From: Candidatus Pelagisphaera phototrophica | Lineage (GTDB): Bacteria; Verrucomicrobiota; Verrucomicrobiia; Opitutales; Opitutaceae | Length of the DNA: 64,000 nucleotides | Assembly: GCF_014529625.1 (NCBI RefSeq) | Contig: NZ_CP076039.1 | Coordinates: 3,162,001-3,226,000 of the forward strand | Direction: 5' to 3' | In this document: in pieces, positions 1 through 64,000 of the stretch | How the letters are laid out: every line of letters starts with the position of its first letter | How positions within the stretch are numbered: position 1 is the stretch's first letter | The notes under the pieces: model-generated | What the model was told of the DNA's origin: nothing | The model's database searches: none | What the model saw: only the letters and a program-made list of their open reading frames with translations | Translations under genes and position numbers: made by a program

Positions 1-243
1 AGGTTCCAAACGAACCAAGACGGCCGAACAGACGCCTTGCTGCTTGATAAGGACTCTCTTCTTACCGGGTCCTACCGCCTCGTCTTCAAAGTAGGTCCCT
101 ATTTCAGAAAGGAAGAAGTCGAGCTACCTAAGCCATCATTTCTGGAGAACGTTTCCATAGATGTGAATCTCCAAGCGGGCGAGAGCTACCATGTTCCCCT
201 TCTTTGTACGCCCTGGAGCTATTCGACCTACCGCGGAAGCTGA
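1..243 (+). CDS. uraH: 5-hydroxyisourate hydrolase, C-terminal part (cut by window edge)
   Basis: The first 80 codons read in frame 1 as the end of a transthyretin-like 5-hydroxyisourate hydrolase. This enzyme turns the uricase product 5-hydroxyisourate into OHCU on the way to allantoin. The decisive sequence is the C-terminus: HVPLL, then SPW-like CTPWSYSTYRGS, ending in the YRGS tetrapeptide that defines the family. NQDGRTD and the GSYRLVFKVGPYF stretch upstream also fit. The N-terminus lies outside the window. Its TGA overlaps the ATG of the next gene (TGATG), so it is translationally coupled to allantoate amidohydrolase. This places the window start inside a urate-to-ureide operon. Confidence 0.93.
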   Translation, partial: RFQTNQDGRTDALLLDKDSLLTGSYRLVFKVGPYFRKEEVELPKPSFLENVSIDVNLQAGESYHVPLLCTPWSYSTYRGS

Positions 244-1502
244 TGATCAAAGAAACCCATATCGAAAACATCCACCGGCGGCTTCTCGATCGCATTGAAA
301 TCCTCGGGGCGATCAGTTCTAGCAGCGAATGCCTAACCCGCGTATTCCTCTCCAAGGAGATGGATATCGCTTCGCGGCTCATCCAATCGTGGATGAAAAC
401 TGCCGGGCTCGTTTCCAACATCGACCCCTTCCAAAACGTTGTAGGATCCTGGCCTTCGAACACCGCCAGAGCGCCTTCCATCCACATTGGCTCTCATTAC
501 GACACGGTTGTGGACGCCGGCAAGTATGACGGCGCTTTGGGAGTCCTTCTTTCAATCGCCGCGATAGAGTTGCTTCAAGCGGAGGGATACACTCCCAACC
601 GCCACATCAACGCTCTCGCTTTTTGCGACGAAGAAGGCGTCCGCTATCAAACGACTTTTCTCGGCAGTTCGCTGCTTTGCGGGACATTCGATCCTACGAC
701 CCTGGAAAAGATCGACTCCAATGGAATCGATATGCGAAGCACCTTGAAAGCCCGAGGCTTCGATTCCGACGGCATCGCAAAAACCGCTCCCATAATCCAA
801 AAGGACGACGTATTCCTGGAAGCCCATATCGAGCAGGGACCCGTGCTAGAGGCTAACGGGCACGCCTTAGGCATCGTCACCGGCATAGCGGCTCAATCCC
901 GTATCGGCATAACGGTGACGGGAAAAGCAGGCCACGCGGGAACCACTCCTCACGAACTTCGAAACGATGCTCTGACCTGCGCCGCAGAAATGGTTCTAGC
1001 AGTAGAGCGTTTCGCCGCGGAACGCCCCGCTGTTAAAGCTACCGTGGGAAAACTGGATGTTTCGCCAAACTCGAGCAACGCGATCCCCGGCAAAGTCTAC
1101 TTTTCAATCGACTTCCGAGCGGCCCATCTTCGACGACTCAAAGCCCTCAAAATTGAACTCCTCGAAGAAATCGAGTCCATCGCGAAACGTCGATCGATTA
1201 AAATCGACAAACAAACTTTTCAAGAAACTTCCCATGCCGATTGCGATCCGGAAATAAGGAAGCTTCTTTCCAGAGCGGTCGCCGCCAACGCGAGCGCCGC
1301 AAGCGAGCTCTTCAGCGGAGCAGGCCACGATGCTATGAAAGTCGCTGAAACGTGTCGTATCGGCATGCTATTCGTTCGCTGCCGGGATGGGCTGAGTCAT
1401 CACCCAGATGAATTCGTGGAATCTTCCGATATATTGGTCGCCCTTCGGACGCTCGCGGACATGATAAAACAGGTCGACCAAAACGCTTTTCCCGATTCCT
1501 AA
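243..1502 (+). CDS. allC: allantoate amidohydrolase (M20 / hydantoinase-carbamoylase family)
   Basis: A 419-residue metallo-amidohydrolase that probably removes ammonia and CO2 from allantoate. Metal-site motifs are visible: GSHYDTVVDAGKYDGALG near residue 85, DEEGVRY near 125, HIEQGPVLE near 190, and GKAGHAGTTPHELRNDAL in the lid/dimerisation region. A C-terminal SGAGHDA supplies the last conserved histidine. The ATG at 243 is chosen because it overlaps the uraH stop; an upstream ATG at 204 would lie within uraH. The family also contains N-carbamoyl amino acid amidases and ureidoglycolate hydrolases, but a position between uraH and allantoinase favours allantoate. The next gene starts 2 nt after its stop. 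Confidence 0.88.
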   Translation: MIKETHIENIHRRLLDRIEILGAISSSSECLTRVFLSKEMDIASRLIQSWMKTAGLVSNIDPFQNVVGSWPSNTARAPSIHIGSHYDTVVDAGKYDGALGVLLSIAAIELLQAEGYTPNRHINALAFCDEEGVRYQTTFLGSSLLCGTFDPTTLEKIDSNGIDMRSTLKARGFDSDGIAKTAPIIQKDDVFLEAHIEQGPVLEANGHALGIVTGIAAQSRIGITVTGKAGHAGTTPHELRNDALTCAAEMVLAVERFAAERPAVKATVGKLDVSPNSSNAIPGKVYFSIDFRAAHLRRLKALKIELLEEIESIAKRRSIKIDKQTFQETSHADCDPEIRKLLSRAVAANASAASELFSGAGHDAMKVAETCRIGMLFVRCRDGLSHHPDEFVESSDILVALRTLADMIKQVDQNAFPDS

Positions 1503-1504
1503 GG

Positions 1505-2860
1505 ATGCACGATCGCATTGTCCGCAATATTCGCCTACTGAGCCCTGAAGGCTGGCAAGCCGCCGACTTGGCGATCGATCAAGGGCGCTTCTCTGCGATT
1601 GGTAAAACGGACGAAGCGGGAAGGGAAATCATCGACGGAAGAGGCTCTCTTTGCTTTCCGGGAGGGGTCGATCTACACGTCCATTTTAACGAACCGGGCC
1701 GCACTCGCTGGGAAGGGTTTTCCACCGGTTCGCTCGCCGCGGCAGCAGGCGGCTGCACCTTTGCAGCCGAAATGCCTCTCAACAGCATTCCCTCCACGAC
1801 GACCGTTCAGGCCCTCGAAGAAAAACTTCATTCCATCGGCGCCAAGTCCCACGTCGATTTCGCTCTTTGGGGCGGTCTCGTTCCAGGCAACTTGGAGTCC
1901 CTTCAGCCCTTGGCAGACGAGGGAGTCATCGCTTTCAAAGCGTTCATGTCTCCAAGCGGGACCGACGATTTCATTAACTCGGATATAGCGACTTTAAAAG
2001 AGGGCATGAAACGCATCGCTCCTACAGGTAAATTCCTCGCCCTCCACGCCGAAGATCCTGCGGTCCTGGACCCCGCGAACCGCAGACTTGCCCGACGCAG
2101 CAACGCCTTAGACTGGGAAGCTAGCCGACCGGTGGAAGCCGAGATAAGCGCTATCGAGATCGCCATCGAATTGGCGGGAGAAACCGGATGTCCCATCCAC
2201 ATCGTCCACGTTAGCTCTGCCCAAGCGCTCGCTCCGATAGCCCAAGCGAAAGCCAAAGGGGTCGATATCACCTGCGAAACCTGTCCGCACTACTTGCTTC
2301 TTTCGATCGAAGATGCCGAACGCATTGGTCCCGATGCGAAATGCGCTCCGCCGCTTCGCTATCGCAATTCCCTCGCCACGCTCTGGGAATGTCTCGCGGC
2401 AGGCGAAATCGATACCATCGGATCCGACCACTCGCCATGCCCGCCCGAAATGAAAGCAGGCCTAAGTTTCTTCGATTCCTGGGGCGGAATCAGTGGACTG
2501 CAACACGGACTGCCTCTCTTATGGCATCGCTGCGCAAACGACCCCAAAAGCCTTTTCCAACTGACTCGGCTGAGCACCCTCAATCCAGCCAAGAAAGTCG
2601 GGCTCGAAACAAAAGGCTCCCTAAAAATCGGGAAAGACGCCGACTTTATATTGGTCGATTCCAAGACGCCGCCGGAGAAAATCGAACTCCGAGACCTTCT
2701 CTACAAACACTCCGCTAGCGCCTACTGCGGAATGGAACAATCGCTTGCGGTTCGTCAGACTTGGCTGCGAGGCAATCCGATTTTCGAGAACGGAGCGCCC
2801 TCCGGCGATCCGACCGGAAAATTCTATCGTCTGCCGAGCGAATCGCCAGCCCCCCGATAG
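1505..2860 (+). CDS. allB: allantoinase
   Basis: A 451-residue cyclic amidohydrolase that opens allantoin to allantoate. Seen in order: GGVDLHVHFNEPGR (HxH metal ligands, near residue 55), AEMPLNSIPST, FKAFMS with the lysine expected to be carbamylated (near 148), LHAEDP, HIVHVSS (near 240), TCETCPHYL, and GSDHSPCP (near 305), which is typical of allantoinase rather than dihydroorotase. Length and motif spacing match AllB. It starts 2 nt after the allantoate amidohydrolase stop with AAGG just upstream, so uraH-allC-allB read as one operon whose promoter lies left of the window. Confidence 0.92.
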   Translation: MHDRIVRNIRLLSPEGWQAADLAIDQGRFSAIGKTDEAGREIIDGRGSLCFPGGVDLHVHFNEPGRTRWEGFSTGSLAAAAGGCTFAAEMPLNSIPSTTTVQALEEKLHSIGAKSHVDFALWGGLVPGNLESLQPLADEGVIAFKAFMSPSGTDDFINSDIATLKEGMKRIAPTGKFLALHAEDPAVLDPANRRLARRSNALDWEASRPVEAEISAIEIAIELAGETGCPIHIVHVSSAQALAPIAQAKAKGVDITCETCPHYLLLSIEDAERIGPDAKCAPPLRYRNSLATLWECLAAGEIDTIGSDHSPCPPEMKAGLSFFDSWGGISGLQHGLPLLWHRCANDPKSLFQLTRLSTLNPAKKVGLETKGSLKIGKDADFILVDSKTPPEKIELRDLLYKHSASAYCGMEQSLAVRQTWLRGNPIFENGAPSGDPTGKFYRLPSESPAPR

Positions 2861-2883
2861 GAAAACCCCTTTACCAGAGCGAA

Positions 2884-2899
2884 TGGCAGGCTTCCTGCT
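2884..2899 (+). promoter_or_regulatory. sigma-54-like promoter of the 2OG oxygenase gene
   Basis: TGGCAGG-CTTC-CTGCT has GG at 2885-2886 and GC at 2897-2898 with exactly 10 nt between. It differs from the sigma-54 consensus TGGCACG-N4-TTGCW at two positions. The predicted +1 is 2910, two bases before the ATG at 2912. It lies in the 51-nt gap after allantoinase. Confidence 0.72.
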
Positions 2900-2911
2900 G
2901 GCATTCTACCC

Positions 2912-3823
2912 ATGAATTCGCACATCCCAATTATCGATTTCAGCAGTATGCTTGGCGATTGCCTCACTGAACGCCAAGCTATCGCGGCCGAGGTAGATCG
3001 CAGTGCCAAGGAGGTCGGCTTCATGTATATAACCAACTGCGGTATCGCTCCTGAAACCGTATCGGCGGCCATGGAGACTGCCCGTCGCTTTTTCCAAAAA
3101 GAGCCTGCCGCCAAGAGTCTGTATCCATTCGACCAGGAGCTCAATTTCGGCTATCATGGCCTAGGCACAGAGGCTTTGGATCCAAACAAGCCGGCAGATC
3201 AGAAAGAAACCTTCACAATGCGCAACGTATTCAATCTTCAATCGCAAGAAAATCTCTGGCCGAGCCATCGCTTTCATCAGGTCGCGAGCGATTTTTTCGC
3301 TGACTGCCAACGTCTCGCCGATCGGCTGATGGGAGCCTTTGCGTTAGCTCTCGAGCTTCCGGAAGGCTATTTCACCAACAAGCATACCGGCATTCTGCAA
3401 ACGCTCCGGCTTCTCCACTATCCGCCCGCAAAAGTGGAATCCGCAGGCCAGCTGGGCGCCGGAGCCCACACCGACTACGGCACCCTCACGCTTCTTTTCC
3501 AAGACAAATCGGGCGGCCTCGAAGTTCAAGATTCGACAGGAAACTGGATCCCCGCCCCGCCTGTCGACAATGCCGTCGTCATAAACACAGGCGACCTGCT
3601 CGCTCGCTGGACCAACGACGTCTACCGTTCTACTCCGCACAGGGTGCAAGTACGTCCCGCAGACGCCGCCAACGGCCGTTTGTCTATCGCATTCTTCTCC
3701 GATCCGGATCCCGAAGTCCTCGTTGAAACCTTGCCTTCGTGCGTGTCGGAGGAAAGCCCCTCGAACTATCCGCCCATTACTGCCAAAGATCACATCCTGG
3801 AGAAAATCGCTGCCACCAACTAA
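2912..3823 (+). CDS. 2-oxoglutarate/Fe(II)-dependent oxygenase, isopenicillin N synthase-like
   Basis: A 303-residue member of the isopenicillin N synthase-like dioxygenases. The N-terminal DIOX_N part starts with IPIIDFSSM. The catalytic jelly roll shows AHTDYGTLTLLFQD (His and Asp iron ligands, near residues 188-190), NTGDLLARWTNDVYRSTPHRV (second His, near 243) and RLSIAFF (the RxS motif that binds 2-oxoglutarate). It is flanked by allantoinase and a purine deaminase, so a purine or ureide substrate is likely, but the substrate cannot be read from sequence. It belongs to a different fold family from the TauD-like fungal xanthine hydroxylase XanA. The start is fixed by the sigma-54 element 13 nt upstream. 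Confidence 0.85.
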   Translation: MNSHIPIIDFSSMLGDCLTERQAIAAEVDRSAKEVGFMYITNCGIAPETVSAAMETARRFFQKEPAAKSLYPFDQELNFGYHGLGTEALDPNKPADQKETFTMRNVFNLQSQENLWPSHRFHQVASDFFADCQRLADRLMGAFALALELPEGYFTNKHTGILQTLRLLHYPPAKVESAGQLGAGAHTDYGTLTLLFQDKSGGLEVQDSTGNWIPAPPVDNAVVINTGDLLARWTNDVYRSTPHRVQVRPADAANGRLSIAFFSDPDPEVLVETLPSCVSEESPSNYPPITAKDHILEKIAATN

Positions 3824-3833
3824 TCCATACACC

Positions 3834-4310
3834 GTGGACGAAGCCATTCAGATACGCCTCCTCTATGCGGCAAACGAAGTTGCCGAGGAAGCCATCGCAA
3901 ACGGGCATCACCCATTTGGGGCCATCCTCGTCGCTCCCGATTTCAAAACCATCCTTCTCCGCCAGGGAAACGTGGATAGCGTAAGACACGCGGAAACCGA
4001 ACTCGCCCGCCGATCCGCTCGAGAGTATTCACCTGAATACCTCTGGGACTGCTGCCTAGTCACTACGTTGGAACCATGCGCCATGTGCTCGGGAACCATC
4101 TATTGGGCGAATATCGGCTCGGTCCTCTACGGAACGCCTGAAGCCGACCTCAAATCGCTCACCGGTTCCGATCCACGGAATCCCACTATGGATCTGCCTT
4201 GTCGCGACGTCTTCGCGGCCGGGCAAAAAAAGGTCCGCGTATGGGGTCCCCTACCCGCAATGAAAGACGCCCTGCTCGCACCGCATCAGCGCTTCTGGAG
4301 CCAGACGTAG
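3834..4310 (+). CDS. guanine deaminase-like nucleoside/base deaminase
   Basis: A 158-residue zinc deaminase of the cytidine/deoxycytidylate deaminase superfamily. It shows HPFGAILV near the N-terminus, RHAETELARR (zinc His and catalytic Glu) and TLEPCAMCSGTIYWANIG (zinc PCxxC). The IYWAxI stretch after the cysteines resembles bacterial GuaD, which converts guanine to xanthine. The open frame extends into the previous gene, so I place the start at the GTG 11 nt after the oxygenase stop; no ATG fits. No separate promoter element is seen, so it should be co-transcribed with the 2OG oxygenase. It could instead be a broader nucleoside or tRNA-unrelated base deaminase. Confidence 0.78.
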   Translation: MDEAIQIRLLYAANEVAEEAIANGHHPFGAILVAPDFKTILLRQGNVDSVRHAETELARRSAREYSPEYLWDCCLVTTLEPCAMCSGTIYWANIGSVLYGTPEADLKSLTGSDPRNPTMDLPCRDVFAAGQKKVRVWGPLPAMKDALLAPHQRFWSQT

Positions 4311-4352
4311 AGCTAGGGAGCGGAGCAATGGTCGCTCTCCCCCCAACCAGGT

Positions 4353-5048
4353 CTACACGGTGCCCTTTTCCTCCGTCTCTTCCTCGATATCCCCTTTCGA
4401 CGTCCAGTGACCCGTCACCCAGTATACGACTAGATATACGATGGGCGTATCGATTACCGCCACCAGAAGCTTCATCAAATAAGATCCGATAATCAGCTTG
4501 GGCAGTACATCATTGGGTATGATTCCATAGAAAGCGATCGCGCAGAATATAGTTGTATCCAATAACTGGGAGCCAAACGTAGAAACATTATTGCGCAGCC
4601 AAAGGTTCTTCTCTCCCGTCCTCTTCTTCACCCACTCGAACACGTAGATATCCCAAAGTTGGGCGGATAACGTGGCCAACAGCGATCCGAGAATGATCCT
4701 CGGCCCACCCTGGAAGAGGGCGACATAGGCATCGTTTAGAAGCCAACCTTCCGCCGGAGGAGCTTGCACAGCCAAAAACAGGAATGCCGTGCAGACAATG
4801 TACACGGCAGTTCCCATGTAGACCATCATTCGCGCCCGTTTGGCCCCCCAAATCTCAGCCGTCGCGTCGGTGCAAGGAAAGGTGAAAGCATGGGCGAAGG
4901 ATCCGTAGCTGAATGCCAAGGTTCCTAGACCGAGCCAAGTGAGGTCTAATGGGACGAGCTTAACGGTGAGACATTGAAGCATGCCCCAAAAGCCCACATA
5001 CGACCCGAAAAGTATCAGAAACTTCAGTTCCTTCGGATCGTCAGGCAT
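4353..5048 (-). CDS. VUT-family transporter (YhhQ/QPTR, queuosine-precursor transporter type)
   Basis: A 231-residue polytopic membrane protein with about six hydrophobic segments. Family landmarks are present: FPCTDATAEIWGAKRAR near residue 55, a LSAQLWDIYVFEW segment near 125, and LWLRNNVSTFGSQLLDTTIF near 145. Known members import 7-deazaguanine precursors of queuosine. Here the ATG sits one base after the adenosine deaminase stop (TAA-C-ATG) and the pair shares one promoter, so an ordinary purine base or nucleoside is the more likely cargo (inference). The C-terminus is acidic (EEETEE). An alternative start at 5075 would overlap the previous gene. Confidence 0.86.
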   Translation of the reverse strand: MPDDPKELKFLILFGSYVGFWGMLQCLTVKLVPLDLTWLGLGTLAFSYGSFAHAFTFPCTDATAEIWGAKRARMMVYMGTAVYIVCTAFLFLAVQAPPAEGWLLNDAYVALFQGGPRIILGSLLATLSAQLWDIYVFEWVKKRTGEKNLWLRNNVSTFGSQLLDTTIFCAIAFYGIIPNDVLPKLIIGSYLMKLLVAVIDTPIVYLVVYWVTGHWTSKGDIEEETEEKGTV

Positions 5049-5049
5049 G

Positions 5050-6066
5050 TTACTTGCTGAAATCCCTTTCTTCAATTATCGCTGTCAGCTCCGCGATACA
5101 TTCGTCTTTCTTGGGAGATTCCCAATCAGCAACGAGAAAACCGTTCAAAGCGATTCGAGCCAATTCTTGTTCGCTGAAACCAATATCCTGATACAACGCA
5201 TAATATTCTTCACTCAAATAATTTCCGAACATCAGGGTATCGTCCGAATTAATCGTACATGTGACCCCTGCATCGAACAGCTGCCGAATGGGATGGTCGG
5301 ACATTGTCTTGATTCCCTCCACCGCCAACTTGAGATTGCTGATTGGACAAACATCTAAGGCAATACCTTCCTCAGCCAGGAAAGACACTAGCTCAGGATC
5401 CTCCACCGATCGGACCCCGTGCTGTATCCTGCTCGTTCCCAATTCGTCAATACAACGCTTCACGAAACTGGCGGGCATGAACTCTCCGGCATGGGCTTTG
5501 AGGAATTTCCCAGCCGCCCCTGCCGCTTTCCAGACTTCGGCAGTCCAAGGCTCTAGCGGATAATCCTCAGGTCCATGAAGATCGATTCCCCAAAGCTGAT
5601 CCCAAGACAGGCAATCATCGATAATTTCCTTTCCTATGCCTTCATAGTCGTTGTGCCGCATGCCCATAACGACTCGAACTTCCAATCCTTCAGGAGCTGC
5701 TGACAGGACAGCATCTACCAATTCCGGTCCGGTCATCCCCCCCGAATAGAGCGAACCCACGTGAAAACTCGTTTCAACGTACTTGCAATTCTGGGAGGCG
5801 CAGTCGGCTAGCACTTTCTTCGCGCAATCGTGATAGGCCTCTGCACTTGTGAATACTCCTTCGCAAAAGTCCACATAGTAATCCATGAACTGGTAGAAGC
5901 TCTCGTAGCGAAATTCATCCGCCCACATGGGGGGGCCGTTCGGATACTTGCCCGGGAACGCCCGTTCGATCATCTCGAAAGGGCAAGAACCCTCTAAATG
6001 AATATGGGTTTCGGTTTTCGGTAGGCTCTGGACGAATTTCGACAGTTCTGGAGAAGGATCGTACAT
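5050..6066 (-). CDS. adenosine/adenine deaminase, cytoplasmic
   Basis: A 338-residue member of the adenosine deaminase superfamily without a signal peptide. Motifs: TETHIHLEGSC (HxH zinc ligands), FLKAHAGEFM (third His and catalytic Glu), IQHGVRS, CPISNLKLAV and TCTINSDDTLMFG (Asp pair). The family includes adenosine deaminase, adenine deaminase of the AAH1 type and others, so adenosine versus adenine is undecided. I choose the ATG at 6066 because the sigma-54 element at 6078-6093 puts +1 at 6067; earlier ATGs at 6075 and 6096 lie upstream of that transcript. It is followed 1 nt later by the VUT transporter gene. Confidence 0.85.
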   Translation of the reverse strand: MYDPSPELSKFVQSLPKTETHIHLEGSCPFEMIERAFPGKYPNGPPMWADEFRYESFYQFMDYYVDFCEGVFTSAEAYHDCAKKVLADCASQNCKYVETSFHVGSLYSGGMTGPELVDAVLSAAPEGLEVRVVMGMRHNDYEGIGKEIIDDCLSWDQLWGIDLHGPEDYPLEPWTAEVWKAAGAAGKFLKAHAGEFMPASFVKRCIDELGTSRIQHGVRSVEDPELVSFLAEEGIALDVCPISNLKLAVEGIKTMSDHPIRQLFDAGVTCTINSDDTLMFGNYLSEEYYALYQDIGFSEQELARIALNGFLVADWESPKKDECIAELTAIIEERDFSK

Positions 6067-6077
6067 ATCTTCCATAA

Positions 6078-6093
6078 AGCAGAAACCGAGCCG
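6078..6093 (-). promoter_or_regulatory. sigma-54-like promoter of the deaminase-VUT operon
   Basis: On the minus strand CGGCTCG-GTTT-CTGCT with GG-N10-GC spacing. The -12 cytosine is at 6079, so +1 is 6067, one base before the ATG at 6066. Three mismatches to consensus; its weight comes from the same distance to the start codon as its neighbours. A second GG-N10-GC further upstream (TGGCCGG-AGGA-AAGCT) has a poorer -12 box. Confidence 0.5.
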
Positions 6094-6178
6094 CATTCAC
6101 CCGTCAGAGCTCTTTTCCTCGGCAGCTTTCCTCCGGCCAGCCCAGATTAACGACAAGGTGAATTTCCCGTCGCTCCAG

Positions 6179-6240
6179 AGCCCTCGCCAGGGCTTAACAA
6201 AGAGCTTCCGCGCTCAATTTCGAGCGGACCTTTGGAGGTC
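6179..6240. other. two short hairpins between the Rieske gene and the deaminase promoter
   Basis: AGCCCT-CGCC-AGGGCT at 6179-6194 and GACCT-TTGG-AGGTC at 6227-6240 are perfect inverted repeats just after the Rieske stop on the minus strand. Neither has a T-tract, so they may end or stabilise the Rieske transcript rather than act as classical terminators. Confidence 0.4.
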
Positions 6241-6242
6241 TG

Positions 6243-7298
6243 CTAAGCAGTCATTTCGCCACGAAGCCCATTGCCAAACATCCAGTTTCTCAGAGCGAGG
6301 GAAGCTTTGTCCGCTTTAGCATGAACTTCCGCAGATATGTCCAACGGTATTTCCTCGGGCTTTTGCAGCTCTACTATCGCCCGGTCTTCATAAATGATCT
6401 TCTTCTCCCATTCACGTAGTTGGTCTATAGGGACGTCGTGATCAAAATTGCGGTGAAACACGGCGATCAGCTGCGATTTGCGGGAGGACACCGGCGCTAT
6501 GTTAAAATGAATGAGGTGCTCGCGCTCCTCTGGATAACTGATCACCGTTCGTGTGGAGAAGGGCAAAAACAAGGTTCTATGCATGTGCCGATCCAACTCG
6601 GAAGCGTCGGCGATAGGCGAGTCGTCTGGATTGGTCGCCTTGTAGTCGAATGCCATCGTCATCGTATAGTTGTCTTGAGAAAATTCGTATTCCGCTCCCA
6701 TGGTGGCGCTTCCCTCTTGGCCAAAGCTGCTCCGGTGAACGAAGGAAAAATGGGCGTTGTCGATGAAGTTCTCTATCAGACGTCCGGCTGAACAGTCCCA
6801 AATCTCTGGGCCTAGCGTAAAGCGACGATAGGTGCTGTCCGACTCTTCAGGTTCCCAAACTGGAATTCGGTTAGCGGGTTTGCCGCTTAGGCATACCCAG
6901 ATTATACCATACCGCTCCTCGTGCAAAACCGTTTGCAGGCGCAGCTTGCCCGGAATCTTCCATTCTGGATGGCTTGGTACCAGGACGCACTTGCCCGTAG
7001 CATCAAATCGATAGCCATGATAGGGGCAAACAATGCAGTCATCACGAACCCATCCGTTGGACAACGGAGCGCCGCGGTGAATACACAGATCTTTGGAAAC
7101 CACGTATCCAAGACCTAGGCGGGCAATCACTAAATCGGTATCGAGTAGTCGGGCCTTTAAAGGCTGAGCCCCAATATCGGATTCCAAGGCGATGGGATAC
7201 CAAAAGTTAGACAGGATATCCCAATCATTTCGACTAAAGGAGCATTCCCTGGGATATTCGAGGGTAGCACAATCTTGGGTGGGCTCATCTGCTTTCAC
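6243..7298 (-). CDS. Rieske non-heme iron oxygenase, HpxD/NdmA-like
   Basis: A 351-residue oxygenase alpha subunit. The Rieske site is CIH at residues 72-74 and CPYH at 91-94; the mononuclear iron site is ENFIDNAHFSFVH (Asp180, His183, His188). The overall layout (LSNFWYP, LLDTDLVIARLG, CVLVPSHPEWKIP, HEERYGIIWVCL) recalls the caffeine N-demethylases NdmA/NdmB and the HpxD oxygenase of Klebsiella hypoxanthine use, all about 350 residues. In a purine island that lacks a visible xanthine dehydrogenase, ring oxidation of hypoxanthine/xanthine or N-demethylation of methylated purines are the leading ideas (inference). No reductase partner lies beside it. The start is a GTG, supported by the promoter position. 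Confidence 0.85.
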   Translation of the reverse strand: MKADEPTQDCATLEYPRECSFSRNDWDILSNFWYPIALESDIGAQPLKARLLDTDLVIARLGLGYVVSKDLCIHRGAPLSNGWVRDDCIVCPYHGYRFDATGKCVLVPSHPEWKIPGKLRLQTVLHEERYGIIWVCLSGKPANRIPVWEPEESDSTYRRFTLGPEIWDCSAGRLIENFIDNAHFSFVHRSSFGQEGSATMGAEYEFSQDNYTMTMAFDYKATNPDDSPIADASELDRHMHRTLFLPFSTRTVISYPEEREHLIHFNIAPVSSRKSQLIAVFHRNFDHDVPIDQLREWEKKIIYEDRAIVELQKPEEIPLDISAEVHAKADKASLALRNWMFGNGLRGEMTA

Positions 7299-7310
7299 TC
7301 CTGCCCCAGT

Positions 7311-7326
7311 AGCACGATCCGTTCCA
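7311..7326 (-). promoter_or_regulatory. sigma-54-like promoter of the Rieske oxygenase gene
   Basis: On the minus strand TGGAACG-GATC-GTGCT, two mismatches to consensus, GG-N10-GC. The -12 cytosine at 7312 gives +1 at 7300, two bases before the GTG start at 7298. The agreement supports the GTG as the real start. Confidence 0.7.
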
Positions 7327-7368
7327 ACGCGGACAATATAGGGCTTACACCAGATTCCGCCGAAAAGA

Positions 7369-7384
7369 TGGCGCGATTACGGCT
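7369..7384 (+). promoter_or_regulatory. sigma-54-like promoter of the SSS symporter gene
   Basis: TGGCGCG-ATTA-CGGCT with GG-N10-GC; the -24 box has one mismatch and the -12 box is weaker. The -12 cytosine at 7383 gives +1 at 7395, two bases before the ATG at 7397. It is divergent from the Rieske promoter 42 nt away. Confidence 0.6.
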
Positions 7385-7396
7385 TAAGAATGCTCC

Positions 7397-8827
7397 ATGA
7401 CCGACTTCCAAATCTGGGCATCCCTCTTTCTACTCCTATACTTGGGCTGGCTGCTTTATCTAACCGTTAAGGCTTTCAAAAGGCCCACGAAAGAGCTGGG
7501 AGACTTTTTCCTGGCCGGCAAGACGGTCGGCTTCATCCCCTCCCTTCTCACGTTCTGGGCCACTTACTTTAGCGCAGCTGGGCTCATTGGAGCGGCAGGC
7601 TACTACTACATTCACGGAGTGGGCAATTTCTACTTCGCTGTCCTCGGATACCTGATTCTAGCCATCGTGGCCGGTACCCTGGGCAAACGCTTATGGCGAC
7701 TTTCGCGGAAGTATCCCGATACTCGATCGCCGATTCAGCTCTACCTCAAGGCATTCGACTCTCCCCTCCTCGAACTTCTATTTATCGCGGTCACCTTAGC
7801 CTGCATGGTGCCTTACCTCGCGGCTCAGATTACCGGATTCGCTCGCATGCTCGAAAGCTCGATAGGGCTGCCCTACATCCTTACCGCCGCGATCGCCCTC
7901 GTTATTATCTATATATATTCCGAGTCCGGCGGGCTCGCCAACATCATTAAAACGGATATTCTTCAGTCGACGCTCACCATCGTGGGTTGTATCTCGGTAG
8001 CGATTGTATTCGTAGGTCTGTTCTGGGCTTTCGACGGGTCGCAATTTGTGGCGGATGTCGATGCCGCCACCGATCCCTCTCTCTGGGGCTTGCCTGGGCC
8101 TAATGGCCTTTATTCCGCAACGAACATAGTCGGACTGGCTCTTCTCATTTCGCTCGGGGCGACACCGATGGCCCACAATGCCCAACGGTTTATGATCGTC
8201 AAAGAGGAGCGCTATCTGACCGCTATGATGTACATCTTCCCATTCATGGGCCTTATGCTGACCATGATCGCCGGAACGCTTGGATTAGGAGGGGCAGCAA
8301 TCTTCCCTGGCCTTTCAAGCGGAGACCAGATTATCGGCGAAGTGATGGCTGCGGTCCCCGCGGTATTGGGAGCATTGACCCTTGTGGGAGTCATCTGCGC
8401 CACAATGTCGACGGCCGACTCTATTCTCCTGAGCATAGGCTTTATCGCAAGCGAGCATTGGTACCGGAAGAATAAGAACGTATCCGTTCGTGGCATACTT
8501 AAACTCAATCGATGGTTCACTCTTTCCATAGCGATCTTTGCCTTCGCGGCCAGCGTTAAGCCCGAACTCGTTGCGGAACTGGCTTTCAACGCCTTCGGTG
8601 GGATGCTGCAACTGGCCCCCACCATGTTCGCGGGACTCTATTTGCCCTCGATTGGAGCTCGATGGGCAGCGGCTAGCAGCGTCTCGGGACTGGCGGTCTT
8701 GCTCGCGGCTAAATTCGGTTGGCTCGCTCCGCTGGTTCCGAACGACTTTCCCGGCTATCTAGCAGGATTCATAGTCGCTTGCGGGCTAGTGGCGATTCCC
8801 GCGGTATTCAAATCCGGTAACCATTAG
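7397..8827 (+). CDS. sodium:solute symporter (SSS family)
   Basis: A 476-residue inner-membrane transporter with about 13 hydrophobic segments. The N-terminus has the SSS hallmark DFFLAGKTVGFIPSLLTFWATYFSAAGLIGAAGYYY, an inserted cytoplasmic RKYPDTRSP stretch, and the later MSTADSILLSIGFIASEHWYRK core motif around residue 340. Members carry sugars, amino acids, pantothenate or other organic solutes with Na+. The cargo is not readable; sharing the sigma-54 element with the purine genes suggests a purine, ureide or released sugar. It stands alone in its transcription unit, divergent from the Rieske gene. Confidence 0.87.
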   Translation: MTDFQIWASLFLLLYLGWLLYLTVKAFKRPTKELGDFFLAGKTVGFIPSLLTFWATYFSAAGLIGAAGYYYIHGVGNFYFAVLGYLILAIVAGTLGKRLWRLSRKYPDTRSPIQLYLKAFDSPLLELLFIAVTLACMVPYLAAQITGFARMLESSIGLPYILTAAIALVIIYIYSESGGLANIIKTDILQSTLTIVGCISVAIVFVGLFWAFDGSQFVADVDAATDPSLWGLPGPNGLYSATNIVGLALLISLGATPMAHNAQRFMIVKEERYLTAMMYIFPFMGLMLTMIAGTLGLGGAAIFPGLSSGDQIIGEVMAAVPAVLGALTLVGVICATMSTADSILLSIGFIASEHWYRKNKNVSVRGILKLNRWFTLSIAIFAFAASVKPELVAELAFNAFGGMLQLAPTMFAGLYLPSIGARWAAASSVSGLAVLLAAKFGWLAPLVPNDFPGYLAGFIVACGLVAIPAVFKSGNH

Positions 8828-8903
8828 CCATACGTCTCGAGTTCCAAAATCCGCAACGACCCCTCTCTTAAAGCGGAGAGATTAACGCATTTCAGCGTAA
8901 AAA

Positions 8904-8919
8904 CGGCGCCATTCATGCT
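8904..8919 (+). promoter_or_regulatory. sigma-54-like promoter of the secreted hydrolase gene
   Basis: CGGCGCC-ATTC-ATGCT, GG-N10-GC. The -12 cytosine at 8918 gives +1 at 8930, one base before the ATG at 8931. The -12 box NTGCT matches the other sites. Confidence 0.6.
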
Positions 8920-8930
8920 TACATTTGAGC

Positions 8931-9941
8931 ATGTTGTCAGTCGATTTCAGATCCGTTTTGATTATCTTGGCGATCGGCTTTTTGAAACCAGCCTTCTCAG
9001 TCGAGCCGACCATCGAAAACGTTATCTACGGCATGGATCATGGCGCCGCCTTGCTGATGGATGTCTACCAGCCCAAATCGCCGATCGGGGCCGGGGTCGT
9101 CTTTATCATGGGTACGGGTTTCACCGCGTATGGGGCATATGACGACCTACCCTTAAAGGAGCTCGATCTTTGGCTCATCGAAAACAATGTCTTCAGTGAC
9201 TTTTATGGGGAAACGGAACAGCCGTTCGTTCCCCTCTTGGAAGCGGGCTTCACTGTGTTTTCCATCAATCATCGCCTAGGGCCGAAAAACCGTTTCCAGC
9301 GTCAGATAGCCGATTGTCAGCGAGCCATTCAGTTCATCCGGCATCATGCATCCGACTACGGCATTCATTCGAATTGGGTCGCCTCCATGGGCCATTCTTC
9401 GGGTGCGACGATGGCGACGTTCCTCGGCGTGGGCGACAACATCGCCAATCCGTCCGCCCTGGATCCAGTGAGCCGCCAATCCAGCCGCGCCCAAGCCGTA
9501 ATCGCCGCTGCCGGCATACACGATCTATTGGCAGCTCTGGAGAAATCGCCCCGCAGCGCGTCGATGATGCAAAGCCTGACGGGTCGAGCGCTCACCTATC
9601 AGCCTCCTGGGCACCCGATTTTCGAGACCTATAAGCACGCTTCGACCACAAGCTACATCGACCCAGCCGACTCCCCCGTTTTTATCATTCATGGCGATGC
9701 AGACCCCGCAGTCGATCTATCACAATCCAAGATTCTACAAGCTACATTAAGCACCGCGGGCGTTCCCCATAAGCTTTTGGTTCTTCCAGGGGCCAACCAT
9801 GCTGAAATCGGGACGATGACCGATCCGCTTCCATTCGAGCAAGCCGCCGGCTGGCTAATGGATCAGCTCAAGGATTTGGATTGGAAAACGGATGTCGATT
9901 CCCTGCCGTTAACCTCGAAGTCACCGCCCGATCTCCCGTAA
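8931..9941 (+). CDS. secreted alpha/beta hydrolase (esterase/lipase-like)
   Basis: A 336-residue protein with an N-terminal signal peptide (hydrophobic VLIILAIGFLKPAFS). The alpha/beta hydrolase triad is visible: MGHSSGATMA (nucleophile Ser in GxSxG, near residue 155), HGDADPAV (Asp, near 250) and GANHAEI (His, near 285). HRLGP with a downstream DCQRAIQFIRHHASDYGI matches the acetyl-esterase/BD-FAE type. The substrate is unknown; a periplasmic role in releasing an acyl group from a purine conjugate is only a guess from the company it keeps. The ATG at 8931 is favoured by the promoter over an upstream alternative start at 8925. Confidence 0.8.
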   Translation: MLSVDFRSVLIILAIGFLKPAFSVEPTIENVIYGMDHGAALLMDVYQPKSPIGAGVVFIMGTGFTAYGAYDDLPLKELDLWLIENNVFSDFYGETEQPFVPLLEAGFTVFSINHRLGPKNRFQRQIADCQRAIQFIRHHASDYGIHSNWVASMGHSSGATMATFLGVGDNIANPSALDPVSRQSSRAQAVIAAAGIHDLLAALEKSPRSASMMQSLTGRALTYQPPGHPIFETYKHASTTSYIDPADSPVFIIHGDADPAVDLSQSKILQATLSTAGVPHKLLVLPGANHAEIGTMTDPLPFEQAAGWLMDQLKDLDWKTDVDSLPLTSKSPPDLP

Positions 9942-9952
9942 GGGCATTCATT

Positions 9953-9968
9953 TGGTGCACGAATTGCT
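9953..9968 (+). promoter_or_regulatory. sigma-54-like promoter of the NAT/NCS2 permease gene
   Basis: TGGTGCA-CGAA-TTGCT: the -12 box is a perfect match and GG-N10-GC spacing is exact. The -12 cytosine at 9967 gives +1 at 9979, one base before the ATG at 9980. Confidence 0.68.
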
Positions 9969-9979
9969 TTAGCTTGTCT

Positions 9980-11308
9980 ATGCGAGAATCACAGTCTTCA
10001 ACCCGAGCCGAGCCCCATCTGCTCTACCCGCATGACGCCACTATGCCGCCAGGCAAAGCGGCCATGGCGGCCCTCCAGCAAACGATCGCCATGTTCGTGG
10101 GCTGTATCACCCCGGCCCTTATCTTCTCAAGCGTCGTCGGCATCGACCCGGATACTAAATCCTACCTCATTTCCATATGCCTCCTCGCATCGGGTCTCGG
10201 CACGTTGTTGCAAGCCAAACGCTTCGGAATCGTCGGCTCGGGGCTCCTCTCTATCAACGGCACCAGTTTCGCTTACGTCGACCTTCTCCTTAGAGCGGGC
10301 AACGAAGGCGGACTCCCCCTCGCCTGCGGCATGGCCCTCGCCGCTGTGCCGCTTCAATTCGTCCTCGCGTTCTCGCTGCCCGCCCTCCGGTCGATCATAT
10401 CGCCGCTCGTCGCCGGCATCGTTGTTCTTGCCATCGGCATTGATCTCATTCCCGTCTCTGGCTACTACATTGCAAAAGGCGTGGGCGAAACAACGACGTG
10501 GACAATCAGCACTAGCGTCGCTGCAACCGTCATCGGGCTTCTCATCGCCAGCCAAATCTCCAAGCGAAAAACGATACGTATGTACGCACCCATTATCGCA
10601 ATCGCTGTCGGCTACGCGCTCTCCTCCTTTTTTGGAATCATCCATTGGCCCGATTGGAAAAGCAACAACTGGATCATGATTCCGACTCCTCTCGCCTACG
10701 GCTTGGCGTTCAAATGGGAACTGCTTATCCCTTTCGCCGTCATCTACATCGTCTCCTCCATTGAGGCTATCGGCGACTTGTCAGCCACGGCCAGTTTCTC
10801 AGGAATGAAGACCCGCGGTATAGAATTCTGGCAACGAATTCGAGGCGGCATTCTCTCCGATGCCATCACCAGTGCCTTCGCCTGCGTCTTCAACGGATTC
10901 CCAACCGCCACGTTTTCCCAAAACAACGGCGTAATACAACTTACCGGCGTCGGCAGTCGCCAAGTCGGCTTATACGTATCCGGAATCCTCATAGTCGCCG
11001 CACTTCTCCCACAGACCGGATTCCTATTCAGCGCGATGCCAAACCCAGTCCTCGGCGGCGTGACGCTTGTACTCTTCGGTATGATCGCCAGTGCAGGAGT
11101 GCGCATGATCCTGCAAGAGCCCCTTGATAGCGCGAACATGCTCGTCATAGCCGTCAGCCTAGGATTAGCCTTCAGCATCCCCTCTCAGGAGCATTTCGTG
11201 AAAGAGCTCCCAGAGTTTCTAGCCGCTATTCTCTCTTCCAAGGTAGCCACTGCCGGCCTGACGGCAATCGCGATGAACTGCTTGACGATTAAAACGATGA
11301 AATCGTAA
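9980..11308 (+). CDS. xanthine/uracil permease, NAT (NCS2) family
   Basis: A 442-residue transporter with about 12-14 membrane segments. The nucleobase-ascorbate transporter signature is clear: FSQNNGVIQLTGVGSR (Q-N-x-G-x4-T-G near residue 315), together with INGTSFAYVDLLL and SSIEAIGDLSATASFSG, the segment carrying the substrate-binding Glu. Close relatives take up xanthine, urate or uracil with H+ or Na+. The sequence does not distinguish these. The ATG at 9980 is set by the promoter; the open frame extends upstream into the hydrolase gene. The SBF-like transporter follows after 101 nt and has no promoter element of its own. Confidence 0.87.
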   Translation: MRESQSSTRAEPHLLYPHDATMPPGKAAMAALQQTIAMFVGCITPALIFSSVVGIDPDTKSYLISICLLASGLGTLLQAKRFGIVGSGLLSINGTSFAYVDLLLRAGNEGGLPLACGMALAAVPLQFVLAFSLPALRSIISPLVAGIVVLAIGIDLIPVSGYYIAKGVGETTTWTISTSVAATVIGLLIASQISKRKTIRMYAPIIAIAVGYALSSFFGIIHWPDWKSNNWIMIPTPLAYGLAFKWELLIPFAVIYIVSSIEAIGDLSATASFSGMKTRGIEFWQRIRGGILSDAITSAFACVFNGFPTATFSQNNGVIQLTGVGSRQVGLYVSGILIVAALLPQTGFLFSAMPNPVLGGVTLVLFGMIASAGVRMILQEPLDSANMLVIAVSLGLAFSIPSQEHFVKELPEFLAAILSSKVATAGLTAIAMNCLTIKTMKS

Positions 11309-11409
11309 ATAAGTTTAAGCGACCGGAACTGCAGATTCTAGAGGTGGCTTAAATACTCGCCATACGCGTCCGACTTTCTTCACTCTTTTCACCAATACCG
11401 TTTCATTTT

Positions 11410-12399
11410 ATGCCTATGCCGTCCCTCTTCAAAAGCCAAGGTTTCACGCTCGCTCTCGTCGGAGCGGTCGTCTTTGCAGTCATTCTGCCTGAACCGGGAG
11501 CCAAGGGCGGCTTGCTCAAAAGCGAATTCACCTCGAAAGCGCTAGTCGCCCTTACGTTCCTGATACAAGGCCTCTCCCTCCCTTCGCAGCAAATTCTTCG
11601 CAGCGCCGCAAAAGCAAAGCTCCACGCATACTGCCAATCGTGCAACTTCGTCCTAGCTCCCCTTTTAATGCTTGGCTTGCTCGCCGTAATCGGCACCTCA
11701 CTACATGAGGGAATCTACATCGGCGCGATTTACCTATCGGTTCTTCCGGCAACAATCTCTTCCGCCATAATAATTACCGGCAACGCCGATGGCGACAGTT
11801 CAGCGGCTCTTTTTTCCACAACCTTATCGAACGTCCTCGGCGTATTCGTCACTCCGTTGCTTTGCTCTATTCTCTTGAACACCTCTGCAGGGGCTCAGAT
11901 CAGCTCCCTTGGTCCGCTAATCGGCAAACTCTCGATGTTGGTGCTGCTCCCTCTAGCAGTGGGTCAGGTTCTTAGGGTCTTCGTTAGAGATTGGGCCACA
12001 AAGTCCAAAGGTCTCTTCAAGAAAATCAGCAATGGAGCCATCGTCTTCATAGTCTACGCAGCCTTTTGCAACAGTGTGCTCAACGGTATCTGGGGAGAAA
12101 TCAGCACCGCTACCATCACGCTCACGTTCTTATTGGTTATCCTCTTTCTAGGGCTTTTCTCCACTAGCGTATGGTTTGCCGCGCCCCTCGCAGCGAAGGG
12201 CAAAGCCGAACGAATCGCCGCTTTCTTTTGCGGATCTCAAAAAACCTTGGCCGCGGGCGTTCCCATGGCTGCCATCATTTTCACGTCGCAAAATAATGGA
12301 GCGGCTCAAGTCGGTCTCATTCTTTTGCCCCTCATGTGCTACCACCCCCTTCAGCTTTTGCTCGCTGGGTTTCTCGCGCCCTTCTTAAGCAAAAAGTAA
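11410..12399 (+). CDS. SBF-like (bile acid:sodium symporter superfamily) transporter
   Basis: A 329-residue protein with about ten membrane segments, resembling the SBF-like/YfeH branch of the bile acid:sodium symporter superfamily. Support comes from KALVALTFLIQGLSLPSQQ in the first third, the broken helix FGSQKTLAAGVPMA near residue 275, and LSVLPATISSAIIITGNADGD near 110. The cargo is unknown. It lies 101 nt after the NAT permease on the same strand. The only GG...GC pair in that gap has 11 nt spacing, so I infer co-transcription with the permease. Met at 11416 is an alternative start. Confidence 0.78.
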   Translation: MPMPSLFKSQGFTLALVGAVVFAVILPEPGAKGGLLKSEFTSKALVALTFLIQGLSLPSQQILRSAAKAKLHAYCQSCNFVLAPLLMLGLLAVIGTSLHEGIYIGAIYLSVLPATISSAIIITGNADGDSSAALFSTTLSNVLGVFVTPLLCSILLNTSAGAQISSLGPLIGKLSMLVLLPLAVGQVLRVFVRDWATKSKGLFKKISNGAIVFIVYAAFCNSVLNGIWGEISTATITLTFLLVILFLGLFSTSVWFAAPLAAKGKAERIAAFFCGSQKTLAAGVPMAAIIFTSQNNGAAQVGLILLPLMCYHPLQLLLAGFLAPFLSKK

Positions 12400-12485
12400 C
12401 GATATCGAATCCCGCTTCCGAGGGTGTCGTTTCGATTCCCTCTCAACGCTCAATAGCCCCGGTTTCCGTAGAGCGTTTTCAGTAT

Positions 12486-12505
12486 GATCGAAGGCTCCTT
12501 CGATC
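12486..12505. other. perfect palindrome after the SBF-like gene
   Basis: GATCGAAGG-CT-CCTTCGATC forms a 9-bp stem with a 2-nt loop about 85 nt after the SBF-like stop. No T-tract follows; it may be a transcript-end hairpin or a binding site. Confidence 0.4.
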
Positions 12506-12577
12506 TCGCAAGCATAGAGCAGAGGCAAGGGGTCCGATGACGCTCGTCTTCCCCCGCCATTTGCAGGCCGACTATGC

Positions 12578-12608
12578 AAAAAAAGACCGCCTCCTCAGAG
12601 GCGGTCTT
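12578..12608 (-). terminator. rho-independent terminator of the TonB-dependent receptor gene
   Basis: On the minus strand an 11-bp perfect stem AAGACCGCCTC / GAGGCGGTCTT with a 4-nt loop (arms 12583-12593 and 12598-12608) runs straight into a run of T. It lies 28 nt after the receptor stop codon. Confidence 0.85.
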
Positions 12609-12635
12609 CATGAAAATCCGTTTTGACTTCCCTAC

Positions 12636-15185
12636 TTAGAAGGACCGCTTCGCTGAAAACTCGAACCGGGTCGGCTGGCGGGCAAGGATTGATCCATTTC
12701 CATATCCAGAATTATTTACATCCCAATTTTCTTCGTCTGTCACGTTCAAGATAGATAGCCTATAATTCCAATCTTCCATTTCGTATGTGAGACCAATATC
12801 GATCTCATACTGGGAGCCTAAGTCCACAGTGTTCGCTTGCAGCACATATGGGCTCTCAGGGTCGTTCCAGTTGGGCACGGAAAACTCAAACCCATCGTAC
12901 CCCGACTTGATGCCTGACCAGAAAAGAGCCCCTGCGGTAACGCCAAACCCATTGCTCCACTTGTAGCTTAGTAGTGCATTAAAGAGGTCGTCGGGAACTC
13001 CAGGCGCTTCAACTACTTCGCTACCAGGAGGTCCACGAAAAAGTGGCGACACATATACGCCACCCGTCTCTGCAGCTCTGTCTATCGTGTAGGGAGAGGC
13101 GAAAAATCCTGCAGTGCGCGTTGCATCCGACTTACTGTAGCCAAAGGTAGCGAAGAAGTTGCGATTCGGCTGATAATTGAATTCTATTTCAAAGACATCC
13201 ACAAATACAGGGTCGATCGACCCATCCTGGTTTCGAGATGTGAATTCCCGATCAACGTAAGCTGTGCTGAGAAATAATGTTTCTTCTATCAGGCTGAATT
13301 TAGCCCCAATTTCTATCAATTCACTTTCAAGACTGTCTCCAAATGACTGAGGAACGAGACGCCCGCCAGTATCAGCATCGTATGTATCGCTGTAATTGTA
13401 TGTTCCGTACAAAGATGTCTTTTCGTTGGGCTTGAAGAGTAAACTGATGTTGTAATTGTCCATCTCCGTGTTTTCATCGGCGACGAGATCCTCATCGGGA
13501 CCAGCAACGCCAACAAAGCCTCCAAAGTCAAAGGTCTCGCCCCTCTTTAAAACTGGATCGCGGGACTCAGCACTCACGTAATCCCTGGTAAATCCCGCGA
13601 GAATGCTGAAGCTATCATTTATCCCATAGTCAAACTGCGCATAAGGACCCAAGATAAAAGATTTAGTTGCTCCCCCATCCCCATAATACCAATTGCTTAG
13701 TACGCCGCGCGAATCTTCGCCCGGGACCCAGCGGAAAGCGGCGTACCCTGCATCCGGAACACGGCGAGTATCGACGTCTCGCGTCATATCCCAAAAATTG
13801 ACCGGCTCGTTGAAGTAGTGGTTAACCGCCCATACATCGTCATATCGCAGACGTAACCCCACGTTCATGTCCAAAGAAGACGTATTACCGAAGCTTTTGC
13901 TCGTACGGAACTCGGTGCGGTTGTCAAAAGCCCAGTTATCCCGTAGTAGCTCGGAATAGTGATAAGAGGAAAATGTCTGGCGATCTTTCCACGAAATAAA
14001 AGTTTTGTTCACGATTTGGAAATCCTCTTCAATGTCCCAAATATGATCCATTCCAAAGGTGACGAATCGACCAAACGAATCGTCCCCAGGTGCTGCTAGC
14101 TTCCATGAACGATCAACCGGAACTGTCGTTCCATCAACGGGGGAGAAAGTTCCCACTCCCGCGAAAAAACCGATCGTCGAAGCAGTTTCTCCTGGTATTC
14201 CGCCAGAAGATCCAATTGCCTCGCCATCATCCAAAAAATTCCCTTCGCCATCCGTGGGAGCGAAAAACACATCGAACGGACTGGCAAAGTATAAAGGGTT
14301 TGAGCCAAGACCTTGAGTATACGCTAAATACTCCGCATCAGTCTGCGAGTTGACTACGTAACGACCATTGTCGACTAAATCTTGAGAGACACGATTGATA
14401 CCCCAATTTTCCGTGTAGTCCGCTTGGAAATACTCAAGATTCATTTCCATCCTGTACCTTTCACTGGGTTGATATGTGGCTGCGAAGTAGTACGCTTGCG
14501 AATTTTGTTTCCAAAGCTCCCAGAAGCCCCCCCACTCCTTGGCTTCAACAGATACACGGTAAGCGAATTTATCGTTTACCGGAGTGCTGTAATCCAAATT
14601 AACCGTATACTGGTCATATGATCCTATACTTACACCAATCTCGCCTCGTGCCTTATCAAAGAACGGCTTCTTCGTAATCAAATCAACATAGCCTCCAAGG
14701 TAGTTGGTGGTCCCATAGACGACTCCAGCTGGGCCCTTGACAATATTCACTGACTCAACCGCATTGAAATTGACGGGAAGGCCATTACCATTAATCGAAC
14801 CTCCTCGCCGCATGCCGTTGACAAACAGGTCCGCTTCTTGGCCCCTTAGGTTAGGGGTCGATGGCGAACCGAAATTCGTTTTAGTGTAAGAGCTCGATGT
14901 CAGCTTAGAAAAGTCACGAACATCCTTAATCGATATCGCATCGAGCTGTTCGCGCGAAATAATAGTCACGTTTCTAGGCGTATCTAAGATACTCCGATCG
15001 GTACCGTAGACCGAGTTAAAAGGACGGGAGGTGGGCAAGATGTTCTCCTCTATCGGAATTTCTTCCGATATGAAGGCATCCAACTCTTCAGTTTCTTCTT
15101 GAGCGACTGAACTCGTCGCAAAGAAGACCGCTAGAAACAAGCTCAGCGAGAAGCTTGGAAGTTTGATTGTCGTTTTTATATTCAT
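12636..15185 (-). CDS. TonB-dependent outer-membrane receptor (candidate purine/nucleotide receptor)
   Basis: An 849-residue TonB-dependent receptor. It has a signal peptide (LPSFSLSLFLAVFFATSSVAQ), a plug domain with TPRNVTIISREQLDAISIKDVRDF near residue 70 and NLRGQEADLFVNGMRRGG, then a 22-strand-type barrel rich in aromatic residues, ending in RFEFSAKRSF with the terminal Phe used by the Bam machinery. Substrates of such receptors are usually siderophores, cobalamin or glycans. Here it lies next to adenine deaminase and under the same sigma-54 element as the purine genes, so a purine nucleoside or nucleotide ligand is proposed (inference). The ATG at 15185 is chosen because the promoter overlaps the longer start at 15248. 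Confidence 0.9.
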   Translation of the reverse strand: MNIKTTIKLPSFSLSLFLAVFFATSSVAQEETEELDAFISEEIPIEENILPTSRPFNSVYGTDRSILDTPRNVTIISREQLDAISIKDVRDFSKLTSSSYTKTNFGSPSTPNLRGQEADLFVNGMRRGGSINGNGLPVNFNAVESVNIVKGPAGVVYGTTNYLGGYVDLITKKPFFDKARGEIGVSIGSYDQYTVNLDYSTPVNDKFAYRVSVEAKEWGGFWELWKQNSQAYYFAATYQPSERYRMEMNLEYFQADYTENWGINRVSQDLVDNGRYVVNSQTDAEYLAYTQGLGSNPLYFASPFDVFFAPTDGEGNFLDDGEAIGSSGGIPGETASTIGFFAGVGTFSPVDGTTVPVDRSWKLAAPGDDSFGRFVTFGMDHIWDIEEDFQIVNKTFISWKDRQTFSSYHYSELLRDNWAFDNRTEFRTSKSFGNTSSLDMNVGLRLRYDDVWAVNHYFNEPVNFWDMTRDVDTRRVPDAGYAAFRWVPGEDSRGVLSNWYYGDGGATKSFILGPYAQFDYGINDSFSILAGFTRDYVSAESRDPVLKRGETFDFGGFVGVAGPDEDLVADENTEMDNYNISLLFKPNEKTSLYGTYNYSDTYDADTGGRLVPQSFGDSLESELIEIGAKFSLIEETLFLSTAYVDREFTSRNQDGSIDPVFVDVFEIEFNYQPNRNFFATFGYSKSDATRTAGFFASPYTIDRAAETGGVYVSPLFRGPPGSEVVEAPGVPDDLFNALLSYKWSNGFGVTAGALFWSGIKSGYDGFEFSVPNWNDPESPYVLQANTVDLGSQYEIDIGLTYEMEDWNYRLSILNVTDEENWDVNNSGYGNGSILARQPTRFEFSAKRSF

Positions 15186-15219
15186 AGTTAGGTTGTAATT
15201 TTTGACCGACCTTCCATCC

Positions 15220-15235
15220 TGCATTTTCCGTGCCA
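15220..15235 (-). promoter_or_regulatory. sigma-54-like promoter of the TonB-dependent receptor gene
   Basis: On the minus strand TGGCACG-GAAA-ATGCA: the -24 box is perfect and the -12 box has one mismatch. The -12 cytosine at 15221 gives +1 at 15209, a 24-nt leader before the ATG at 15185. This is the best consensus match in the set and the only one with a leader this long. Confidence 0.75.
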
Positions 15236-15337
15236 GTAGCGTTCCCAAGTCACGGAAATATTGTTTAACGACTATCTTTATATTAAAAAAAAAATATGTA
15301 TTACGAAACAGCGGGTATTTCGATTAATTTACCGATC

Positions 15338-17146
15338 CTAAAGTGCTCTAAAGAGGTTTTTAACCTTCATTTCCGGCACCAGAACCAACCCTTTATCGGT
15401 CAGCCGAATTTCGGGAATCACAGATAGAGGCAGAAGGTTGAAGCCCATGTACGGAAGCGAGCAGCCAACTGAGCTCCATGCTTCTTTTAGAGCAGTTGTC
15501 TGGGCGGCGACCTCAGTGCCTCTTTCATCCGAGAGCAATCCGGCTATTGGCAGTGGAACCTCCGCGATGATTTTTCCAGATTTTACAACGACCACCCCTC
15601 CTCTGAGCTCTTTTATCCGTCGAGCCACGATTTTCATATCCTCCGCAGATTCACCGGCGATAACAACATTGTGGGCATCGTGGCCTACGCTACTACCCAC
15701 CGCCCCATCCGTAAGCCCGAAATTCTGCAACAGGCCATGGCCTATTCCCCCGGTCTTTCCGTATCGCTCGACGACGGACAAGTATACCAGATCGTTAGCG
15801 TCCATAAAAGCGTCCCAAGATTGGACCTCCGGTTCGAACTGGGCTGATTTGGAGAGAGTCACGATGCCAGGCAGCTCCGTTCGCACAATACTGACCGACG
15901 ACTTGACGTCGGGAATTTGAGGCAGCAAATCTAGTTCGTCCTCATACCTAACTGTCTCGTATGCCTGCTTCGGGTACGAGTATCTCCCCTCGCTCAATTG
16001 CTTATCTAGCAACGGTGTCACTTTCCGGTCTTCCACCATCAATGCGCCCCCATACCACGTATTGATTACCGTTAAGTCATCGCCCAGCAGAGTGATGTCT
16101 GCTCGGCGCCCGTGCCCAAGAGCTCCCAATTCGCCATCCATCCCAAAACGCGTTGCCGGGTGCAAAGAACCCATGCTCCAAGCCTGTAACGGGCTCAAAC
16201 CGGCCACGATCGCCTGCCGGGTTACCCAGTCGAGTCCGAATTCGAAAAGATCGTCGGCATCACGATCGTCCGTGCAGACGCAAACGCGCTTGGTCGACGC
16301 TCCCAGTTCCGTCACCGCCTTGATCGCTTCTGGCAAGCTGTGCCAAGGGGTGGCGGGCGGACCTCCTCTTAGGAAAACCCAAATTCCTGCCTCGAGAAAA
16401 TCATCGGCTATGTCCCGATCGATCGCCTCGTGAGTATCCGTAACACCGCTGGCAGCGTAAGCCGCCACGAATTCCCGACCGTAAATGTGCCCACTAACTG
16501 GCTTTTCCCGCTTCAAGGATTCGCCGATGATTCCGTGAGACCGTGCATCGCCCATGCAAACCGGCACGAAATCCATTTTCTCACCCAAGGCCACAATCTC
16601 AGGCCATTTATCAAACAGAGCGGCCGCTTTGCTGGGGGTAAGATCGCCCCCGCAGGTTTCGAGGCTGTCATTCGTCGCGGGGATGGTAGAGGGCAAGGTC
16701 AGGAATATATTGAGAGGGGCTTGCCGAGCGTCTTCGAGCATCCATTCGATTCCCTCCACATCGCTCGCATTGCCTATCTCGTGGCTATCGCAAAACAAAG
16801 TCGTCGTTCCGTTTAGCAATGCTCCTTCCGCATAGGCGCAGGCCGTCATCATGCTGCTTTCGATATGAATATGGGGATCGACCAGTCCTGGGGCCAATAT
16901 ACCGCCTTTGACATCGTAGCGGGGCACTTCTTCAAAGGGACAGCTGCCCGCTTTGGCAACCGAGGCGATTCGGCCTTTCGTAATCCAGATCTCCCGATCG
17001 TCCAGCATTCGCTCGGTATAGACCGAAAGGATACGAGCACCGGTCAAAACGAGATCTGGAGCCAATCTCCCAGAAGCGACCTGGGACAAGTGAATTGTGG
17101 ACTCGTGTAGCGGGGCTACGGAAAAACGATTGATTAAGTCAGGCAT
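15338..17146 (-). CDS. ade: adenine deaminase
   Basis: A 602-residue amidohydrolase of the bacterial adenine deaminase (AdeC) type that turns adenine into hypoxanthine and ammonia. Motifs: [16 protein letters not shown] (metal-binding HxH and Glu, near residue 95), [23 protein letters not shown], and the C-terminal family domain with [22 protein letters not shown] near 470. Length and domain order match AdeC. It starts 27 nt after the Tat-type deaminase stop and no promoter element lies between, so it is the third gene of the azgA-like permease operon. It has no signal peptide and acts on imported adenine. Confidence 0.92.
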
Positions 17147-17173
17147 CTCGGAATCTAGTTATTACGCGGAAAA

Positions 17174-18727
17174 TCATATAGTTAATCCGAGCTTGACACG
17201 CCCATAGTCGTAGGTGACTGCGTCGGTTGAGGCTGCCATCTCACGCCAGCCGTTTTCCAGGCATCTATCTGCGAACACACTTAGGTCTTCACTGTATTCG
17301 CTCAACAACTGCGCTTTCTCTTCCTCGTCCAGAAAACTGTGAACGAGACTGTTTTCTCCAAGAGAGATGAGCTCCTTCCACGACAAATTGTATCGGCTCA
17401 CGGCGACGTAGTACTCATCCGTCATATTGGAGTGCCACATGCCCCTATCATCCGTATTAAGACAGACCGGAATTCCCTGTCGCAAGTATATAGGGAATGG
17501 GTGTTTATCAAGATCTGGCACATAACCCAGAAGCTCGTTGCTAATCAAGTTGATTTCCACCAGGAACTTCTCTCCCCGCATCACTTGCATCGTTTTCTCG
17601 TCCTGAAACAAATTTATGCCGTGTCCAATTCTGGTAGCTCCCAAACGAAGCGTATCAAAGATCTGGGTATCTCGCTTTTCCGCTTCTCCTGCGTGAATCG
17701 AAATACCTATCCCCGGGTACTTCCGCAACATTCGATCATAGACGTCCGTAAACCTAGCAGCGTATCCGCGATTGTCATCCTCCCGACCGGCCATGTTCAA
17801 CCCTACCCAGAAATCGCGATGCTGGTCGATGAACTCGTAGAACCTCTCGACCTTCTCCTCCGCATCGTCTTCAAAACGTACAACAATGCCTTGGAAGCGA
17901 ACGGTAACTCCTGTGGCCACCGCATCCGGCTGATTTAATCGTCGCTTGATAGCCGCATTGGCTTCTTCGGCAGATAGATCATTGCCTCGACCGTCTTTCC
18001 AACCCCACGGACCTGTCTGAATTTCCAAGTAGCGTACGCCCTCTGCAGCGAATCGCTTCATGTTTTCGACCAGCAATTCCGTCATCACATCGATGCTAGA
18101 CAACAGCTCGTTAAGCCTGGGCCATATATACTCGAAAAACTCGTCCCGCCCCTCATATTCCTTATCCAAGACAACGGAGCCCAACCACTCTTCCCTCTCG
18201 TCTTGGTTCAGTTGGGACATGGCTTTGAAATCCAATTTGGCGGGGCCCGACAAGCTTCCATAGCTCGACTCGGAAATCGTCGTCCAAAACATTCGGTTTC
18301 TCGAGTCCCTATGCTCATTGGCATCCGTCTTGTAGTATCCAGAGACTTTGTACCTCGTGTAGAACTCTTGCCCTCCGTTTCGGCTTTTATCTGTCGCTAC
18401 ATCGAACCACATCTCCGGAAGCATCCCGCCGCCGAAATGGTGGTGGATATCACCGCCCTTCGGCAGGGCGTAGAGGAACCGGTATAGTTCCTCAGTGGAG
18501 GCGTTTCGCTTCAGATCTTCGAAAATCAGGCCGATCTTTTTCAAGGGAATCTTTGGAGCGAGGATCTCGCTCCCATGGGTCCGCTCGCCGAATTTCCCAG
18601 CCGAAGGATTCACAGGCTTAGCCTCCAGCGCATCGGAGCCGATCCCTAAGGCACTTCCCGCTAAGGCACCCGTAGCCAAGAATCCTCGACGGGTAATCCC
18701 GCTTTCATTGACGAAATTCTGTTTCAT
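17174..18727 (-). CDS. Tat-exported adenosine deaminase-like protein
   Basis: A 517-residue adenosine deaminase superfamily member with a twin-arginine signal: ITRRGFLATGALAGSALG. The catalytic set is present: KGGDIHHHFGGGMLPEMW (HxH, near residue 95), SIHAGEAEKRD (near 350), RIGHGINLF and CLNTDDRGM (Asp pair, near 425). The long N-terminal region and secretion resemble ADGF-type extracellular adenosine deaminases. Folding before export fits a metalloenzyme. It would turn adenosine or deoxyadenosine into inosine in the periplasm. Its ATG overlaps the TGA of the permease gene (ATGA), so translation is coupled. Confidence 0.85.
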   Translation of the reverse strand: MKQNFVNESGITRRGFLATGALAGSALGIGSDALEAKPVNPSAGKFGERTHGSEILAPKIPLKKIGLIFEDLKRNASTEELYRFLYALPKGGDIHHHFGGGMLPEMWFDVATDKSRNGGQEFYTRYKVSGYYKTDANEHRDSRNRMFWTTISESSYGSLSGPAKLDFKAMSQLNQDEREEWLGSVVLDKEYEGRDEFFEYIWPRLNELLSSIDVMTELLVENMKRFAAEGVRYLEIQTGPWGWKDGRGNDLSAEEANAAIKRRLNQPDAVATGVTVRFQGIVVRFEDDAEEKVERFYEFIDQHRDFWVGLNMAGREDDNRGYAARFTDVYDRMLRKYPGIGISIHAGEAEKRDTQIFDTLRLGATRIGHGINLFQDEKTMQVMRGEKFLVEINLISNELLGYVPDLDKHPFPIYLRQGIPVCLNTDDRGMWHSNMTDEYYVAVSRYNLSWKELISLGENSLVHSFLDEEEKAQLLSEYSEDLSVFADRCLENGWREMAASTDAVTYDYGRVKLGLTI

Positions 18728-20037
18728 AAAAAAGCGTAGTAAATAACGAATACAATAGATATTGCGTAGCTCAAGACAGGGGCTTCTTTAGCTCTTCCGC
18801 TCAATAGCAGAATCAGCGAGTAAAGTGTTAGCCCGAGTCCAATCCCCTCCGTAATGCTAAAGGTTAGGGGAATCATCAGCATCGTAATGAACGCCGGTAC
18901 GACTTCGCTCAAATCATCGAACTTCAATTCCTTCAAGCCCTGAGCCATAAAGGCACCCACCATAACCAGAGCCGGAGCGGTTGCCGCCGCCGGAACAATT
19001 AGAATAATCGGGGTAAAGATCAAGGCCACCAGAAAGCAGAGACCGGTCACAACCGAGGTGAGTCCCGTCCTTCCCCCCGATTCGATGCCCGCCGCTGATT
19101 CTATGTAGGAAGTGGTTGTCGAGGTACCGAACAAGGAACCGGCAACCGTGGCGACGGCATCAGCGGTCAAGGCTTTGCCCATCTTCGGCATCGAACCATC
19201 CTTCCGAACGAGATTAGCCCGTCTAGATAGGCCTACAAGAGTTCCGATACTATCGAACAAGTCCAGGAGCAAAAGCGTTATCAGAACATCCGCTATTTCA
19301 GGAAAGTGTTTTATCGGATACAGAATATCCAACTTCAAAAACGTTTCGGATATGCCAGAGGGCAAGGAAACGATTCCATCGGGAACTGAGGTCACCATTG
19401 CTCCTTGGCTGGGAATAATCAGGCCAATCAGAGTCAAGCCCAAGATAGTGATAAGCAACGCCCCGCTGACTTTCCTGATCGTCAGGAACGTCATAAATGC
19501 GAGTCCCCCCATAACCATCAAGGATGCCGGGGCCTTGAGGTCGCCAATCGATACAAGCGTCGCCTCGTGGGCGATGACAATCCCAACGCTTTTCAAGCCG
19601 ATGAACGCAATGAAAAAACCGATTCCGCATTGAATCCCGATCTTAACCCCATTCGGTAGGGATTCGGCCAGCTTGCTGCGCAATCCGGTAACAGAGAGAA
19701 TGAGGAAAATGATGCCATTCCAAAAGGTGAGGGCTAGCGCCGTCTGCCAAGGTAATCCGCTGCCAATGCAGATGACAAAAGCGAAGTAGCTGTTAGTCCC
19801 CATGCCTGGCGCTTGGGCAATGGGGTAATTCGTCATGACCGCCATCAGAAAGCAGCCCAGGGCGGCCGCGATGCCAGTGACCGTAATGAGTGCCGGAACC
19901 GGCATACCCGCGTTGCTCAGAATCGCAGGGTTCACCGCTAGAATGTAGGCCATGGCAGCAAACGTGGTTATTCCGGCAAGGAACTCCGTTCTTACCGTGG
20001 TATTCGCCGCTTTTAGACCGAATAGCTTTTCCAGCAT
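18724..20037 (-). CDS. adenine/guanine/hypoxanthine permease, AzgA-like NCS2 family
   Basis: A 437-residue permease with about 12-14 membrane segments. The N-terminus LFGLKAANTTVRTEFLAGITTFAAMAYIL and the GTSTTTSYIESAAGIESGGRTGLTSVVTG segment near residue 300 are diagnostic of the AzgA-like branch (PbuG, GhxP, AdeP relatives), which imports adenine, guanine or hypoxanthine with protons. It heads the operon permease-deaminase-adenine deaminase. The ATG at 20037 is chosen over 20076 because the sigma-54 element places +1 at 20038, which would leave the longer start untranscribed. Confidence 0.9.
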   Translation of the reverse strand: MLEKLFGLKAANTTVRTEFLAGITTFAAMAYILAVNPAILSNAGMPVPALITVTGIAAALGCFLMAVMTNYPIAQAPGMGTNSYFAFVICIGSGLPWQTALALTFWNGIIFLILSVTGLRSKLAESLPNGVKIGIQCGIGFFIAFIGLKSVGIVIAHEATLVSIGDLKAPASLMVMGGLAFMTFLTIRKVSGALLITILGLTLIGLIIPSQGAMVTSVPDGIVSLPSGISETFLKLDILYPIKHFPEIADVLITLLLLDLFDSIGTLVGLSRRANLVRKDGSMPKMGKALTADAVATVAGSLFGTSTTTSYIESAAGIESGGRTGLTSVVTGLCFLVALIFTPIILIVPAAATAPALVMVGAFMAQGLKELKFDDLSEVVPAFITMLMIPLTFSITEGIGLGLTLYSLILLLSGRAKEAPVLSYAISIVFVIYYAFL

Positions 20038-20048
20038 AGAGGCCTTAA

Positions 20049-20064
20049 AGCAGCATCGGTGCCG
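20049..20064 (-). promoter_or_regulatory. sigma-54-like promoter of the AzgA-like permease operon
   Basis: On the minus strand CGGCACC-GATG-CTGCT, GG-N10-GC. The -12 cytosine at 20050 gives +1 at 20038, one base before the ATG at 20037. A 10-T run at about 20081-20090 lies just upstream. Confidence 0.65.
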
Positions 20065-20114
20065 ATTTACGGACAACTTTCTTTTTTTTTAAAACGCCGC
20101 TCCCGACATTCGAT

Positions 20115-20130
20115 TGGCACGGCTTGTGCC
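20115..20130 (+). promoter_or_regulatory. sigma-54-like promoter of the NUP gene
   Basis: TGGCACG-GCTT-GTGCC: perfect -24 box and exact GG-N10-GC. The -12 cytosine at 20129 gives +1 at 20141, one base before the ATG at 20142. Divergent from the permease promoter 50 nt away. Confidence 0.68.
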
Positions 20131-20141
20131 TTAAAGCCCAA

Positions 20142-22181
20142 ATGCTTAAAATTCATCTGATTCTAGCGACGATTCTAATGGCGGCGAGCGCGCCCGCTTT
20201 CGCAGAGAAGCCTATACCCATAAAAGTCGTTGTACTTGCAATGTACGAAATGGGCGAAATTACGGGAGACCGCCCGGGAGAGCTGCAATTCTGGGCCGAG
20301 CGGGAGAGTCTAGACATCGTCCTGCCTTTTCCCATGGGCAGAACGGATCTGCTCATGAGCGAAGAAGGCCTTATGGTTGCCCTGACGGGAGGAGGCGTCA
20401 CGCACGCGGCCACGACAATCACCGCTCTCGGCATGGACCCGCGTTTCGACTTTTCCAAAACCTACTGGATCATCGCAGGGATAGCGGGAGCCGACCCTGA
20501 AGATGCCTCTCTCGGCACTGCGGCTTGGGCGAAGTGGGTCGTCGATGGCGATCTTCTCTACGAACTGGACGCTCGAGAAATTCCCGAGGAATGGCCCTAC
20601 GGCATGATACCGCTTGGCGGCTACGAGCCCAATCAGCTCGATACCGGTTGGACGGTAGACAACATCACGTTCGAATTGAACGAAGGGCTCGTCGAATGGG
20701 CCTATCAACTGACCAAAGATATGCCCGTTGACGACACCCCGGCTTTGAAGGAATTCCGGGAGCAGTTCGTCGGTTACCCCAACGCCATGACTCCCCCGCG
20801 GGTAATCATCGGGGATTCGTTGAGCTCTTCCACCTACTTTCATGGCGAGAAGCTCAATCAATGGGCCAATGACTGGATGAAACTGCACACCGACGGCCAA
20901 GCGGAATTTGTCATGTCCAACATGGAAGACAGCGGCACGCTTACCGCTCTCCGACGACTCGCCCAAGCAGGCAAAACCGATTTCGAGCGCGTTCTAGTCC
21001 TGAGAACGGCAAGCAATTATTCCATGCAGCCTAAGGACAAGGCCGCCTCTTGGAGTGCCACCGCTCCCTATCCAGAAGACGGTCGCCCTGCTCTAGAAGC
21101 GGCTTACAAACTCGGCAGCGTCGTCGCCCACCAACTGATCGAAGACTGGAACGAAACGTCTTATCGCATTCCAAAGGCCAAAGCGAGCAAGACCAAGATT
21201 AAAGCGGTCGTCGTCGCCATGTTCGAACTCGGCGAAGACGAGGGAGACCAGCCCGCCGAGTTCCAAAACTGGGTCGAACGCTACCCGCTCGATCAGAAGA
21301 TCTCCTTTCCCCAGGGCTATCGAGATCTTCGCTACAACGATGAAGATGGCGTGCTAGGAATCGTCACTGGAATTGGAACCTACCGTTCCGCCGCGTCTAT
21401 CATGGCGCTGGGAATGGATCCGCGCTTCGACCTGAGCGAAGCCTATTGGCTCGTTGCGGGAATCGCCGGCGTCGACCCCAACGACATGTCGCTGGGGTCA
21501 GCAGCTTGGGCCGAGTGGCTGATAGATGGAGACCTCTCTCATGAAATTGACATTCGGGAGGCCCCCGACGACTGGAAATACGGATACACGCCCATTCGGC
21601 ACCCCGAATTTCCCTGGATAGAGCCTCTTCCCGAGGACAAAGGAGGGCTCCTCTACAAGCTAGATTCCGATCTAGTCGAATGGGCCTACCAGTTAACCAA
21701 AGACGTGAAAATCAAGGATAACGATGCCATGAAAATCCTACGAAAGAAATACATCGGCTATCCAAATGCTCAAAAACCGCCATTCGTGCTCAAAGGAGAT
21801 CAACTGGCAGCGATGACTTTTTGGCATGGGGAAATAATGAATAATTGGGCCAATGATTGGGTCGACTACTGGACCGAAGGAGAAGGGGAATTCGTAACAT
21901 CCGCCATGGAAGAGACCGGCACCCTCCAGTCCCTCACCTTCCTAGAAAACGCCGGGAAGGTCGATACGCAACGCGTTCTCGTCCTCCGGACCGGAAGCAA
22001 TTTTTCCATGCCCCCGCCCGGCGTCAACGCGGCCGTCAATCTAAGCGGCGAAAAGAAGGGCGGATATTCCGCTTTCATTCCCTCCTTGGAAGCCGCCTAC
22101 GACGTTGGCAGCAAAGCGGTACGCGAAATTGTTGCCAAGTGGGACACCTACCGAACCGAGCTTCCAAAGCCGGCAGAATAG
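20142..22181 (+). CDS. tandem-duplicated purine nucleoside permease (NUP) / nucleoside phosphorylase-like periplasmic protein
   Basis: A 679-residue protein with a signal peptide (MLKIHLILATILMAASAPAFA) followed by two copies of the NUP domain, about 320 residues each. The copies start with IKVVVLAMYEMGE (near residue 25) and IKAVVVAMFELGE (near 355), and each repeats ALGMDPRFD(F/L)S, YW(I/L)(I/V)AGIAG, EWAYQLTKD, a SAMEETGTL-like stretch and RVLVLRT(A/G)SN. NUP was named for yeast purine nucleoside uptake, but the sequence has no membrane helices beyond the signal and resembles the nucleoside phosphorylase fold. A periplasmic enzyme splitting or binding nucleosides is therefore more likely than a permease. 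Known members normally have one domain. It has its own promoter. Confidence 0.82.
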   Translation: MLKIHLILATILMAASAPAFAEKPIPIKVVVLAMYEMGEITGDRPGELQFWAERESLDIVLPFPMGRTDLLMSEEGLMVALTGGGVTHAATTITALGMDPRFDFSKTYWIIAGIAGADPEDASLGTAAWAKWVVDGDLLYELDAREIPEEWPYGMIPLGGYEPNQLDTGWTVDNITFELNEGLVEWAYQLTKDMPVDDTPALKEFREQFVGYPNAMTPPRVIIGDSLSSSTYFHGEKLNQWANDWMKLHTDGQAEFVMSNMEDSGTLTALRRLAQAGKTDFERVLVLRTASNYSMQPKDKAASWSATAPYPEDGRPALEAAYKLGSVVAHQLIEDWNETSYRIPKAKASKTKIKAVVVAMFELGEDEGDQPAEFQNWVERYPLDQKISFPQGYRDLRYNDEDGVLGIVTGIGTYRSAASIMALGMDPRFDLSEAYWLVAGIAGVDPNDMSLGSAAWAEWLIDGDLSHEIDIREAPDDWKYGYTPIRHPEFPWIEPLPEDKGGLLYKLDSDLVEWAYQLTKDVKIKDNDAMKILRKKYIGYPNAQKPPFVLKGDQLAAMTFWHGEIMNNWANDWVDYWTEGEGEFVTSAMEETGTLQSLTFLENAGKVDTQRVLVLRTGSNFSMPPPGVNAAVNLSGEKKGGYSAFIPSLEAAYDVGSKAVREIVAKWDTYRTELPKPAE

Positions 22182-22233
22182 AAGGCCAATAGCGGCAACT
22201 GAAAAAGGCTCCGCCGCTACCGCCCTGGCCTTC
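22181..22233. terminator. long stem-loop between NUP and P450 genes
   Basis: Nested inverted repeats GAAGGCCA (22181-22188) / TGGCCTTC (22226-22233) and AGCGGC (22191-22196) / GCCGCT (22213-22218) lie between two convergent genes. There is no strong T-tract; a bidirectional transcript end is likely. Confidence 0.5.
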
Positions 22234-22245
22234 ACCTGCGACAAA

Positions 22246-23550
22246 TTAGCGTCTCCTGAAGGAGCCTCTCAAATCCGCCACTTGCGGCACGCCGTAATTG
22301 AAATTCAATCGGATATCCGGTGCCGACTTAAAGGCCAGATCGTAGTTGCTCACGATATTGGCCAAGACGATGGGCATATGGACACGAACGAGATTTATGC
22401 CCAGACAGATGTGAGTGCTTCCACCGAAAGTCCCTTGGGCCTTTTTCGAATAATCGTTCTCGAGCCACCTCTGTGGCTTGAATCGATAGGGCTCCTCATA
22501 GACCTCATCCAAAAAATGGGCGATTGTCTGCATGTGCAGCACCTTCGTTCCCTCCTCCAGCACGAAGCCTTTAAATTCGAATGGCTTAGCAACTACTCGC
22601 GACAAAACCGGGGCCGCAGGAAAGAGGCGCTCGATCTCGGCGATCGTAGCTTTTAGCACAGGAAAGCGCTTCATACCCTCCACGAATGAATCTGCGGAAT
22701 AAGATTCCAATTCTCGGCGCATCACATCCAGCCAATCGCTATCGCTGAGAATATGCTGAAGGCCGCAATTCAAGAGCTTCGAAGTATTCCCATTTCCAGC
22801 CATGAGAAGGAGGTAGGCCTCGGAAACCAGCTCCTGCATATCAGGGGCTTCCCCCTCGATTGCCGTTCGCTCGACGACTTGGGAGAAATTGTCGTTTACC
22901 TCCTTCCCCGCAAGGCGCTCTTCAATTTCGTGTTTCAGGAAATCGAATACGATTCTTCTGTCCTCTACGAATAAGGGGTCAGCGTAAAAAGACGCTCGAT
23001 CCTTATCCGACATTACAGTCGAGTTGATAAAGGTTTCCTCGAACCGGATGAAAGTGTCCACTTCCTCCGCACTCAACTCGGTCTTCAGCAAGGTAGACGC
23101 ATTCGCCAAGGTCAGAGTGGTCATGAAAAACGAATGGAGAGAGCTCTCGGCCCCAGCCAATCGCTCGAGCTCGGACCGGACGATCCCGTCGATCGCAGGT
23201 ATCCAGCGAGCGATGGCTCCCATTCCGAAACCCGGCTTAAGCTGCTTGCGCTTCGCACGGTGGACTTCTCCATCCAATTGGGTAACGTGCCGATCGCCCA
23301 TGACCTCTCGAAACGGCTTAAGGGCTTCGTGGTAATTCCAAATATCGGGGTTCTTCCAAGCGGCGGCATTCGCCTCCAAACCGCCAATACAAACCCAGGG
23401 CTCGCCTCTGAACTCAACGCTGTAAATGGGTCCCAGCTTTTTGTAGGCTCCCAGATGATCGAACTGATCCAATCCGACAGGGGCTCCCTCCCCCTTCCCT
23501 GCGAAGTCAATTTCGTAGGAAGGCATGTTTTCGATCGCCCCGCTTTTCAT
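22246..23550 (-). CDS. cytochrome P450
   Basis: A 434-residue soluble bacterial P450. The I-helix reads LLLMAGNGNTSKLL near residue 255 (oxygen-binding Thr kept, acidic residue before it replaced by Asn). The K-helix ExxR is EIER, the PERF-type stretch is FKPQRW, and the heme loop is FGGSTHICLG with proximal Cys382 (Ser in place of the usual fourth-position Gly). There is no N-terminal anchor. The substrate is unknown; it lies between NUP and PhoD inside the purine island and carries the same promoter element. No ferredoxin or reductase gene is nearby. The ATG at 23550 (MKSGAIENM) is fixed by the promoter; 23589 and 23526 are alternatives. Confidence 0.88.
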   Translation of the reverse strand: MKSGAIENMPSYEIDFAGKGEGAPVGLDQFDHLGAYKKLGPIYSVEFRGEPWVCIGGLEANAAAWKNPDIWNYHEALKPFREVMGDRHVTQLDGEVHRAKRKQLKPGFGMGAIARWIPAIDGIVRSELERLAGAESSLHSFFMTTLTLANASTLLKTELSAEEVDTFIRFEETFINSTVMSDKDRASFYADPLFVEDRRIVFDFLKHEIEERLAGKEVNDNFSQVVERTAIEGEAPDMQELVSEAYLLLMAGNGNTSKLLNCGLQHILSDSDWLDVMRRELESYSADSFVEGMKRFPVLKATIAEIERLFPAAPVLSRVVAKPFEFKGFVLEEGTKVLHMQTIAHFLDEVYEEPYRFKPQRWLENDYSKKAQGTFGGSTHICLGINLVRVHMPIVLANIVSNYDLAFKSAPDIRLNFNYGVPQVADLRGSFRRR

Positions 23551-23562
23551 CCTTTTGCCTAA

Positions 23563-23578
23563 AGCATAGAACGTGCCG
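23563..23578 (-). promoter_or_regulatory. sigma-54-like promoter of the P450 gene
   Basis: On the minus strand CGGCACG-TTCT-ATGCT, two mismatches, GG-N10-GC. The -12 cytosine at 23564 gives +1 at 23552, two bases before the ATG at 23550. Confidence 0.7.
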
Positions 23579-23660
23579 CTTGCCCGCATATCAGCTCTTG
23601 ACCTGAATCACTGAGGAGAAAGCGTCGCTAGATGGATTTACCTTCAAGACAAGGCCAAGT

Positions 23661-23676
23661 TGGCCCGATTCTTGCG
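23661..23676 (+). promoter_or_regulatory. sigma-54-like promoter of the PhoD-amidase operon
   Basis: TGGCCCG-ATTC-TTGCG, two mismatches, GG-N10-GC. The -12 cytosine at 23675 gives +1 at 23687 and an 8-nt leader before the ATG at 23695. It excludes the longer open-frame start at 23632. Confidence 0.68.
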
Positions 23677-23694
23677 TTTCCGCAAGCCTGTGCC

Positions 23695-25263
23695 ATGGCA
23701 AAGCTAAATATATTTTCCCTCCTTCGGATTACCCTCATTATAGTATCCCTGGGCGGACTCGCCTCCCGCGCTGCTCCAAAACTGATTAACGGCCCGATGC
23801 CCGCGGCAAGTGCCATCAATGAAGTACTCGTTTGGGCCCAAACGTCCGAGCCGGCTACCGTTCACATCGAATATTGGCCGGAAGATGGCGACCCAAATCA
23901 GTCCTTCGTCTCGGCCCCCGTGGCAACCTCGCTGGAAACCGCAGGGGTAGCCAAGTTACGAGTTACGGAAGGAATTGAGCCAGGCCAACGCTATCGCTAC
24001 CAGGTCTTTGTGGACGGCGTCCCTCAGGAATTGTATTTTCGACAGGGGCACAGAGCCGGAGAAGAAATTCCGATGACTTTCCAGGCGAAACCCCGCTGGC
24101 GTTTCGTCCCCGAAGAGGAGTCCTCTCACAGCATATTCGATTTTCGCATCGCCGCAGGAAGTTGTGCCTACATCAACGAAGAAGGCTACGATCGCGAAGG
24201 CGGAACACCCTACGGAGATGCCTATCGCATCTTCGAGTCGATTTACGAGACGCAGCCAGATCTGATGCTTTGGCTCGGGGACGCGGTGTACTACCGGGAA
24301 AACGACTTCGAGAATCGCTCCGGCATGATCCACCGTTGGACGCATGACCGCTCGATCCCGGAGCTGCGGGCCCTCTTAACAAGTGCCCACCACTTCGCGG
24401 TATGGGACGACCATGACTACGGGCCAAACGACATCGGCAGCTCCTATCCTCAAAAGAGCGTCGCCAAGGAAATCTTCGATCTATTTTGGGGAAATCCAAG
24501 TTCTGGGATGCCAGAAACACCCGGAATCTTTACCTATTTTAACTGGGGGGACGCGAACTTCTACTTACTGGACAATCGAAGTTATCTCACCACCTCCGTC
24601 TCCAAGCCGGAAGCCTTCGGCAAGCCCAAAAGCATGCTGGGACGAGATCAAGCGGACTGGCTTATTGAACATCTGGCCTGGGCCCAAAGCCAAATGTCGG
24701 ACGATGGCAAAAGCTACCCCGCCCGCTTCAATATCATTTGCGTCGGCAATCAAGTCTTGAGCGAAGACAGCAACCCCCATCACTATCGGAACTTCCCGGA
24801 TGAATGGAATTACCTGATCGACCGAATCGTCGAGGAGGGAATCGATGGCGTGATCTTTCTAACTGGCGATGTACACCATGGGGAAGTCAACCGAATGGAA
24901 TACATCGGCCGAGGAAATCCTGGAGTTCCTGGAAAAGCCGGCAAACCAGGCGAGACCTACCTCTTTCACGAAATCACTTCATCTCCCTTGACCGCTGGAG
25001 CCTGGAGCGGTCCGGCAAAAAACGGCGCCCGCTACGATATATTCGACGAAGCGGAAGTAGACCGCGTCGGTCAACGCAACTTCGTCACGCTCGATTTCAA
25101 AGGTCCCCTCGACAATCGCCGATTAGAAATTCGCTATTTCGATTCCGATGGCAATTTGCTGAATCGGAAAGAAGGCGGAAGGATCGACGAAATAACCGAT
25201 CGCTCCGTTCTATTCGCCAACGAGCTTAGATCGCCTAGGCGGGCGAACGGGCCAACCGATTGA
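23695..25263 (+). CDS. secreted PhoD-like alkaline phosphatase/phosphodiesterase
   Basis: A 522-residue protein with a signal peptide (LLRITLIIVSLGGLASRA), an N-terminal fibronectin-like PhoD_N part, and a metallophosphatase core. Core motifs are AAGSCAY, LWLGDAVYYRE near residue 205, VWDDHDYGPNDIGSS near 245, YLLDNRSY, and LTGDVHHGEVNRM near 395. PhoD enzymes are Ca/Fe-dependent phosphomonoesterases and phosphodiesterases. Inside this island its probable job is taking phosphate off nucleotides or opening nucleic acid in the periplasm (inference). The amidase gene overlaps or closely follows the stop. Confidence 0.85.
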   Translation: MAKLNIFSLLRITLIIVSLGGLASRAAPKLINGPMPAASAINEVLVWAQTSEPATVHIEYWPEDGDPNQSFVSAPVATSLETAGVAKLRVTEGIEPGQRYRYQVFVDGVPQELYFRQGHRAGEEIPMTFQAKPRWRFVPEEESSHSIFDFRIAAGSCAYINEEGYDREGGTPYGDAYRIFESIYETQPDLMLWLGDAVYYRENDFENRSGMIHRWTHDRSIPELRALLTSAHHFAVWDDHDYGPNDIGSSYPQKSVAKEIFDLFWGNPSSGMPETPGIFTYFNWGDANFYLLDNRSYLTTSVSKPEAFGKPKSMLGRDQADWLIEHLAWAQSQMSDDGKSYPARFNIICVGNQVLSEDSNPHHYRNFPDEWNYLIDRIVEEGIDGVIFLTGDVHHGEVNRMEYIGRGNPGVPGKAGKPGETYLFHEITSSPLTAGAWSGPAKNGARYDIFDEAEVDRVGQRNFVTLDFKGPLDNRRLEIRYFDSDGNLLNRKEGGRIDEITDRSVLFANELRSPRRANGPTD

Positions 25264-25298
25264 TTCGTATCTCAACCAGCTTATCCTGCAATGCGCCA

Positions 25299-26573
25299 AT
25301 GAACGCCACTCGCTCAATAGCGGAATGGAAAGCCTTATCGGCCGAAAACCCAGAGAAATCCGCCGAGACCTATTGGTCCACTCTCCAGCAAATTCCCGAA
25401 GCCATTAGAACCAGCGTTTTCAGCTACATACCCGATCTACAGTATCTCAAGAAAGCCTTCTCTCGGTCAATATCCAGTTCCAATCGCCCGCTCTCTGGAG
25501 TTCCTTACCTGCTAAAGGACCTATTCGATTTCCCAAATACGCCCACGACAGCCTCATCTGCCTTTCTGGAGGAGGTCCGACCGGGGCCTCATGAAGAATC
25601 CGCTGCGTCCATCGACCTCCGACGGCAAGGAGCAGTCTTTGGAGGGAAAACGCAGTTAAACGAGTTCGCCTATGGTCTCTCTGGAGAAAATCTTCACTAC
25701 GGAAACTGTCCCCACCCCTTCCGGTCCAAGGCCCTCTCTGGCGGATCTAGCAGTGGGTCTGCCTGGGGCGTAGCCAAAGGCATAGCCCCCATCGCATTTG
25801 GCACCGATACCGGGGGATCCATTCGCGTTCCCGCAGCCTGGTGCGGTCTTTTCGGCTTTCGCTTTAATCCAAATGCTTGGTCTAGAAATGGGTGCTTCCC
25901 ACTAGCCTCCAGTTTCGACACTGCGGGTTGGTTTTGTGCCCGGGCCGAAGATTCAATAGCCTCCTTTTCCGCCCTAATAACTCCGAAAAGCGAAACGCGG
26001 ACGCTCAAAGGGCTGGACCTTACCGATAGAGATAGGCTTAGACATTCCGACTTCGAAAACTGTTTATTGGATACGTTTTCAAAGCTTCGGGTCTCGAGCG
26101 ACAAAACCTTTTCAGACGCTTTCGAGAACGCGTCCTATCGAGCAGCCCGACATTTTAGCGTGCTTCAAAGCAGCGAAGCACTCGAAGCCCACAAGGCCTG
26201 GATAGAAACGCGAAAGAATCAATACGACCCAGCGGTCTGGCAACGAATCGCCCGAGCAAAAGACTGGACGGACGAAGACCTCGTCGAGGCTCGCGCAGGC
26301 GAATCGAAAATCGAATCCTTTTTTCAAGCGGCGTTCCAGGAATACGACTTCATCACGCTTCCTGCCAGTTGGACCTCGGCCATTTCAGCTAGCGAGCACA
26401 CGGATTCCTATCGCGGCGAGCTACTGAATCTGACCAGTCCAGGAAGCCTCGCCCGCCTTCCAATATTCACACTTCCCATATACGCCGAAAACAGAGCGTC
26501 CACCGGAATACAGATCCTTTACCGGGATCCGCTTTCAGATTTGCCCTTGCAGATCATCGAGGCTGCATCATGA
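25299..26573 (+). CDS. amidase signature family hydrolase
   Basis: A 424-residue amidase-signature enzyme. The Ser-Ser-Lys triad is readable: PYLLKDLFDF (Lys, near residue 75), KALSGGSSSGSAWGVAKG (cis-Ser, near 150) and GTDTGGSIRVPAAWCGLFGFR (nucleophile Ser, near 172). The family includes allophanate hydrolase, general amidases and GatA; length and solitary setting exclude GatA. In a ureide pathway an allophanate, oxamate or ureido substrate would fit, but none is shown. An overlapping TTG at 25260 (TTGA with the PhoD stop) would give a longer N-terminus. It is co-directional with PhoD and lacks its own element. Confidence 0.8.
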   Translation: MNATRSIAEWKALSAENPEKSAETYWSTLQQIPEAIRTSVFSYIPDLQYLKKAFSRSISSSNRPLSGVPYLLKDLFDFPNTPTTASSAFLEEVRPGPHEESAASIDLRRQGAVFGGKTQLNEFAYGLSGENLHYGNCPHPFRSKALSGGSSSGSAWGVAKGIAPIAFGTDTGGSIRVPAAWCGLFGFRFNPNAWSRNGCFPLASSFDTAGWFCARAEDSIASFSALITPKSETRTLKGLDLTDRDRLRHSDFENCLLDTFSKLRVSSDKTFSDAFENASYRAARHFSVLQSSEALEAHKAWIETRKNQYDPAVWQRIARAKDWTDEDLVEARAGESKIESFFQAAFQEYDFITLPASWTSAISASEHTDSYRGELLNLTSPGSLARLPIFTLPIYAENRASTGIQILYRDPLSDLPLQIIEAAS

Positions 26574-26643
26574 GGCCCTCTGGAAAACCTTCACTTACCC
26601 AACTCGCTTTACTCTCTCGTTGGAGCAGGCAGAAAATCCTTTT

Positions 26644-27573
26644 TCAATCGAAAATAGCGTCGGGTAAATATCCTGTAATCGTCGTCGTAGGAGTATTCAC
26701 CAACTGGCTAACTTTCAAGTCCAAGACAACAGAGCAGGTCACATAGGCTTGCTGGCGCGTCAGGCCAACGCGCTCCTGCAAGTATCGGATCGCTCTTCTC
26801 ACTACATTTTTGCACAACTCTCGAGGGTCCTCGCCAGATTCGATGAACGCATGAATCGGCTTCGCACTATAGCGGGGCGATACCAATTCTCCCGGAGTAA
26901 TCAAGTACGGAGATTCTAACGGAGCGTCTTTAATTAGCTCCACTCTCAAAGTCACCTTCATCGGAGCTTCCATCCCATTGATGCTCACTTCCCCATCGCC
27001 TTGAGCCGCATGGCAGTCGCCGGCACACAATCCTGCTCCTGGAACGAAAACCGGCAAATGCAGCGTCGATCCGGCCACCAAGTGCTTCACATCCATGTTG
27101 CCGCCGAAGGCGCCAGGAGGGCGAGTGCGAAACTCGCCCAGAGCTTCTCGTTGCACGCCGATGATGCCGCAAAATGGATTCAGGTCCAAAGTGAGGCCTG
27201 GCATGGAGCACGTTTGCGTCTCACCCAATTCCCAAATCTGCAGAAAGACTTCGTCGAACTCGGTATCCAGCAAGCCCAAACCCGGAATGATGCTCGTCCA
27301 TGCCCAATGTTCGTGCTCGTAATCGATGATATCTATCTTGAGGCGATCGCCCTTGCCCGCTCCAGCTACCTCAATCGGCCCAGTGAGACCATGAACCCTC
27401 ATCTTGTCGGCTTTTTCCCAATCGGTCGCGGTCGACTCCTTCGATAGCTGCCCGTCGCTGGCGTCATTCATTTCAATGGTCACCGTATCGCCAGACTGGA
27501 TGCTGAGCCTTGGCTCGTAACTGCGGTCCCAGCGGTTGTACGTAATCGATTTGTCTAGATAGTGGTCAGCCAT
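26644..27573 (-). CDS. acetamidase/formamidase family protein (FmdA/AmdA)
   Basis: A 309-residue member of the FmdA/AmdA family, which hydrolyses formamide, acetamide or related small amides. It shows HGLTGPIEVAGAGKGDRL near residue 70, RPPGAFGGNMDVKHLVAGSTLHLPVF near 150, and PGAGLCAGDCHAAQGDGEVS near 185, the conserved metal/active-site region. It is the last gene on the minus strand after the TonB operon (about 80 nt after the TPR gene) and has no sigma-54 element, so it is probably read through from that operon. It may remove a small amide made in purine ring breakdown (inference). A TTG at 27603 is an alternative start. Confidence 0.85.
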   Translation of the reverse strand: MADHYLDKSITYNRWDRSYEPRLSIQSGDTVTIEMNDASDGQLSKESTATDWEKADKMRVHGLTGPIEVAGAGKGDRLKIDIIDYEHEHWAWTSIIPGLGLLDTEFDEVFLQIWELGETQTCSMPGLTLDLNPFCGIIGVQREALGEFRTRPPGAFGGNMDVKHLVAGSTLHLPVFVPGAGLCAGDCHAAQGDGEVSINGMEAPMKVTLRVELIKDAPLESPYLITPGELVSPRYSAKPIHAFIESGEDPRELCKNVVRRAIRYLQERVGLTRQQAYVTCSVVLDLKVSQLVNTPTTTITGYLPDAIFD

Positions 27574-27656
27574 GTGCGGTATCAGTTTCCGACCTTCGCC
27601 CAATTTCAGAACGGCAAGGTCGCTCGAGGCTTAAATCAAGCAGTCGGTCGAATTCG

Positions 27657-29027
27657 TCAGCTGGAACGTAGCACCGCTTCCAGTCGACGGATATAGTCTT
27701 CGAGATATTCCTTCGGATCCAGGGCGTTGGCGCGCTTTAATCGCGAAACCGCGCTCGCGTAATCCCTTAACGTCACCTCAACGCGAGCTAAGGCGACGAG
27801 TCCTTTGGACTCGAACCCTTTTACTTTCGAAGCACGCTCGTATTGGATCATGGCGTTCTCCAAGTCCTCCTTGCTCCGATAGTAATCACCCAGGCCTATC
27901 AAGGCTTTCCCATTGAGCGGGTCTTGGGCGACGATGGACTCCAAGATGCGGGCCGCTTCATCAACCCGACCCAAGGCGATCGAGGCTTCAGCCTTTAGAT
28001 TCAAAATCATCAATTCTTCCTCTGGGGATATCGTCGCTCCCCCAGACTCTATTTCGTCCACGAGTTCAATCGCTTCGCTGTAGGCACTACGAGCTCCCAG
28101 ACCTTCTGCCATCCTGATAAGCTTGCTGGCTTCCAAGTCGGAGAAACCAGCCGCTTTTCTATAGCGCTCTACAGCCAGTTGCGGCAGGTCCTCGTTCAAA
28201 AGCAGGTCCCCCAGCAAGGCCAGGCTACGCGACGAGTCTTCATCCATTCTATCGAGTAGCTCCAAGTTGGCAATGGCCTTTCCGTACTCGCCCTTACCCA
28301 TAAAAGCATTGGCTTGCATCATCCAGAAATTGGCATTAGAGGGGTTTTTCTCAATCATGTCATTAAGCATGCCAATCGCTTCTTGGACCATCCCAGTATC
28401 GAGTAGAGAATTTAGCTTCCCGAGCAACCAGTCGTTGCTCTCAGGCTGAAAAAGCAATGCCTGCCGGTAGGAATCCAAAGCGAACGAAGCATCACCCGTA
28501 TTCAAAAAGCAATACCCGAGCAAACCGTAGAGCGTACCGTTGCCTCCACCTATTTCAATGGCTTCAACCAGCATGGGCTTAGCCTCAACGTAGTCTCCTT
28601 TTTGAACCAGAGCGTATCCGATATTCTGGTAGGCTCTGAAAAAGTTGGGGAAGCGTTCAATGGCTCTTCGGTAGTGCTCGATCGCTTTGTCCAGCTCACC
28701 TTCCTGCAAATACAAGCTTCCTATCGTGTAGATAATCGCCGCCGAGGTCTCGGGCGTAAGGGCCTCTTCCAGCAGGCGAATAGATTCGCTCGGATCCGTA
28801 TTCATGAATTCCGCTACCGTCTCCAGAAGCTCCGCCTCCTCTGAAGTGATCTTCGGGTTGATCTCCATGTCGAAACCGTAGCTGCCAAGAAAACGCTTCT
28901 TGAATTCCGGGTTGCCCCATGAGTTTTCCGTTAGAGGATAAACCCCATCTGAGGCGCTGTGGACAATAGGCGTGGCGACCCAAAGGGCCCCGCACGCTAT
29001 AGAAAGAAGTAGAACAGTATTTTTCAT
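27657..29027 (-). CDS. TPR-repeat periplasmic protein of the TonB operon
   Basis: A 456-residue protein with a signal peptide (MKNTVLLLSIACGALWVATP) and about ten tetratricopeptide repeats from residue 75 to the end. Examples are GSLYLQEGELDKAIEHYRRA, GYALVQKGDYVEAKPMLVEA and GDYYRSKEDLENAMIQYERA. It follows tonB by 14 nt. A TPR protein at this position is a known companion of TtpC-type TonB systems in marine bacteria, where it is thought to assist the complex in the periplasm. It probably acts as a scaffold for the TonB-TtpC machine. Confidence 0.85.
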   Translation of the reverse strand: MKNTVLLLSIACGALWVATPIVHSASDGVYPLTENSWGNPEFKKRFLGSYGFDMEINPKITSEEAELLETVAEFMNTDPSESIRLLEEALTPETSAAIIYTIGSLYLQEGELDKAIEHYRRAIERFPNFFRAYQNIGYALVQKGDYVEAKPMLVEAIEIGGGNGTLYGLLGYCFLNTGDASFALDSYRQALLFQPESNDWLLGKLNSLLDTGMVQEAIGMLNDMIEKNPSNANFWMMQANAFMGKGEYGKAIANLELLDRMDEDSSRSLALLGDLLLNEDLPQLAVERYRKAAGFSDLEASKLIRMAEGLGARSAYSEAIELVDEIESGGATISPEEELMILNLKAEASIALGRVDEAARILESIVAQDPLNGKALIGLGDYYRSKEDLENAMIQYERASKVKGFESKGLVALARVEVTLRDYASAVSRLKRANALDPKEYLEDYIRRLEAVLRSS

Positions 29028-29041
29028 TTGAGCGTTTGAAT

Positions 29042-29728
29042 CTAAAATCTGAATCCGATTGGAAAAATATAACGGGCTTTTACAGGATCCCCGTTTTTCT
29101 TGGGAGCCGTCCAAATCCATTGTTCGGCCGCTTCAATCGCGGGCCCCTCTAGGGCTGGGTCAGAGGATTCGACGATTTCAAGCACGGTGGTCGAACCTTT
29201 CTCGTCGATCATTACCTCGAGGCGTACGATTCCCGACCGTCGCTCCTTTTTAAATTGAATCGGCGGAATCATATTCACCCGCTTGATCGGATTGGGGCGT
29301 TCGTCCAGATCCTTAACGTCAAACAATTCCAGGTCCGCCAGGGCATTCGGCTGAGCCTCGAGCGAGCCAAAGCCTAGCCCCGCCGCTTGAGCATCTCCAA
29401 TTCCTGGGTTCATCGCCATTTCCAGCTGAGCTAAATCGAGGGGCGGAGGCGGCTCTTGGAGTTCCGGCGGAGGCTCCTCCTGCTCCTCGGGCTCGGGAGG
29501 TTCCTCCATATCCGGCGGACTGGGAGGAGGCGGAGGCGATATATCGAACTCGCGATATTCGATCACTTCCTTGCCATCTCCCGAGAGCATTTGCGTAAAG
29601 GGAAGCAATACGTAAATCGCTAGGATCGTGACGATCGCGTAGACGATTGCTCTAATGAAACCGATTCCCCGTTTCCTTGGCTGGTAGCCATTGGAAAACC
29701 TCAATTCTCCTGGAGCCGCTTCACCCAT
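29042..29728 (-). CDS. tonB: TonB energy-transducing protein
   Basis: A 228-residue TonB. It has a short cytoplasmic N-terminus, one membrane helix (AIVYAIVTILAIYVLLPF), a proline/glutamate-rich periplasmic spacer starting SPPPPPSPPDMEEPPEPEEQ, and a C-terminal TonB domain with SGIVRLEVMIDEKGSTT, LEGPAIEAAEQWIW and ARYIFPIGFRF. It carries force from ExbB/ExbD to outer-membrane receptors. It starts 4 nt after exbD ends and is followed by the TPR gene. Together with the receptor at 12.6-15.2 kb it gives the island its own uptake engine. Confidence 0.92.
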   Translation of the reverse strand: MGEAAPGELRFSNGYQPRKRGIGFIRAIVYAIVTILAIYVLLPFTQMLSGDGKEVIEYREFDISPPPPPSPPDMEEPPEPEEQEEPPPELQEPPPPLDLAQLEMAMNPGIGDAQAAGLGFGSLEAQPNALADLELFDVKDLDERPNPIKRVNMIPPIQFKKERRSGIVRLEVMIDEKGSTTVLEIVESSDPALEGPAIEAAEQWIWTAPKKNGDPVKARYIFPIGFRF

Positions 29729-29732
29729 CGAA

Positions 29733-30134
29733 TCAATCAGTGGATACGTTTACCGACAAAGCCCCTGCCAGCTTCGCTTCATCGATAACGCGAATAAGCA
29801 ATTCCGTCGTCACGGTCTTATCCGCCTGAACGATGACCGGCATCTTTTCCTTCTGAGACAATCGCTTGACGGTAGAACGTACGCCTGTCGGCCCGATTTC
29901 CCTGCCTCCGTACACGACTTTCCCATTAGCGGTTATCGCAATTAGGATACTGTTTTTTTCTAAATCTTGGGCAGAGGAAGCCTGGGGCTTATTCACCTCC
30001 ACTCCAGTCTCCTCTACGAAAACCGTCGTAACGATAAAAAAGATCAACAGGATGAATACCATATCGATAAGAGGCGATATGTTGATTTCGTCGCTTCCCT
30101 CCTCAATAGCAGAAAATCTACGTTTCACACTCAT
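29733..30134 (-). CDS. exbD: ExbD biopolymer transport protein
   Basis: A 133-residue ExbD/TolR protein. The single membrane helix carries the essential Asp in [23 protein letters not shown], followed by a periplasmic domain. The ATG at 30134 overlaps the exbB stop (ATGA), so the two are translationally coupled. The longer open frame to 30218 lies within exbB and is rejected. Confidence 0.92.
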
Positions 30135-30742
30135 AGCGATTCGGGCACCCCTTTCTTTTCGACGCGCTTTAGGGTCATGATCTCTACCTTCGTAAAGAAG
30201 GCATCCATCTGACTGCACTTCCTTTTGGCGATGCTTAAGAGAACGTATCCAGGTATCGCTAGCACGAGGCCGGTCTGGGTTGTTATCAAGGCCTCGGAAA
30301 TCCCCCCCGCAACCATATCTACCGTATTGCCTGCGGAACTGGATGCCAAGCCCCCGAACGTGCTCAACATACCTGTCACGGTCCCCAAAAGTCCCGTCAG
30401 CGGGGCGGTTCCAATCAAAATGGACGCGAAAAGCAGTCTCCCATTCAAACGGCCGATATGCACGTTTCTAATTTCCGCCAAGCGGTCCCTTACGTCTTGC
30501 ATCGAGCGGACTTCGTGCTGGGCGTATTGGAGAATATCGCCGACCGCTCCTTTCGCCTCGCTCGGCGAATCGATCCAGTGACCCCATTGATCAGGATCAC
30601 TGTCAGAATAGTTATTGGCGTTCAAGTAGACCAGAATCTCGTATAGCGTGTAGTAGATAAGTGCCCCAAGAATCGCCAAAGGAATCATGAGAGCCCCTCC
30701 AGAGCTCCAAATACTGACGACCTCTTCTACGAATCCTGTCAT
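30131..30742 (-). CDS. exbB: ExbB-type proton channel protein
   Basis: A 203-residue MotA/TolQ/ExbB protein with three membrane helices. The first is [25 protein letters not shown]. The TM2-TM3 core reads [24 protein letters not shown] followed by [21 protein letters not shown], the proton-channel signature with the conserved Thr/Glu. It begins 24 nt after the TtpC-like gene and overlaps exbD. It is the shorter of two ExbB-type proteins in the operon and pairs with ExbD. Confidence 0.92.
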
Positions 30743-30766
30743 TGCCTCAATTTCGAAGTGCTCAAC

Positions 30767-32143
30767 TTAACTCGTCGATGCCTTGACCCCGTTGACGAAA
30801 GACATCGCAACCCTCTCCATACCGCCCATAATGCTCCTCGCTTTACGCGAGAGGAACGCGTGGAAAATCAGCGACGGAATTGCGACGACCAAGCCGAACT
30901 CCGTTGTGATCAAGGCCTCGGAAATACCGCCTGACAAGGACTTCGCATCCCCCGTGCCGAAAATCGTGATCAGCTTGAACGTGTTTATCATACCGGTCAC
31001 CGTACCAAGCAGCCCAAGCAAGGGAGCGGTGGCAGCAGTCACCGCGATAATGGATAATAGGCGCTCGATCTTCGGTTGCGTGGATATCATCTTCTCGAGA
31101 AGTATCTCTTCCAGAAGCTCCTTTGGCTCGGCATGATTAGCTACTCCCACCACAATCATCGCGCCGGTAGGTCCAGGCATCCGATGCGCTTCATGCTTGG
31201 CTCCTGCGAGATCGCCGGAACGAATCATTTTGATTACCTTGCTCAAGGAATCCCCCGTCAGCCCTTTGTGGCCCATCAGTTCGAACAGCTTGTAAAAGGA
31301 AACCGCCAGCGACACGAACGCGAATCCCAGTATCGGAAAAACCCATACCCCTCCTTTGAGGATATGCTCGATCGCCGTCTCGTCGGTCGAAGCGATGGCG
31401 ATGGCCTTTCCGAGCGTGGGATCCAAAGGCAGGGATCCTTCTCCACTGGAAGCGACCTCCGAAATCTCGACGCTCTCGCCCTCGATGGGCAAGGCACTCG
31501 CTTCACCAGACTTGGCCGCCAAGTTCAGTCCGCTCATGCTAGAACTCCCGCTGGAGAAGTAGGAGACAGGACCGAAAAGCACGAAAGAACCCGCTTCGAG
31601 AGAACCAGAGTCCACCACCGCTTCGCCTTCGAAAATCTGTCCGCCTATAATCGACTCGACACGGTCCATTCCCAGCTCGACCGCCGCAATCTGCCTAGAG
31701 ATCACCGCCTCGTAAGACAGACTCGGGTCATCCACCGCCAATAGGGTTTCATCGATCGCATCCTGATAAAGCACCCTCTCTGCCGCATCCGCCCGAGACT
31801 CAATATTAGTCACGTATTCCGTCATCAGGCTGACAAGGTAATCCACCTCCTCCTTGCGCTGCTTGGTGTTGTTCTCCAAAGACGAGATGTCGAATCCCTT
31901 GGCATCCCTCGTTCGTGACACCTTCTCAAACGCTTGCCGCAATTCTCGAACCTCCAGACTCAGCCGATTCAAATCCTTGGATAGCGGCACTTTTTCGCTT
32001 GCAACCTTTTTTCGCAATTCAGCTAGTTCCCTAATCGAACTGTCGAGAGACGCCTCCAAGGAATCGACAGCCGATTCAAAGGCTCCCAATGAGGGAATGG
32101 CGAGAATAAACAGACAAGCTAAAAATGAAATTATACCTCTCAT
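30767..32143 (-). CDS. TtpC-like large ExbB-family protein
   Basis: A 458-residue protein with a signal-like N-terminus (MRGIISFLACLFILAIPSLG) and a long periplasmic part of about 240 residues rich in coiled coil (heptads such as LASEVP..LNRLSLEVRELRQAFEKV). A MotA/TolQ/ExbB core follows: [18 protein letters not shown] and [21 protein letters not shown]. This layout matches TtpC, the extra component of the Vibrio TonB2 system. The stop of the DUF3450 gene lies 19 nt upstream; an overlapping GTG at 32161 is an alternative start. It probably extends the motor into the periplasm for particular receptors. Confidence 0.87.
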   Translation of the reverse strand: MRGIISFLACLFILAIPSLGAFESAVDSLEASLDSSIRELAELRKKVASEKVPLSKDLNRLSLEVRELRQAFEKVSRTRDAKGFDISSLENNTKQRKEEVDYLVSLMTEYVTNIESRADAAERVLYQDAIDETLLAVDDPSLSYEAVISRQIAAVELGMDRVESIIGGQIFEGEAVVDSGSLEAGSFVLFGPVSYFSSGSSSMSGLNLAAKSGEASALPIEGESVEISEVASSGEGSLPLDPTLGKAIAIASTDETAIEHILKGGVWVFPILGFAFVSLAVSFYKLFELMGHKGLTGDSLSKVIKMIRSGDLAGAKHEAHRMPGPTGAMIVVGVANHAEPKELLEEILLEKMISTQPKIERLLSIIAVTAATAPLLGLLGTVTGMINTFKLITIFGTGDAKSLSGGISEALITTEFGLVVAIPSLIFHAFLSRKARSIMGGMERVAMSFVNGVKASTS

Positions 32144-32162
32144 AAAAACACCAACCCTCACG

Positions 32163-32936
32163 TTACTTAATCTTTACTGGGAGCGTGACAAACTCCGCCT
32201 GAACTTCCCCCGCGTACACCGCAAACAGCGAGGAAATCTCTTTTCCACTTTCCGGAGTCTCCTCCCAAACCCAACCCTCGTCCGAAGGAACGCCAATCCC
32301 CACGTACGTGCCTTCTCGATTCATGAAAAAGGCCCCCGCGAGGCCAAAATACAGAATGTCTACTTCCGACTGCCCTGAATCCAGTTTCTGGATATCCGAA
32401 ACGAGTTGCACTCCACTATTGAATTTGTCCGCTTGACTTAAAATCGCGATCACGCTTTGCAGGCGCTGGGAAACCGACAACCTAAAATCCTCCCCTTCTC
32501 TTGGAATTCGAGCGAAGAGCATGGAAACCTCCTCTTGCAAGGGAATGGGAAACTGCTTGTGCAGCGCGAGCACCCGCCCTTCGACGCTTTCAATCTTACT
32601 GCCGAGAACCTCGACTGCGGCCTTGTATTCGTCGCTCTCTTCTATAAGTCCCTTGCGCTTCTTATCCGACTCCGACAATCCCTCCTCGGCCATTTTAATC
32701 TTCTCGGTCAAACTTTCCTTTTCCGTTTCCAGCAAAGCGATCATATCCTTGATGATCACTCGGCCCGCTTCCCAGTCCGCCCTCTCCTCTGAAATGGTTT
32801 TTTCCACATCAACCCATTCACTCACTAGATTTCTAGCTTCGTCCAGGGTTTGGGCATTTAGAGCAGCGACTTGAATAAATCCGAATGAAAAAGCGGCTTT
32901 CAAGAGCCGCGACAACAGAGACCTATCGATATTCAC
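32163..32936 (-). CDS. DUF3450 periplasmic coiled-coil protein heading the TonB operon
   Basis: A 257-residue secreted protein: signal peptide (LLKAAFSFGFIQVAALNAQ), a coiled coil over about residues 35-115 (heptads with many Glu/Lys), then an alpha/beta C-terminal part with LYFGLAGAFFMNREGTYVGIG and GWVWEE near 205, typical of DUF3450. This family is a regular first gene of TtpC-type TonB operons. Its exact job is not known; it is likely part of the periplasmic energising complex. The start is a GTG at 32936, supported by a sigma-54 element 13 nt upstream. Confidence 0.85.
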   Translation of the reverse strand: MNIDRSLLSRLLKAAFSFGFIQVAALNAQTLDEARNLVSEWVDVEKTISEERADWEAGRVIIKDMIALLETEKESLTEKIKMAEEGLSESDKKRKGLIEESDEYKAAVEVLGSKIESVEGRVLALHKQFPIPLQEEVSMLFARIPREGEDFRLSVSQRLQSVIAILSQADKFNSGVQLVSDIQKLDSGQSEVDILYFGLAGAFFMNREGTYVGIGVPSDEGWVWEETPESGKEISSLFAVYAGEVQAEFVTLPVKIK

Positions 32937-32948
32937 AAAGAACCTCTT

Positions 32949-32964
32949 AGCGGGAAATGCGCCA
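32949..32964 (-). promoter_or_regulatory. sigma-54-like promoter of the TonB operon
   Basis: On the minus strand TGGCGCA-TTTC-CCGCT, GG-N10-GC. The -12 cytosine at 32950 gives +1 at 32938, two bases before the GTG at 32936. It ties the TonB machine to the purine genes. Confidence 0.62.
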
Positions 32965-32999
32965 AATCCAAATTCGGCACCGATTCTAAGCCTCGTGCC

Positions 33000-33860
33000 C
33001 TTGATGTGACAAAATTAGACCATCGACTGTTTTGCCGAGCAGCTCAAAATAGAACAAATAATCTACGCACAGAGGACCAATCCGGTAACTACTCCGAAAG
33101 AGGCGCGGTTGAGCGTCCAATAATAAATTTGGCAGTGCTAGTAAACCCGCGGTTTTTCACTTGAGACTCGGGGCTTAAGGGTTGGGGCAAGATAACTCAG
33201 AGCCGGCGCACTGGGTAACCCAAATCAGTCTATAAAATCCCGCCAATGGCGATTCGGACTAAATGACGGCTCCTTCAGGCCCAACGCTACCGCCACCCAA
33301 ATCACTATCCACACCTAACAAGAGCGGTGAGACTTCTGTTTTAGTGCGACAGATGCTGCCAATGATTAAATTTCAGGACTGATTGCAGACCCTAACTTAG
33401 ATTGACTTCCAACTATGTCGGATTGCTTGCATGGAACGCATCCCGTGAATGCCAGAGCATCACCCTTTTCCTTCAATTAAAGCGAAACTCATGGCCTTGT
33501 TACCGACACACATTGGCCCAAAAGCATATCTGGCTACAGTGGACCCTTGGGTGGCAAAGTTTACACGACTATCCCAAATTCCCGACCTGGCAAAGTCGTT
33601 GCTTTGGGTATTCCCAATTTACCTAATCCAAAAATTGACTGGCATACATCCTCTTCCCCAGAAAACAATATGACTGTGTTACGCGTTTTTCTCCGGTTGT
33701 GTTTTCAGCTTGGATATTCGGGCCAAGGATAAGGATATAAACGGATTGACCCTTTTCTCAATTGCCAAATCTAATGACTGACGCTCAGCCCGTGCATCGT
33801 ATTCCCTTGGGTCCCCACCTAGTGGTCCTGCGGCAGAACCAGCCGTTTTCACTTGGCCTT
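33000..33860. other. non-coding or decayed stretch after the purine island
   Basis: No intact gene is convincing here. Short open frames at 33402-33732 in all three plus frames (for example one containing GGKVYTTIPNSRPGKVVALG) look like pieces of a decayed gene, but I do not recognise the family. The stretch marks the border between the purine island and the sulfatase zone. Confidence 0.5.
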
Positions 33861-33997
33861 TTCTGCTGATAATTGATCAATCGGCTAATGCCGTCAGGAA
33901 AAGTCTTCTGGATGGTGAGTGGATCAAGTAGCTTCCTGGAGAAAGAAGGTTGTGCAAGGAGCTGCGAGTGGGCCGGAATACCTTGCAAGCGGCTCTT
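33861..33997 (+). pseudogene. fragment of a GntR-type DNA-binding domain
   Basis: One plus-strand frame reads DQSANAVRKSLLDGEWIK, a stop, then LPGERRLCKELRVGRNTLQAAL. This fits the winged-helix start of GntR-family regulators, where the usual pattern is a short helix, a PGER(E/R)L turn, then the recognition helix V-x-R-x-T-L-x-x-A. An in-frame TAG splits it and two more stops follow. No effector domain is present, so it is a relic. Confidence 0.6.
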
Positions 33998-33998
33998 G

Positions 33999-34110
33999 GC
34001 TGATCCTGAAAGAGAGCGTGCTGATCAATTCCTAAATGAAGGCACACGCAATCAATTTGTCGTCGACCACGCAGCTAGAAACTTTCTAGTGGAATAGTAT
34101 TTAGGTAACG
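33999..34110 (+). pseudogene. fragment resembling the N-terminus of a 4'-phosphopantetheinyl transferase
   Basis: The frame reads DPERERADQFLNEGTRNQFVVDH, then AARNFLVE, a stop, then YLGNE. This resembles the Sfp-type transferase start (ERxRAxRF..ExxRxxFVxAR..LRxLLxxYLG). The stop codon and missing catalytic domain mean it is a remnant. The match is short, so confidence is moderate. Confidence 0.45.
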
Positions 34111-34125
34111 AATGATAGTGCAAAA

Positions 34126-34172
34126 CCAACCTTTCCCCTGCCCTCCGAATCAAATCGGCACAATTAAATTTC
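34126..34172 (+). repeat. dispersed 47-bp repeat, copy A
   Basis: This stretch, with the core CCTGCCCTCCGAATCAAAT, recurs at 42555-42603 in the same orientation with about five differences. Weaker relatives (TTAAATTTCCTAC type) lie at about 40446-40472 and 44696-44716. It precedes the sulfatase pseudogene. Confidence 0.6.
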
Positions 34173-34474
34173 TTTTCAACAATAAAAGCCCGTCAATCAA
34201 TCTTCGATTTACCTAACGGGGCCCGTCAACCTCTTAGTATAAAGCTTGATCCCTCATGTCCTGGTGTGACACGCTCGCCGGAGCCGCTTCAAAACCGAAT
34301 CTACACCTCAGCGAAACCTGCAGCCGTAGCATGATGCCTCCGCAATGGATAAGGCAGGACCAGAACACGCCAACCCCGGCGGCGAGCTCAAATCCAAACC
34401 CTAGAACAGCCAGCGCAAAAAGAAACTTAAACGCGATGTCCCCGCCGCCAACTAGCCATTCGACCGAACACACG

Positions 34475-35323
34475 CCAACCCTCGCCGCGCCCGACGAAAT
34501 CGTATCGATCTACGGCGACCTCAAAGATGAAGCCGCAATCTAATCCACCACGGTCGACAACACCGAACGCCTCTTTGCAAAACTCAAGGCTATGGGCAAT
34601 CTCGATAACACAATAATCATCTTTTCATTTGACCAAAGCAGCTATCGAGCAGATCGCAACGGCTGATTAGCCGGCAACGAAGGTTCGAATTTTCAAGGCG
34701 GTTTGCGATCTCGCGGCATCTTTTTCTGGCCAGACGGCACTCGTGGCGGCCGGATTAAAAGCACGCCATCGAGTGCGGTCGATCTGTTGCCCACCATCTG
34801 CGGATTGACAGGAATTGATAACCCTAAAGGCGTGCGTCTCGATGGCGCCGACCTGTCGCCCTTGCTGATTGACAAGAGAACGTTCGAACGCTCGCAACCC
34901 ATGATCTGGCTTTCACCGTCATCGGGTCATCTCGCTACCTTGCGTGAAGATCATTTCGAAACCATGAATTAATCTGGCTAAAAACTGCCTGCAAATAATG
35001 CTGGAAAAAACGAATTGATTCAAGAGATGGCCAAATTGGTTGGCATCGATCCGTCAACGCCCAGCCTGCACCAACGCGTCACCAACACCAACTTCACCAG
35101 CGCCGAATACAATTGACTGAAGAGCGAGTTTGTTCGTATATAACCAATTCAGGAGTCATTGATTCCAATCATCAAAGTGGGAGGTTTAAGCCGGTTCGCC
35201 CTGTATGACTTAAGCACTGATCCGCTGCAAAAAAACGACATTTCCAAGCGACGTCCAAAAGTAACAAAGCGACTAAAGAAAAAGCTGCTCGCCCACGTCA
35301 CTGAAGATGCAGCAAGCAAATAA
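34475..35323 (+). pseudogene. decayed S1 sulfatase, C-terminal two-thirds
   Basis: The plus strand can be read as a sulfatase closely similar to the one at 38799-40319. Shared stretches are APDEIVSIYGDLKDEAAI, NLDNTIIIFS..SSYRADRNG, EGSNFQGGLRS, DLLPTICGLTGID, LSPLLIDKRTFERSQPM, GIDPSTPSL and LYDLSTDPLQKNDI. It lacks the N-terminal catalytic Cys region and has several stops (after DEAAI, after RNG, after FETMN and later). The end, LLAHVTEDAASK, matches the tail of the gene ending at 38779. It is a relic of the tandem sulfatase array. Confidence 0.85.
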
Positions 35324-35366
35324 CATAAAACCTATCCTAACATTTTTATTTGTCCTGCTTCTCCAA

Positions 35367-36653
35367 ATGAATCGCGCATACCCCGCTCTCACGCTTCTCG
35401 CCTTGTTACTCGCTCCCGGCCTGGCTCTCGGCACTGAAAAAACAAATATCATCCTGATCATGGCTGACGACATCGGATATGAATGCTATGGGGCCTATGG
35501 TGGAACTTCCTACAAAACCCCAGTGCTCGACAAGATGGCCGAACGAGGCATGCGTTTCAATCACGCCTACTCAAACCCCGTCTGCACGCCCAGCCGGGTG
35601 AAGATAATGACTGGTCTAAGCAATGTGCGGAATTACGCATCGTTTTCCGTCCTGAAAAAGACCGAAAAAACAATCGCCCACATGCTGCAAGACGCTGGCT
35701 ACAAAACAGCCATCGCCGGTAAATGGCAGTTGTATGGAGCCGAGCACTACGAAGATGCGATCCGCGAAAAAGGATCACTCCCCCAAAACATGGGCTTCGA
35801 CCGCCACTGCCTCTGGCAGGTTTACAAGTCGGGTAGCCGCTTCTGGGGGCCATCCATCACCATCGACGGCCAAGTCAAAAAGTTCGGTAACGACGTTTAC
35901 GGACCAGACATGTATAGCCAGTTCCTCATCGATCGCATGAGGGAATACAAAGACGAGCCTTTCTTCCTTTATTATCCCATGGCGCTTGTCCACGATCCTT
36001 TCGTTCCCACGCCAGATAGCGTAAACCTCAACAGCAAAGACGAGCAGAAAAACTTCGGAGACATGGTCGCCTACATGGACAAGCTCATCGGTGAGATTGT
36101 CGACGAGACCGTAGAACTAGGCATCGCGGAACGAACGCTGATTTTAGTCACAGGTGACAACGGAACAAAAAGCTCAATAAAGTCCAACATGGGCGACAAA
36201 GTAATTGTCGGCGGCAAAGGCAAAACCACAGACGCTGGAACGCACGTCGCCCTCATCGCCTACCAACCCGGCACAATTTCGGCCGGCCAAGTCTCCAACG
36301 ACCTCGTCGAGTTCACTGACTTCAAACCGACCCTTGCCGAGGCCATCGGCACCACGGCCCTGTCTCCCACCGACGGCCAAAGCTTTCTACCGCAACTGCA
36401 CGGGAAGAAAGGAAATCCAAGAGAAACTATTTTCGTCTACAACTGGCCTCGGCCTGAAAAAGGGGCGCCCCGGATTTTTGTCCGCAACCAACGCTGGAAA
36501 CTGTACGGCAATGGTAGGCTCGTCGACGTAAAGAATGACGTGCTGGAGCAAAAATCCCTCGAGGGTGCCGAGTACATCGTTATTCGCAAAAAACTGCAGG
36601 CCGCCTTGGACCAAATGCCATCCAAGGGCCAGTCGCTTTTTAGGTTTAATTAA
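35367..36653 (+). CDS. S1-family sulfatase
   Basis: A 428-residue secreted sulfatase with a signal peptide (MNRAYPALTLLALLLAPGLALG). The catalytic motif is PVCTPSRVKIMTGL (formylglycine Cys near residue 70). Metal-site stretches are NIILIMADDIGYECYG and TLILVTGDNGTKSS. It belongs to the same subgroup as the sulfatases at 45261 and 59581 (SYKTPVLDKMA, GKWQLYG, FYYPMALVHDPFVPTPD). The open frame begins earlier at 35307 with NNIKPILTFLFVLLL, a mutated copy of the leader seen at 36950 and 38799 (its ATG changed to ATA), so I start at 35367. Likely acts on sulfated algal glycans. Confidence 0.87.
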   Translation: MNRAYPALTLLALLLAPGLALGTEKTNIILIMADDIGYECYGAYGGTSYKTPVLDKMAERGMRFNHAYSNPVCTPSRVKIMTGLSNVRNYASFSVLKKTEKTIAHMLQDAGYKTAIAGKWQLYGAEHYEDAIREKGSLPQNMGFDRHCLWQVYKSGSRFWGPSITIDGQVKKFGNDVYGPDMYSQFLIDRMREYKDEPFFLYYPMALVHDPFVPTPDSVNLNSKDEQKNFGDMVAYMDKLIGEIVDETVELGIAERTLILVTGDNGTKSSIKSNMGDKVIVGGKGKTTDAGTHVALIAYQPGTISAGQVSNDLVEFTDFKPTLAEAIGTTALSPTDGQSFLPQLHGKKGNPRETIFVYNWPRPEKGAPRIFVRNQRWKLYGNGRLVDVKNDVLEQKSLEGAEYIVIRKKLQAALDQMPSKGQSLFRFN

Positions 36654-36949
36654 AATTTGAACCCGAACCGTGTATCAAGATCTCGTGAATGAACTTGAAT
36701 CGAATCTAACTGTACGAAGGCGAGCCGACTCCGGAGGCCATCCCATTCAGCAAGACGCTCGGCAAGCATTTCCAGAAGCCAATGGCGAGCTTCACCGAAA
36801 AGCAGCGGAACAGGTTCAATTACCCAGCACCAGGGGATGAATCTCGCTGATCCAGAAATAGTAAATCGCGGCCTGTCGTAACTCAAGACTCTCGAATATA
36901 TCCATCACAATGAGAAGCCGTGCAAGTAAACAATATAGGAACAAATAAC

Positions 36950-38779
36950 ATGAAAGCCATCCTCAGATTTTTATGCGTCCTGCTGCTGGTTTGTCCCGGT
37001 TTTGCCGAAGATAAACAGCCAAACGTCATCACCCTACTCGTCGACGACTTAGGCTACCGCGACATCGGATGCTACGGGGGCCCCGTCAAGACCCCCGTTC
37101 TCGACAAATTGGCTGCCGATGGCATACGCTTCACCGACTTCCACTCCGGAGCCCCAGTCTGCTCCCCCTCGCGCGCAACCTTTCTTACCGGCCGCCATCA
37201 CATTCGCACAGGGGTCTATTCCGTCATCAACGAATCGCTTCACCAAATGCATCTTCTCGAGAGCGAAACGACCCTTGCCGAAGTCCTCCGGGACACAGGC
37301 TATGCTACGGCTCACTTCGGCAAATGGCATCTGGGTATGCCCAACAACCATAGAGATACCCCTACGCCGAACGAGCACGGCTTCGAATACTGGTTCGGCC
37401 TCGTCAACGGCGCCCACCCCAACCACAAAGACCCTGTCAACTTTCTGCGCAACGGCAAAGCCGTCGGTCCCATGAAGGGCTACTCCTGCCAGATCGTCGT
37501 CGACGAGGCCATCGCTTGGCTCGACCCTTCGACGGGTTCGACCAGCTCACCACAGGCAGGCTCAGGGCAGGCCCACCGCGACCCCAATAAGCCCTTCTTC
37601 CTCAACCTTTGGTTTAACGAACCCCACGCCGTCATTGCCGCCCCAGACGAAATTGTATCCCAGTACGGTGCTCTCAACGATCCCGCCGCTATATACAACG
37701 GCACAATCGACAACACGGACCGTGCGATCGGGCGGCTCGTCGCTCATCTCGAAAAACGCGGCGAGCTCGACAACACCATCTTTCACTACTCCTCCGACAA
37801 CGGCAGCTACCGCCAAGATCGGGTCGGCAACTTGCGAGGGAAAAAGGGCTCCCATTTCGAAGGCGGCCACCGCGTCCCTGGAATCTTCTATTGGAAAGAA
37901 AAAATCCCTGGCGGCCGCGTCGAGGATACGATTGCGGGAGCCATCGATCTCCTTCCCACAATCTGCGGACTTCTCGGCATCGACAAACCCGAGGGCATCC
38001 AACTCGACGGCTCCGATCTCGCGCCTCTGCTCACCCAGAGTGGCCCCTTCGAACGCCACCAGCCCCTCTTTTGGATGAACGGCTCAACCATGATGCTCCG
38101 CATGGGCAACTACACTCTCTCGGCCCCGCGTACATCCCAAATCCCCTTTGACCAGGCGAAGGCGAACCGCCTGATGCAACAGACGAAAAATGCGCTCGGA
38201 GACGGCCTCGAAAAAGAACTGGGAGGTCTGGACCTTCGCTCTCGCATGTTTAACGGGAGATTCTCCAATCGCGAAGCAGATCGACTCCGTAACGAATTCC
38301 GGGCCCTGTTCTATTTTAATGAAGCCATGATTCCTCTCATGAAAAAGGGAGGCGTCGATCGAGTTCAACTGTACGATCTCGCAAACGATTTGAGCCAAGA
38401 GCATGACATCGCGGCCCAAATGCCCGAGGTCGTTTCCCGGATGAAAAAGCAGGCCAACGCGATCTATGAAAGCGTTATGGCCGACGGTCCGGAATGGATC
38501 GCCGCGCAGGAAACAGCTCGGACGGCTCCTCCCAAACCTCGCAAAAAGCACAATGATCTCCTCGCCCGCATCGACAAGAACCCTCTTCCGAAGGGTTACC
38601 AAGGCAGCAGCCACCAACAATACGTCGAAAGCGTGATGAGCAAACTCAAATCCGATCAACGCGCCCGTGTCAGCGAGCTCTGGAGAGAAAAACGCAGTCG
38701 CGATCCCAACATGCCCAACGCCGGTGCGTCCTATGTCAAAATCCTCGCCCACGTCACCGGGGATGCAGGAAACCATTAA
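36950..38779 (+). CDS. S1-family sulfatase with C-terminal extension
   Basis: A 609-residue secreted sulfatase. Signal peptide MKAILRFLCVLLLVCPGFA; metal residues VITLLVDDLGYRDIGCYGG; catalytic PVCSPSRATFLTGR near residue 80; HFGKWHLG; SSDNGSYR. The first 510 residues parallel the next gene (38799), so the two are tandem duplicates. An extra tail (about residues 520-609, KKHNDLLARIDKNPLPKGYQ onward) is absent from its neighbour. A 17-residue in-frame insert (PSTGSTSSPQAGSGQAH) sits where the neighbour has ETKENPE and is encoded by the repeat at 37525-37571. Substrate unknown. Confidence 0.88.
   Translation: MKAILRFLCVLLLVCPGFAEDKQPNVITLLVDDLGYRDIGCYGGPVKTPVLDKLAADGIRFTDFHSGAPVCSPSRATFLTGRHHIRTGVYSVINESLHQMHLLESETTLAEVLRDTGYATAHFGKWHLGMPNNHRDTPTPNEHGFEYWFGLVNGAHPNHKDPVNFLRNGKAVGPMKGYSCQIVVDEAIAWLDPSTGSTSSPQAGSGQAHRDPNKPFFLNLWFNEPHAVIAAPDEIVSQYGALNDPAAIYNGTIDNTDRAIGRLVAHLEKRGELDNTIFHYSSDNGSYRQDRVGNLRGKKGSHFEGGHRVPGIFYWKEKIPGGRVEDTIAGAIDLLPTICGLLGIDKPEGIQLDGSDLAPLLTQSGPFERHQPLFWMNGSTMMLRMGNYTLSAPRTSQIPFDQAKANRLMQQTKNALGDGLEKELGGLDLRSRMFNGRFSNREADRLRNEFRALFYFNEAMIPLMKKGGVDRVQLYDLANDLSQEHDIAAQMPEVVSRMKKQANAIYESVMADGPEWIAAQETARTAPPKPRKKHNDLLARIDKNPLPKGYQGSSHQQYVESVMSKLKSDQRARVSELWREKRSRDPNMPNAGASYVKILAHVTGDAGNH
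37525..37571. repeat. short interspersed repeat inserted in frame in a sulfatase gene
   Basis: A 47-bp element with CCCTTCGACGGGTTCGACC at one end and CAGGCTCAGGGCAGG at the other. It is partly palindromic, related to the shorter elements at 45328-45350 and 60911-60930, and keeps the reading frame of the host gene. Confidence 0.65.
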
Positions 38780-38798
38780 CAAAGACGGAACAAATAAC

Positions 38799-40319
38799 AT
38801 GAAATCTATCCTCACATATTTATTTGTCCTGTTTCTGGTTTGCCCCATTTTTGCTAGAACCAAACAGCCCAACGTGGTGGTCCTACTGGCGGATGATTTG
38901 GGATCACAGGATCTCGGCTGTTATGGCGGGCCGGTCAAGACGCCGGTGCTCGATGAATTGGCGGCGAAGGGGGTTCGGTTCACCGACTTTCATGCTGGGG
39001 CGGCAGTCTGTTCGCCATCGCGGGCGACGCTCCTTACCGGGAGGCAGAATCTCCGCACCGGCATTTACGGTGTCTTACAGGATCACATGCACGACATGCA
39101 TCTGCTGGAGAGTGAAGTAACTATCGCCGAAGTGTTGCAGCAAGCCGGATACGGAACTGCTCATTTTGGCAAATGGCACCTCGGCATAACCTCCGGTAAA
39201 CGGAAAAAGCCTTCCCTCCAGGATCACGGTTTTGACTACTGGTTTGGCTTGTCCAATGGAGCAAATCCCAGTCACAGGAATCCCACAAACTTTATGCGTA
39301 ACGCCAAGCGGGTAGGGCCGATGAAAGGTTACTCCTGCCAGATCATCGTGAGTGATGCGATCAACTGGCTGGAAACCAAGGAAAATCCCGAAGAGCCGTT
39401 CTTTATGAACATCTGGTTTAACGAGCCTCATGCCACACTCGCGGCACCCGACGAGATCACGTCGATCTATGGAGACCCCGAGGATGAAGCCGCCATTTAC
39501 TCGGCCACGGTCGACAATACCGATCGTGCGATTGGCCGCCTCGTTGCCAAGCTCAAGGAAGCAGGCAAACTAGACAACACGTTGATCATCTATTCCTCCG
39601 ACCACGGGAGCTACCGGGCCGATCGCAATGGCGGATTAACCGGCAAAAAGGGGTCAAATTTCCAAGGCGGTTTGCGTTCGCCCGGCATTTTCTTCTGGCC
39701 CGATGGCGTTCGCGGCGGCCGGATTGAAAGCACGCCATCGGGAGCGGTTGATCTGTTGCCTACCATCTGCGGCTTAGCTGGTGTTGATAAACCCAAGGGC
39801 GTGCACCTCGATGGCTCCGACCTGTCACCTTTACTGATTGAGAGAGGAACGTTTACGCGCTCTCAACCCATGTTCTGGCTTGCCCCCTCATCACGCCATC
39901 TAGCCACCCTACGGGAAGGCAATTACACGCTGATGGGCTACCGTAGTTACAAATTGCCTGAAAATCAGGTCAGGAAAAACGAATTGACGCAGGAGATGGC
40001 CAGGTTGGCGGGTATCGATCCGTCGACGCCCGACCTGGGTTCCCGCGTCAGCAACACAACCTTCACCAGCCCCGAATACAAGCGCCTGAAGAACGAGTTC
40101 GTTCGTTTAAGAACCTTCCAGGAAGCGTGGATCCCAGTGATCAAGGCAGGCGATTTTAGTCGTTTCACTCTGTATGACTTAAGCACTGATCCAATGCAAA
40201 AGAAGGACATTGCAAAACAGCGGCCCAAAGTCACGGCACGGCTGAAGCAGAAGTTACTGACACTTTACGAGGATGTCTTGGCAGATGCTCCGGATTGGTA
40301 TCCCACAAAGAATATGTGA
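38799..40319 (+). CDS. S1-family sulfatase
   Basis: A 506-residue secreted sulfatase. Signal peptide MKSILTYLFVLFLVCPIFA; VVVLLADDLGSQDLGCYGG; catalytic AVCSPSRATLLTGR near residue 75; HFGKWHLG; IYSSDHGSYR. It is the intact parent-type of the pseudogene at 34475-35323 and a tandem duplicate of the gene before it; the start codons lie in nearly identical sequence (AACAAATAACATGAAA). The upstream part of the open frame (from 38667) overlaps the previous gene and is not used. The Cys-type site needs formylglycine maturation. Substrate unknown, probably a sulfated polysaccharide. Confidence 0.89.
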   Translation: MKSILTYLFVLFLVCPIFARTKQPNVVVLLADDLGSQDLGCYGGPVKTPVLDELAAKGVRFTDFHAGAAVCSPSRATLLTGRQNLRTGIYGVLQDHMHDMHLLESEVTIAEVLQQAGYGTAHFGKWHLGITSGKRKKPSLQDHGFDYWFGLSNGANPSHRNPTNFMRNAKRVGPMKGYSCQIIVSDAINWLETKENPEEPFFMNIWFNEPHATLAAPDEITSIYGDPEDEAAIYSATVDNTDRAIGRLVAKLKEAGKLDNTLIIYSSDHGSYRADRNGGLTGKKGSNFQGGLRSPGIFFWPDGVRGGRIESTPSGAVDLLPTICGLAGVDKPKGVHLDGSDLSPLLIERGTFTRSQPMFWLAPSSRHLATLREGNYTLMGYRSYKLPENQVRKNELTQEMARLAGIDPSTPDLGSRVSNTTFTSPEYKRLKNEFVRLRTFQEAWIPVIKAGDFSRFTLYDLSTDPMQKKDIAKQRPKVTARLKQKLLTLYEDVLADAPDWYPTKNM

Positions 40320-40991
40320 CTCTTTTAGACGAAGAACGGCGGCACACCTTTTTTGAAGATCATAAAATGGATCACCAACAAAAGAACGTGAAACTTTCGA
40401 CACGAACCAAGTCTACCCGATATCGAATCAGGATTCTACCGTAGGTCAAATCAGACCCGTTAAATTTCCTACCTGCAAATTTAGCCGAGCCGTACCGTAC
40501 CTTTTAAATATATTCTGGAGATTGCGGGTTGTTTGAAATAATTTTCACTAACCACTGAGGAAGAAAAGCTTGGAACAATTTAATACGCATCCAAATACCT
40601 ATTACATAAGATTAATGGACAACTTAAACAAAGCTCAAAACAAGAGATTGCAGTCATCAAACCCTCAACGAGTCAGCAACTTGCCAATGACAGACTTCCA
40701 CTTTCCCAATGTAGTCTCCAATGCAGCTGAAACCTAAATCGTCCAATTCAATGGTGACTGCATCATTTTCAGCGGAAGAGATTGAGCCTAGGGTAGATAT
40801 TTGCAGGAGCAAGAATGTGGGTGGTTTTGCACAAAGTTGAAATCTGTTCGATGATCTTTTTTTCTGCGGGAAGCGTGTTTTGTTTTTGGCTTCTGCTAGA
40901 TGCTTGAGTATACATAGGTACCAAACAATCCTCGACAAAACTGTCTGGACATCTAGTTTAGAACCCAAGATCTCATCTCATTAAAAAACAA
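40320..40991. other. AT-rich intergenic stretch between sulfatase and GH2-like gene
   Basis: Nothing convincing is encoded in these 670 bases. A 103-codon minus-strand frame at 40657-40968 has no recognisable family. A weak relative of the dispersed repeat (TTAAATTTCCTACC) is at about 40446-40472. Composition turns AT-rich here and stays so to about 44.6 kb. Confidence 0.5.
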
Positions 40992-42422
40992 ATGAAAAAG
41001 CTCTTGAAGACTTACTTTATATTCGTCCTTGTAATATTTACAGCAGGACTTTATCTACATTTCAACGAGGATCCGAATTGGGCCTTTGTTAACGAAAAAG
41101 GGTCTTGGGTTTTAAAGAAGGATAGCGAGACTTTCTTTATTAGAGGTGCAGTAATGCATCACAAAATCAGTCGTCCTGAGTTGTTTGAAAAAATTGGGGG
41201 TAACGCTGTTAGAGTCCAAGCAGATTTAGAGCTCATAAGCGAGGCATACGACAATGGCCTTTACTCGTTCGTCAACTTGCCAATTATGTATCAGCGTGAT
41301 GGTATGGATTGGAGTTGCGAGAGTCAGGTTGAAGCACAGGAAAAGAAAATAATCGAAGTTGTAAAAAAACTTAAGGGACACCCTGGTGTTATGATGTGGT
41401 CGCTGGGTAATGAACACGGAATCATTCCATCCAATGATTACAAATATGACTCAAATACTTGGAAAAGCTTAGATAGAATATCTCGAAGTGTGAAGTCGAT
41501 TGATCCAAGTCACCCGATAGGATTCTGCGTGGGGGGCAGCGATTCGGAAAAGCTTTCGGAAATCGCGGAGGACTGTGGAAACTTGGACTTTATTGGAATC
41601 AACACTTACGGCGGCCTAAAAGAAGCACTTTCGGAAGCGAAGAGTGTATGGAAAAAACCAATAGTTTGTACCGAATGGGGAATCAAAGGCTGGTGGGGGC
41701 AGGGATGGCAAGCACACTGGCTAGTGATTGAGGAGACAACGAGCTTTGAAAAAAGTAAGCTGATTGAGGAAAGATGTCGTGAATTGGAAGATGGGAAAGA
41801 CTTGTGTGTAGGAGGCTTCGCGTTTTATTGGGGAGATAGGGCTGAACAAAGTACTACATGGTGGGGTTTACTCCACGATAACCTTTCAACAGACTCTGTT
41901 GGATCGCTTGCTAGTGTTTGGAATGGTGTTTATGCTGATAGATCACCGCTAAAATTAGATAGACCGGTAATCAAAGATCTCAATGGGATTGCTTTAAAAG
42001 AGGGAGAGCTATATGCTACGACTTGGGACGCGCCTGAAGATTTCCGTGCAAGGGAGCGACCTACTTTAGCTTTGGATGAAGGTCGCGTTTACGAGGCTTC
42101 TGTTTTTCTAGACGGTGTAGATCATGAAACGATTCTTAATTGGGAGATTCGCGAGGGTACTGGGGTGATGGTTTATTCGAATAGCAAGGATGAAATAAGA
42201 CTACTAGAGGATCTTATCCTAACTCAAGAAGGATCCCGCATTACTTTCAAAGCTCCTAAAGATACCGGGGTATATAGGCTGTATGTTTTTGCTAAAAAGG
42301 GTGATGATCATATAGCCTATGCGAACGAGGTATTCACTGCCGGAAGGTTAGCTCATGAAGATCGGGAGCGCTTATCAGAGCCCTACGAGACGAATCCACC
42401 GGTTCTGTTGCCTTGTGATTGA
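40992..42422 (+). CDS. GH2-like (TIM-barrel) glycoside hydrolase
   Basis: A 476-residue protein with an N-terminal membrane anchor or signal (LLKTYFIFVLVIFTAGLYL). A TIM-barrel glycosidase domain follows. HPGVMMWSLGNEHG near residue 137 carries the acid/base Glu after Asn as in GH2/clan A, and KPIVCTEWGIKGWW near 220 carries the likely nucleophile Glu. FFIRGAVMHH near the start is the GH2 barrel entry. The last 150 residues form a beta-rich domain of unknown role. Sugar specificity is not readable. The gene is AT-richer than the purine island and uses different codons, suggesting transfer. Confidence 0.75.
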   Translation: MKKLLKTYFIFVLVIFTAGLYLHFNEDPNWAFVNEKGSWVLKKDSETFFIRGAVMHHKISRPELFEKIGGNAVRVQADLELISEAYDNGLYSFVNLPIMYQRDGMDWSCESQVEAQEKKIIEVVKKLKGHPGVMMWSLGNEHGIIPSNDYKYDSNTWKSLDRISRSVKSIDPSHPIGFCVGGSDSEKLSEIAEDCGNLDFIGINTYGGLKEALSEAKSVWKKPIVCTEWGIKGWWGQGWQAHWLVIEETTSFEKSKLIEERCRELEDGKDLCVGGFAFYWGDRAEQSTTWWGLLHDNLSTDSVGSLASVWNGVYADRSPLKLDRPVIKDLNGIALKEGELYATTWDAPEDFRARERPTLALDEGRVYEASVFLDGVDHETILNWEIREGTGVMVYSNSKDEIRLLEDLILTQEGSRITFKAPKDTGVYRLYVFAKKGDDHIAYANEVFTAGRLAHEDRERLSEPYETNPPVLLPCD

Positions 42423-42554
42423 GATCGAGAAGGTCTAATAGTGCTTCAAGTTATCCAACATTCAGGCTGGGAAAGGCCTCAAAGTTGTCTTTAGCATTCT
42501 CCCCTTTTGCCGCTCCCAGGATCTCTTCTCGAAAATTCCTTTCAACTCAACAAA

Positions 42555-42603
42555 TCAACCTTTACCCTGCCCTCCGAATCAAATAGGAACAATTAAAGTT
42601 CCT
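42555..42603 (+). repeat. dispersed 47-bp repeat, copy C
   Basis: Direct copy of the stretch at 34126-34172, with core CCTGCCCTCCGAATCAAAT, ending just before the next gene's ATG at 42611. The two copies bracket 8.4 kb of sulfatase and GH2-like genes. Confidence 0.6.
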
Positions 42604-42610
42604 ATCTAGA

Positions 42611-43366
42611 ATGAAAAATATACTAATTAACTACGCCCAAAATATATGGTATAACTCTCAGCGTATGTGCAGCAAGACCGGGATCAGTATTGGTGGTTTT
42701 GATGAAGCACTTGAGCATAGTCTAGAAGATATATCTCCGAGGTTTATAGACAAATATAAACATATACTACAACACCAACGAGGTGCTGGATACTGGCTAT
42801 GGAAGCCTTACATTATATATAAAAACTTAATTAAATTAGATACTGATGATGTTTTATTCTATTCGGATTCCGGATCTATGTTTATTGGATCATTTAACGA
42901 TTACATGTTTGATGTATGTCGAGACGACGAAAAGGGAGTCATCTTATTTAAAGATAATCATCTTCAAAAAGTATATACTAAGCGCGATTGTTTAATTCTT
43001 ATGAATTGCGATTCCCCCGAATTCTTGGAAAATAAACAATTAGTTGCCGGGTTTCAATTAGTTAGAAGGACAGACTTTTCAGTTTATTTTTATAGGACAC
43101 TAATGGAATGGGCACAAGATGAACGAATAATAACAGATATTCCGAATACTTGCGGTAAGCCCAATTACCCGGAATTTAATGATCATAGACATGAGCAGAG
43201 TATACTTACAAACTTACAGTTGTTACATGACATAACAACAAAGACTGACCCATCGCAATGGGGTAATGATCGAAGGGAAACCGGATATAAGCAATTGATT
43301 AACTGTCATCGTAAAAATTATGATAAGACAGATGATGAATATATTAGAGTGATGAATAATGAATAA
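42611..43366 (+). CDS. glycosyltransferase-like protein (DxD-type, capsule/viral family)
   Basis: A 251-residue cytoplasmic protein. RGAGYWLWKPYIIYKNL near residue 57 and VLFYSDSGSMF near 80 recall the WxWKP and DxD-type nucleotide-sugar motifs of small glycosyltransferase-like proteins found in capsule loci and giant viruses. The later QLVAGFQLVRRTDFS and FNDHRHEQSILTNL (HRHEQS) are also typical of that group. No membrane helix is present. The donor and acceptor are unknown. The gene is strongly AT-rich and sits beside a sulfotransferase remnant, as in a surface-polysaccharide cassette. The family call rests on motifs only. Confidence 0.55.
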   Translation: MKNILINYAQNIWYNSQRMCSKTGISIGGFDEALEHSLEDISPRFIDKYKHILQHQRGAGYWLWKPYIIYKNLIKLDTDDVLFYSDSGSMFIGSFNDYMFDVCRDDEKGVILFKDNHLQKVYTKRDCLILMNCDSPEFLENKQLVAGFQLVRRTDFSVYFYRTLMEWAQDERIITDIPNTCGKPNYPEFNDHRHEQSILTNLQLLHDITTKTDPSQWGNDRRETGYKQLINCHRKNYDKTDDEYIRVMNNE

Positions 43367-43649
43367 AATAAAGTAGATTTATCTCCATAGCGAACAGGGA
43401 GTTTTAAAGATGGATTCAACTAACGGTTTGTAGGTTTTTACCTTATAAACCCTGACAAATATGAACAATTATATTTCCTATCAACGCCAGAATACAGAAT
43501 TCCAATGCATACAATGGGCCACAAAAAAAACTCGGAGTTTTGGCAAACCGGTCAGGGCAAAAGCAAATAAAACTAGAGCTATAATGAGGTCTCTTTTTAT
43601 ATTTTTAATATCTTGACTCTTCTAACTGAAAAAACAGGAGCAGCCTATC

Positions 43650-44548
43650 TCAATCCCACCAAGGAGTAAAGCGATTTCCAAATCTTTCCATGATCTCTTC
43701 ATGATTCTCTATAAATTCTGATATATCATTTGAATGAACTTTTTTTAAGGCAGTCCCCTTTCCTATGCTCTTCTCAATTGCTTTGTCGTCAGCATCTACA
43801 TTTAGGATCTTGAAAATCCTCTTAAAAAATGCATGTTTGTTCTCAAGGAACTCCTCATACAGAATTGGGTATGCCTTGATTCCGTAACGTTTTAGCCTCT
43901 GAAGCTCCAAGAACTTATCACAAATTTTTTTACGCAATTGTCAAGAATAGAACTGAATCGTTCTGGATCAATATGAATCTTGCCAAGACTTTCTTTGGAC
44001 ACTTCCCCTTTAGCAAGGGCAAACTGCAAATGGTTTTTATTAATTCCGTCTCCTCCATGATATTTGGAAAGAGCCCAGCGAAAGACATCCTGCCTGACAA
44101 CTGTAAAAACTATAATATTATATTCCTTTAGAAATTTATATAGCATCCGGTTTTTAAGTTTCCTTTCAATCTTAATCACCATATTTTTAATGCTGTTAAC
44201 TGGTACATTCCTAAAAAATTTTAATACTGTCGCCATTCTTCTTTTTGTTCCGAAACGCATCTTAAAACCGACAGGTGCGGCAGTTTCAAATTCTACAAGT
44301 CGGCCGGTTGCACTTTTATTATATATATAGTTGAGCAACTCCTGGCTTGAAGGATTGTTGCTATAAATCAGTTCGAAACATTTCCTTAAACGCCTCAGGG
44401 ATATTTCTCCACAACAATGACAATCAAAGGGTTCCCATCCCCCTAACCCATCTTGATGAATGATTGAGATGCCTTTGAAGTTATCCAAAATCTGTACCAT
44501 CGCAGTTGATCCCACTTTTTCATCAAATTGTATAATAAAATTTTTCAT
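43650..44548 (-). pseudogene. sulfotransferase broken by a frameshift in an A-run
   Basis: Two minus-strand frames together make one sulfotransferase of about 300 residues. The first part has FDEKVGSTAMVQIL (PAPS 5'-phosphosulfate loop) near residue 9 and VVRQDVFRWALSKY near 150 (3'-phosphate binding). The second part (AYPILYEEFLENKHAFFKRIF, ending in FGNRFTPWWD) is the usual C-terminal half. The break is at 43925-43931, seven A on the coding strand; eight would restore DNCVKKICDKF. It could be a sequencing error, a fresh mutation or slippage-based switching. It lies back to back with the glycosyltransferase-like gene. Confidence 0.7.
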
Positions 44549-44724
44549 ATAACAATGAATTCCTTATCACTTATTTTCTTATAATTTTCTTTAAGGCTCT
44601 CTTAATTACAGGAGGGCATAATCTCCTCAAACCCGATCGATATGTCAAATCAACTTGAGACACACCCCAAGGGAATCGCTCAAAATCAGAAAATCCCAAC
44701 AATTGAATTTCCTATACCCTGCCC

Positions 44725-45120
44725 ATCCAAGCCAAGCTGGGGCGCCAGTTTTTGCTTCGGGCGGGATGGGACCCCGGTCGTTATCAGGATAGTTTGCGGC
44801 GGTATTACCATTTGATTTCCGGCATGGATGCCGCCATCAGCATGGTTCTTGCGAAGCTAGAAGAAGCCGGCGTTGCGGATAATAACCTCGTGATTTACAC
44901 ATCAGATAATGGATATCACTGTGGCGACCAAGTCCTGCAGGGGAAATGCTGTCTTATGATTCTTCCGCTCTGAACCCCTTGATAATTTATGATCCGCGCA
45001 GTCCATCCAGAGGCAAGCAACTGAAAAATACATCCGTGGTGGGCAACATTGATTTTGTGCTGACGATCCTTGACTTGGCCGGTCTTGAAGTGCCTAAATA
45101 TTGTTATGTTTTGCACCTCT
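44725..45120 (+). pseudogene. S1 sulfatase fragment with frameshift
   Basis: The first frame reads GRYQDSLRRYYHLISGMDAA, then VLAKLEEAGVADNNLVIYTS and DNGYHCGDQVLQGK, the middle of a sulfatase. Around 44940-44950 the frame shifts and continues as LIIYDPRSPSRGKQLKNTSV, then VLTILDLAGLEVPKY. There is no catalytic Cys region or C-terminus. It is a second decayed sulfatase, from a different subgroup than the one at 34.5-35.3 kb. Confidence 0.8.
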
Positions 45121-45260
45121 TCGCAGGCAAATTCCCTCATTCATCACCATAATTAGATCCGGGAAATTTCGTGTTACGAACGAGCGCCCCTCTGCTCCTC
45201 ATTGAGAACCAGACTCCCAATTGCAAAAGCCACGTTCGACCCACGCGTTCTCCAATCTCT

Positions 45261-46796
45261 ATGCGACACTCCCTTCTAACCATCGCCTTGATCCTTGCCC
45301 TCCCCGCTTTCTCGACCGACGAAAGACCGCTTCGACAAGCTCAGGACAAGCCGAACATCATCCTCATCATGACCGACGACATGGGCTTCGAATGCCTCGG
45401 GGTCAATGGCAGCGTATCCTACAAAACGCCCAACCTCGATCGCATGGCCCAGGAAGGGGTCCGCTTCACCCACTGCTATTCTCAGCCGATCTGCTCCCCG
45501 TCCCGCGTTCAGATCATGACCGGGATCTACAACAACCGGAACTATACGAAATGGGGTACCCTGCCCCAATCGGAAACGACCTTCGGGCATATCATGCAGG
45601 AGGCCGGCTACGCCACCGCCACCGCCGGAAAATGGCAGCTGAGCACCGAAGGGGTCACGGCCTCCAAGGCAGGCTTTGACGAGACCTGCATGTGGGCCTA
45701 TGGATTCGACCTGGAAGGCTTCGAGCTAAAGCATCCCATCGGAGCAAAGAACAATTACTACTACAACCCCAAGCGCCCATCGGAACGCTATTACGCCATC
45801 GAGGACGATCGGCCCCATATGACCTCGCGCTACTGGAACCCCTGCGTCCTGCGCAACGGGGAGCTGGTTAAAACGAGCTACGTGGATTATGCGCCGGACA
45901 TCTGCACGGATTTTCTGGTCGACTACATCGAACGCAAACAAGCGCAGCCCTTCTTCATCTACTACCCGATGATCCTCACCCACGGACCCAATGTCCCGAC
46001 CCCGGATTCCGAAGGGATCGAACAGATGAGCAATGCTCAGAAACTGAAAGGCAACAAGGTCTACTTCAAGGACATGGTGGAATATGCCGACAAGCTCGTC
46101 GGACGCATTCTCGACCAACTCGAAGCCCTGGGACTGCGCGACAACACCCTCATCCTCTTCACGGGCGACAATGGAACCCAGCGCGGCACCCGAACTGAAA
46201 CCGAGGATGGAATGATTATTGGCGGCAAAGGCAGCACTGCCAACGCTGGAACCCACGTCCCCCTTATCACCAGCTGGCGGGGCAGCGGCGTCATGGGTCA
46301 AGCCTGCGACGACTTGGTGGACTTCACCGACTTCCTCATGACCATCATTCATGCAGGCGGTGTTCCCCTTCCCCAGCACCTATCGCTGGACGGTCGCAGC
46401 TTCCTTCCTCAAATCGCCGGAAAGTCGTATCGGTCGGATGTATACAGAACTGAGAAACGCGACTGGGTATTCTGTCACTGGGACAAGAACCCCGCCAGCC
46501 CCATGGCCAACCCAAAATTCCCTCGAGCCAGGTTCGCGCGCAACGAACGATTTAAGCTCTACGACAATGGCCGCCTGTACGACCTGTCCACCGACCCCCT
46601 CGAACAACGCGTCCTTCCCGATAATCCGGAGCGGCAGTCCGTTCGAAACGAGCTCCAAGCCGTCTTGGATGCCATGCCCATGAAACCCGATTTCTACACC
46701 CAGGGCGGCGTCACCCGTGAAGACAATCTGGCCGCCCCCAAAGGTCAGGGTCCCAGTGAGGAAATCGAGGCCAACCCTAAGCTGATGGGTGAGTAA
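45261..46796 (+). CDS. S1-family sulfatase
   Basis: A 511-residue secreted sulfatase. Signal peptide MRHSLLTIALILALPAFS; IILIMTDDMGFECLG; catalytic PICSPSRVQIMTGI near residue 80; FFIYYPMILTHGPNVPTPDS; LFTGDNGTQRG. It belongs with the 35367 and 59581 genes. Between signal peptide and domain lies RPLRQAQDK, encoded by a short interspersed repeat at 45328-45350. The open frame runs further upstream to 45171, but the ATG at 45261 begins the signal peptide. Probably removes sulfate from algal polysaccharide in the periplasm. Confidence 0.88.
   Translation: MRHSLLTIALILALPAFSTDERPLRQAQDKPNIILIMTDDMGFECLGVNGSVSYKTPNLDRMAQEGVRFTHCYSQPICSPSRVQIMTGIYNNRNYTKWGTLPQSETTFGHIMQEAGYATATAGKWQLSTEGVTASKAGFDETCMWAYGFDLEGFELKHPIGAKNNYYYNPKRPSERYYAIEDDRPHMTSRYWNPCVLRNGELVKTSYVDYAPDICTDFLVDYIERKQAQPFFIYYPMILTHGPNVPTPDSEGIEQMSNAQKLKGNKVYFKDMVEYADKLVGRILDQLEALGLRDNTLILFTGDNGTQRGTRTETEDGMIIGGKGSTANAGTHVPLITSWRGSGVMGQACDDLVDFTDFLMTIIHAGGVPLPQHLSLDGRSFLPQIAGKSYRSDVYRTEKRDWVFCHWDKNPASPMANPKFPRARFARNERFKLYDNGRLYDLSTDPLEQRVLPDNPERQSVRNELQAVLDAMPMKPDFYTQGGVTREDNLAAPKGQGPSEEIEANPKLMGE
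45328..45350. repeat. short interspersed repeat at the signal peptide/domain junction
   Basis: CTTCGACAAGCTCAGGACA and neighbouring bases are read as LRQAQDK just before PNIILIM. The same element is at the same place in the sulfatase at 59581-61005. Confidence 0.65.
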
Positions 46797-46885
46797 GGGA
46801 TGCTACAAATAATTTGTCCGCAATCTGTCTAAAATCTAGCCTACTTTAATACAGTCTTTGTAAATCAAAGACTTACAAAGCATAA

Positions 46886-46960
46886 TGGTGCCCTCGCCGG
46901 GATTCGAACCCGGATTACCGGCTTCGGAAACCGGTGCTCTATCCATTGAACTACGAGGAC
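46886..46960 (-). tRNA. tRNA-Arg (anticodon CCG)
   Basis: On the minus strand a full cloverleaf: acceptor GTCCTCG pairs with CGAGGGC, T-arm GGTTCGAATCC, anticodon loop TTCCGAA with CCG, discriminator A and an encoded CCA. It lies between the sulfatase and lpdA. Confidence 0.95.
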
Positions 46961-47017
46961 AACTCTTGGTGAAAGGCCGCGATTCTCAACCAACAGACTC
47001 CAAAGTCGAGTATGATT

Positions 47018-48412
47018 TTAGATATGAATCGCCTCGTTACCAGTGGCTGCAGCGGCTTCCGCCGACGCTTCACTCAAAGTGGGATGGGCATGAATGGTGT
47101 GGTGAATTTCGTCGATTGTGCCTTCCAACTCCATAGCTAGACAAAATTCGGCAATGAGCTCGGTCGCATCGTTACCAATTATGTGGGCCCCCAGAATTTC
47201 GCCCGTTTCCGGATCGCTAATCACCTTCACAAATCCATCCGAGGCATTGGCGGCAACCGCTTTGCCAGAGGCCACGAAAGGAAACTTTCCGACCTTGTAG
47301 TCGAGCCCCTTTTCCTTTGCCGCTTGCTCGGTGATGCCCGTGCTCGCTATCTGGGGAAGGCAATAAGTACACCCGGGGAAATTGGTAACGCGCTTCGGCT
47401 CGCTGTGGCCAAACATTCCATTAACCGCCTGAATAGCTTCGTAGGTCGCTACGTGAGCGAGCGTGGGCGGACCAATGATGTCGCCCGCCGCGAATATACC
47501 CTTAACGTTCGTCTCATACCTGCCATCGACTACGATAAAACCTCGGTCTAATTCCAGCTTAACGGACTCCGCCAAAGCTCCTTCGAGATTCGCTTGGATT
47601 CCTACCGCTTGAATTACTGATTCCACCTCAAGCTTCACGGGCTTGCCCTTTTTCACATAGTCGATGGTGACCGAGTTCTTACCGACCTTCGCTTCTTTGA
47701 TTTCTATGTTAAGTTCACAATGGATCTTCTGCTTTTTAAATGAGCGCTCCAGCACCTTAGCCACTTCCTCGTCTTCGACCGGAACGAGTTGGGGCAAAAT
47801 TTCGAGTATCGTTACCTCAGTTCCAAACGCATTGAGAAAATAGGCGAACTCTACCCCTATTGCACCCGATCCTATGATCGCCACGGATTTGGGCTGCTTT
47901 TTCATGACCAGTGCTTCGCGTGAGGTCATTACCCGCTCGCCTTGAATCGGAAGAAATGGCAGTACCTTGGCCCGGCAACCGGTCGCGATTAGGATGTTAT
48001 CCGCTTTAAGGCTCTCCCCTTTTCGATCACCTTCCGTTAACGTAATCGCACCCGCCTCCGTCACTTGAGCGTTCGCTACGATGTAATCTACCTTGTTCTT
48101 CTTGAAGAGAAATTCGATTCCCTTAGCCATTTGATCAGCAACACCCCGAGAGCGCTCGATCACCTTGGCAAAGTCGTACTCTACCGATCCGACGGTTATT
48201 CCGAAGGTCTCCGCCTTCTGTAAACTCGCCATCAGCTCAGCGCTTTTCAGCAAAGCCTTGCTGGGAATACAGCCCCAGTTCAGGCAAGTACCTCCTGCCC
48301 GCTCCATTTCAACACAGGCCACTTTTTTGCCGAGTTGTCCTGCGCGTATCGCAGCTGCGTAGCCTCCCGGCCCTCCTCCAATGACAATGAGATCGTATTT
48401 TGCTTCTGACAT
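47018..48412 (-). CDS. lpdA: dihydrolipoamide dehydrogenase
   Basis: A 464-residue flavoprotein disulfide reductase, the E3 component of 2-oxo acid dehydrogenase complexes. FAD motif YDLIVIGGGPGGYAAAIRAGQLG at the start; redox disulfide GGTCLNWGCIPSKALL near residue 42; NAD motif IGSGAIGVEFAYFL near 185; GIFAAGDIIGPPTLAHVA near 310; C-terminal HIHAHPTLSEA near 440 with the His-Glu catalytic base. The ATG at 48412 begins the FAD fold; a longer start at 48448 is unlikely. No E1/E2 genes are adjacent. Confidence 0.95.
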   Translation of the reverse strand: MSEAKYDLIVIGGGPGGYAAAIRAGQLGKKVACVEMERAGGTCLNWGCIPSKALLKSAELMASLQKAETFGITVGSVEYDFAKVIERSRGVADQMAKGIEFLFKKNKVDYIVANAQVTEAGAITLTEGDRKGESLKADNILIATGCRAKVLPFLPIQGERVMTSREALVMKKQPKSVAIIGSGAIGVEFAYFLNAFGTEVTILEILPQLVPVEDEEVAKVLERSFKKQKIHCELNIEIKEAKVGKNSVTIDYVKKGKPVKLEVESVIQAVGIQANLEGALAESVKLELDRGFIVVDGRYETNVKGIFAAGDIIGPPTLAHVATYEAIQAVNGMFGHSEPKRVTNFPGCTYCLPQIASTGITEQAAKEKGLDYKVGKFPFVASGKAVAANASDGFVKVISDPETGEILGAHIIGNDATELIAEFCLAMELEGTIDEIHHTIHAHPTLSEASAEAAAATGNEAIHI

Positions 48413-48540
48413 ATCCGAAATTAAGAAGACTAACCAAGTAGTTAACATCTAACATCATGTCTAGGACAATGATCAAACCAACGCAGGATTCGACGAGCCA
48501 GGGCGTGAAGGAAGAGCTGTCCTATCCTACTTCAGTTTGC

Positions 48541-49011
48541 CTAAATATCGATCACATCGTCGTCGCGACGAAGGGCGCGTCTTTCCGAGAATGTCTGCTT
48601 TCTCACTTTCGGGTCGAGAGAACCGTCTACTCGCCCATTCTGAGAAACCGCGACTCGTACTCGGTTTTGGGCTCCGTTGATCCAGGAATTAAAAAACAGA
48701 TTTAGCACCGTAATTATCAATGCTCCGAGAAACGCATACCAAAAGCCGTCTACATAAAATCCATCCACAAGATAGGCGACGAAGGAGTACAACAGCGCAT
48801 TGATGACCAGCAGTCCTATACCCATCGTCAGAACGACGAATGGCAATGCTAACAAGATAAGCAAAGGTCTCAGTACTGCCGAAAATAACGCCAGCCAGCA
48901 AACTGCGACGACTAGGGATTGATAGTCAACGTATTGAATACCCGGCAACATCCAACTGCCGAGAAGAACACCCATTGCGCTCACGAGAGCTCGTTTAAAA
49001 AAAACAGCCAT
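48541..49011 (-). CDS. small membrane protein of the phage holin 4 / YvlD-like family
   Basis: About 156 residues with four hydrophobic segments: ALVSAMGVLLGSWMLPGI, SLVVAVCWLALFSAVLRPLLILLALPFVVLTMGIGLLVINALLY, and FWYAFLGALIITVLNLFFNSWI. The arrangement, with RPLLILLALPFVVLTMGI and LVINALL in the middle, is that of the phage-holin-4-like (YvlD) proteins, which are chromosomal membrane proteins of unclear role. The tail is charged. ATGs at 49017 and 49032 are alternatives. Confidence 0.78.
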   Translation of the reverse strand: MAVFFKRALVSAMGVLLGSWMLPGIQYVDYQSLVVAVCWLALFSAVLRPLLILLALPFVVLTMGIGLLVINALLYSFVAYLVDGFYVDGFWYAFLGALIITVLNLFFNSWINGAQNRVRVAVSQNGRVDGSLDPKVRKQTFSERRALRRDDDVIDI

Positions 49012-49177
49012 AGCCATATTGAACCCACACAATCAATAGTGGGCCAAGTTCCATTGCCAGCCCTTTATTCTCTTTATCCTTCGTCCCAAATCACTTTTCG
49101 CCAATCCTCAACTGCCAATCGTTAATCCTTAAACAACCTTGCCCTAGTTCCTTCATTGTCCTGAATAACCCTCTTTT

Positions 49178-50239
49178 ATGCGAATTGCTCTCATCCAGGA
49201 CCATCTTCGTAATGGCGGAACCGAAAACCAGACCCTGCACATCGCAAACGGTCTGGCAAAAAGCGGCTTGGAGGCCCATGTGATCATCTTTCGTCAGGGA
49301 GGGGTCCTTGACGAAAAAGCGGCCTCATCTGATTTCACTCTCCACTTTCTCAATCAAGGGCTCCTGAAAACGGATTGGTTCGCGCCCGGTCTTGATTCAC
49401 TTCTTCAATCGCTAAAAGCCGAAGCGATTATTCCGATGGGCCGCATGGCCAATTGTCACGCCGGCCTCCTTTCTAATCGGAAACGCCCCTATAAAGTCAT
49501 TGCAACGTTTCGCACAGGCAAGAGCATCCCTTTCCTCCAGAGACGTGCCTTGCGGCTCGCCGACGGACTCATAGCCAACAGCCACGACGCGCTTGAGCGG
49601 ATTAAGAGAGCCTACGGCATTAAGAACCCAAACTCGTCTGTAATCTACAATGGCTGTATTCGCGATAAGACTTCGCTCCAATCTGCTGCACCTCGATCTG
49701 TAGATAAACCCGTCCGGCTGATAAACGCGAGCATGTTCCGAACCGAGAAAAAACAAGTCAGGCTATTGAGAATCTGTAGCCAGTTACCTGCCCAGATCGA
49801 CTGGCTTTTAACGCTGGCCGGTGATGGTCCACAACGGGATTTCTGTATCCGGGAGGCCGATCGGCTAGGAATCAAGAATCGAATCGAATTTCCCGGACTC
49901 CTTCCTAATCCAACCGATCTTTATCAATCCAGCCACATCGCAATTCACGCTTCATCCAAGGAGTCCCTCCCAAACTTTCTCGTTGAGGCCCAGAGCTTCG
50001 GCTTGCCCGTGGTCGCTTACAATGTTGATGGAGTCGGAGAAACCTTCGAGAACGGGAAATCCGGATTTTTAATCGACCACGGAAACCAGTCGCAATTCGT
50101 AGAAAAACTCCAGCTGTTGATCGAATCCGAGGACCTCAGACGACCAATGTCCCAGGCCGCACGGGAATATGCCCACCGCCATTTTACTCCTGAAGCGCAA
50201 ATCAACGCCTACATCGATCTACTGAAGCAACTAATCTAA
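49178..50239 (+). CDS. GT4-family glycosyltransferase
   Basis: A 353-residue GT-B glycosyltransferase. The N-terminal half starts MRIALIQDHLRNGGTENQTLHIANGL, with the glycine-rich loop. The C-terminal donor domain has LTLAGDGPQRDFCIREADRLGIKNRIEFPG near residue 210 and HASSKESLPNFLVEAQSFGLPVVAYNVDGVGE near 255 (the E-x7-E motif), as in GT4. It probably adds a sugar to a cell-surface glycan; donor and acceptor unknown. The uvrA gene starts 55 nt downstream on the same strand. Confidence 0.88.
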   Translation: MRIALIQDHLRNGGTENQTLHIANGLAKSGLEAHVIIFRQGGVLDEKAASSDFTLHFLNQGLLKTDWFAPGLDSLLQSLKAEAIIPMGRMANCHAGLLSNRKRPYKVIATFRTGKSIPFLQRRALRLADGLIANSHDALERIKRAYGIKNPNSSVIYNGCIRDKTSLQSAAPRSVDKPVRLINASMFRTEKKQVRLLRICSQLPAQIDWLLTLAGDGPQRDFCIREADRLGIKNRIEFPGLLPNPTDLYQSSHIAIHASSKESLPNFLVEAQSFGLPVVAYNVDGVGETFENGKSGFLIDHGNQSQFVEKLQLLIESEDLRRPMSQAAREYAHRHFTPEAQINAYIDLLKQLI

Positions 50240-50294
50240 TCTTTGCCCGCTATGAACGAATCGCTTCGTGCTCTTTGTAGGAATCACTATTTCA

Positions 50295-53200
50295 ATGCCC
50301 AAAACGCTTTCAGATCTTAAGTCCATTCGCCTGCGAGGGGTTCGACAAAACAACCTCAAGAATATTGATGTCGATATTCCGCTGGGGAAATACATCGCCG
50401 TGACCGGTCTGAGCGGTGCGGGCAAGTCCTCGCTCGTTTTTGAAACACTCCATGCGGAGGGCCAACGTCGCTATGTTGAAACCTTCAGTGCCTACACGCG
50501 ACAGTTTCTTGACCTACTCGAAAAACCCGACCTGGACGAAGCTGAGAACGTCCGTCCATCGATCGCGATCGAGCAGAAGAACACAATCAAAACCTCTCGT
50601 TCTACCGTGGGAACGATGACCGAGCTGACCGACTTTTTCAAAGTCTGGTTCAGCCATGTGGCGAACCTCTTCGATCCCGTAACCGGAGAGGAAATACAGG
50701 ACGACAATCCGAAAACGATATGGGAAAAATCTCTGAAGCGATGGCCTTCGCAAGCTGTAGTCATTGCTTTCGAAATCCAGCGACCCGAAAAGCTCGATTG
50801 GGTGGAAATGTTCCTGAATGTCAAAGCCCAAGGGTATTCACGTTTCATAACCGAATCAGGAATCTTTCACCGAGTAGATGACAACAAAGCCATAAAAGCT
50901 CTTTCCTGTAAAAAGGACACGGTTGCCTACGTTGTCCAAGACCGGATGCGTTTAGAAACGAAGCACCTAGGACGTTTTCTTGAGGCCGCCGAAACCGCTC
51001 TCGAGTTCGGTCAAGGCGAACTTGTTCTCTTCAACAGTAAGCCAACGCTTCTCGATCGGTTTTCCAGTGGCCTGCATTCCACGAAAAGCGGGAAACGATT
51101 CCGCCCCGCTATTCCCGCTCTTTTCTCTTTCAACTCTCCCATTGGAGCCTGCCCAGAATGTAGAGGTTTTGGACGCGTCATAGAAATCGATTATCGTCTC
51201 GCCTTACCGGATAAAAAGCTGAGCATCTCCGAGGGGGTTGTTCGCCCGTTTGAAGGACAAGTATACGGAGAAAGCAAAAAGGACCTCGAACGGGCTTGTC
51301 GGCGCCTAAAAATATCCACCAAGACTCCCTTCAATCAACTCCCTAAGAAGCATCAGAACATAGTCATCAACGGCGAGCCTGACTTCCGGAAAAAGCGCGA
51401 CTCCGAAGATTGGGACGGCAATTCTTGGTACGGGGTCAAAGGCTTCTTCGGCTGGCTGGAAAAGAAAACCTACAAGATGCATGTTCGCATCTTCCTCTCG
51501 CGTTTCCGAGCCTACATTAAATGTCCTCATTGCGACGGCACTCGCCTCCAACCCGAAGCCCTTTGCTGGCTTTGGAACAGCTACCGGCTTCCGGACCTCT
51601 ACGAGCTTCCCATCAATCAACTGTACGAAATCGTATCCAATTACAAAGAGCCCACTCAGGCCACCATCAACCATCGTCAGTCAGACATCGCTTTAGAGGC
51701 TATTCTCTCGCGACTTCGGTACTTGAATCACGTAGGACTGGGATACCTCACCCTGAACCGCCCTGCCCGAACTCTAAGCGGAGGCGAGGTTGAAAGAGTG
51801 ACGCTGACTTCCTGTTTGGGAACATCACTCGTAGATACACTTTTCGTTCTCGATGAGCCTTCCGTCGGCTTGCATGCCCGCGACATAGATCGACTCATCC
51901 AGATCGTTCGCACACTCACGGACTCGGGAAACACCGTGGTCGTCGTTGAGCATGACGACGCCATGATTCTCGCTGCTGACCACATTCTGGAGATCGGTCC
52001 CGAACCCGGAGCAAAGGGGGGTCACGTCGTATTCGAAGGTAACTCGGCAGAGCTGCTCACCTGTTCAGAGAGCATCACAGGCAACTATTTTTCAGGGGAG
52101 CGATCCATCGAAACACCGCACAATACTCGTGCCTTTAAATTATCTGGAAAAGGGAACGAGCCTCCGAGAATTCGGATCCGTGGCGCGAGTAAAAACAATA
52201 TCCAAAATCTGGATGTGGATATTCCTCTAAACCGGTTTGTCTGTTTCAGTGGTGTATCCGGATCGGGAAAGAGCACACTCATGAACAATGTGCTCTATCA
52301 AACACTGCTATCCCAAAGAGGGAAGCTGGCTGAAGACCCCGCTTCTTTAAAGAGCCTCAAGTGCGGCATCGAGCCCAGTGAAATAGTCATGGTGGATCAA
52401 GCGCCGGTCAGTCGTACTCCTCGATCCAATCCCGCAGTCTTCGTAAACGCCTGGGACCAAATTCGCAAAATATTCGGAGACCTGCCTGAGGCGAAGGCTG
52501 AAGGCTACACGGCCTCAAGCTTTTCTTTCAATGCAGGAGACGGTCGGTGTGAACATTGCAGTGGGCTTGGATACGAGAAGGTTGAGATGCAGTTTCTCAG
52601 CGACGTATTCGTGCCCTGCCCTCATTGCAATGCCAAGCGCTTCAAGATTGGACTACTCGAAATTCGATTCCTGAACCACTCCATCGCCGACATACTGGAT
52701 CTTACCATTTCCCAAGCGCTGTGCCTCTTTCAAGAGTACCCAAAATTATACGACAAGCTAGAAGCCCTAGAGCAAGTGGGATTGGGATACCTAAAAATGG
52801 GCCAGCCTCTAAACACCTTATCGGGTGGAGAGTCCCAGCGTCTTAAACTCGTTAAATACCTATCGGCTAAGAATACGGATAAAACGCTACAATCTTCAGA
52901 AAGTAGCTTCATATTGCTGGATGAGCCCACTACGGGACTTCACAAACACGATGTAAAGCGTCTCCTCGCAGTCCTTCAAAAAATCGTCGACCACGGTCAC
53001 AGCCTGATCGTCATTGAACACAATTTGGATATATTAAAGTCCGCTGACTGGATCATCGAGCTCGGCCCAGAAGCAGGCTCCGATGGCGGCAAAATTGTGT
53101 TCCAGGGGACACCTTCCGATTGCGCAATTCAACGTAAAACGGAAACCGGAAAGTTTCTTAAGGATGAAGGTAGAGGGATTAAAGATAGATCTGGTCAAGA

Positions 53201-55937
53201 ACTTCGTTTGGCCGCGGAAGACCCCAGCCCTTATAGAAATTCCAGTTCCGCCTTAACCATCACTGGAGCGCGGGAGCACAATCTCAAGAACCTCAATGTT
53301 TCGATTCCCCACTATCAGCTCTCTGTCGTTACTGGCGTTTCGGGCTCAGGCAAGTCCACGTTGGCATTCGATATTATCTTTGGTGAAGGACAGCGGCGAT
53401 TTATGGAATCCATGTCACCCTACGCCCGCCAGTTTGTCGAACAACTGCCTCGGCCTGACTTGGATCAGCTTTCGGGAATCCAGCCAACTGTCGCGATCGA
53501 GCAAAGAGTCACCCGCGGGAGCCGTAAATCGACCGTCGCCACGATTACCGAAGTCGCCCAGTACCTCCGACTTCTCTACTCTCGATTGGGTATACCCCAT
53601 AATCCGGATACGGGTGACGCGCTTGTCTCACAAACCCAGACACAGCTCTTGAAGCGCGTTCGCACGATGCTCCGTGCTTCGAATTCCAGCAAATTCAAAC
53701 AATTGCTACTTTGCGCTCCGCTCGTACGAAATCGAAAGGGCCATCATCAACCCATAGCCAACTGGATTGCAGACCATGGCTACGATATGATGCGGGTCGA
53801 TGGGTCGATTATCTTTACCAAGGATTTCAAAAAACTGGACCGTTATAAGGAGCACAACATCGAAGTGGTCATTACTGATCTCAAATCGATTTCAGGGTCT
53901 CCCTCTGAAATCTCAAATGCACTCAAGGAAGCGCTAAAACGGGGTCATGGCACTGCGTTGCTCTTGGATCAGGATGAGAATATCGTCTCCTGGCTTTCCA
54001 CGCTTCGTATGGATCCGGCAACTGGCGTGGCCTTGCCAGAACTCGACCCGAAGGATTTTTCCTTCAACTCACACAAAGGCTGGTGCCCCACCTGTCGCGG
54101 ACATGGTCGGATTTTTCCTTGGATGCGTGAGCGTCTCGAAGATGATGAACTTCTCGCAAAGTCTATCGGAGCTGATTCCAGCGAAGATGACGACAGCGAC
54201 GGAATCACGATTTGCCCCGATTGCGACGGTCAGCGCTTAAACCGCACGAGTCGTAACGTCTTCCTCCCGCTGAAAGGTAATAGGAAAATATCACTTCCCA
54301 TTCTTCTCGAACAAACACCGAAAGAACTCCTCAAAACTCTTAGCACGCTAAATCTCGACGAGCGGGGGCGTATTATTGCTCGCGACATTGTTGATCAGAT
54401 CCAAGAGCGTCTCCAATTCATGGATAAAGTGGGTCTTGAGTACCTTTCCATGGATCGAGCGACCCAAACCCTTTCCGGAGGTGAGGCCCAACGTATCCGT
54501 CTAGCTGCGCAGCTAGGATCCAATCTGGCCGGGGTTCTTTACGTTCTTGATGAACCCAGCATTGGCCTTCACGCCCGTGACAGCGATCGACTGATTGAAA
54601 CCCTCAAAGAACTTCGGGGAAAAGGGAACACCCTCATCGTTGTGGAGCACGATGACACCATGATGGAGCAAGCCAATTGCATAATCGATTTAGGCCCCGG
54701 AGCGGGAACCCAAGGGGGGGAACTCATCGCTGAAGGCACCCTATCACAACTAAAACGAAACAAGAACTCTCTCACCGGTAAATTCCTGAAAAACGGTATC
54801 TGTCATCCACTGAATGGCGCGTACCGCAAGATTCAAAAACCAATTTTGGGGAAAGCTAATTGGATTGAGCTAAAAGAGGCAAATTTCCGCAACCTTAAGA
54901 ACCAGAACCTTAAACTTCCCCATCAACGACTCACAATGGTTTGCGGCGCATCGGGTGCGGGAAAGTCTTCGCTCGTAAGAGACCTGCTCGGTCAGGCCGC
55001 AGCCTACTCCATTAAATCGAAGAAAAAGACTGTCACGGGAAAGATGTTTGCCAAGAATGGGAAGGCGATTGAAGGCGAAGAAGGAAACGTTTTGTTTAGA
55101 TCCCTATCCGGAGCCCACTCCTTTCGATCGGTCATCGAAGTTGACCAATCTCCGATCGGCAAAACCCCTCGATCTACTCCCGCTACCTATCTCGGTGTAT
55201 TCGATACGATACGTCTCTTTTTCTCAAATTTGCCCGAGTCGAAAATGCGGGGATACAAACCCGGCCGTTTTTCTTTCAACACCCCCCACGGAAGATGCGA
55301 CACTTGCTCGGGAGCTGGGCGTGTAAAACTCGAGATGAGCTTTATGCCTGACACTTATGTGATTTGCGATGATTGCAATGGTTCTCGCTATGGATCCGAA
55401 CTTCTCGATCTCCATTGGAAAGGAAAAAACATCGCCGACGTATTGGCCATGACCTTTGAAGAAGCCGCCGACTTCTTCAGCTTCCACTCTCAACTGGGAG
55501 AGATTATGCAGCTCATGGTCGAAACCGGTCTCGGGTACCTAACTCTTGGGCAAAGCAGTCCTACACTATCCGGCGGGGAAGCCCAACGTTTGAAACTGGT
55601 TACCGAGCTAGCAAAAGGATTGCAAAACTACACTGAGAGAAGCCGTGGAATTCAAAGGACCAATTTGTACATACTGGAAGAACCCACCATTGGGCTCCAT
55701 CTCAGTGACTGTGAAAAGCTGATACAACTTCTCCACAAACTCGTTAATGCGGGCCATACCGTTGTCGTTATCGAACATCACCTCGACCTGCTGGCAGAGG
55801 CTGACTACATCGTCGAAGTCGGTCCCGAGGGTGGGCCGAAGGGCGGGAAGATTCTATACCAAGGCGATCTGAAAGGGCTCATGACCTCCAAACGCAGCAT
55901 AACAGCTGAGTACATGATACCTAAAATGCAGGACTGA
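50295..55937 (+). CDS. uvrA: double-length excinuclease ABC subunit A
   Basis: A 1880-residue protein made of two UvrA units in tandem, so four ABC ATPase modules instead of two. Walker A motifs: GLSGAGKSS (near residue 38), GVSGSGKST (near 660), GVSGSGKST (near 1015), GASGAGKSS (near 1555). ABC signatures: LSGGEVERVTL, LSGGESQRLKL, LSGGEAQRIRL, LSGGEAQRLKL. Zinc-finger pairs include CPECRGFGR/CPHCDGTRL, CEHCSGLGY/CPHCNAKRF, CPTCRGHGR/CPDCDGQRL and CDTCSGAGR/CDDCNGSRY. Usual UvrA is about 950 residues; Chlamydiae carry a similar double form. It detects bulky DNA lesions in nucleotide excision repair. The fourth Walker B reads ILEEPTIGLH instead of LDEPT. Start chosen at ATG 50295; 50268 is possible. 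Confidence 0.9.
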   Translation: MPKTLSDLKSIRLRGVRQNNLKNIDVDIPLGKYIAVTGLSGAGKSSLVFETLHAEGQRRYVETFSAYTRQFLDLLEKPDLDEAENVRPSIAIEQKNTIKTSRSTVGTMTELTDFFKVWFSHVANLFDPVTGEEIQDDNPKTIWEKSLKRWPSQAVVIAFEIQRPEKLDWVEMFLNVKAQGYSRFITESGIFHRVDDNKAIKALSCKKDTVAYVVQDRMRLETKHLGRFLEAAETALEFGQGELVLFNSKPTLLDRFSSGLHSTKSGKRFRPAIPALFSFNSPIGACPECRGFGRVIEIDYRLALPDKKLSISEGVVRPFEGQVYGESKKDLERACRRLKISTKTPFNQLPKKHQNIVINGEPDFRKKRDSEDWDGNSWYGVKGFFGWLEKKTYKMHVRIFLSRFRAYIKCPHCDGTRLQPEALCWLWNSYRLPDLYELPINQLYEIVSNYKEPTQATINHRQSDIALEAILSRLRYLNHVGLGYLTLNRPARTLSGGEVERVTLTSCLGTSLVDTLFVLDEPSVGLHARDIDRLIQIVRTLTDSGNTVVVVEHDDAMILAADHILEIGPEPGAKGGHVVFEGNSAELLTCSESITGNYFSGERSIETPHNTRAFKLSGKGNEPPRIRIRGASKNNIQNLDVDIPLNRFVCFSGVSGSGKSTLMNNVLYQTLLSQRGKLAEDPASLKSLKCGIEPSEIVMVDQAPVSRTPRSNPAVFVNAWDQIRKIFGDLPEAKAEGYTASSFSFNAGDGRCEHCSGLGYEKVEMQFLSDVFVPCPHCNAKRFKIGLLEIRFLNHSIADILDLTISQALCLFQEYPKLYDKLEALEQVGLGYLKMGQPLNTLSGGESQRLKLVKYLSAKNTDKTLQSSESSFILLDEPTTGLHKHDVKRLLAVLQKIVDHGHSLIVIEHNLDILKSADWIIELGPEAGSDGGKIVFQGTPSDCAIQRKTETGKFLKDEGRGIKDRSGQELRLAAEDPSPYRNSSSALTITGAREHNLKNLNVSIPHYQLSVVTGVSGSGKSTLAFDIIFGEGQRRFMESMSPYARQFVEQLPRPDLDQLSGIQPTVAIEQRVTRGSRKSTVATITEVAQYLRLLYSRLGIPHNPDTGDALVSQTQTQLLKRVRTMLRASNSSKFKQLLLCAPLVRNRKGHHQPIANWIADHGYDMMRVDGSIIFTKDFKKLDRYKEHNIEVVITDLKSISGSPSEISNALKEALKRGHGTALLLDQDENIVSWLSTLRMDPATGVALPELDPKDFSFNSHKGWCPTCRGHGRIFPWMRERLEDDELLAKSIGADSSEDDDSDGITICPDCDGQRLNRTSRNVFLPLKGNRKISLPILLEQTPKELLKTLSTLNLDERGRIIARDIVDQIQERLQFMDKVGLEYLSMDRATQTLSGGEAQRIRLAAQLGSNLAGVLYVLDEPSIGLHARDSDRLIETLKELRGKGNTLIVVEHDDTMMEQANCIIDLGPGAGTQGGELIAEGTLSQLKRNKNSLTGKFLKNGICHPLNGAYRKIQKPILGKANWIELKEANFRNLKNQNLKLPHQRLTMVCGASGAGKSSLVRDLLGQAAAYSIKSKKKTVTGKMFAKNGKAIEGEEGNVLFRSLSGAHSFRSVIEVDQSPIGKTPRSTPATYLGVFDTIRLFFSNLPESKMRGYKPGRFSFNTPHGRCDTCSGAGRVKLEMSFMPDTYVICDDCNGSRYGSELLDLHWKGKNIADVLAMTFEEAADFFSFHSQLGEIMQLMVETGLGYLTLGQSSPTLSGGEAQRLKLVTELAKGLQNYTERSRGIQRTNLYILEEPTIGLHLSDCEKLIQLLHKLVNAGHTVVVIEHHLDLLAEADYIVEVGPEGGPKGGKILYQGDLKGLMTSKRSITAEYMIPKMQD

Positions 55938-56177
55938 CGTTTGTGCCGGGGCGCGTATAAAAATCATTTTAAGACATCCCCGAGCCAGAATCGAAAAATC
56001 GAGACTAGGCGTCTCTTAGGAGCCCATACGCGCTAGATAAACAAATGATAGAAAACCCGTTCCCAGCCCAGCTGAAACCCATTTCCCGACTACAGAGGGA
56101 CCTTGAGAACAACACGAGCGATATTAAGAATCTACCCTTGGATTTCCTGCAATCTTAGTATCCTTCTGAGGAACTCC
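55938..56177. other. intergenic, nothing recognised
   Basis: Between the convergent uvrA and sulfatase genes I see no gene, RNA or clear terminator. Confidence 0.5.
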
Positions 56178-57773
56178 CTACCTCGTAAATTCCACAGTAT
56201 ACGGCCTTTTATCAAAGGTTGATCCATCTCCCAAAACACGCGGGTCCCTATTCTCTCTTAATATTTTCAGAAGCCTCGTCCTTAACTCGTCACGCTTTGC
56301 CCCATATCTCGTTTCTGAGGCCAGATTGACGACTTGATCTGGGTCTTTCCTTAAATCGTACAGTTCTTCGCCGGGTCTTCTTCCAAATGCCAAATCGTAG
56401 TATCTCTCACCGTATTCAGTCTCTCCATTCAAGACAAGCCACGCTTTGGTTGGCCCCGCATCAATATCGGCAAAGGTCACGAAGGTGTTGTTGATAAGCA
56501 TATCCTCAGAAAACTCAATTCCGTTTTTAGGCAGCAGAGGATCCCCTCCTGGATACCGGTCTGGCTTGAAGTTGCGAATGTAGAGAAAGTCGTCTGTTCG
56601 AATCGCGCGATGCGGATAAGGGAGATTCCCTTCTCGAGACATCCAGACGTGCCGTTCACGACCAGTAACCACGAAGTCGCGACTGGCATCAACGCGGCCC
56701 CCTTGCTCCGATTTCAATATGCCGACCAAGCTTTTTCCAGTCATCACATCAGGGATGTCTGTTTTTCCGGCTTCGAGAAAGGTTGGAGCTAAATCCATCA
56801 AATTCACAAAGTCAGTCACCGCTCGCCCCTTCGCTCCTTCACCCGGCCAACGAATTGCAAGAGACACGTGCGTTCCCGAATCGTATAGGTCCGTTTTCGA
56901 ATGCGTAAAACCCGGTATTCCGTGATCACCACTCACTACGACGATCGTATTTTCCAGTTCACCCGCTGACGCGAGTCGATCAAGCAATACACCCAACGCA
57001 GTATCGAATGCCATCACCTCTCCCAAATAGTCCACCATGTCTTCGCGCACCGTATGCACGTCGGGCAGAAACGCGGGAAGCTTCTCTTTCAAATCATCGG
57101 GTTCCAATCCCCATAGTTTCTTCCCTGATCCACGTATCCATTTTCTATGGACATTAGTTGGACCAAACCAATAGCAAAACGGAGCATCCTCCGGCCTTGC
57201 ATCCAGAAAACTCTCAAAATTCCCTAGCACCTCATCGTAAAGCTCCCTCTTGGCCTGCAACAAAGAAGCTCCTACCTCCATCAACCGGGTAGCCGTCTGA
57301 GAAAATTGATTGAAACGTACGCCAGCAGACTCGTACTCATATTCTCTCGCTCCATACGGAGCATCCCTAACCGATCCCGGCGACCATACCTTGTAAGTCT
57401 GCCCAATATGGTATCCCGAATCCCTTAGGAGCAATGGGAAGGAAGGTATCGAATCATCCCATACCGCTCCCTGCAAAATCGCCCCCTGGCCCGTGCGGAA
57501 AAAATACTGCCCCGACAACAGTGAACTCCGGCACGGCGTGCAAGAAGGCGAGTTCACAAACGCGTTCGTAAATAGAATTCCCTCGTTCGCAATTCGATCA
57601 AAGTTCATCGTCTTCACTACCGAGTTTGCTCCGGGTCGATCTTCTAAAGCCGCATAAGCGCTCGCATAGTGCCCCCAGTCGTCGGCGAAGGCGAATAGGA
57701 TATTGGGACGCTCGTCCGAGAAAGCAACGGAGCTAAAGAGAAACGAGTAAAGAAAATGGGAAAAATGTTTCAT
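56178..57773 (-). CDS. S1-family sulfatase, N-sulfoglucosamine sulfohydrolase-like
   Basis: A 531-residue secreted sulfatase. Signal peptide [33 protein letters not shown] (metal Asp pair); catalytic [15 protein letters not shown] near residue 85, with an unusual second Cys in place of Ser before the Arg; [16 protein letters not shown]. The SPSCxPxR context and early region look like heparan N-sulfatase-type (S1_8-like) enzymes, though substrate is not proven. It follows the sulfatase at 57829 by about 55 nt on the same strand, so the two are probably co-transcribed. Confidence 0.86.
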
Positions 57774-57828
57774 AATGAGAAGCGATAATCGATCGTGCCA
57801 TCCAATCACCTCAACCAAGATGCGTGTA

Positions 57829-59376
57829 CTAATTTTTGGTCGCGCTCTTGTTATACTCTGCTTCAGTCAGCCAGGCAAGGTCATCCCAATAACCCGTGTC
57901 GTTTGACTGGGGACGACCTTTTGTCGTTCGACCACGACACACAATTTGCGTGATTTTCTTCTCCAATCGCTTGGCAATTTCGGGATTCCCATCAAACACA
58001 TTCGATTCTTCACCGGGATCGCGAGCAAGATTGTACAATTCATAGCCCAATTTCTCATGCGGCATAATCAGCTTCCAACTTCCCTCCGTTATGGACAAGC
58101 GGCCTCCGATAGCGTGATTGAGCAATGGAAGTCTTTTGTGGGAGGAATTGGCTTTTCGCAGCACCGAGTAGAAACTCTGACTGTCTTCTCCTGCATAGCC
58201 CGGCAGTTTCGCTCCAATCATCTCTGCTACGGTGGAAAGAAGATCGATTTGACCGACCAGCCCATCCCAGGACCTTCCCGGTTCCTTGATCCCTCCGGGC
58301 CAGCGGACGAAGAAAGGGACACGATGACCACCTTCGTAAATGGAACGCTTTCCTTCTTTGTAGATTCCGCTACTATCGTGGCCGAACTCTTCAATTCTTT
58401 CGACCCAAGATCTCTCTGGACCATTGTCGCTGCTAAAGAAGATCATCGTATTCGCGTCCAGCCCTGACTTCTCAAGATAGTCCAATACGCGTCCTACATG
58501 GTGATCTGTTTCCACCATGAATTCGCCATACCCACCTGCATCGCCCTGTCCCCAGAATTCCGGCCGAGGCGCCACTGGATAGTGCGGAGACGTAAAGGGC
58601 AAATACAAGAAGAACGGCCTTCCCGCTTTGGCAGATTCTGCCTTTCCTGACATCCATTCAATGGATTTGTCGACAAATCGTTGCAGACACTCCGTATCTA
58701 CAAAGTCGGGTGCGACTTCGATAGGCACTGCTCCGTGCAGGGCTTTCGCCTCCTTCGCCGTCTCGAAATACGGTGGCATGATCCGATAGTCCATGTGCCG
58801 ATCATTCGGCTTCTTCGCCGTATACTGCGTCGGTGGTACTTTCGTGTACCGTCCTTCGATCCAGGCGAGGTATCCATAGTTCAAGGAAGCGGGTATTCCA
58901 TAAAAATAGTCGAAACCTACATCTAGCGGCATGTCTTTGATCGGCTGGCTGAAATCGCGATTGCCCATCGTTCCCGGGATATCCATACCGAGATGCCATT
59001 TACCCACCATCGCAGTTTGGTAGCCGTTATCCTTCAGCAAGGACGCGAGTGTCATGCGATCATTCGAGATCAAAGCAGGGGTATCCGCTCCTTGAACACC
59101 CGTCTTTAGACGCGTACGCCAACTGTAGCGCCCTGTCAACAACCCATAGCGAGAGGGAGTACAAACTGTATCAGAAGAGTGACCATTGGTGAAGGAGACT
59201 CCCTCTTTCGCTAATCGATCTAGATTAGGGGTTGTGAATTTCGCGGCTGGATTAATAGCGCTGACATCGCCAAACCCCTGGTCGTCGGTATAGATGACAA
59301 TAATGTTCGGCTGGTCCTTCGCCTGCATGAAAACGGTGAAAATGAGTGCGAATAGAATAAGAGCGGAAAATTTCAT
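57829..59376 (-). CDS. S1-family arylsulfatase
   Basis: A 515-residue secreted sulfatase. Signal peptide [34 protein letters not shown]; catalytic [14 protein letters not shown] near residue 85; [37 protein letters not shown] after the active site resembles the galactose/GalNAc-type sulfatase groups that act on algal galactans. Upstream of the downstream sulfatase gene on the same strand. A start 15 nt earlier (59391) is possible. Substrate unknown. Confidence 0.88.
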
Positions 59377-59580
59377 TTTTTTTGGGAACAAGTGGAGGAT
59401 TGAGAATCTACTAGGTTAATCGAGGATCGCCCTGGAACGCTGAGTCACGGTTCGGCGTTCCCATATGATGAGTCTGAGTTTAGCGAGATTAAATTTATTG
59501 GTCGAAAATATGAGTAGCTGGTGGCCTTAAGAAAATATAGGGAACCAGTTATTCGGTCATTCGCGAAAGGCTACTCTTTG

Positions 59581-61005
59581 CTAGTCATTCGGATCCACCA
59601 AATTTCGCCAATCAGGATAGATAGGTCGATGCTCTGAGTCCAGTTGACCTTTCACAGTTGGAGCGGGAGGGGTTGCATCCAGAAACGCTTGAAGCTGCTG
59701 TCGAATCATCTCCGTTCGCTCACCCGCTTCCCCGATCGCGAGATCGTTTGCCTCTTTCAAATCATTCGGCACCTCATAGAATCTACCATCCCGGTACAGC
59801 TTAAACCTTTCGGTCCGAGCAAACTGAGCAGGTACTTTGTTCCAATAGGCCTGATAGTGAGTGAAAACCCAATCGCGTAGATTCCCCTTCTTACCTTTGA
59901 GCTGCGGTAAGAAACTTCGACCATCGATCGGGTCACGATCCCCTCTGGTCGCACCCGCTGCTTCTGCTAAGGTCGCGTAGAAGTCGGTAAAATCGACCAA
60001 GTCATCCAATTCCTTACCTTTAGACGTCTGCCCTTTCCAGTAAGCTACGAGGGGGACGTGGGTTCCCATATTCTTAGGACCACCTTTCCCTCCTTTGATC
60101 TCCATACCATTCCAGTTTGAAGTGATACCCACACCGGTTCCGTTGTCAGCGGTGAAAAGAATGATCGTATTTTCAGCGATCCCCAGCGACTCTGTTTTAT
60201 CCGCAATTCTTCCGATAAGCTTGTCCATGTAGTTCACCATGGATACAAAGTGCTCTTTGTTTCGGGTCTTGTCCCACTCATTAGCGGTGTCTCTTGGAGC
60301 GTCGCCAATTGTGTCTGGTGTCGGGACAAAAGGGTCATGTACGAGAACCATAGGATAGTAGACAAAGAACGGATCATCTTTATTTCGCTCCATAAAGTCA
60401 CACAGATAGTCCGTCATTAAATCAGGTCCATATTTGCCTGCGTTCTGCTCCTTCGTGATAAACTCCCCATTTGTCTCGATCGGGGGGTTCCAGAATCGCT
60501 CGCCACCCAGACCACCAGCCTTTCCCGTTGTCAGCTGCCAAAGATAAAATTCGTCAAAACCCGCTTTGGCGGGACGCATATTGTCGTCGTATCCCGGCAG
60601 GTTATTGTAGAGCCCATTCAACTGCCACTTCCCCACGATCGCGGTCTTATAACCGTTTTCCTGCATCAGATGACCGAAAGTCTTATCATTCGGATTTAGA
60701 TATCCAAAGTGGGTGTAGTTTCGGAAGTTGTACTGACCTGTCATCAGTTTCACGCGTGACGGCGTGCAAATCGGGGTCGAAAAGCAGTTTTTAAAGCGTA
60801 TCCCTTTCGACGCTAGCTCGTCGATTCTGGGGGTTAGATAGTCCTCTGCCCCATAGCAACCAATGGCCTCCCAACTCACATCGTCCGCCATGACGAGGAC
60901 GACGTTGGGCTTGTCCTGAGCCTGTCGAATGGACTGGTCCTGAGCCGCAACCAAGGACTCGACCACAAATAGAGCACAAAATAGATAGGTGATGATTCGA
61001 GACAT
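59581..61005 (-). CDS. S1-family sulfatase
   Basis: A 474-residue secreted sulfatase. Signal peptide MSRIITYLFCALFVVESLVAA; VVLVMADDVSWEAIGCYGA; catalytic PICTPSRVKLMTGQ near residue 80; FVYYPMVLVHDPFVPTPD; LFTADNGTGVG. It is a paralogue of the genes at 35367 and 45261. The junction between signal peptide and domain has DQSIRQAQDK, encoded by the short repeat at 60911-60930, in the same place as in the 45261 gene. Confidence 0.88.
   Translation of the reverse strand: MSRIITYLFCALFVVESLVAAQDQSIRQAQDKPNVVLVMADDVSWEAIGCYGAEDYLTPRIDELASKGIRFKNCFSTPICTPSRVKLMTGQYNFRNYTHFGYLNPNDKTFGHLMQENGYKTAIVGKWQLNGLYNNLPGYDDNMRPAKAGFDEFYLWQLTTGKAGGLGGERFWNPPIETNGEFITKEQNAGKYGPDLMTDYLCDFMERNKDDPFFVYYPMVLVHDPFVPTPDTIGDAPRDTANEWDKTRNKEHFVSMVNYMDKLIGRIADKTESLGIAENTIILFTADNGTGVGITSNWNGMEIKGGKGGPKNMGTHVPLVAYWKGQTSKGKELDDLVDFTDFYATLAEAAGATRGDRDPIDGRSFLPQLKGKKGNLRDWVFTHYQAYWNKVPAQFARTERFKLYRDGRFYEVPNDLKEANDLAIGEAGERTEMIRQQLQAFLDATPPAPTVKGQLDSEHRPIYPDWRNLVDPND
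60911..60930. repeat. short interspersed repeat at the signal peptide/domain junction
   Basis: On the minus strand ATTCGACAGGCTCAGGACAA, read as IRQAQD(K). It is nearly the same as 45328-45350. A partial second copy (GGCTCAGGACCAG) lies directly upstream in the gene. Confidence 0.65.
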
Positions 61006-61107
61006 ATTAAAAGGGTTAATTGATAATGAGTTCAAGGTCACCCATTTTTTTGAGTCTCCCTAATCATCCCAGAATCAGAACATAGTCGGATTACGAAGTT
61101 GCGGTAA

Positions 61108-61181
61108 GGCTGTTTATCCTTAAACAGCCGCCACTCGTCAACCTACTAGATCAAAATGCGGCTGACTAAAAATAGTCAGCC
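61108..61181. repeat. REP-like hairpin pair
   Basis: Two perfect 9-bp hairpins in opposite orientation: GGCTGTTTA-TCCT-TAAACAGCC (61108-61129), preceded by GCGGTAA, and GGCTGACTA-AAAA-TAGTCAGCC (61160-61181), which on the minus strand is preceded by GTAG. The GTAG-plus-hairpin layout and inverted pairing resemble REP/REPIN elements moved by RAYT transposases. It lies between a sulfatase and a PhoD-like gene. Confidence 0.6.
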
Positions 61182-61201
61182 CTACCCGAAAGAGTACTCG
61201 T

Positions 61202-63043
61202 TTAGTTCTCCATTCCTACTACGATGGACTCGCTGTATTTGAACTCGCCCGTGAAGGCATCGTAGTACTTAAATATCACATGCGGATGAGGATAGGCAAC
61301 CCAGCGCTCGCCGCCCCTTTGCAAGGGAGCGTTGAATACGTTGTTTACTTGCACCACGCAATAGTGAGCATGAGTCCGCTCGAGACGCGGCATGTCGGAA
61401 TAGACATAGGTCGACCAGCGAATATCACATTCACGCGGCCCGTATTTGAACTTTCCATTCGCGGGACGACCTCCCTCATCGTCAGCAGGGACATGGTTAA
61501 CCGAATTGCCCGGCCCAGAAGCGAACTCCCAAACATTGTTCAGCACCTTTATGGCAAAAGAATTGTGAAGGTCTCCCGTCAGCATAAAAAACTGTTTAGG
61601 GCTTTGATTTTCAAAGAATTCGATGAGACCCTCGCGTTCCTCAAGAAAGACGGTCCACGCATCATCTTTGGCAACGTCTAGATTTTTGTCCGTCCCTCCT
61701 CCACTTCCGACGTGGGGTATCATGAAGTCTACCGAAGAAGCCATGAAAAAGAAGTCCGCATCCGAGTTCTTAATGGTGTCCTTAAGCCAATTCAGTTGCT
61801 GCTTTCCCAAAATGGTCGCACCCTTTTTATCAGGATTCTTGACATCGTGCAAAGAGCGATGGGATCGCGTATCCAGCATGAAGAACTCGCAATTGGCTAC
61901 CCGGAACGAGCCATAGGATCGGCGACCGACTGAGTACTTAGCTTCTCCATTCGCTCTTCCCGAAGGTGATATTCGGAGGCGATGAGCGTCCAACACTTCA
62001 ACAATGTCGTACACCCCGGCATTCGGATCACCTGGTTGTGTATCGAGAAACATGTCACGCATGCCATCTGTCTCCTTCCCCCAATGCACATGGAGATTAG
62101 CATAGTTATTCAAATCCATATTCGAAAAATTTGCGTTTGGGTCGTACAATAGATCACTCCCCTCCTCCAGATGCGCTTTGCCGAACTTCGCCTGCTGAGT
62201 GTGCGCCACGGGATTTGCCCAACCAAGATAGTCAAACCAGGCCTTGACCGCGGTATCGCGAAAGACCGCCCGTCGATTCACGTATCCCGTTTCCCCCGTT
62301 CCATAGATGTCGTTTAAAAGCTCGTGATCGTCAAACGTGTAGAAGCTGGGCACATTGCTGTGCCATTCCATCATGTTTCTCCCACGATTCATGTAGGTCT
62401 TGTAATTCTCCCATACTCCGGCGACCGCCGGAGCCAAATCCACGATCTCCGGAACCTCATCTTCAGGATTTAGCCGCACCTGCGATTTCCAAGCGGACGC
62501 CGGAAAGTCTCTGTCCTCCTCATAGAGCCAGTCGCCATTGGCAATGGCGAAGTGAACTTTGTCCGTCACCTGATCATTAAGCGTATCATACAACGGCATA
62601 CTAGGACCAAAACTGCTGACCCAGTTTTGGTTGATGCAGGAAGTGTACTCAAACTGGAAATTAAACAAGCCTTTCGGATTGTGCTCGGGATCCACATAGT
62701 CATTTGAGTCTGGAAGCGTTTTAAAAGAACCCGCTAGCCCTTTGTCGACCGTATAGTAGTAGAGCGTGTCTGGATAGAGATTGGTAAGTGTAATAATTGC
62801 CGTATTGTCATTCTCTATCTGCGATTCTACCAACTCTGAAACCATTAGCTGTTTCAATTTCTCCGTTCCGTAGCGAACTGACACCTCACCCGGCACATTG
62901 GTTCGCACCCAAATACTCATTGTCGTCGTACTCGGCCGGCCAAGTATTGGCCCATGAGTTACTTTTAAATCAATGTACGAATCTTCTGAGTAGACAGGCA
63001 GAATCGAGAAGATAACGAAAAAAACAGGGAGGAGGTATTTCAT
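61202..63043 (-). CDS. secreted PhoD-like phosphatase
   Basis: A 613-residue protein with a signal peptide (MKYLLPVFFVIFSILPVYS), an N-terminal fibronectin-like domain with THGPILGRPSTTTMSIWVR, and a PhoD metallophosphatase core: FAIANGDWLYEE near residue 190, FYTFDDHELLND near 240, FFMLDTRSH near 395, and FMLTGDLHNSF near 500. It is longer than the PhoD of the purine island and only distantly similar. It neighbours sulfatases, so it may act on phosphorylated or sulfated glycans or on general organic phosphate; it has no sigma-54-like element. Substrate unknown. Confidence 0.82.
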   Translation of the reverse strand: MKYLLPVFFVIFSILPVYSEDSYIDLKVTHGPILGRPSTTTMSIWVRTNVPGEVSVRYGTEKLKQLMVSELVESQIENDNTAIITLTNLYPDTLYYYTVDKGLAGSFKTLPDSNDYVDPEHNPKGLFNFQFEYTSCINQNWVSSFGPSMPLYDTLNDQVTDKVHFAIANGDWLYEEDRDFPASAWKSQVRLNPEDEVPEIVDLAPAVAGVWENYKTYMNRGRNMMEWHSNVPSFYTFDDHELLNDIYGTGETGYVNRRAVFRDTAVKAWFDYLGWANPVAHTQQAKFGKAHLEEGSDLLYDPNANFSNMDLNNYANLHVHWGKETDGMRDMFLDTQPGDPNAGVYDIVEVLDAHRLRISPSGRANGEAKYSVGRRSYGSFRVANCEFFMLDTRSHRSLHDVKNPDKKGATILGKQQLNWLKDTIKNSDADFFFMASSVDFMIPHVGSGGGTDKNLDVAKDDAWTVFLEEREGLIEFFENQSPKQFFMLTGDLHNSFAIKVLNNVWEFASGPGNSVNHVPADDEGGRPANGKFKYGPRECDIRWSTYVYSDMPRLERTHAHYCVVQVNNVFNAPLQRGGERWVAYPHPHVIFKYYDAFTGEFKYSESIVVGMEN

Positions 63044-63052
63044 AGACCCCAT

Positions 63053-63494
63053 TATTTACCTCATCAGGTCGAGGCCAAGCGAATACTTGCTACGAAACTC
63101 AATTGGTTGTACTTAATTTAATCAAGAAACGTAACTGGCGAACCCTGTTCGCTCTTCACGGAGCAACTCAAAACCGTCTATGCTGCTTTGGCTATAACAG
63201 GAAAGAATTGAATATCAAGATGGCACGCTACTAGACTGGAACAGCTTTACCACAATACATGAGTTCAGAAATGGGACACTTTCCCGATCTCAAGGGAATC
63301 GGGGATACATCTATCAACGGATTCGAATTCGACTCCGCGAGAAATCTCTGGCACACTTCGCGAAGAGGCTTATATCGGCCAGGTCCTAAACGAGGAAAAG
63401 CGAAGTTTTATTCGCTAGCTCAAGGAGCTCCAGAAAAATAAATTTTTCAAAAAAGCAATATCTATACCCAATAATAGGATACTTTTTTGGTAGC
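63053..63494. other. intergenic or decayed stretch
   Basis: No intact gene is supported. A 60-codon frame at 63259-63441 and a competing frame nearby (GRVLNEEKRSFIR-like) do not match a family I can name with confidence. Confidence 0.4.
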
Positions 63495-63959
63495 TTGAAC
63501 GGACCCAACATTATTAACAAATTGGATATGCCCGTCGACGAGCCTTCTCCCAACCCTGCTATTACAGTAAACAAGGGTTCTCACGTTCTAATCGTCGATG
63601 AAAACGCGATAAACCAGGAAGTCCTCAAAGCCTTTTTGTCGAAGAATGGGTCCGAAGTCGACGAAGCCTTAAACGGGCAAGTAGCCGTTTCCATGTCCTT
63701 GGCTTCATACTAAGATCTGATATTCGTGGACTGTATGATACCTAAAACGGATAGCTATGAGGCAAGCAGAAACATTAGAACAAATATTCAAAATTCTAAT
63801 ACTGAAATACCCATTATCGCCCTGACCTCCAATGAGCTAAAAGGCGACCGAACAAAGTGACTTTAAGTAGGAATGGATGACTACCTAACAAAGCCCATCA
63901 TGCCAGCCAGCCTTTCGGCCATCCCAGCAACATGGGCTTCAAAGGCTTCTGCCAGATAG
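63495..63959 (+). pseudogene. response-regulator receiver domain with three nonsense codons
   Basis: One frame reads a receiver domain: HVLIVDENAINQEVLKAFL, NGQVAVSMSLASY, a TAA (63711-63713), DLIFVDCMIPKTDSYEASRN (phospho-acceptor Asp in FVD), IPIIALTSNELKGDRTK, a TGA (63858-63860), a TAA (63864-63866), then VGMDDYLTKPI (conserved Lys). Frame is kept throughout, so decay is by point mutation. It looks like the receiver of a hybrid histidine kinase. No output domain or kinase is in view. Confidence 0.8.
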
Positions 63960-64000
63960 TCGAGAATCCCGCCAATCACAATCTCTCGACAACCGCGTAA

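Follow-up and report, generated by a model that had tools for sequence, protein, structure and literature searches.

Sigma-54 (RpoN) promoters are built on a -24/-12 element with the consensus TGGCACG-N4-TTGCW, in which the C of the GC is found at -12, with 12 nt from -12 to +1. Genes under such promoters and genes with leaderless mRNAs are normally discussed separately, and no title or abstract opening in the open-access literature was found to state a rule joining them. RpoN has been tied to the uptake or breakdown of purines by DioR in C. difficile, a case of sigma-54 control of purine use (PMC11448449), by the need for RpoN1 in Ralstonia when xanthine is the nitrogen source (PMC4676750), and by binding of the RpoN holoenzyme at the ygeV/ygeW region of E. 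coli (PMC8743547). These systems belong to other phyla, and a promoter abutting the start codon was not found in the accessible text of the three reports. In the proteobacterial PEP-CTERM/PrsR-PrsK regulon, a sigma-54 site and an upstream palindrome precede genes carrying a sorting signal, the motif lying on average 71 nt, and at minimum 23 nt, before the start codon according to the available part of the description (Haft et al. 2006, PMC1569441). On the translational side, leaders shorter than 10 nt are described in Leptospira (PMC5243855) and little or no Shine-Dalgarno use in Flavobacterium (PMC9723704); the portions of those papers at hand do not tie leaderless starts to sigma-54 as a rule.

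In Candidatus Pelagisphaera phototrophica (Verrucomicrobiota), the layout is different. In the window, which is the whole stretch of 64,000 nt that was analysed (NZ_CP076039.1, positions 3,162,001 to 3,226,000), all 12 of the GG-N10-GC elements originally listed were found at the stated coordinates and on the stated strands (16-mers checked; Table 1). The distance d is the number of bases between the C of the GC and the start codon, and with this C at -12 the predicted leader is d-11. The measured distances return the leaders that had been claimed: 1–2 nt in ten cases, and longer ones before PhoD (8 nt) and the TonB receptor (24 nt).

Table 1. Sigma-54-like elements in the window and the genes that they precede (d as defined in the text)
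Feature	Position	Strand	Gene	Start codon	d	Remarks
Sigma-54-like element TGGCAGGCTTCCTGCT	2884..2899	+	2OG-Fe(II) oxygenase, 2912-3823	ATG, 2912	13	
Element CGGCTCGGTTTCTGCT	6078..6093	-	Adenosine deaminase family	ATG, 6066	12	
Element TGGAACGGATCGTGCT	7311..7326	-	Rieske oxygenase, 6243-7298	GTG	13	
Element TGGCGCGATTACGGCT	7369..7384	+	Sodium:solute symporter, 7397-8827	ATG	13	
Element CGGCGCCATTCATGCT	8904..8919	+	Alpha/beta hydrolase	ATG, 8931	12	
Element TGGTGCACGAATTGCT	9953..9968	+	Xanthine/uracil-type permease	ATG, 9980	12	
Element TGGCACGGAAAATGCA	15220..15235	-	TonB-dependent receptor	ATG, 15185	35	Predicted leader 24 nt
Element CGGCACCGATGCTGCT	20049..20064	-	Xanthine/uracil-type permease	ATG, 20037	12	
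Element TGGCACGGCTTGTGCC	20115..20130	+	Double-domain purine nucleoside permease (NUP), 20142-22181	ATG	12	
Element CGGCACGTTCTATGCT	23563..23578	-	Cytochrome P450	ATG, 23550	13	
Element TGGCCCGATTCTTGCG	23661..23676	+	PhoD-like phosphatase	ATG, 23695	19	
Element TGGCGCATTTCCCGCT	32949..32964	-	DUF3450, 32163-32936	GTG	13	Heads row DUF3450-ExbB-ExbB-ExbD-TonB-TPR
M20-family and amidohydrolase genes	204..2860	+				End of same-strand row headed left of window by TGGCGCCGTTATAGCT

The statement that every transcription-unit head carries a site (12 of 12) is correct provided that a gene lying behind a gap on the same strand is taken to belong to the operon before it; no site scoring 8 or more was found for the SBF transporter (position 11410, gap of 101 nt) or the formamidase (26644-27603, gap of 53 nt). 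The set extends about 23 kb to the left of the window, where the element TGGCGCCGTTATAGCT (genome position 3150077, d = 14) heads a row with which the genes at 204..2860 are probably co-transcribed, despite the 156-nt gap before 204. Across the purine pathway island, which spans 56 kb, 15 of the 17 elements have their -12 box 11–15 nt ahead of the start codon. Three divergent pairs are found in the window, with 42–82 nt between elements (42 nt for those at 7311 and 7369), a disposition in which an activator site would have much less space than is usual and which counts against a sigma-54 promoter.

The minimal motif is frequent (in the window, one occurrence every 216 positions on each strand, where 1 per 256 had been supposed), and coincidence could be favoured by choosing the start codon to fit. 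The rule [TC]GG-Nk-[not G]GC[TAC] with ATG or GTG at d of 11–15, under which a gene could offer more than one start codon, was matched at k = 10 by 13 of 45 island genes and 11 of 602 genes sampled elsewhere (Fisher p = 2e-10), two of these 11 scoring at least 9 of 12 on the consensus; background genes were called simply as longest ORFs, and some 'genes' in GC-rich relatives are antisense frames. With the same freedom, spacings of 8, 9, 11 and 12 gave 0/45 island genes each and 2–6 of the 602 sampled, and none of the 57 genes flanking the island matched at k = 10. The rule misses the elements at 7369 (GGC before T) and 9953 (ATG deep in the longest frame), and the PhoD and TonB receptor sites fall outside its range of d and hence outside the 13. 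The other spacings and the other genes bear out the claim that the fixed distance is not accidental and, together with the relatives and a second island that lay outside the original choice, reduce coincidence to a negligible probability.

The idea of a single regulon that ends with the purine island was not upheld. A second island at 2.48 Mb, of nucleobase/creatininase-type catabolism and reached by a pattern search, carries the element at six gene heads, and dnaK has one with the same close geometry. A CTERM-type promoter is present in seven copies, with exactly 14 nt, poorly conserved, between TGC and ATG; five of the seven cassette genes match TIGR03778, and two are open frames (151 and 45 aa) with no CTERM tail. 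Two VPDTG-ended genes, named by no model, have a site 13 nt before the start, and one VPDSG-CTERM gene (PF18205) has a sigma-54-like site 41 nt away. As in the PEP-CTERM regulon, a conserved palindrome lies upstream of the CTERM-type sites, whereas their distances of 14 nt (the five TIGR03778 genes) and 13 nt fall below the proteobacterial minimum. On the sulfatase side of the window the flanking count is 0; the feature extends beyond the interval first given, to the second island, the VPDSG-CTERM genes and dnaK. A strong sigma-54-like site, TGGCATGCGAGTTGCT, is also found 69 nt before the ATG of an amtB beside a PII-like gene (amtB-glnK), and a second amtB (L223) has just weaker, distant matches. 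These distant sites (amtB and the PF18205 gene) speak against close spacing as a general property. Near the activator that neighbours a FliD-like gene, no near-leaderless set was found among sigma-54 sites scoring at least 9.

The genome contains one RpoN gene, the presence of which had been proposed as a check, with the DNA-binding domain and an intact RpoN box. A search of 44 genomes detected rpoN in 41; the remaining three are fragmented and 75–90% complete. At positions other than GG and GC, which were not used for selection, elements at loci of relatives that had not entered the original prediction match the consensus at 4.38 of 8 against a background of 2.26 (p = 9e-7); the 17 sites of the genome itself, partly picked by consensus, reach 5.53 of 8 (p = 2e-8). 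Operators of another regulator, overlapping the start region and merely resembling a -24/-12 promoter, would explain why a linked enhancer-binding protein and an upstream activator site were not found, and the 20115 element forms a short inverted repeat (GGCAC-N5-GTGCC). However, the bases conserved outside GG and GC are those of sigma-54, in loci of 42–67% GC, and the same geometry is used by VPDSG-CTERM genes, whose proteobacterial PEP-CTERM counterparts are predicted sigma-54/PrsR targets in the available text of PMC1569441; PrsR (TIGR02915) is encoded here, over the cut-off. We regard such operators as very improbable. A sequence-only model of 14 sites was too weak for use: searches of the genome and of 12 sources each gave three matches, all training sites, and the recovery in the genome of just 3 of its own sites has to be set against sigma-54 promoters. 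The elements are nevertheless likely to be true sigma-54 promoters abutting start codons, with predicted leaders of 0–4 nt.

Conservation in related genomes was another of the proposed checks. Homologues of the purine genes carry the element in a number of families of the order, and in others they do not. Under a stricter rule it precedes 14 of 90 island homologues, as against 3 of the 263 remaining genes at those loci, with d peaking at 12, and the other spacings tried gave 0–2 of 90; these counts are lowered by the antisense frames and by a NUP (G126, L129) that the longest-ORF caller missed. The permease element (20049) is kept at d = 12 in Verrucomicrobiae bacterium DG1235 and Puniceicoccaceae K14, the NUP element (20115) at d = 12 in L072 and DG1235, and the P450 element (23563) at d = 13 in L072 and L073, while the PhoD element (23661) is found at d = 19 in L072 and 21 in L073. 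The DUF3450 head of DG1235 reads TGGCGCAAATCTGGCT, with a GTG at d = 11. No comparable site was found upstream of the TonB receptor homologue in DG1235 and K14. Against a sigma-54 promoter layout, the element is missing, with the gene retained, at the NUP loci of families f4, f5 and f9 and at most of those of f8, and several DG1235 heads have no close element. Over 70 genomes, the pattern TGGCACG-N5-TGC-N{6,36}-ATG occurs at no fewer than 131 places in genomes other than that of Pelagisphaera and at least 7 in the latter, nested second matches dropped. Among the matches listed, distances of 12–14 form the fullest bin (22, next to 15, 16 and 18 for 6–8, 9–11 and 15–17), under a shortest-match rule that favoured nearer starts; these counts are not taken as support for the layout.

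The leaders depend on which start codon is used. Real sigma-54 promoters combined with translation from a downstream in-frame codon would give ordinary leaders, and this is conceivable inasmuch as the start codons are predictions and longer distances occur at two window sites (19 and 35 nt), at amtB (69) and at one VPDSG-CTERM gene (41). The permease is, however, conserved from residue 2 in three species (MLEKLFGLKA, MLDRWFKLKA and MLDRLFQLKA), and in NUP genes of several genera a signal-peptide-like sequence begins at the close ATG, so the start codon at the close position looks real. In addition, d in the homologues of relatives piles up at 11–15, with single matches at 7, 9 and 10 but no match at 4–6 or 8, an edge that is expected if a start codon cannot precede +1. 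Downstream initiation is therefore improbable, and transcripts of the sites at d = 11–15 are predicted to start 0–4 nt before the start codon. GTG is the start codon of two of the ten close-site window genes (Rieske and DUF3450) and of three of the four element-bearing genes of G223, which argues against leaderless translation, as the mapped leaderless starts of S. meliloti are all AUG in the available part of the study (PMC3616915).

Leaderless sigma-54 transcripts had been called unusual against a norm of leaders with ribosome binding sites. This contrast is weaker than claimed, because no Shine-Dalgarno peak was found in 145 gene heads or 62 operon-internal genes (19 sampled stretches), and Shine-Dalgarno pairing does not seem to be something on which the organism depends. 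The contrast in leader length remains, with the amtB-glnK site of the same genome 69 nt from its ATG and the proteobacterial PEP-CTERM sites 71 nt away on average. A sigma-70 origin of the leaderless starts was rejected, since the sampled heads show no TAnnnT peak near -12; unlike in Leptospira and Flavobacterium, leaderless starts do not look general in this sample.

An enhancer-binding protein gene linked to the island had been suggested, but none of the five strong ones (NtrC family) in the genome is inside it. Nor was a shared activator site found by dyad counts in 13 upstream stretches after merging (of 50,127 dyads, the best had a tail of 2.7e-5, not significant) or by a palindromic Gibbs search of 13 upstream sequences, where scores equalled the controls at widths 16, 18 and 20. 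These two results weigh against sigma-54 control, and the +1 positions are predictions from the standard spacing of 12 nt between -12 and +1. The activator would be one of the response-regulator-type enhancer-binding proteins encoded elsewhere. A possibility compatible with sigma-54 control, to which we give somewhat less than even weight, is that an NtrC-like protein (genome 3389820-3391355) governs the islands as a nitrogen-limitation regulon that is not purine-specific. The catabolic type of the second island, the strong amtB-glnK site and the requirement for RpoN1 in Ralstonia (available text of PMC4676750) agree with it, and the protein scores best of the five against the ntrC model (482.8 bits). 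This score is below the curated cut-off of 558.6, so that the model does not assign the protein to the Ntr system; a common activator site was not found, and in G223 (85% complete), with four purine elements, the two enhancer-binding proteins resemble the 607-kb and AtoC-like 2369-kb types instead. The 607-kb type was discarded as a universal regulator: it has a 70% relative in G223, yet DG1235, although it has elements, offers no match better than 44%. An NtrC-like gene 5 kb from the NUP in G002 was read as coincidence, its tested neighbours (helicase, tRNA-synthetase-domain, PIN-domain and FGE-sulfatase-domain proteins and an oxidoreductase) not being purine genes.

In the mechanism that we propose for sigma-54 control, RpoN-RNA polymerase would be held as a closed complex on the element until opened by an enhancer-binding protein. 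Transcription would begin at the start codon or 1–4 nt before it, and translation would act on an mRNA with no leader or almost none. Such a layout would serve the nitrogen-scavenging sets of the two islands, the VPDSG-CTERM genes and dnaK.

If true, this would be a naturally occurring regulon whose leaderless translation is supplied by an enhancer-gated polymerase, and it would come from a phylum for which promoter data are scant. The signature YGG-N10-GCT, followed 10–14 nt on by a start codon, could predict nitrogen-scavenging operons in relatives and be used to correct start codons in related genomes. More tentatively, and with confidence somewhat short of even, we suggest that sigma-54 promoter and start codon may have evolved as a fused module in this verrucomicrobiotal order, activator-gated sigma-54 giving leaderless messages as a rule in nitrogen-scavenging islands, VPDSG-CTERM surface proteins and dnaK, which would tie starvation-gated transcription to leaderless initiation.

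All 12 GG-N10-GC elements described in the window in the original prediction are present, and the observation is both confirmed and extended. The position of each element was expressed as d, the number of bases from the C of the GC to the start codon; if this C lies at -12, as in sigma-54 geometry, a start codon at d = 11 falls at +1. Along the window d is 13, 12, 13, 13, 12, 12, 35, 12, 12, 13, 19 and 13 which, with C taken as -12, bears out the predicted leaders of 1–2 nt in ten cases, 8 nt for PhoD and 24 nt for the TonB receptor. The window covers G000:C1:3162001-3226000 of the genome. Since further elements sit to the left of it (see table), the whole set comprises 17 elements over ~56 kb, 15 of them with d of 11–15.

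Coordinates of the elements, genes and loci discussed
Feature	Position	Remarks
Island elements left of the window	genome 3139146, 3145739, 3145779, 3149471, 3150077	3145779 weak
Two proteins without Pfam match	L023:2123-3709; L023:3806-5458	look like permeases, judged by eye only
Purine nucleoside permease (NUP)	window 20142-22181	679 aa, two NUP stretches
K14 permease–NUP gap	L075:7681-8800	~1 kb of repeated palindromes; putative REP-associated transposase remnant, judged by eye
PrsR	genome 359632	above cut-off
Enhancer-binding protein, genome G078	L161:2426-3946	~5 kb from a NUP gene; Pfam match starts only at profile position 21; like partial matches in several genomes of the order
Second catabolic island	L220, genome 2475248-2485558	elements at six gene heads, d 11–14
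CTERM-type promoters, both types	L059-L063, L066, L067; L052:3310; L235:13727
dnaK	L241:5491-7440 (-), genome 3305491-3307440	NF001413, 984.9 bits (cut-off 648)

The units in the window encode, according to Pfam, a 2OG-Fe(II) oxygenase, adenosine deaminase-family proteins, a Rieske oxygenase, an SSF symporter, xanthine/uracil permeases, a TonB-receptor plug domain, adenine deaminase, the double-domain NUP, a P450, PhoD, an amidase, a formamidase and a DUF3450-ExbB-ExbB-ExbD-TonB-TPR row. To the left lie nucleoside phosphorylase-family genes, adenosine deaminase, an XDH row, a urate oxidase domain fused to cytochrome c, a class-V aminotransferase, amidohydrolases and a cupin. Across the order, NUP matches are mostly single-domain frames of ~350–380 aa.

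Enrichment was assessed in a final count of genes of at least 100 aa from a simple ORF caller, using the rule [TC]GG-Nk-[not G]GC[TAC] followed by a start codon (ATG or GTG) at d 11–15; the background sample comprised 602 genes from 38 stretches, each 20 kb long. At k = 10 the rule matched 13 of 45 island genes, none of 57 flank genes and 11 of the 602 sample genes, only two of these 11 having a consensus score of at least 9/12. No island gene (0/45 at each spacing) matched at k = 8, 9, 11 or 12, where the sample gave 4, 2, 6 and 5 of 602, respectively. Under the strict rule of an earlier count, k = 5 matched 5/45 island genes versus 2/355 outside; inspection of the sites suggests that this signal is caused by a second GG within TGGCACGG.

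A start codon further downstream is unlikely from the encoded proteins, because the permease N-termini (MLEKLFGLKAANTTV in the window's own genome, MLDRWFKLKAAGVTV in Verrucomicrobiae bacterium DG1235 and MLDRLFQLKANSTTV in Puniceicoccaceae K14), all three starting 12 nt past the GC, and the signal-peptide-like sequences of the NUP genes (e.g., MRSSALLFALTC, MVFPRLLASLLF) begin at the close codon. Among 145 gene heads, and likewise among 62 genes inside operons, neither a Shine-Dalgarno peak nor a -10-like peak at the leaderless position was found. Given the missing Shine-Dalgarno peak, the lack of ribosome binding sites seems general in this genome, whereas the close sigma-54 elements are not. 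Verrucomicrobia with scarce Shine-Dalgarno sequences are already described in PMC10783764.

A search for related loci yielded eight NUP loci, four of which (L072 to L075, including DG1235 and K14) carry more of the island; a search of 273 genomes belonging to the order detected NUP relatives in 41. The regions examined comprised one from each of 18 NUP-bearing genomes and two from DG1235, with L074, L075 and L077 added. The element stands at d 11–14 in 14/90 island homologues versus 3/263 other genes in the same relatives' loci, other spacings giving 0–2 of 90, and the commonest distance is d = 12. At eight consensus positions unused in selection, the mean match is 4.38 in the relatives versus 2.26 in the background (p = 9e-7). 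In a survey of NUP starts, 29 loci were entered and 26 gave a row, ten of which (families f1, f3, f8 and f11 of the order) have the element before a start codon opening a plausible N-terminus; one of the ten starts GGG, read by eye, and one has d = 10 to GTG or 16 to ATG. Antisense frames in GC-rich genomes account for several of the remaining 16 rows. The close element is absent in the NUP rows of f4 (one), f5 (four) and f9 (one) and in three of four f8 rows, and some rows lacking it show mid-gene matches only. The NUP-side element of K14 is degenerate, with GG where GC is expected.

The genome has one rpoN match, which carries the RpoN box, ARRTVAKYRE, and five strong enhancer-binding proteins, all full-length matches: PrsR, an NtrC-like protein, an AtoC-like protein adjoining a histidine kinase, a fourth encoded close to a FliD-like gene, and a fifth, whose receiver looks degenerate by eye. 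None of the five is encoded inside the island, and no shared upstream activator site was found ahead of the purine elements. G223, an 85% complete genome with four purine elements, has relatives of the AtoC-like and 607-kb types only.

Sigma-54 promoters fused to start codons are the most likely mechanism. It is the geometry and its conservation that are new, not the sigma factor itself. PMC4676750, PMC11448449 and PMC8743547 describe a role of RpoN in purine use in other phyla, and PMC1569441 places the sigma-54 sites of PEP-CTERM genes 23–221 nt (mean 71) from the start codon.

The genome pattern search gave 16 matches versus 6 with the reversed control, three of the 16 falling at 2.48 Mb, in the second catabolic island. 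The heads bearing the element in the second catabolic island belong to a FAD-binding protein, an NMT1/THI5-type binding protein followed by cytosine deaminase (NF005759, above its cut-off), DUF2165, an amidohydrolase, a creatininase and a RidA-family protein; an ABC transporter is also included. Six of its 11 genes, compared with the sample, give a Fisher p = 7e-8 for a locus that was itself picked via a related pattern.

A cassette consisting of the palindrome ACCCTGAT-N6-ATCAGGGT, the element, 14 poorly conserved nt and ATG was found by pattern search in seven copies. Five of the seven genes match TIGR03778 (VPDSG-CTERM) above cut-off; of the other two open frames, one has 151 aa, no match and no CTERM tail, and one only 45 aa. 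The second CTERM-type promoter has d = 13 in two proteins with a VPDTG-type tail, neither named by any NCBIfam model. Counter-examples to the close spacing are amtB (d = 69) and a PF18205 VPDSG-CTERM gene (d = 41). The ATG of dnaK is preceded at d = 12 by a near-perfect element, TGGTACGGGCTTTGCT (11/12 consensus positions), and the inverted repeat TGTCACA-N12-TGTGACA lies upstream. If sigma-54-controlled and nearly leaderless, dnaK would be an unusual case.
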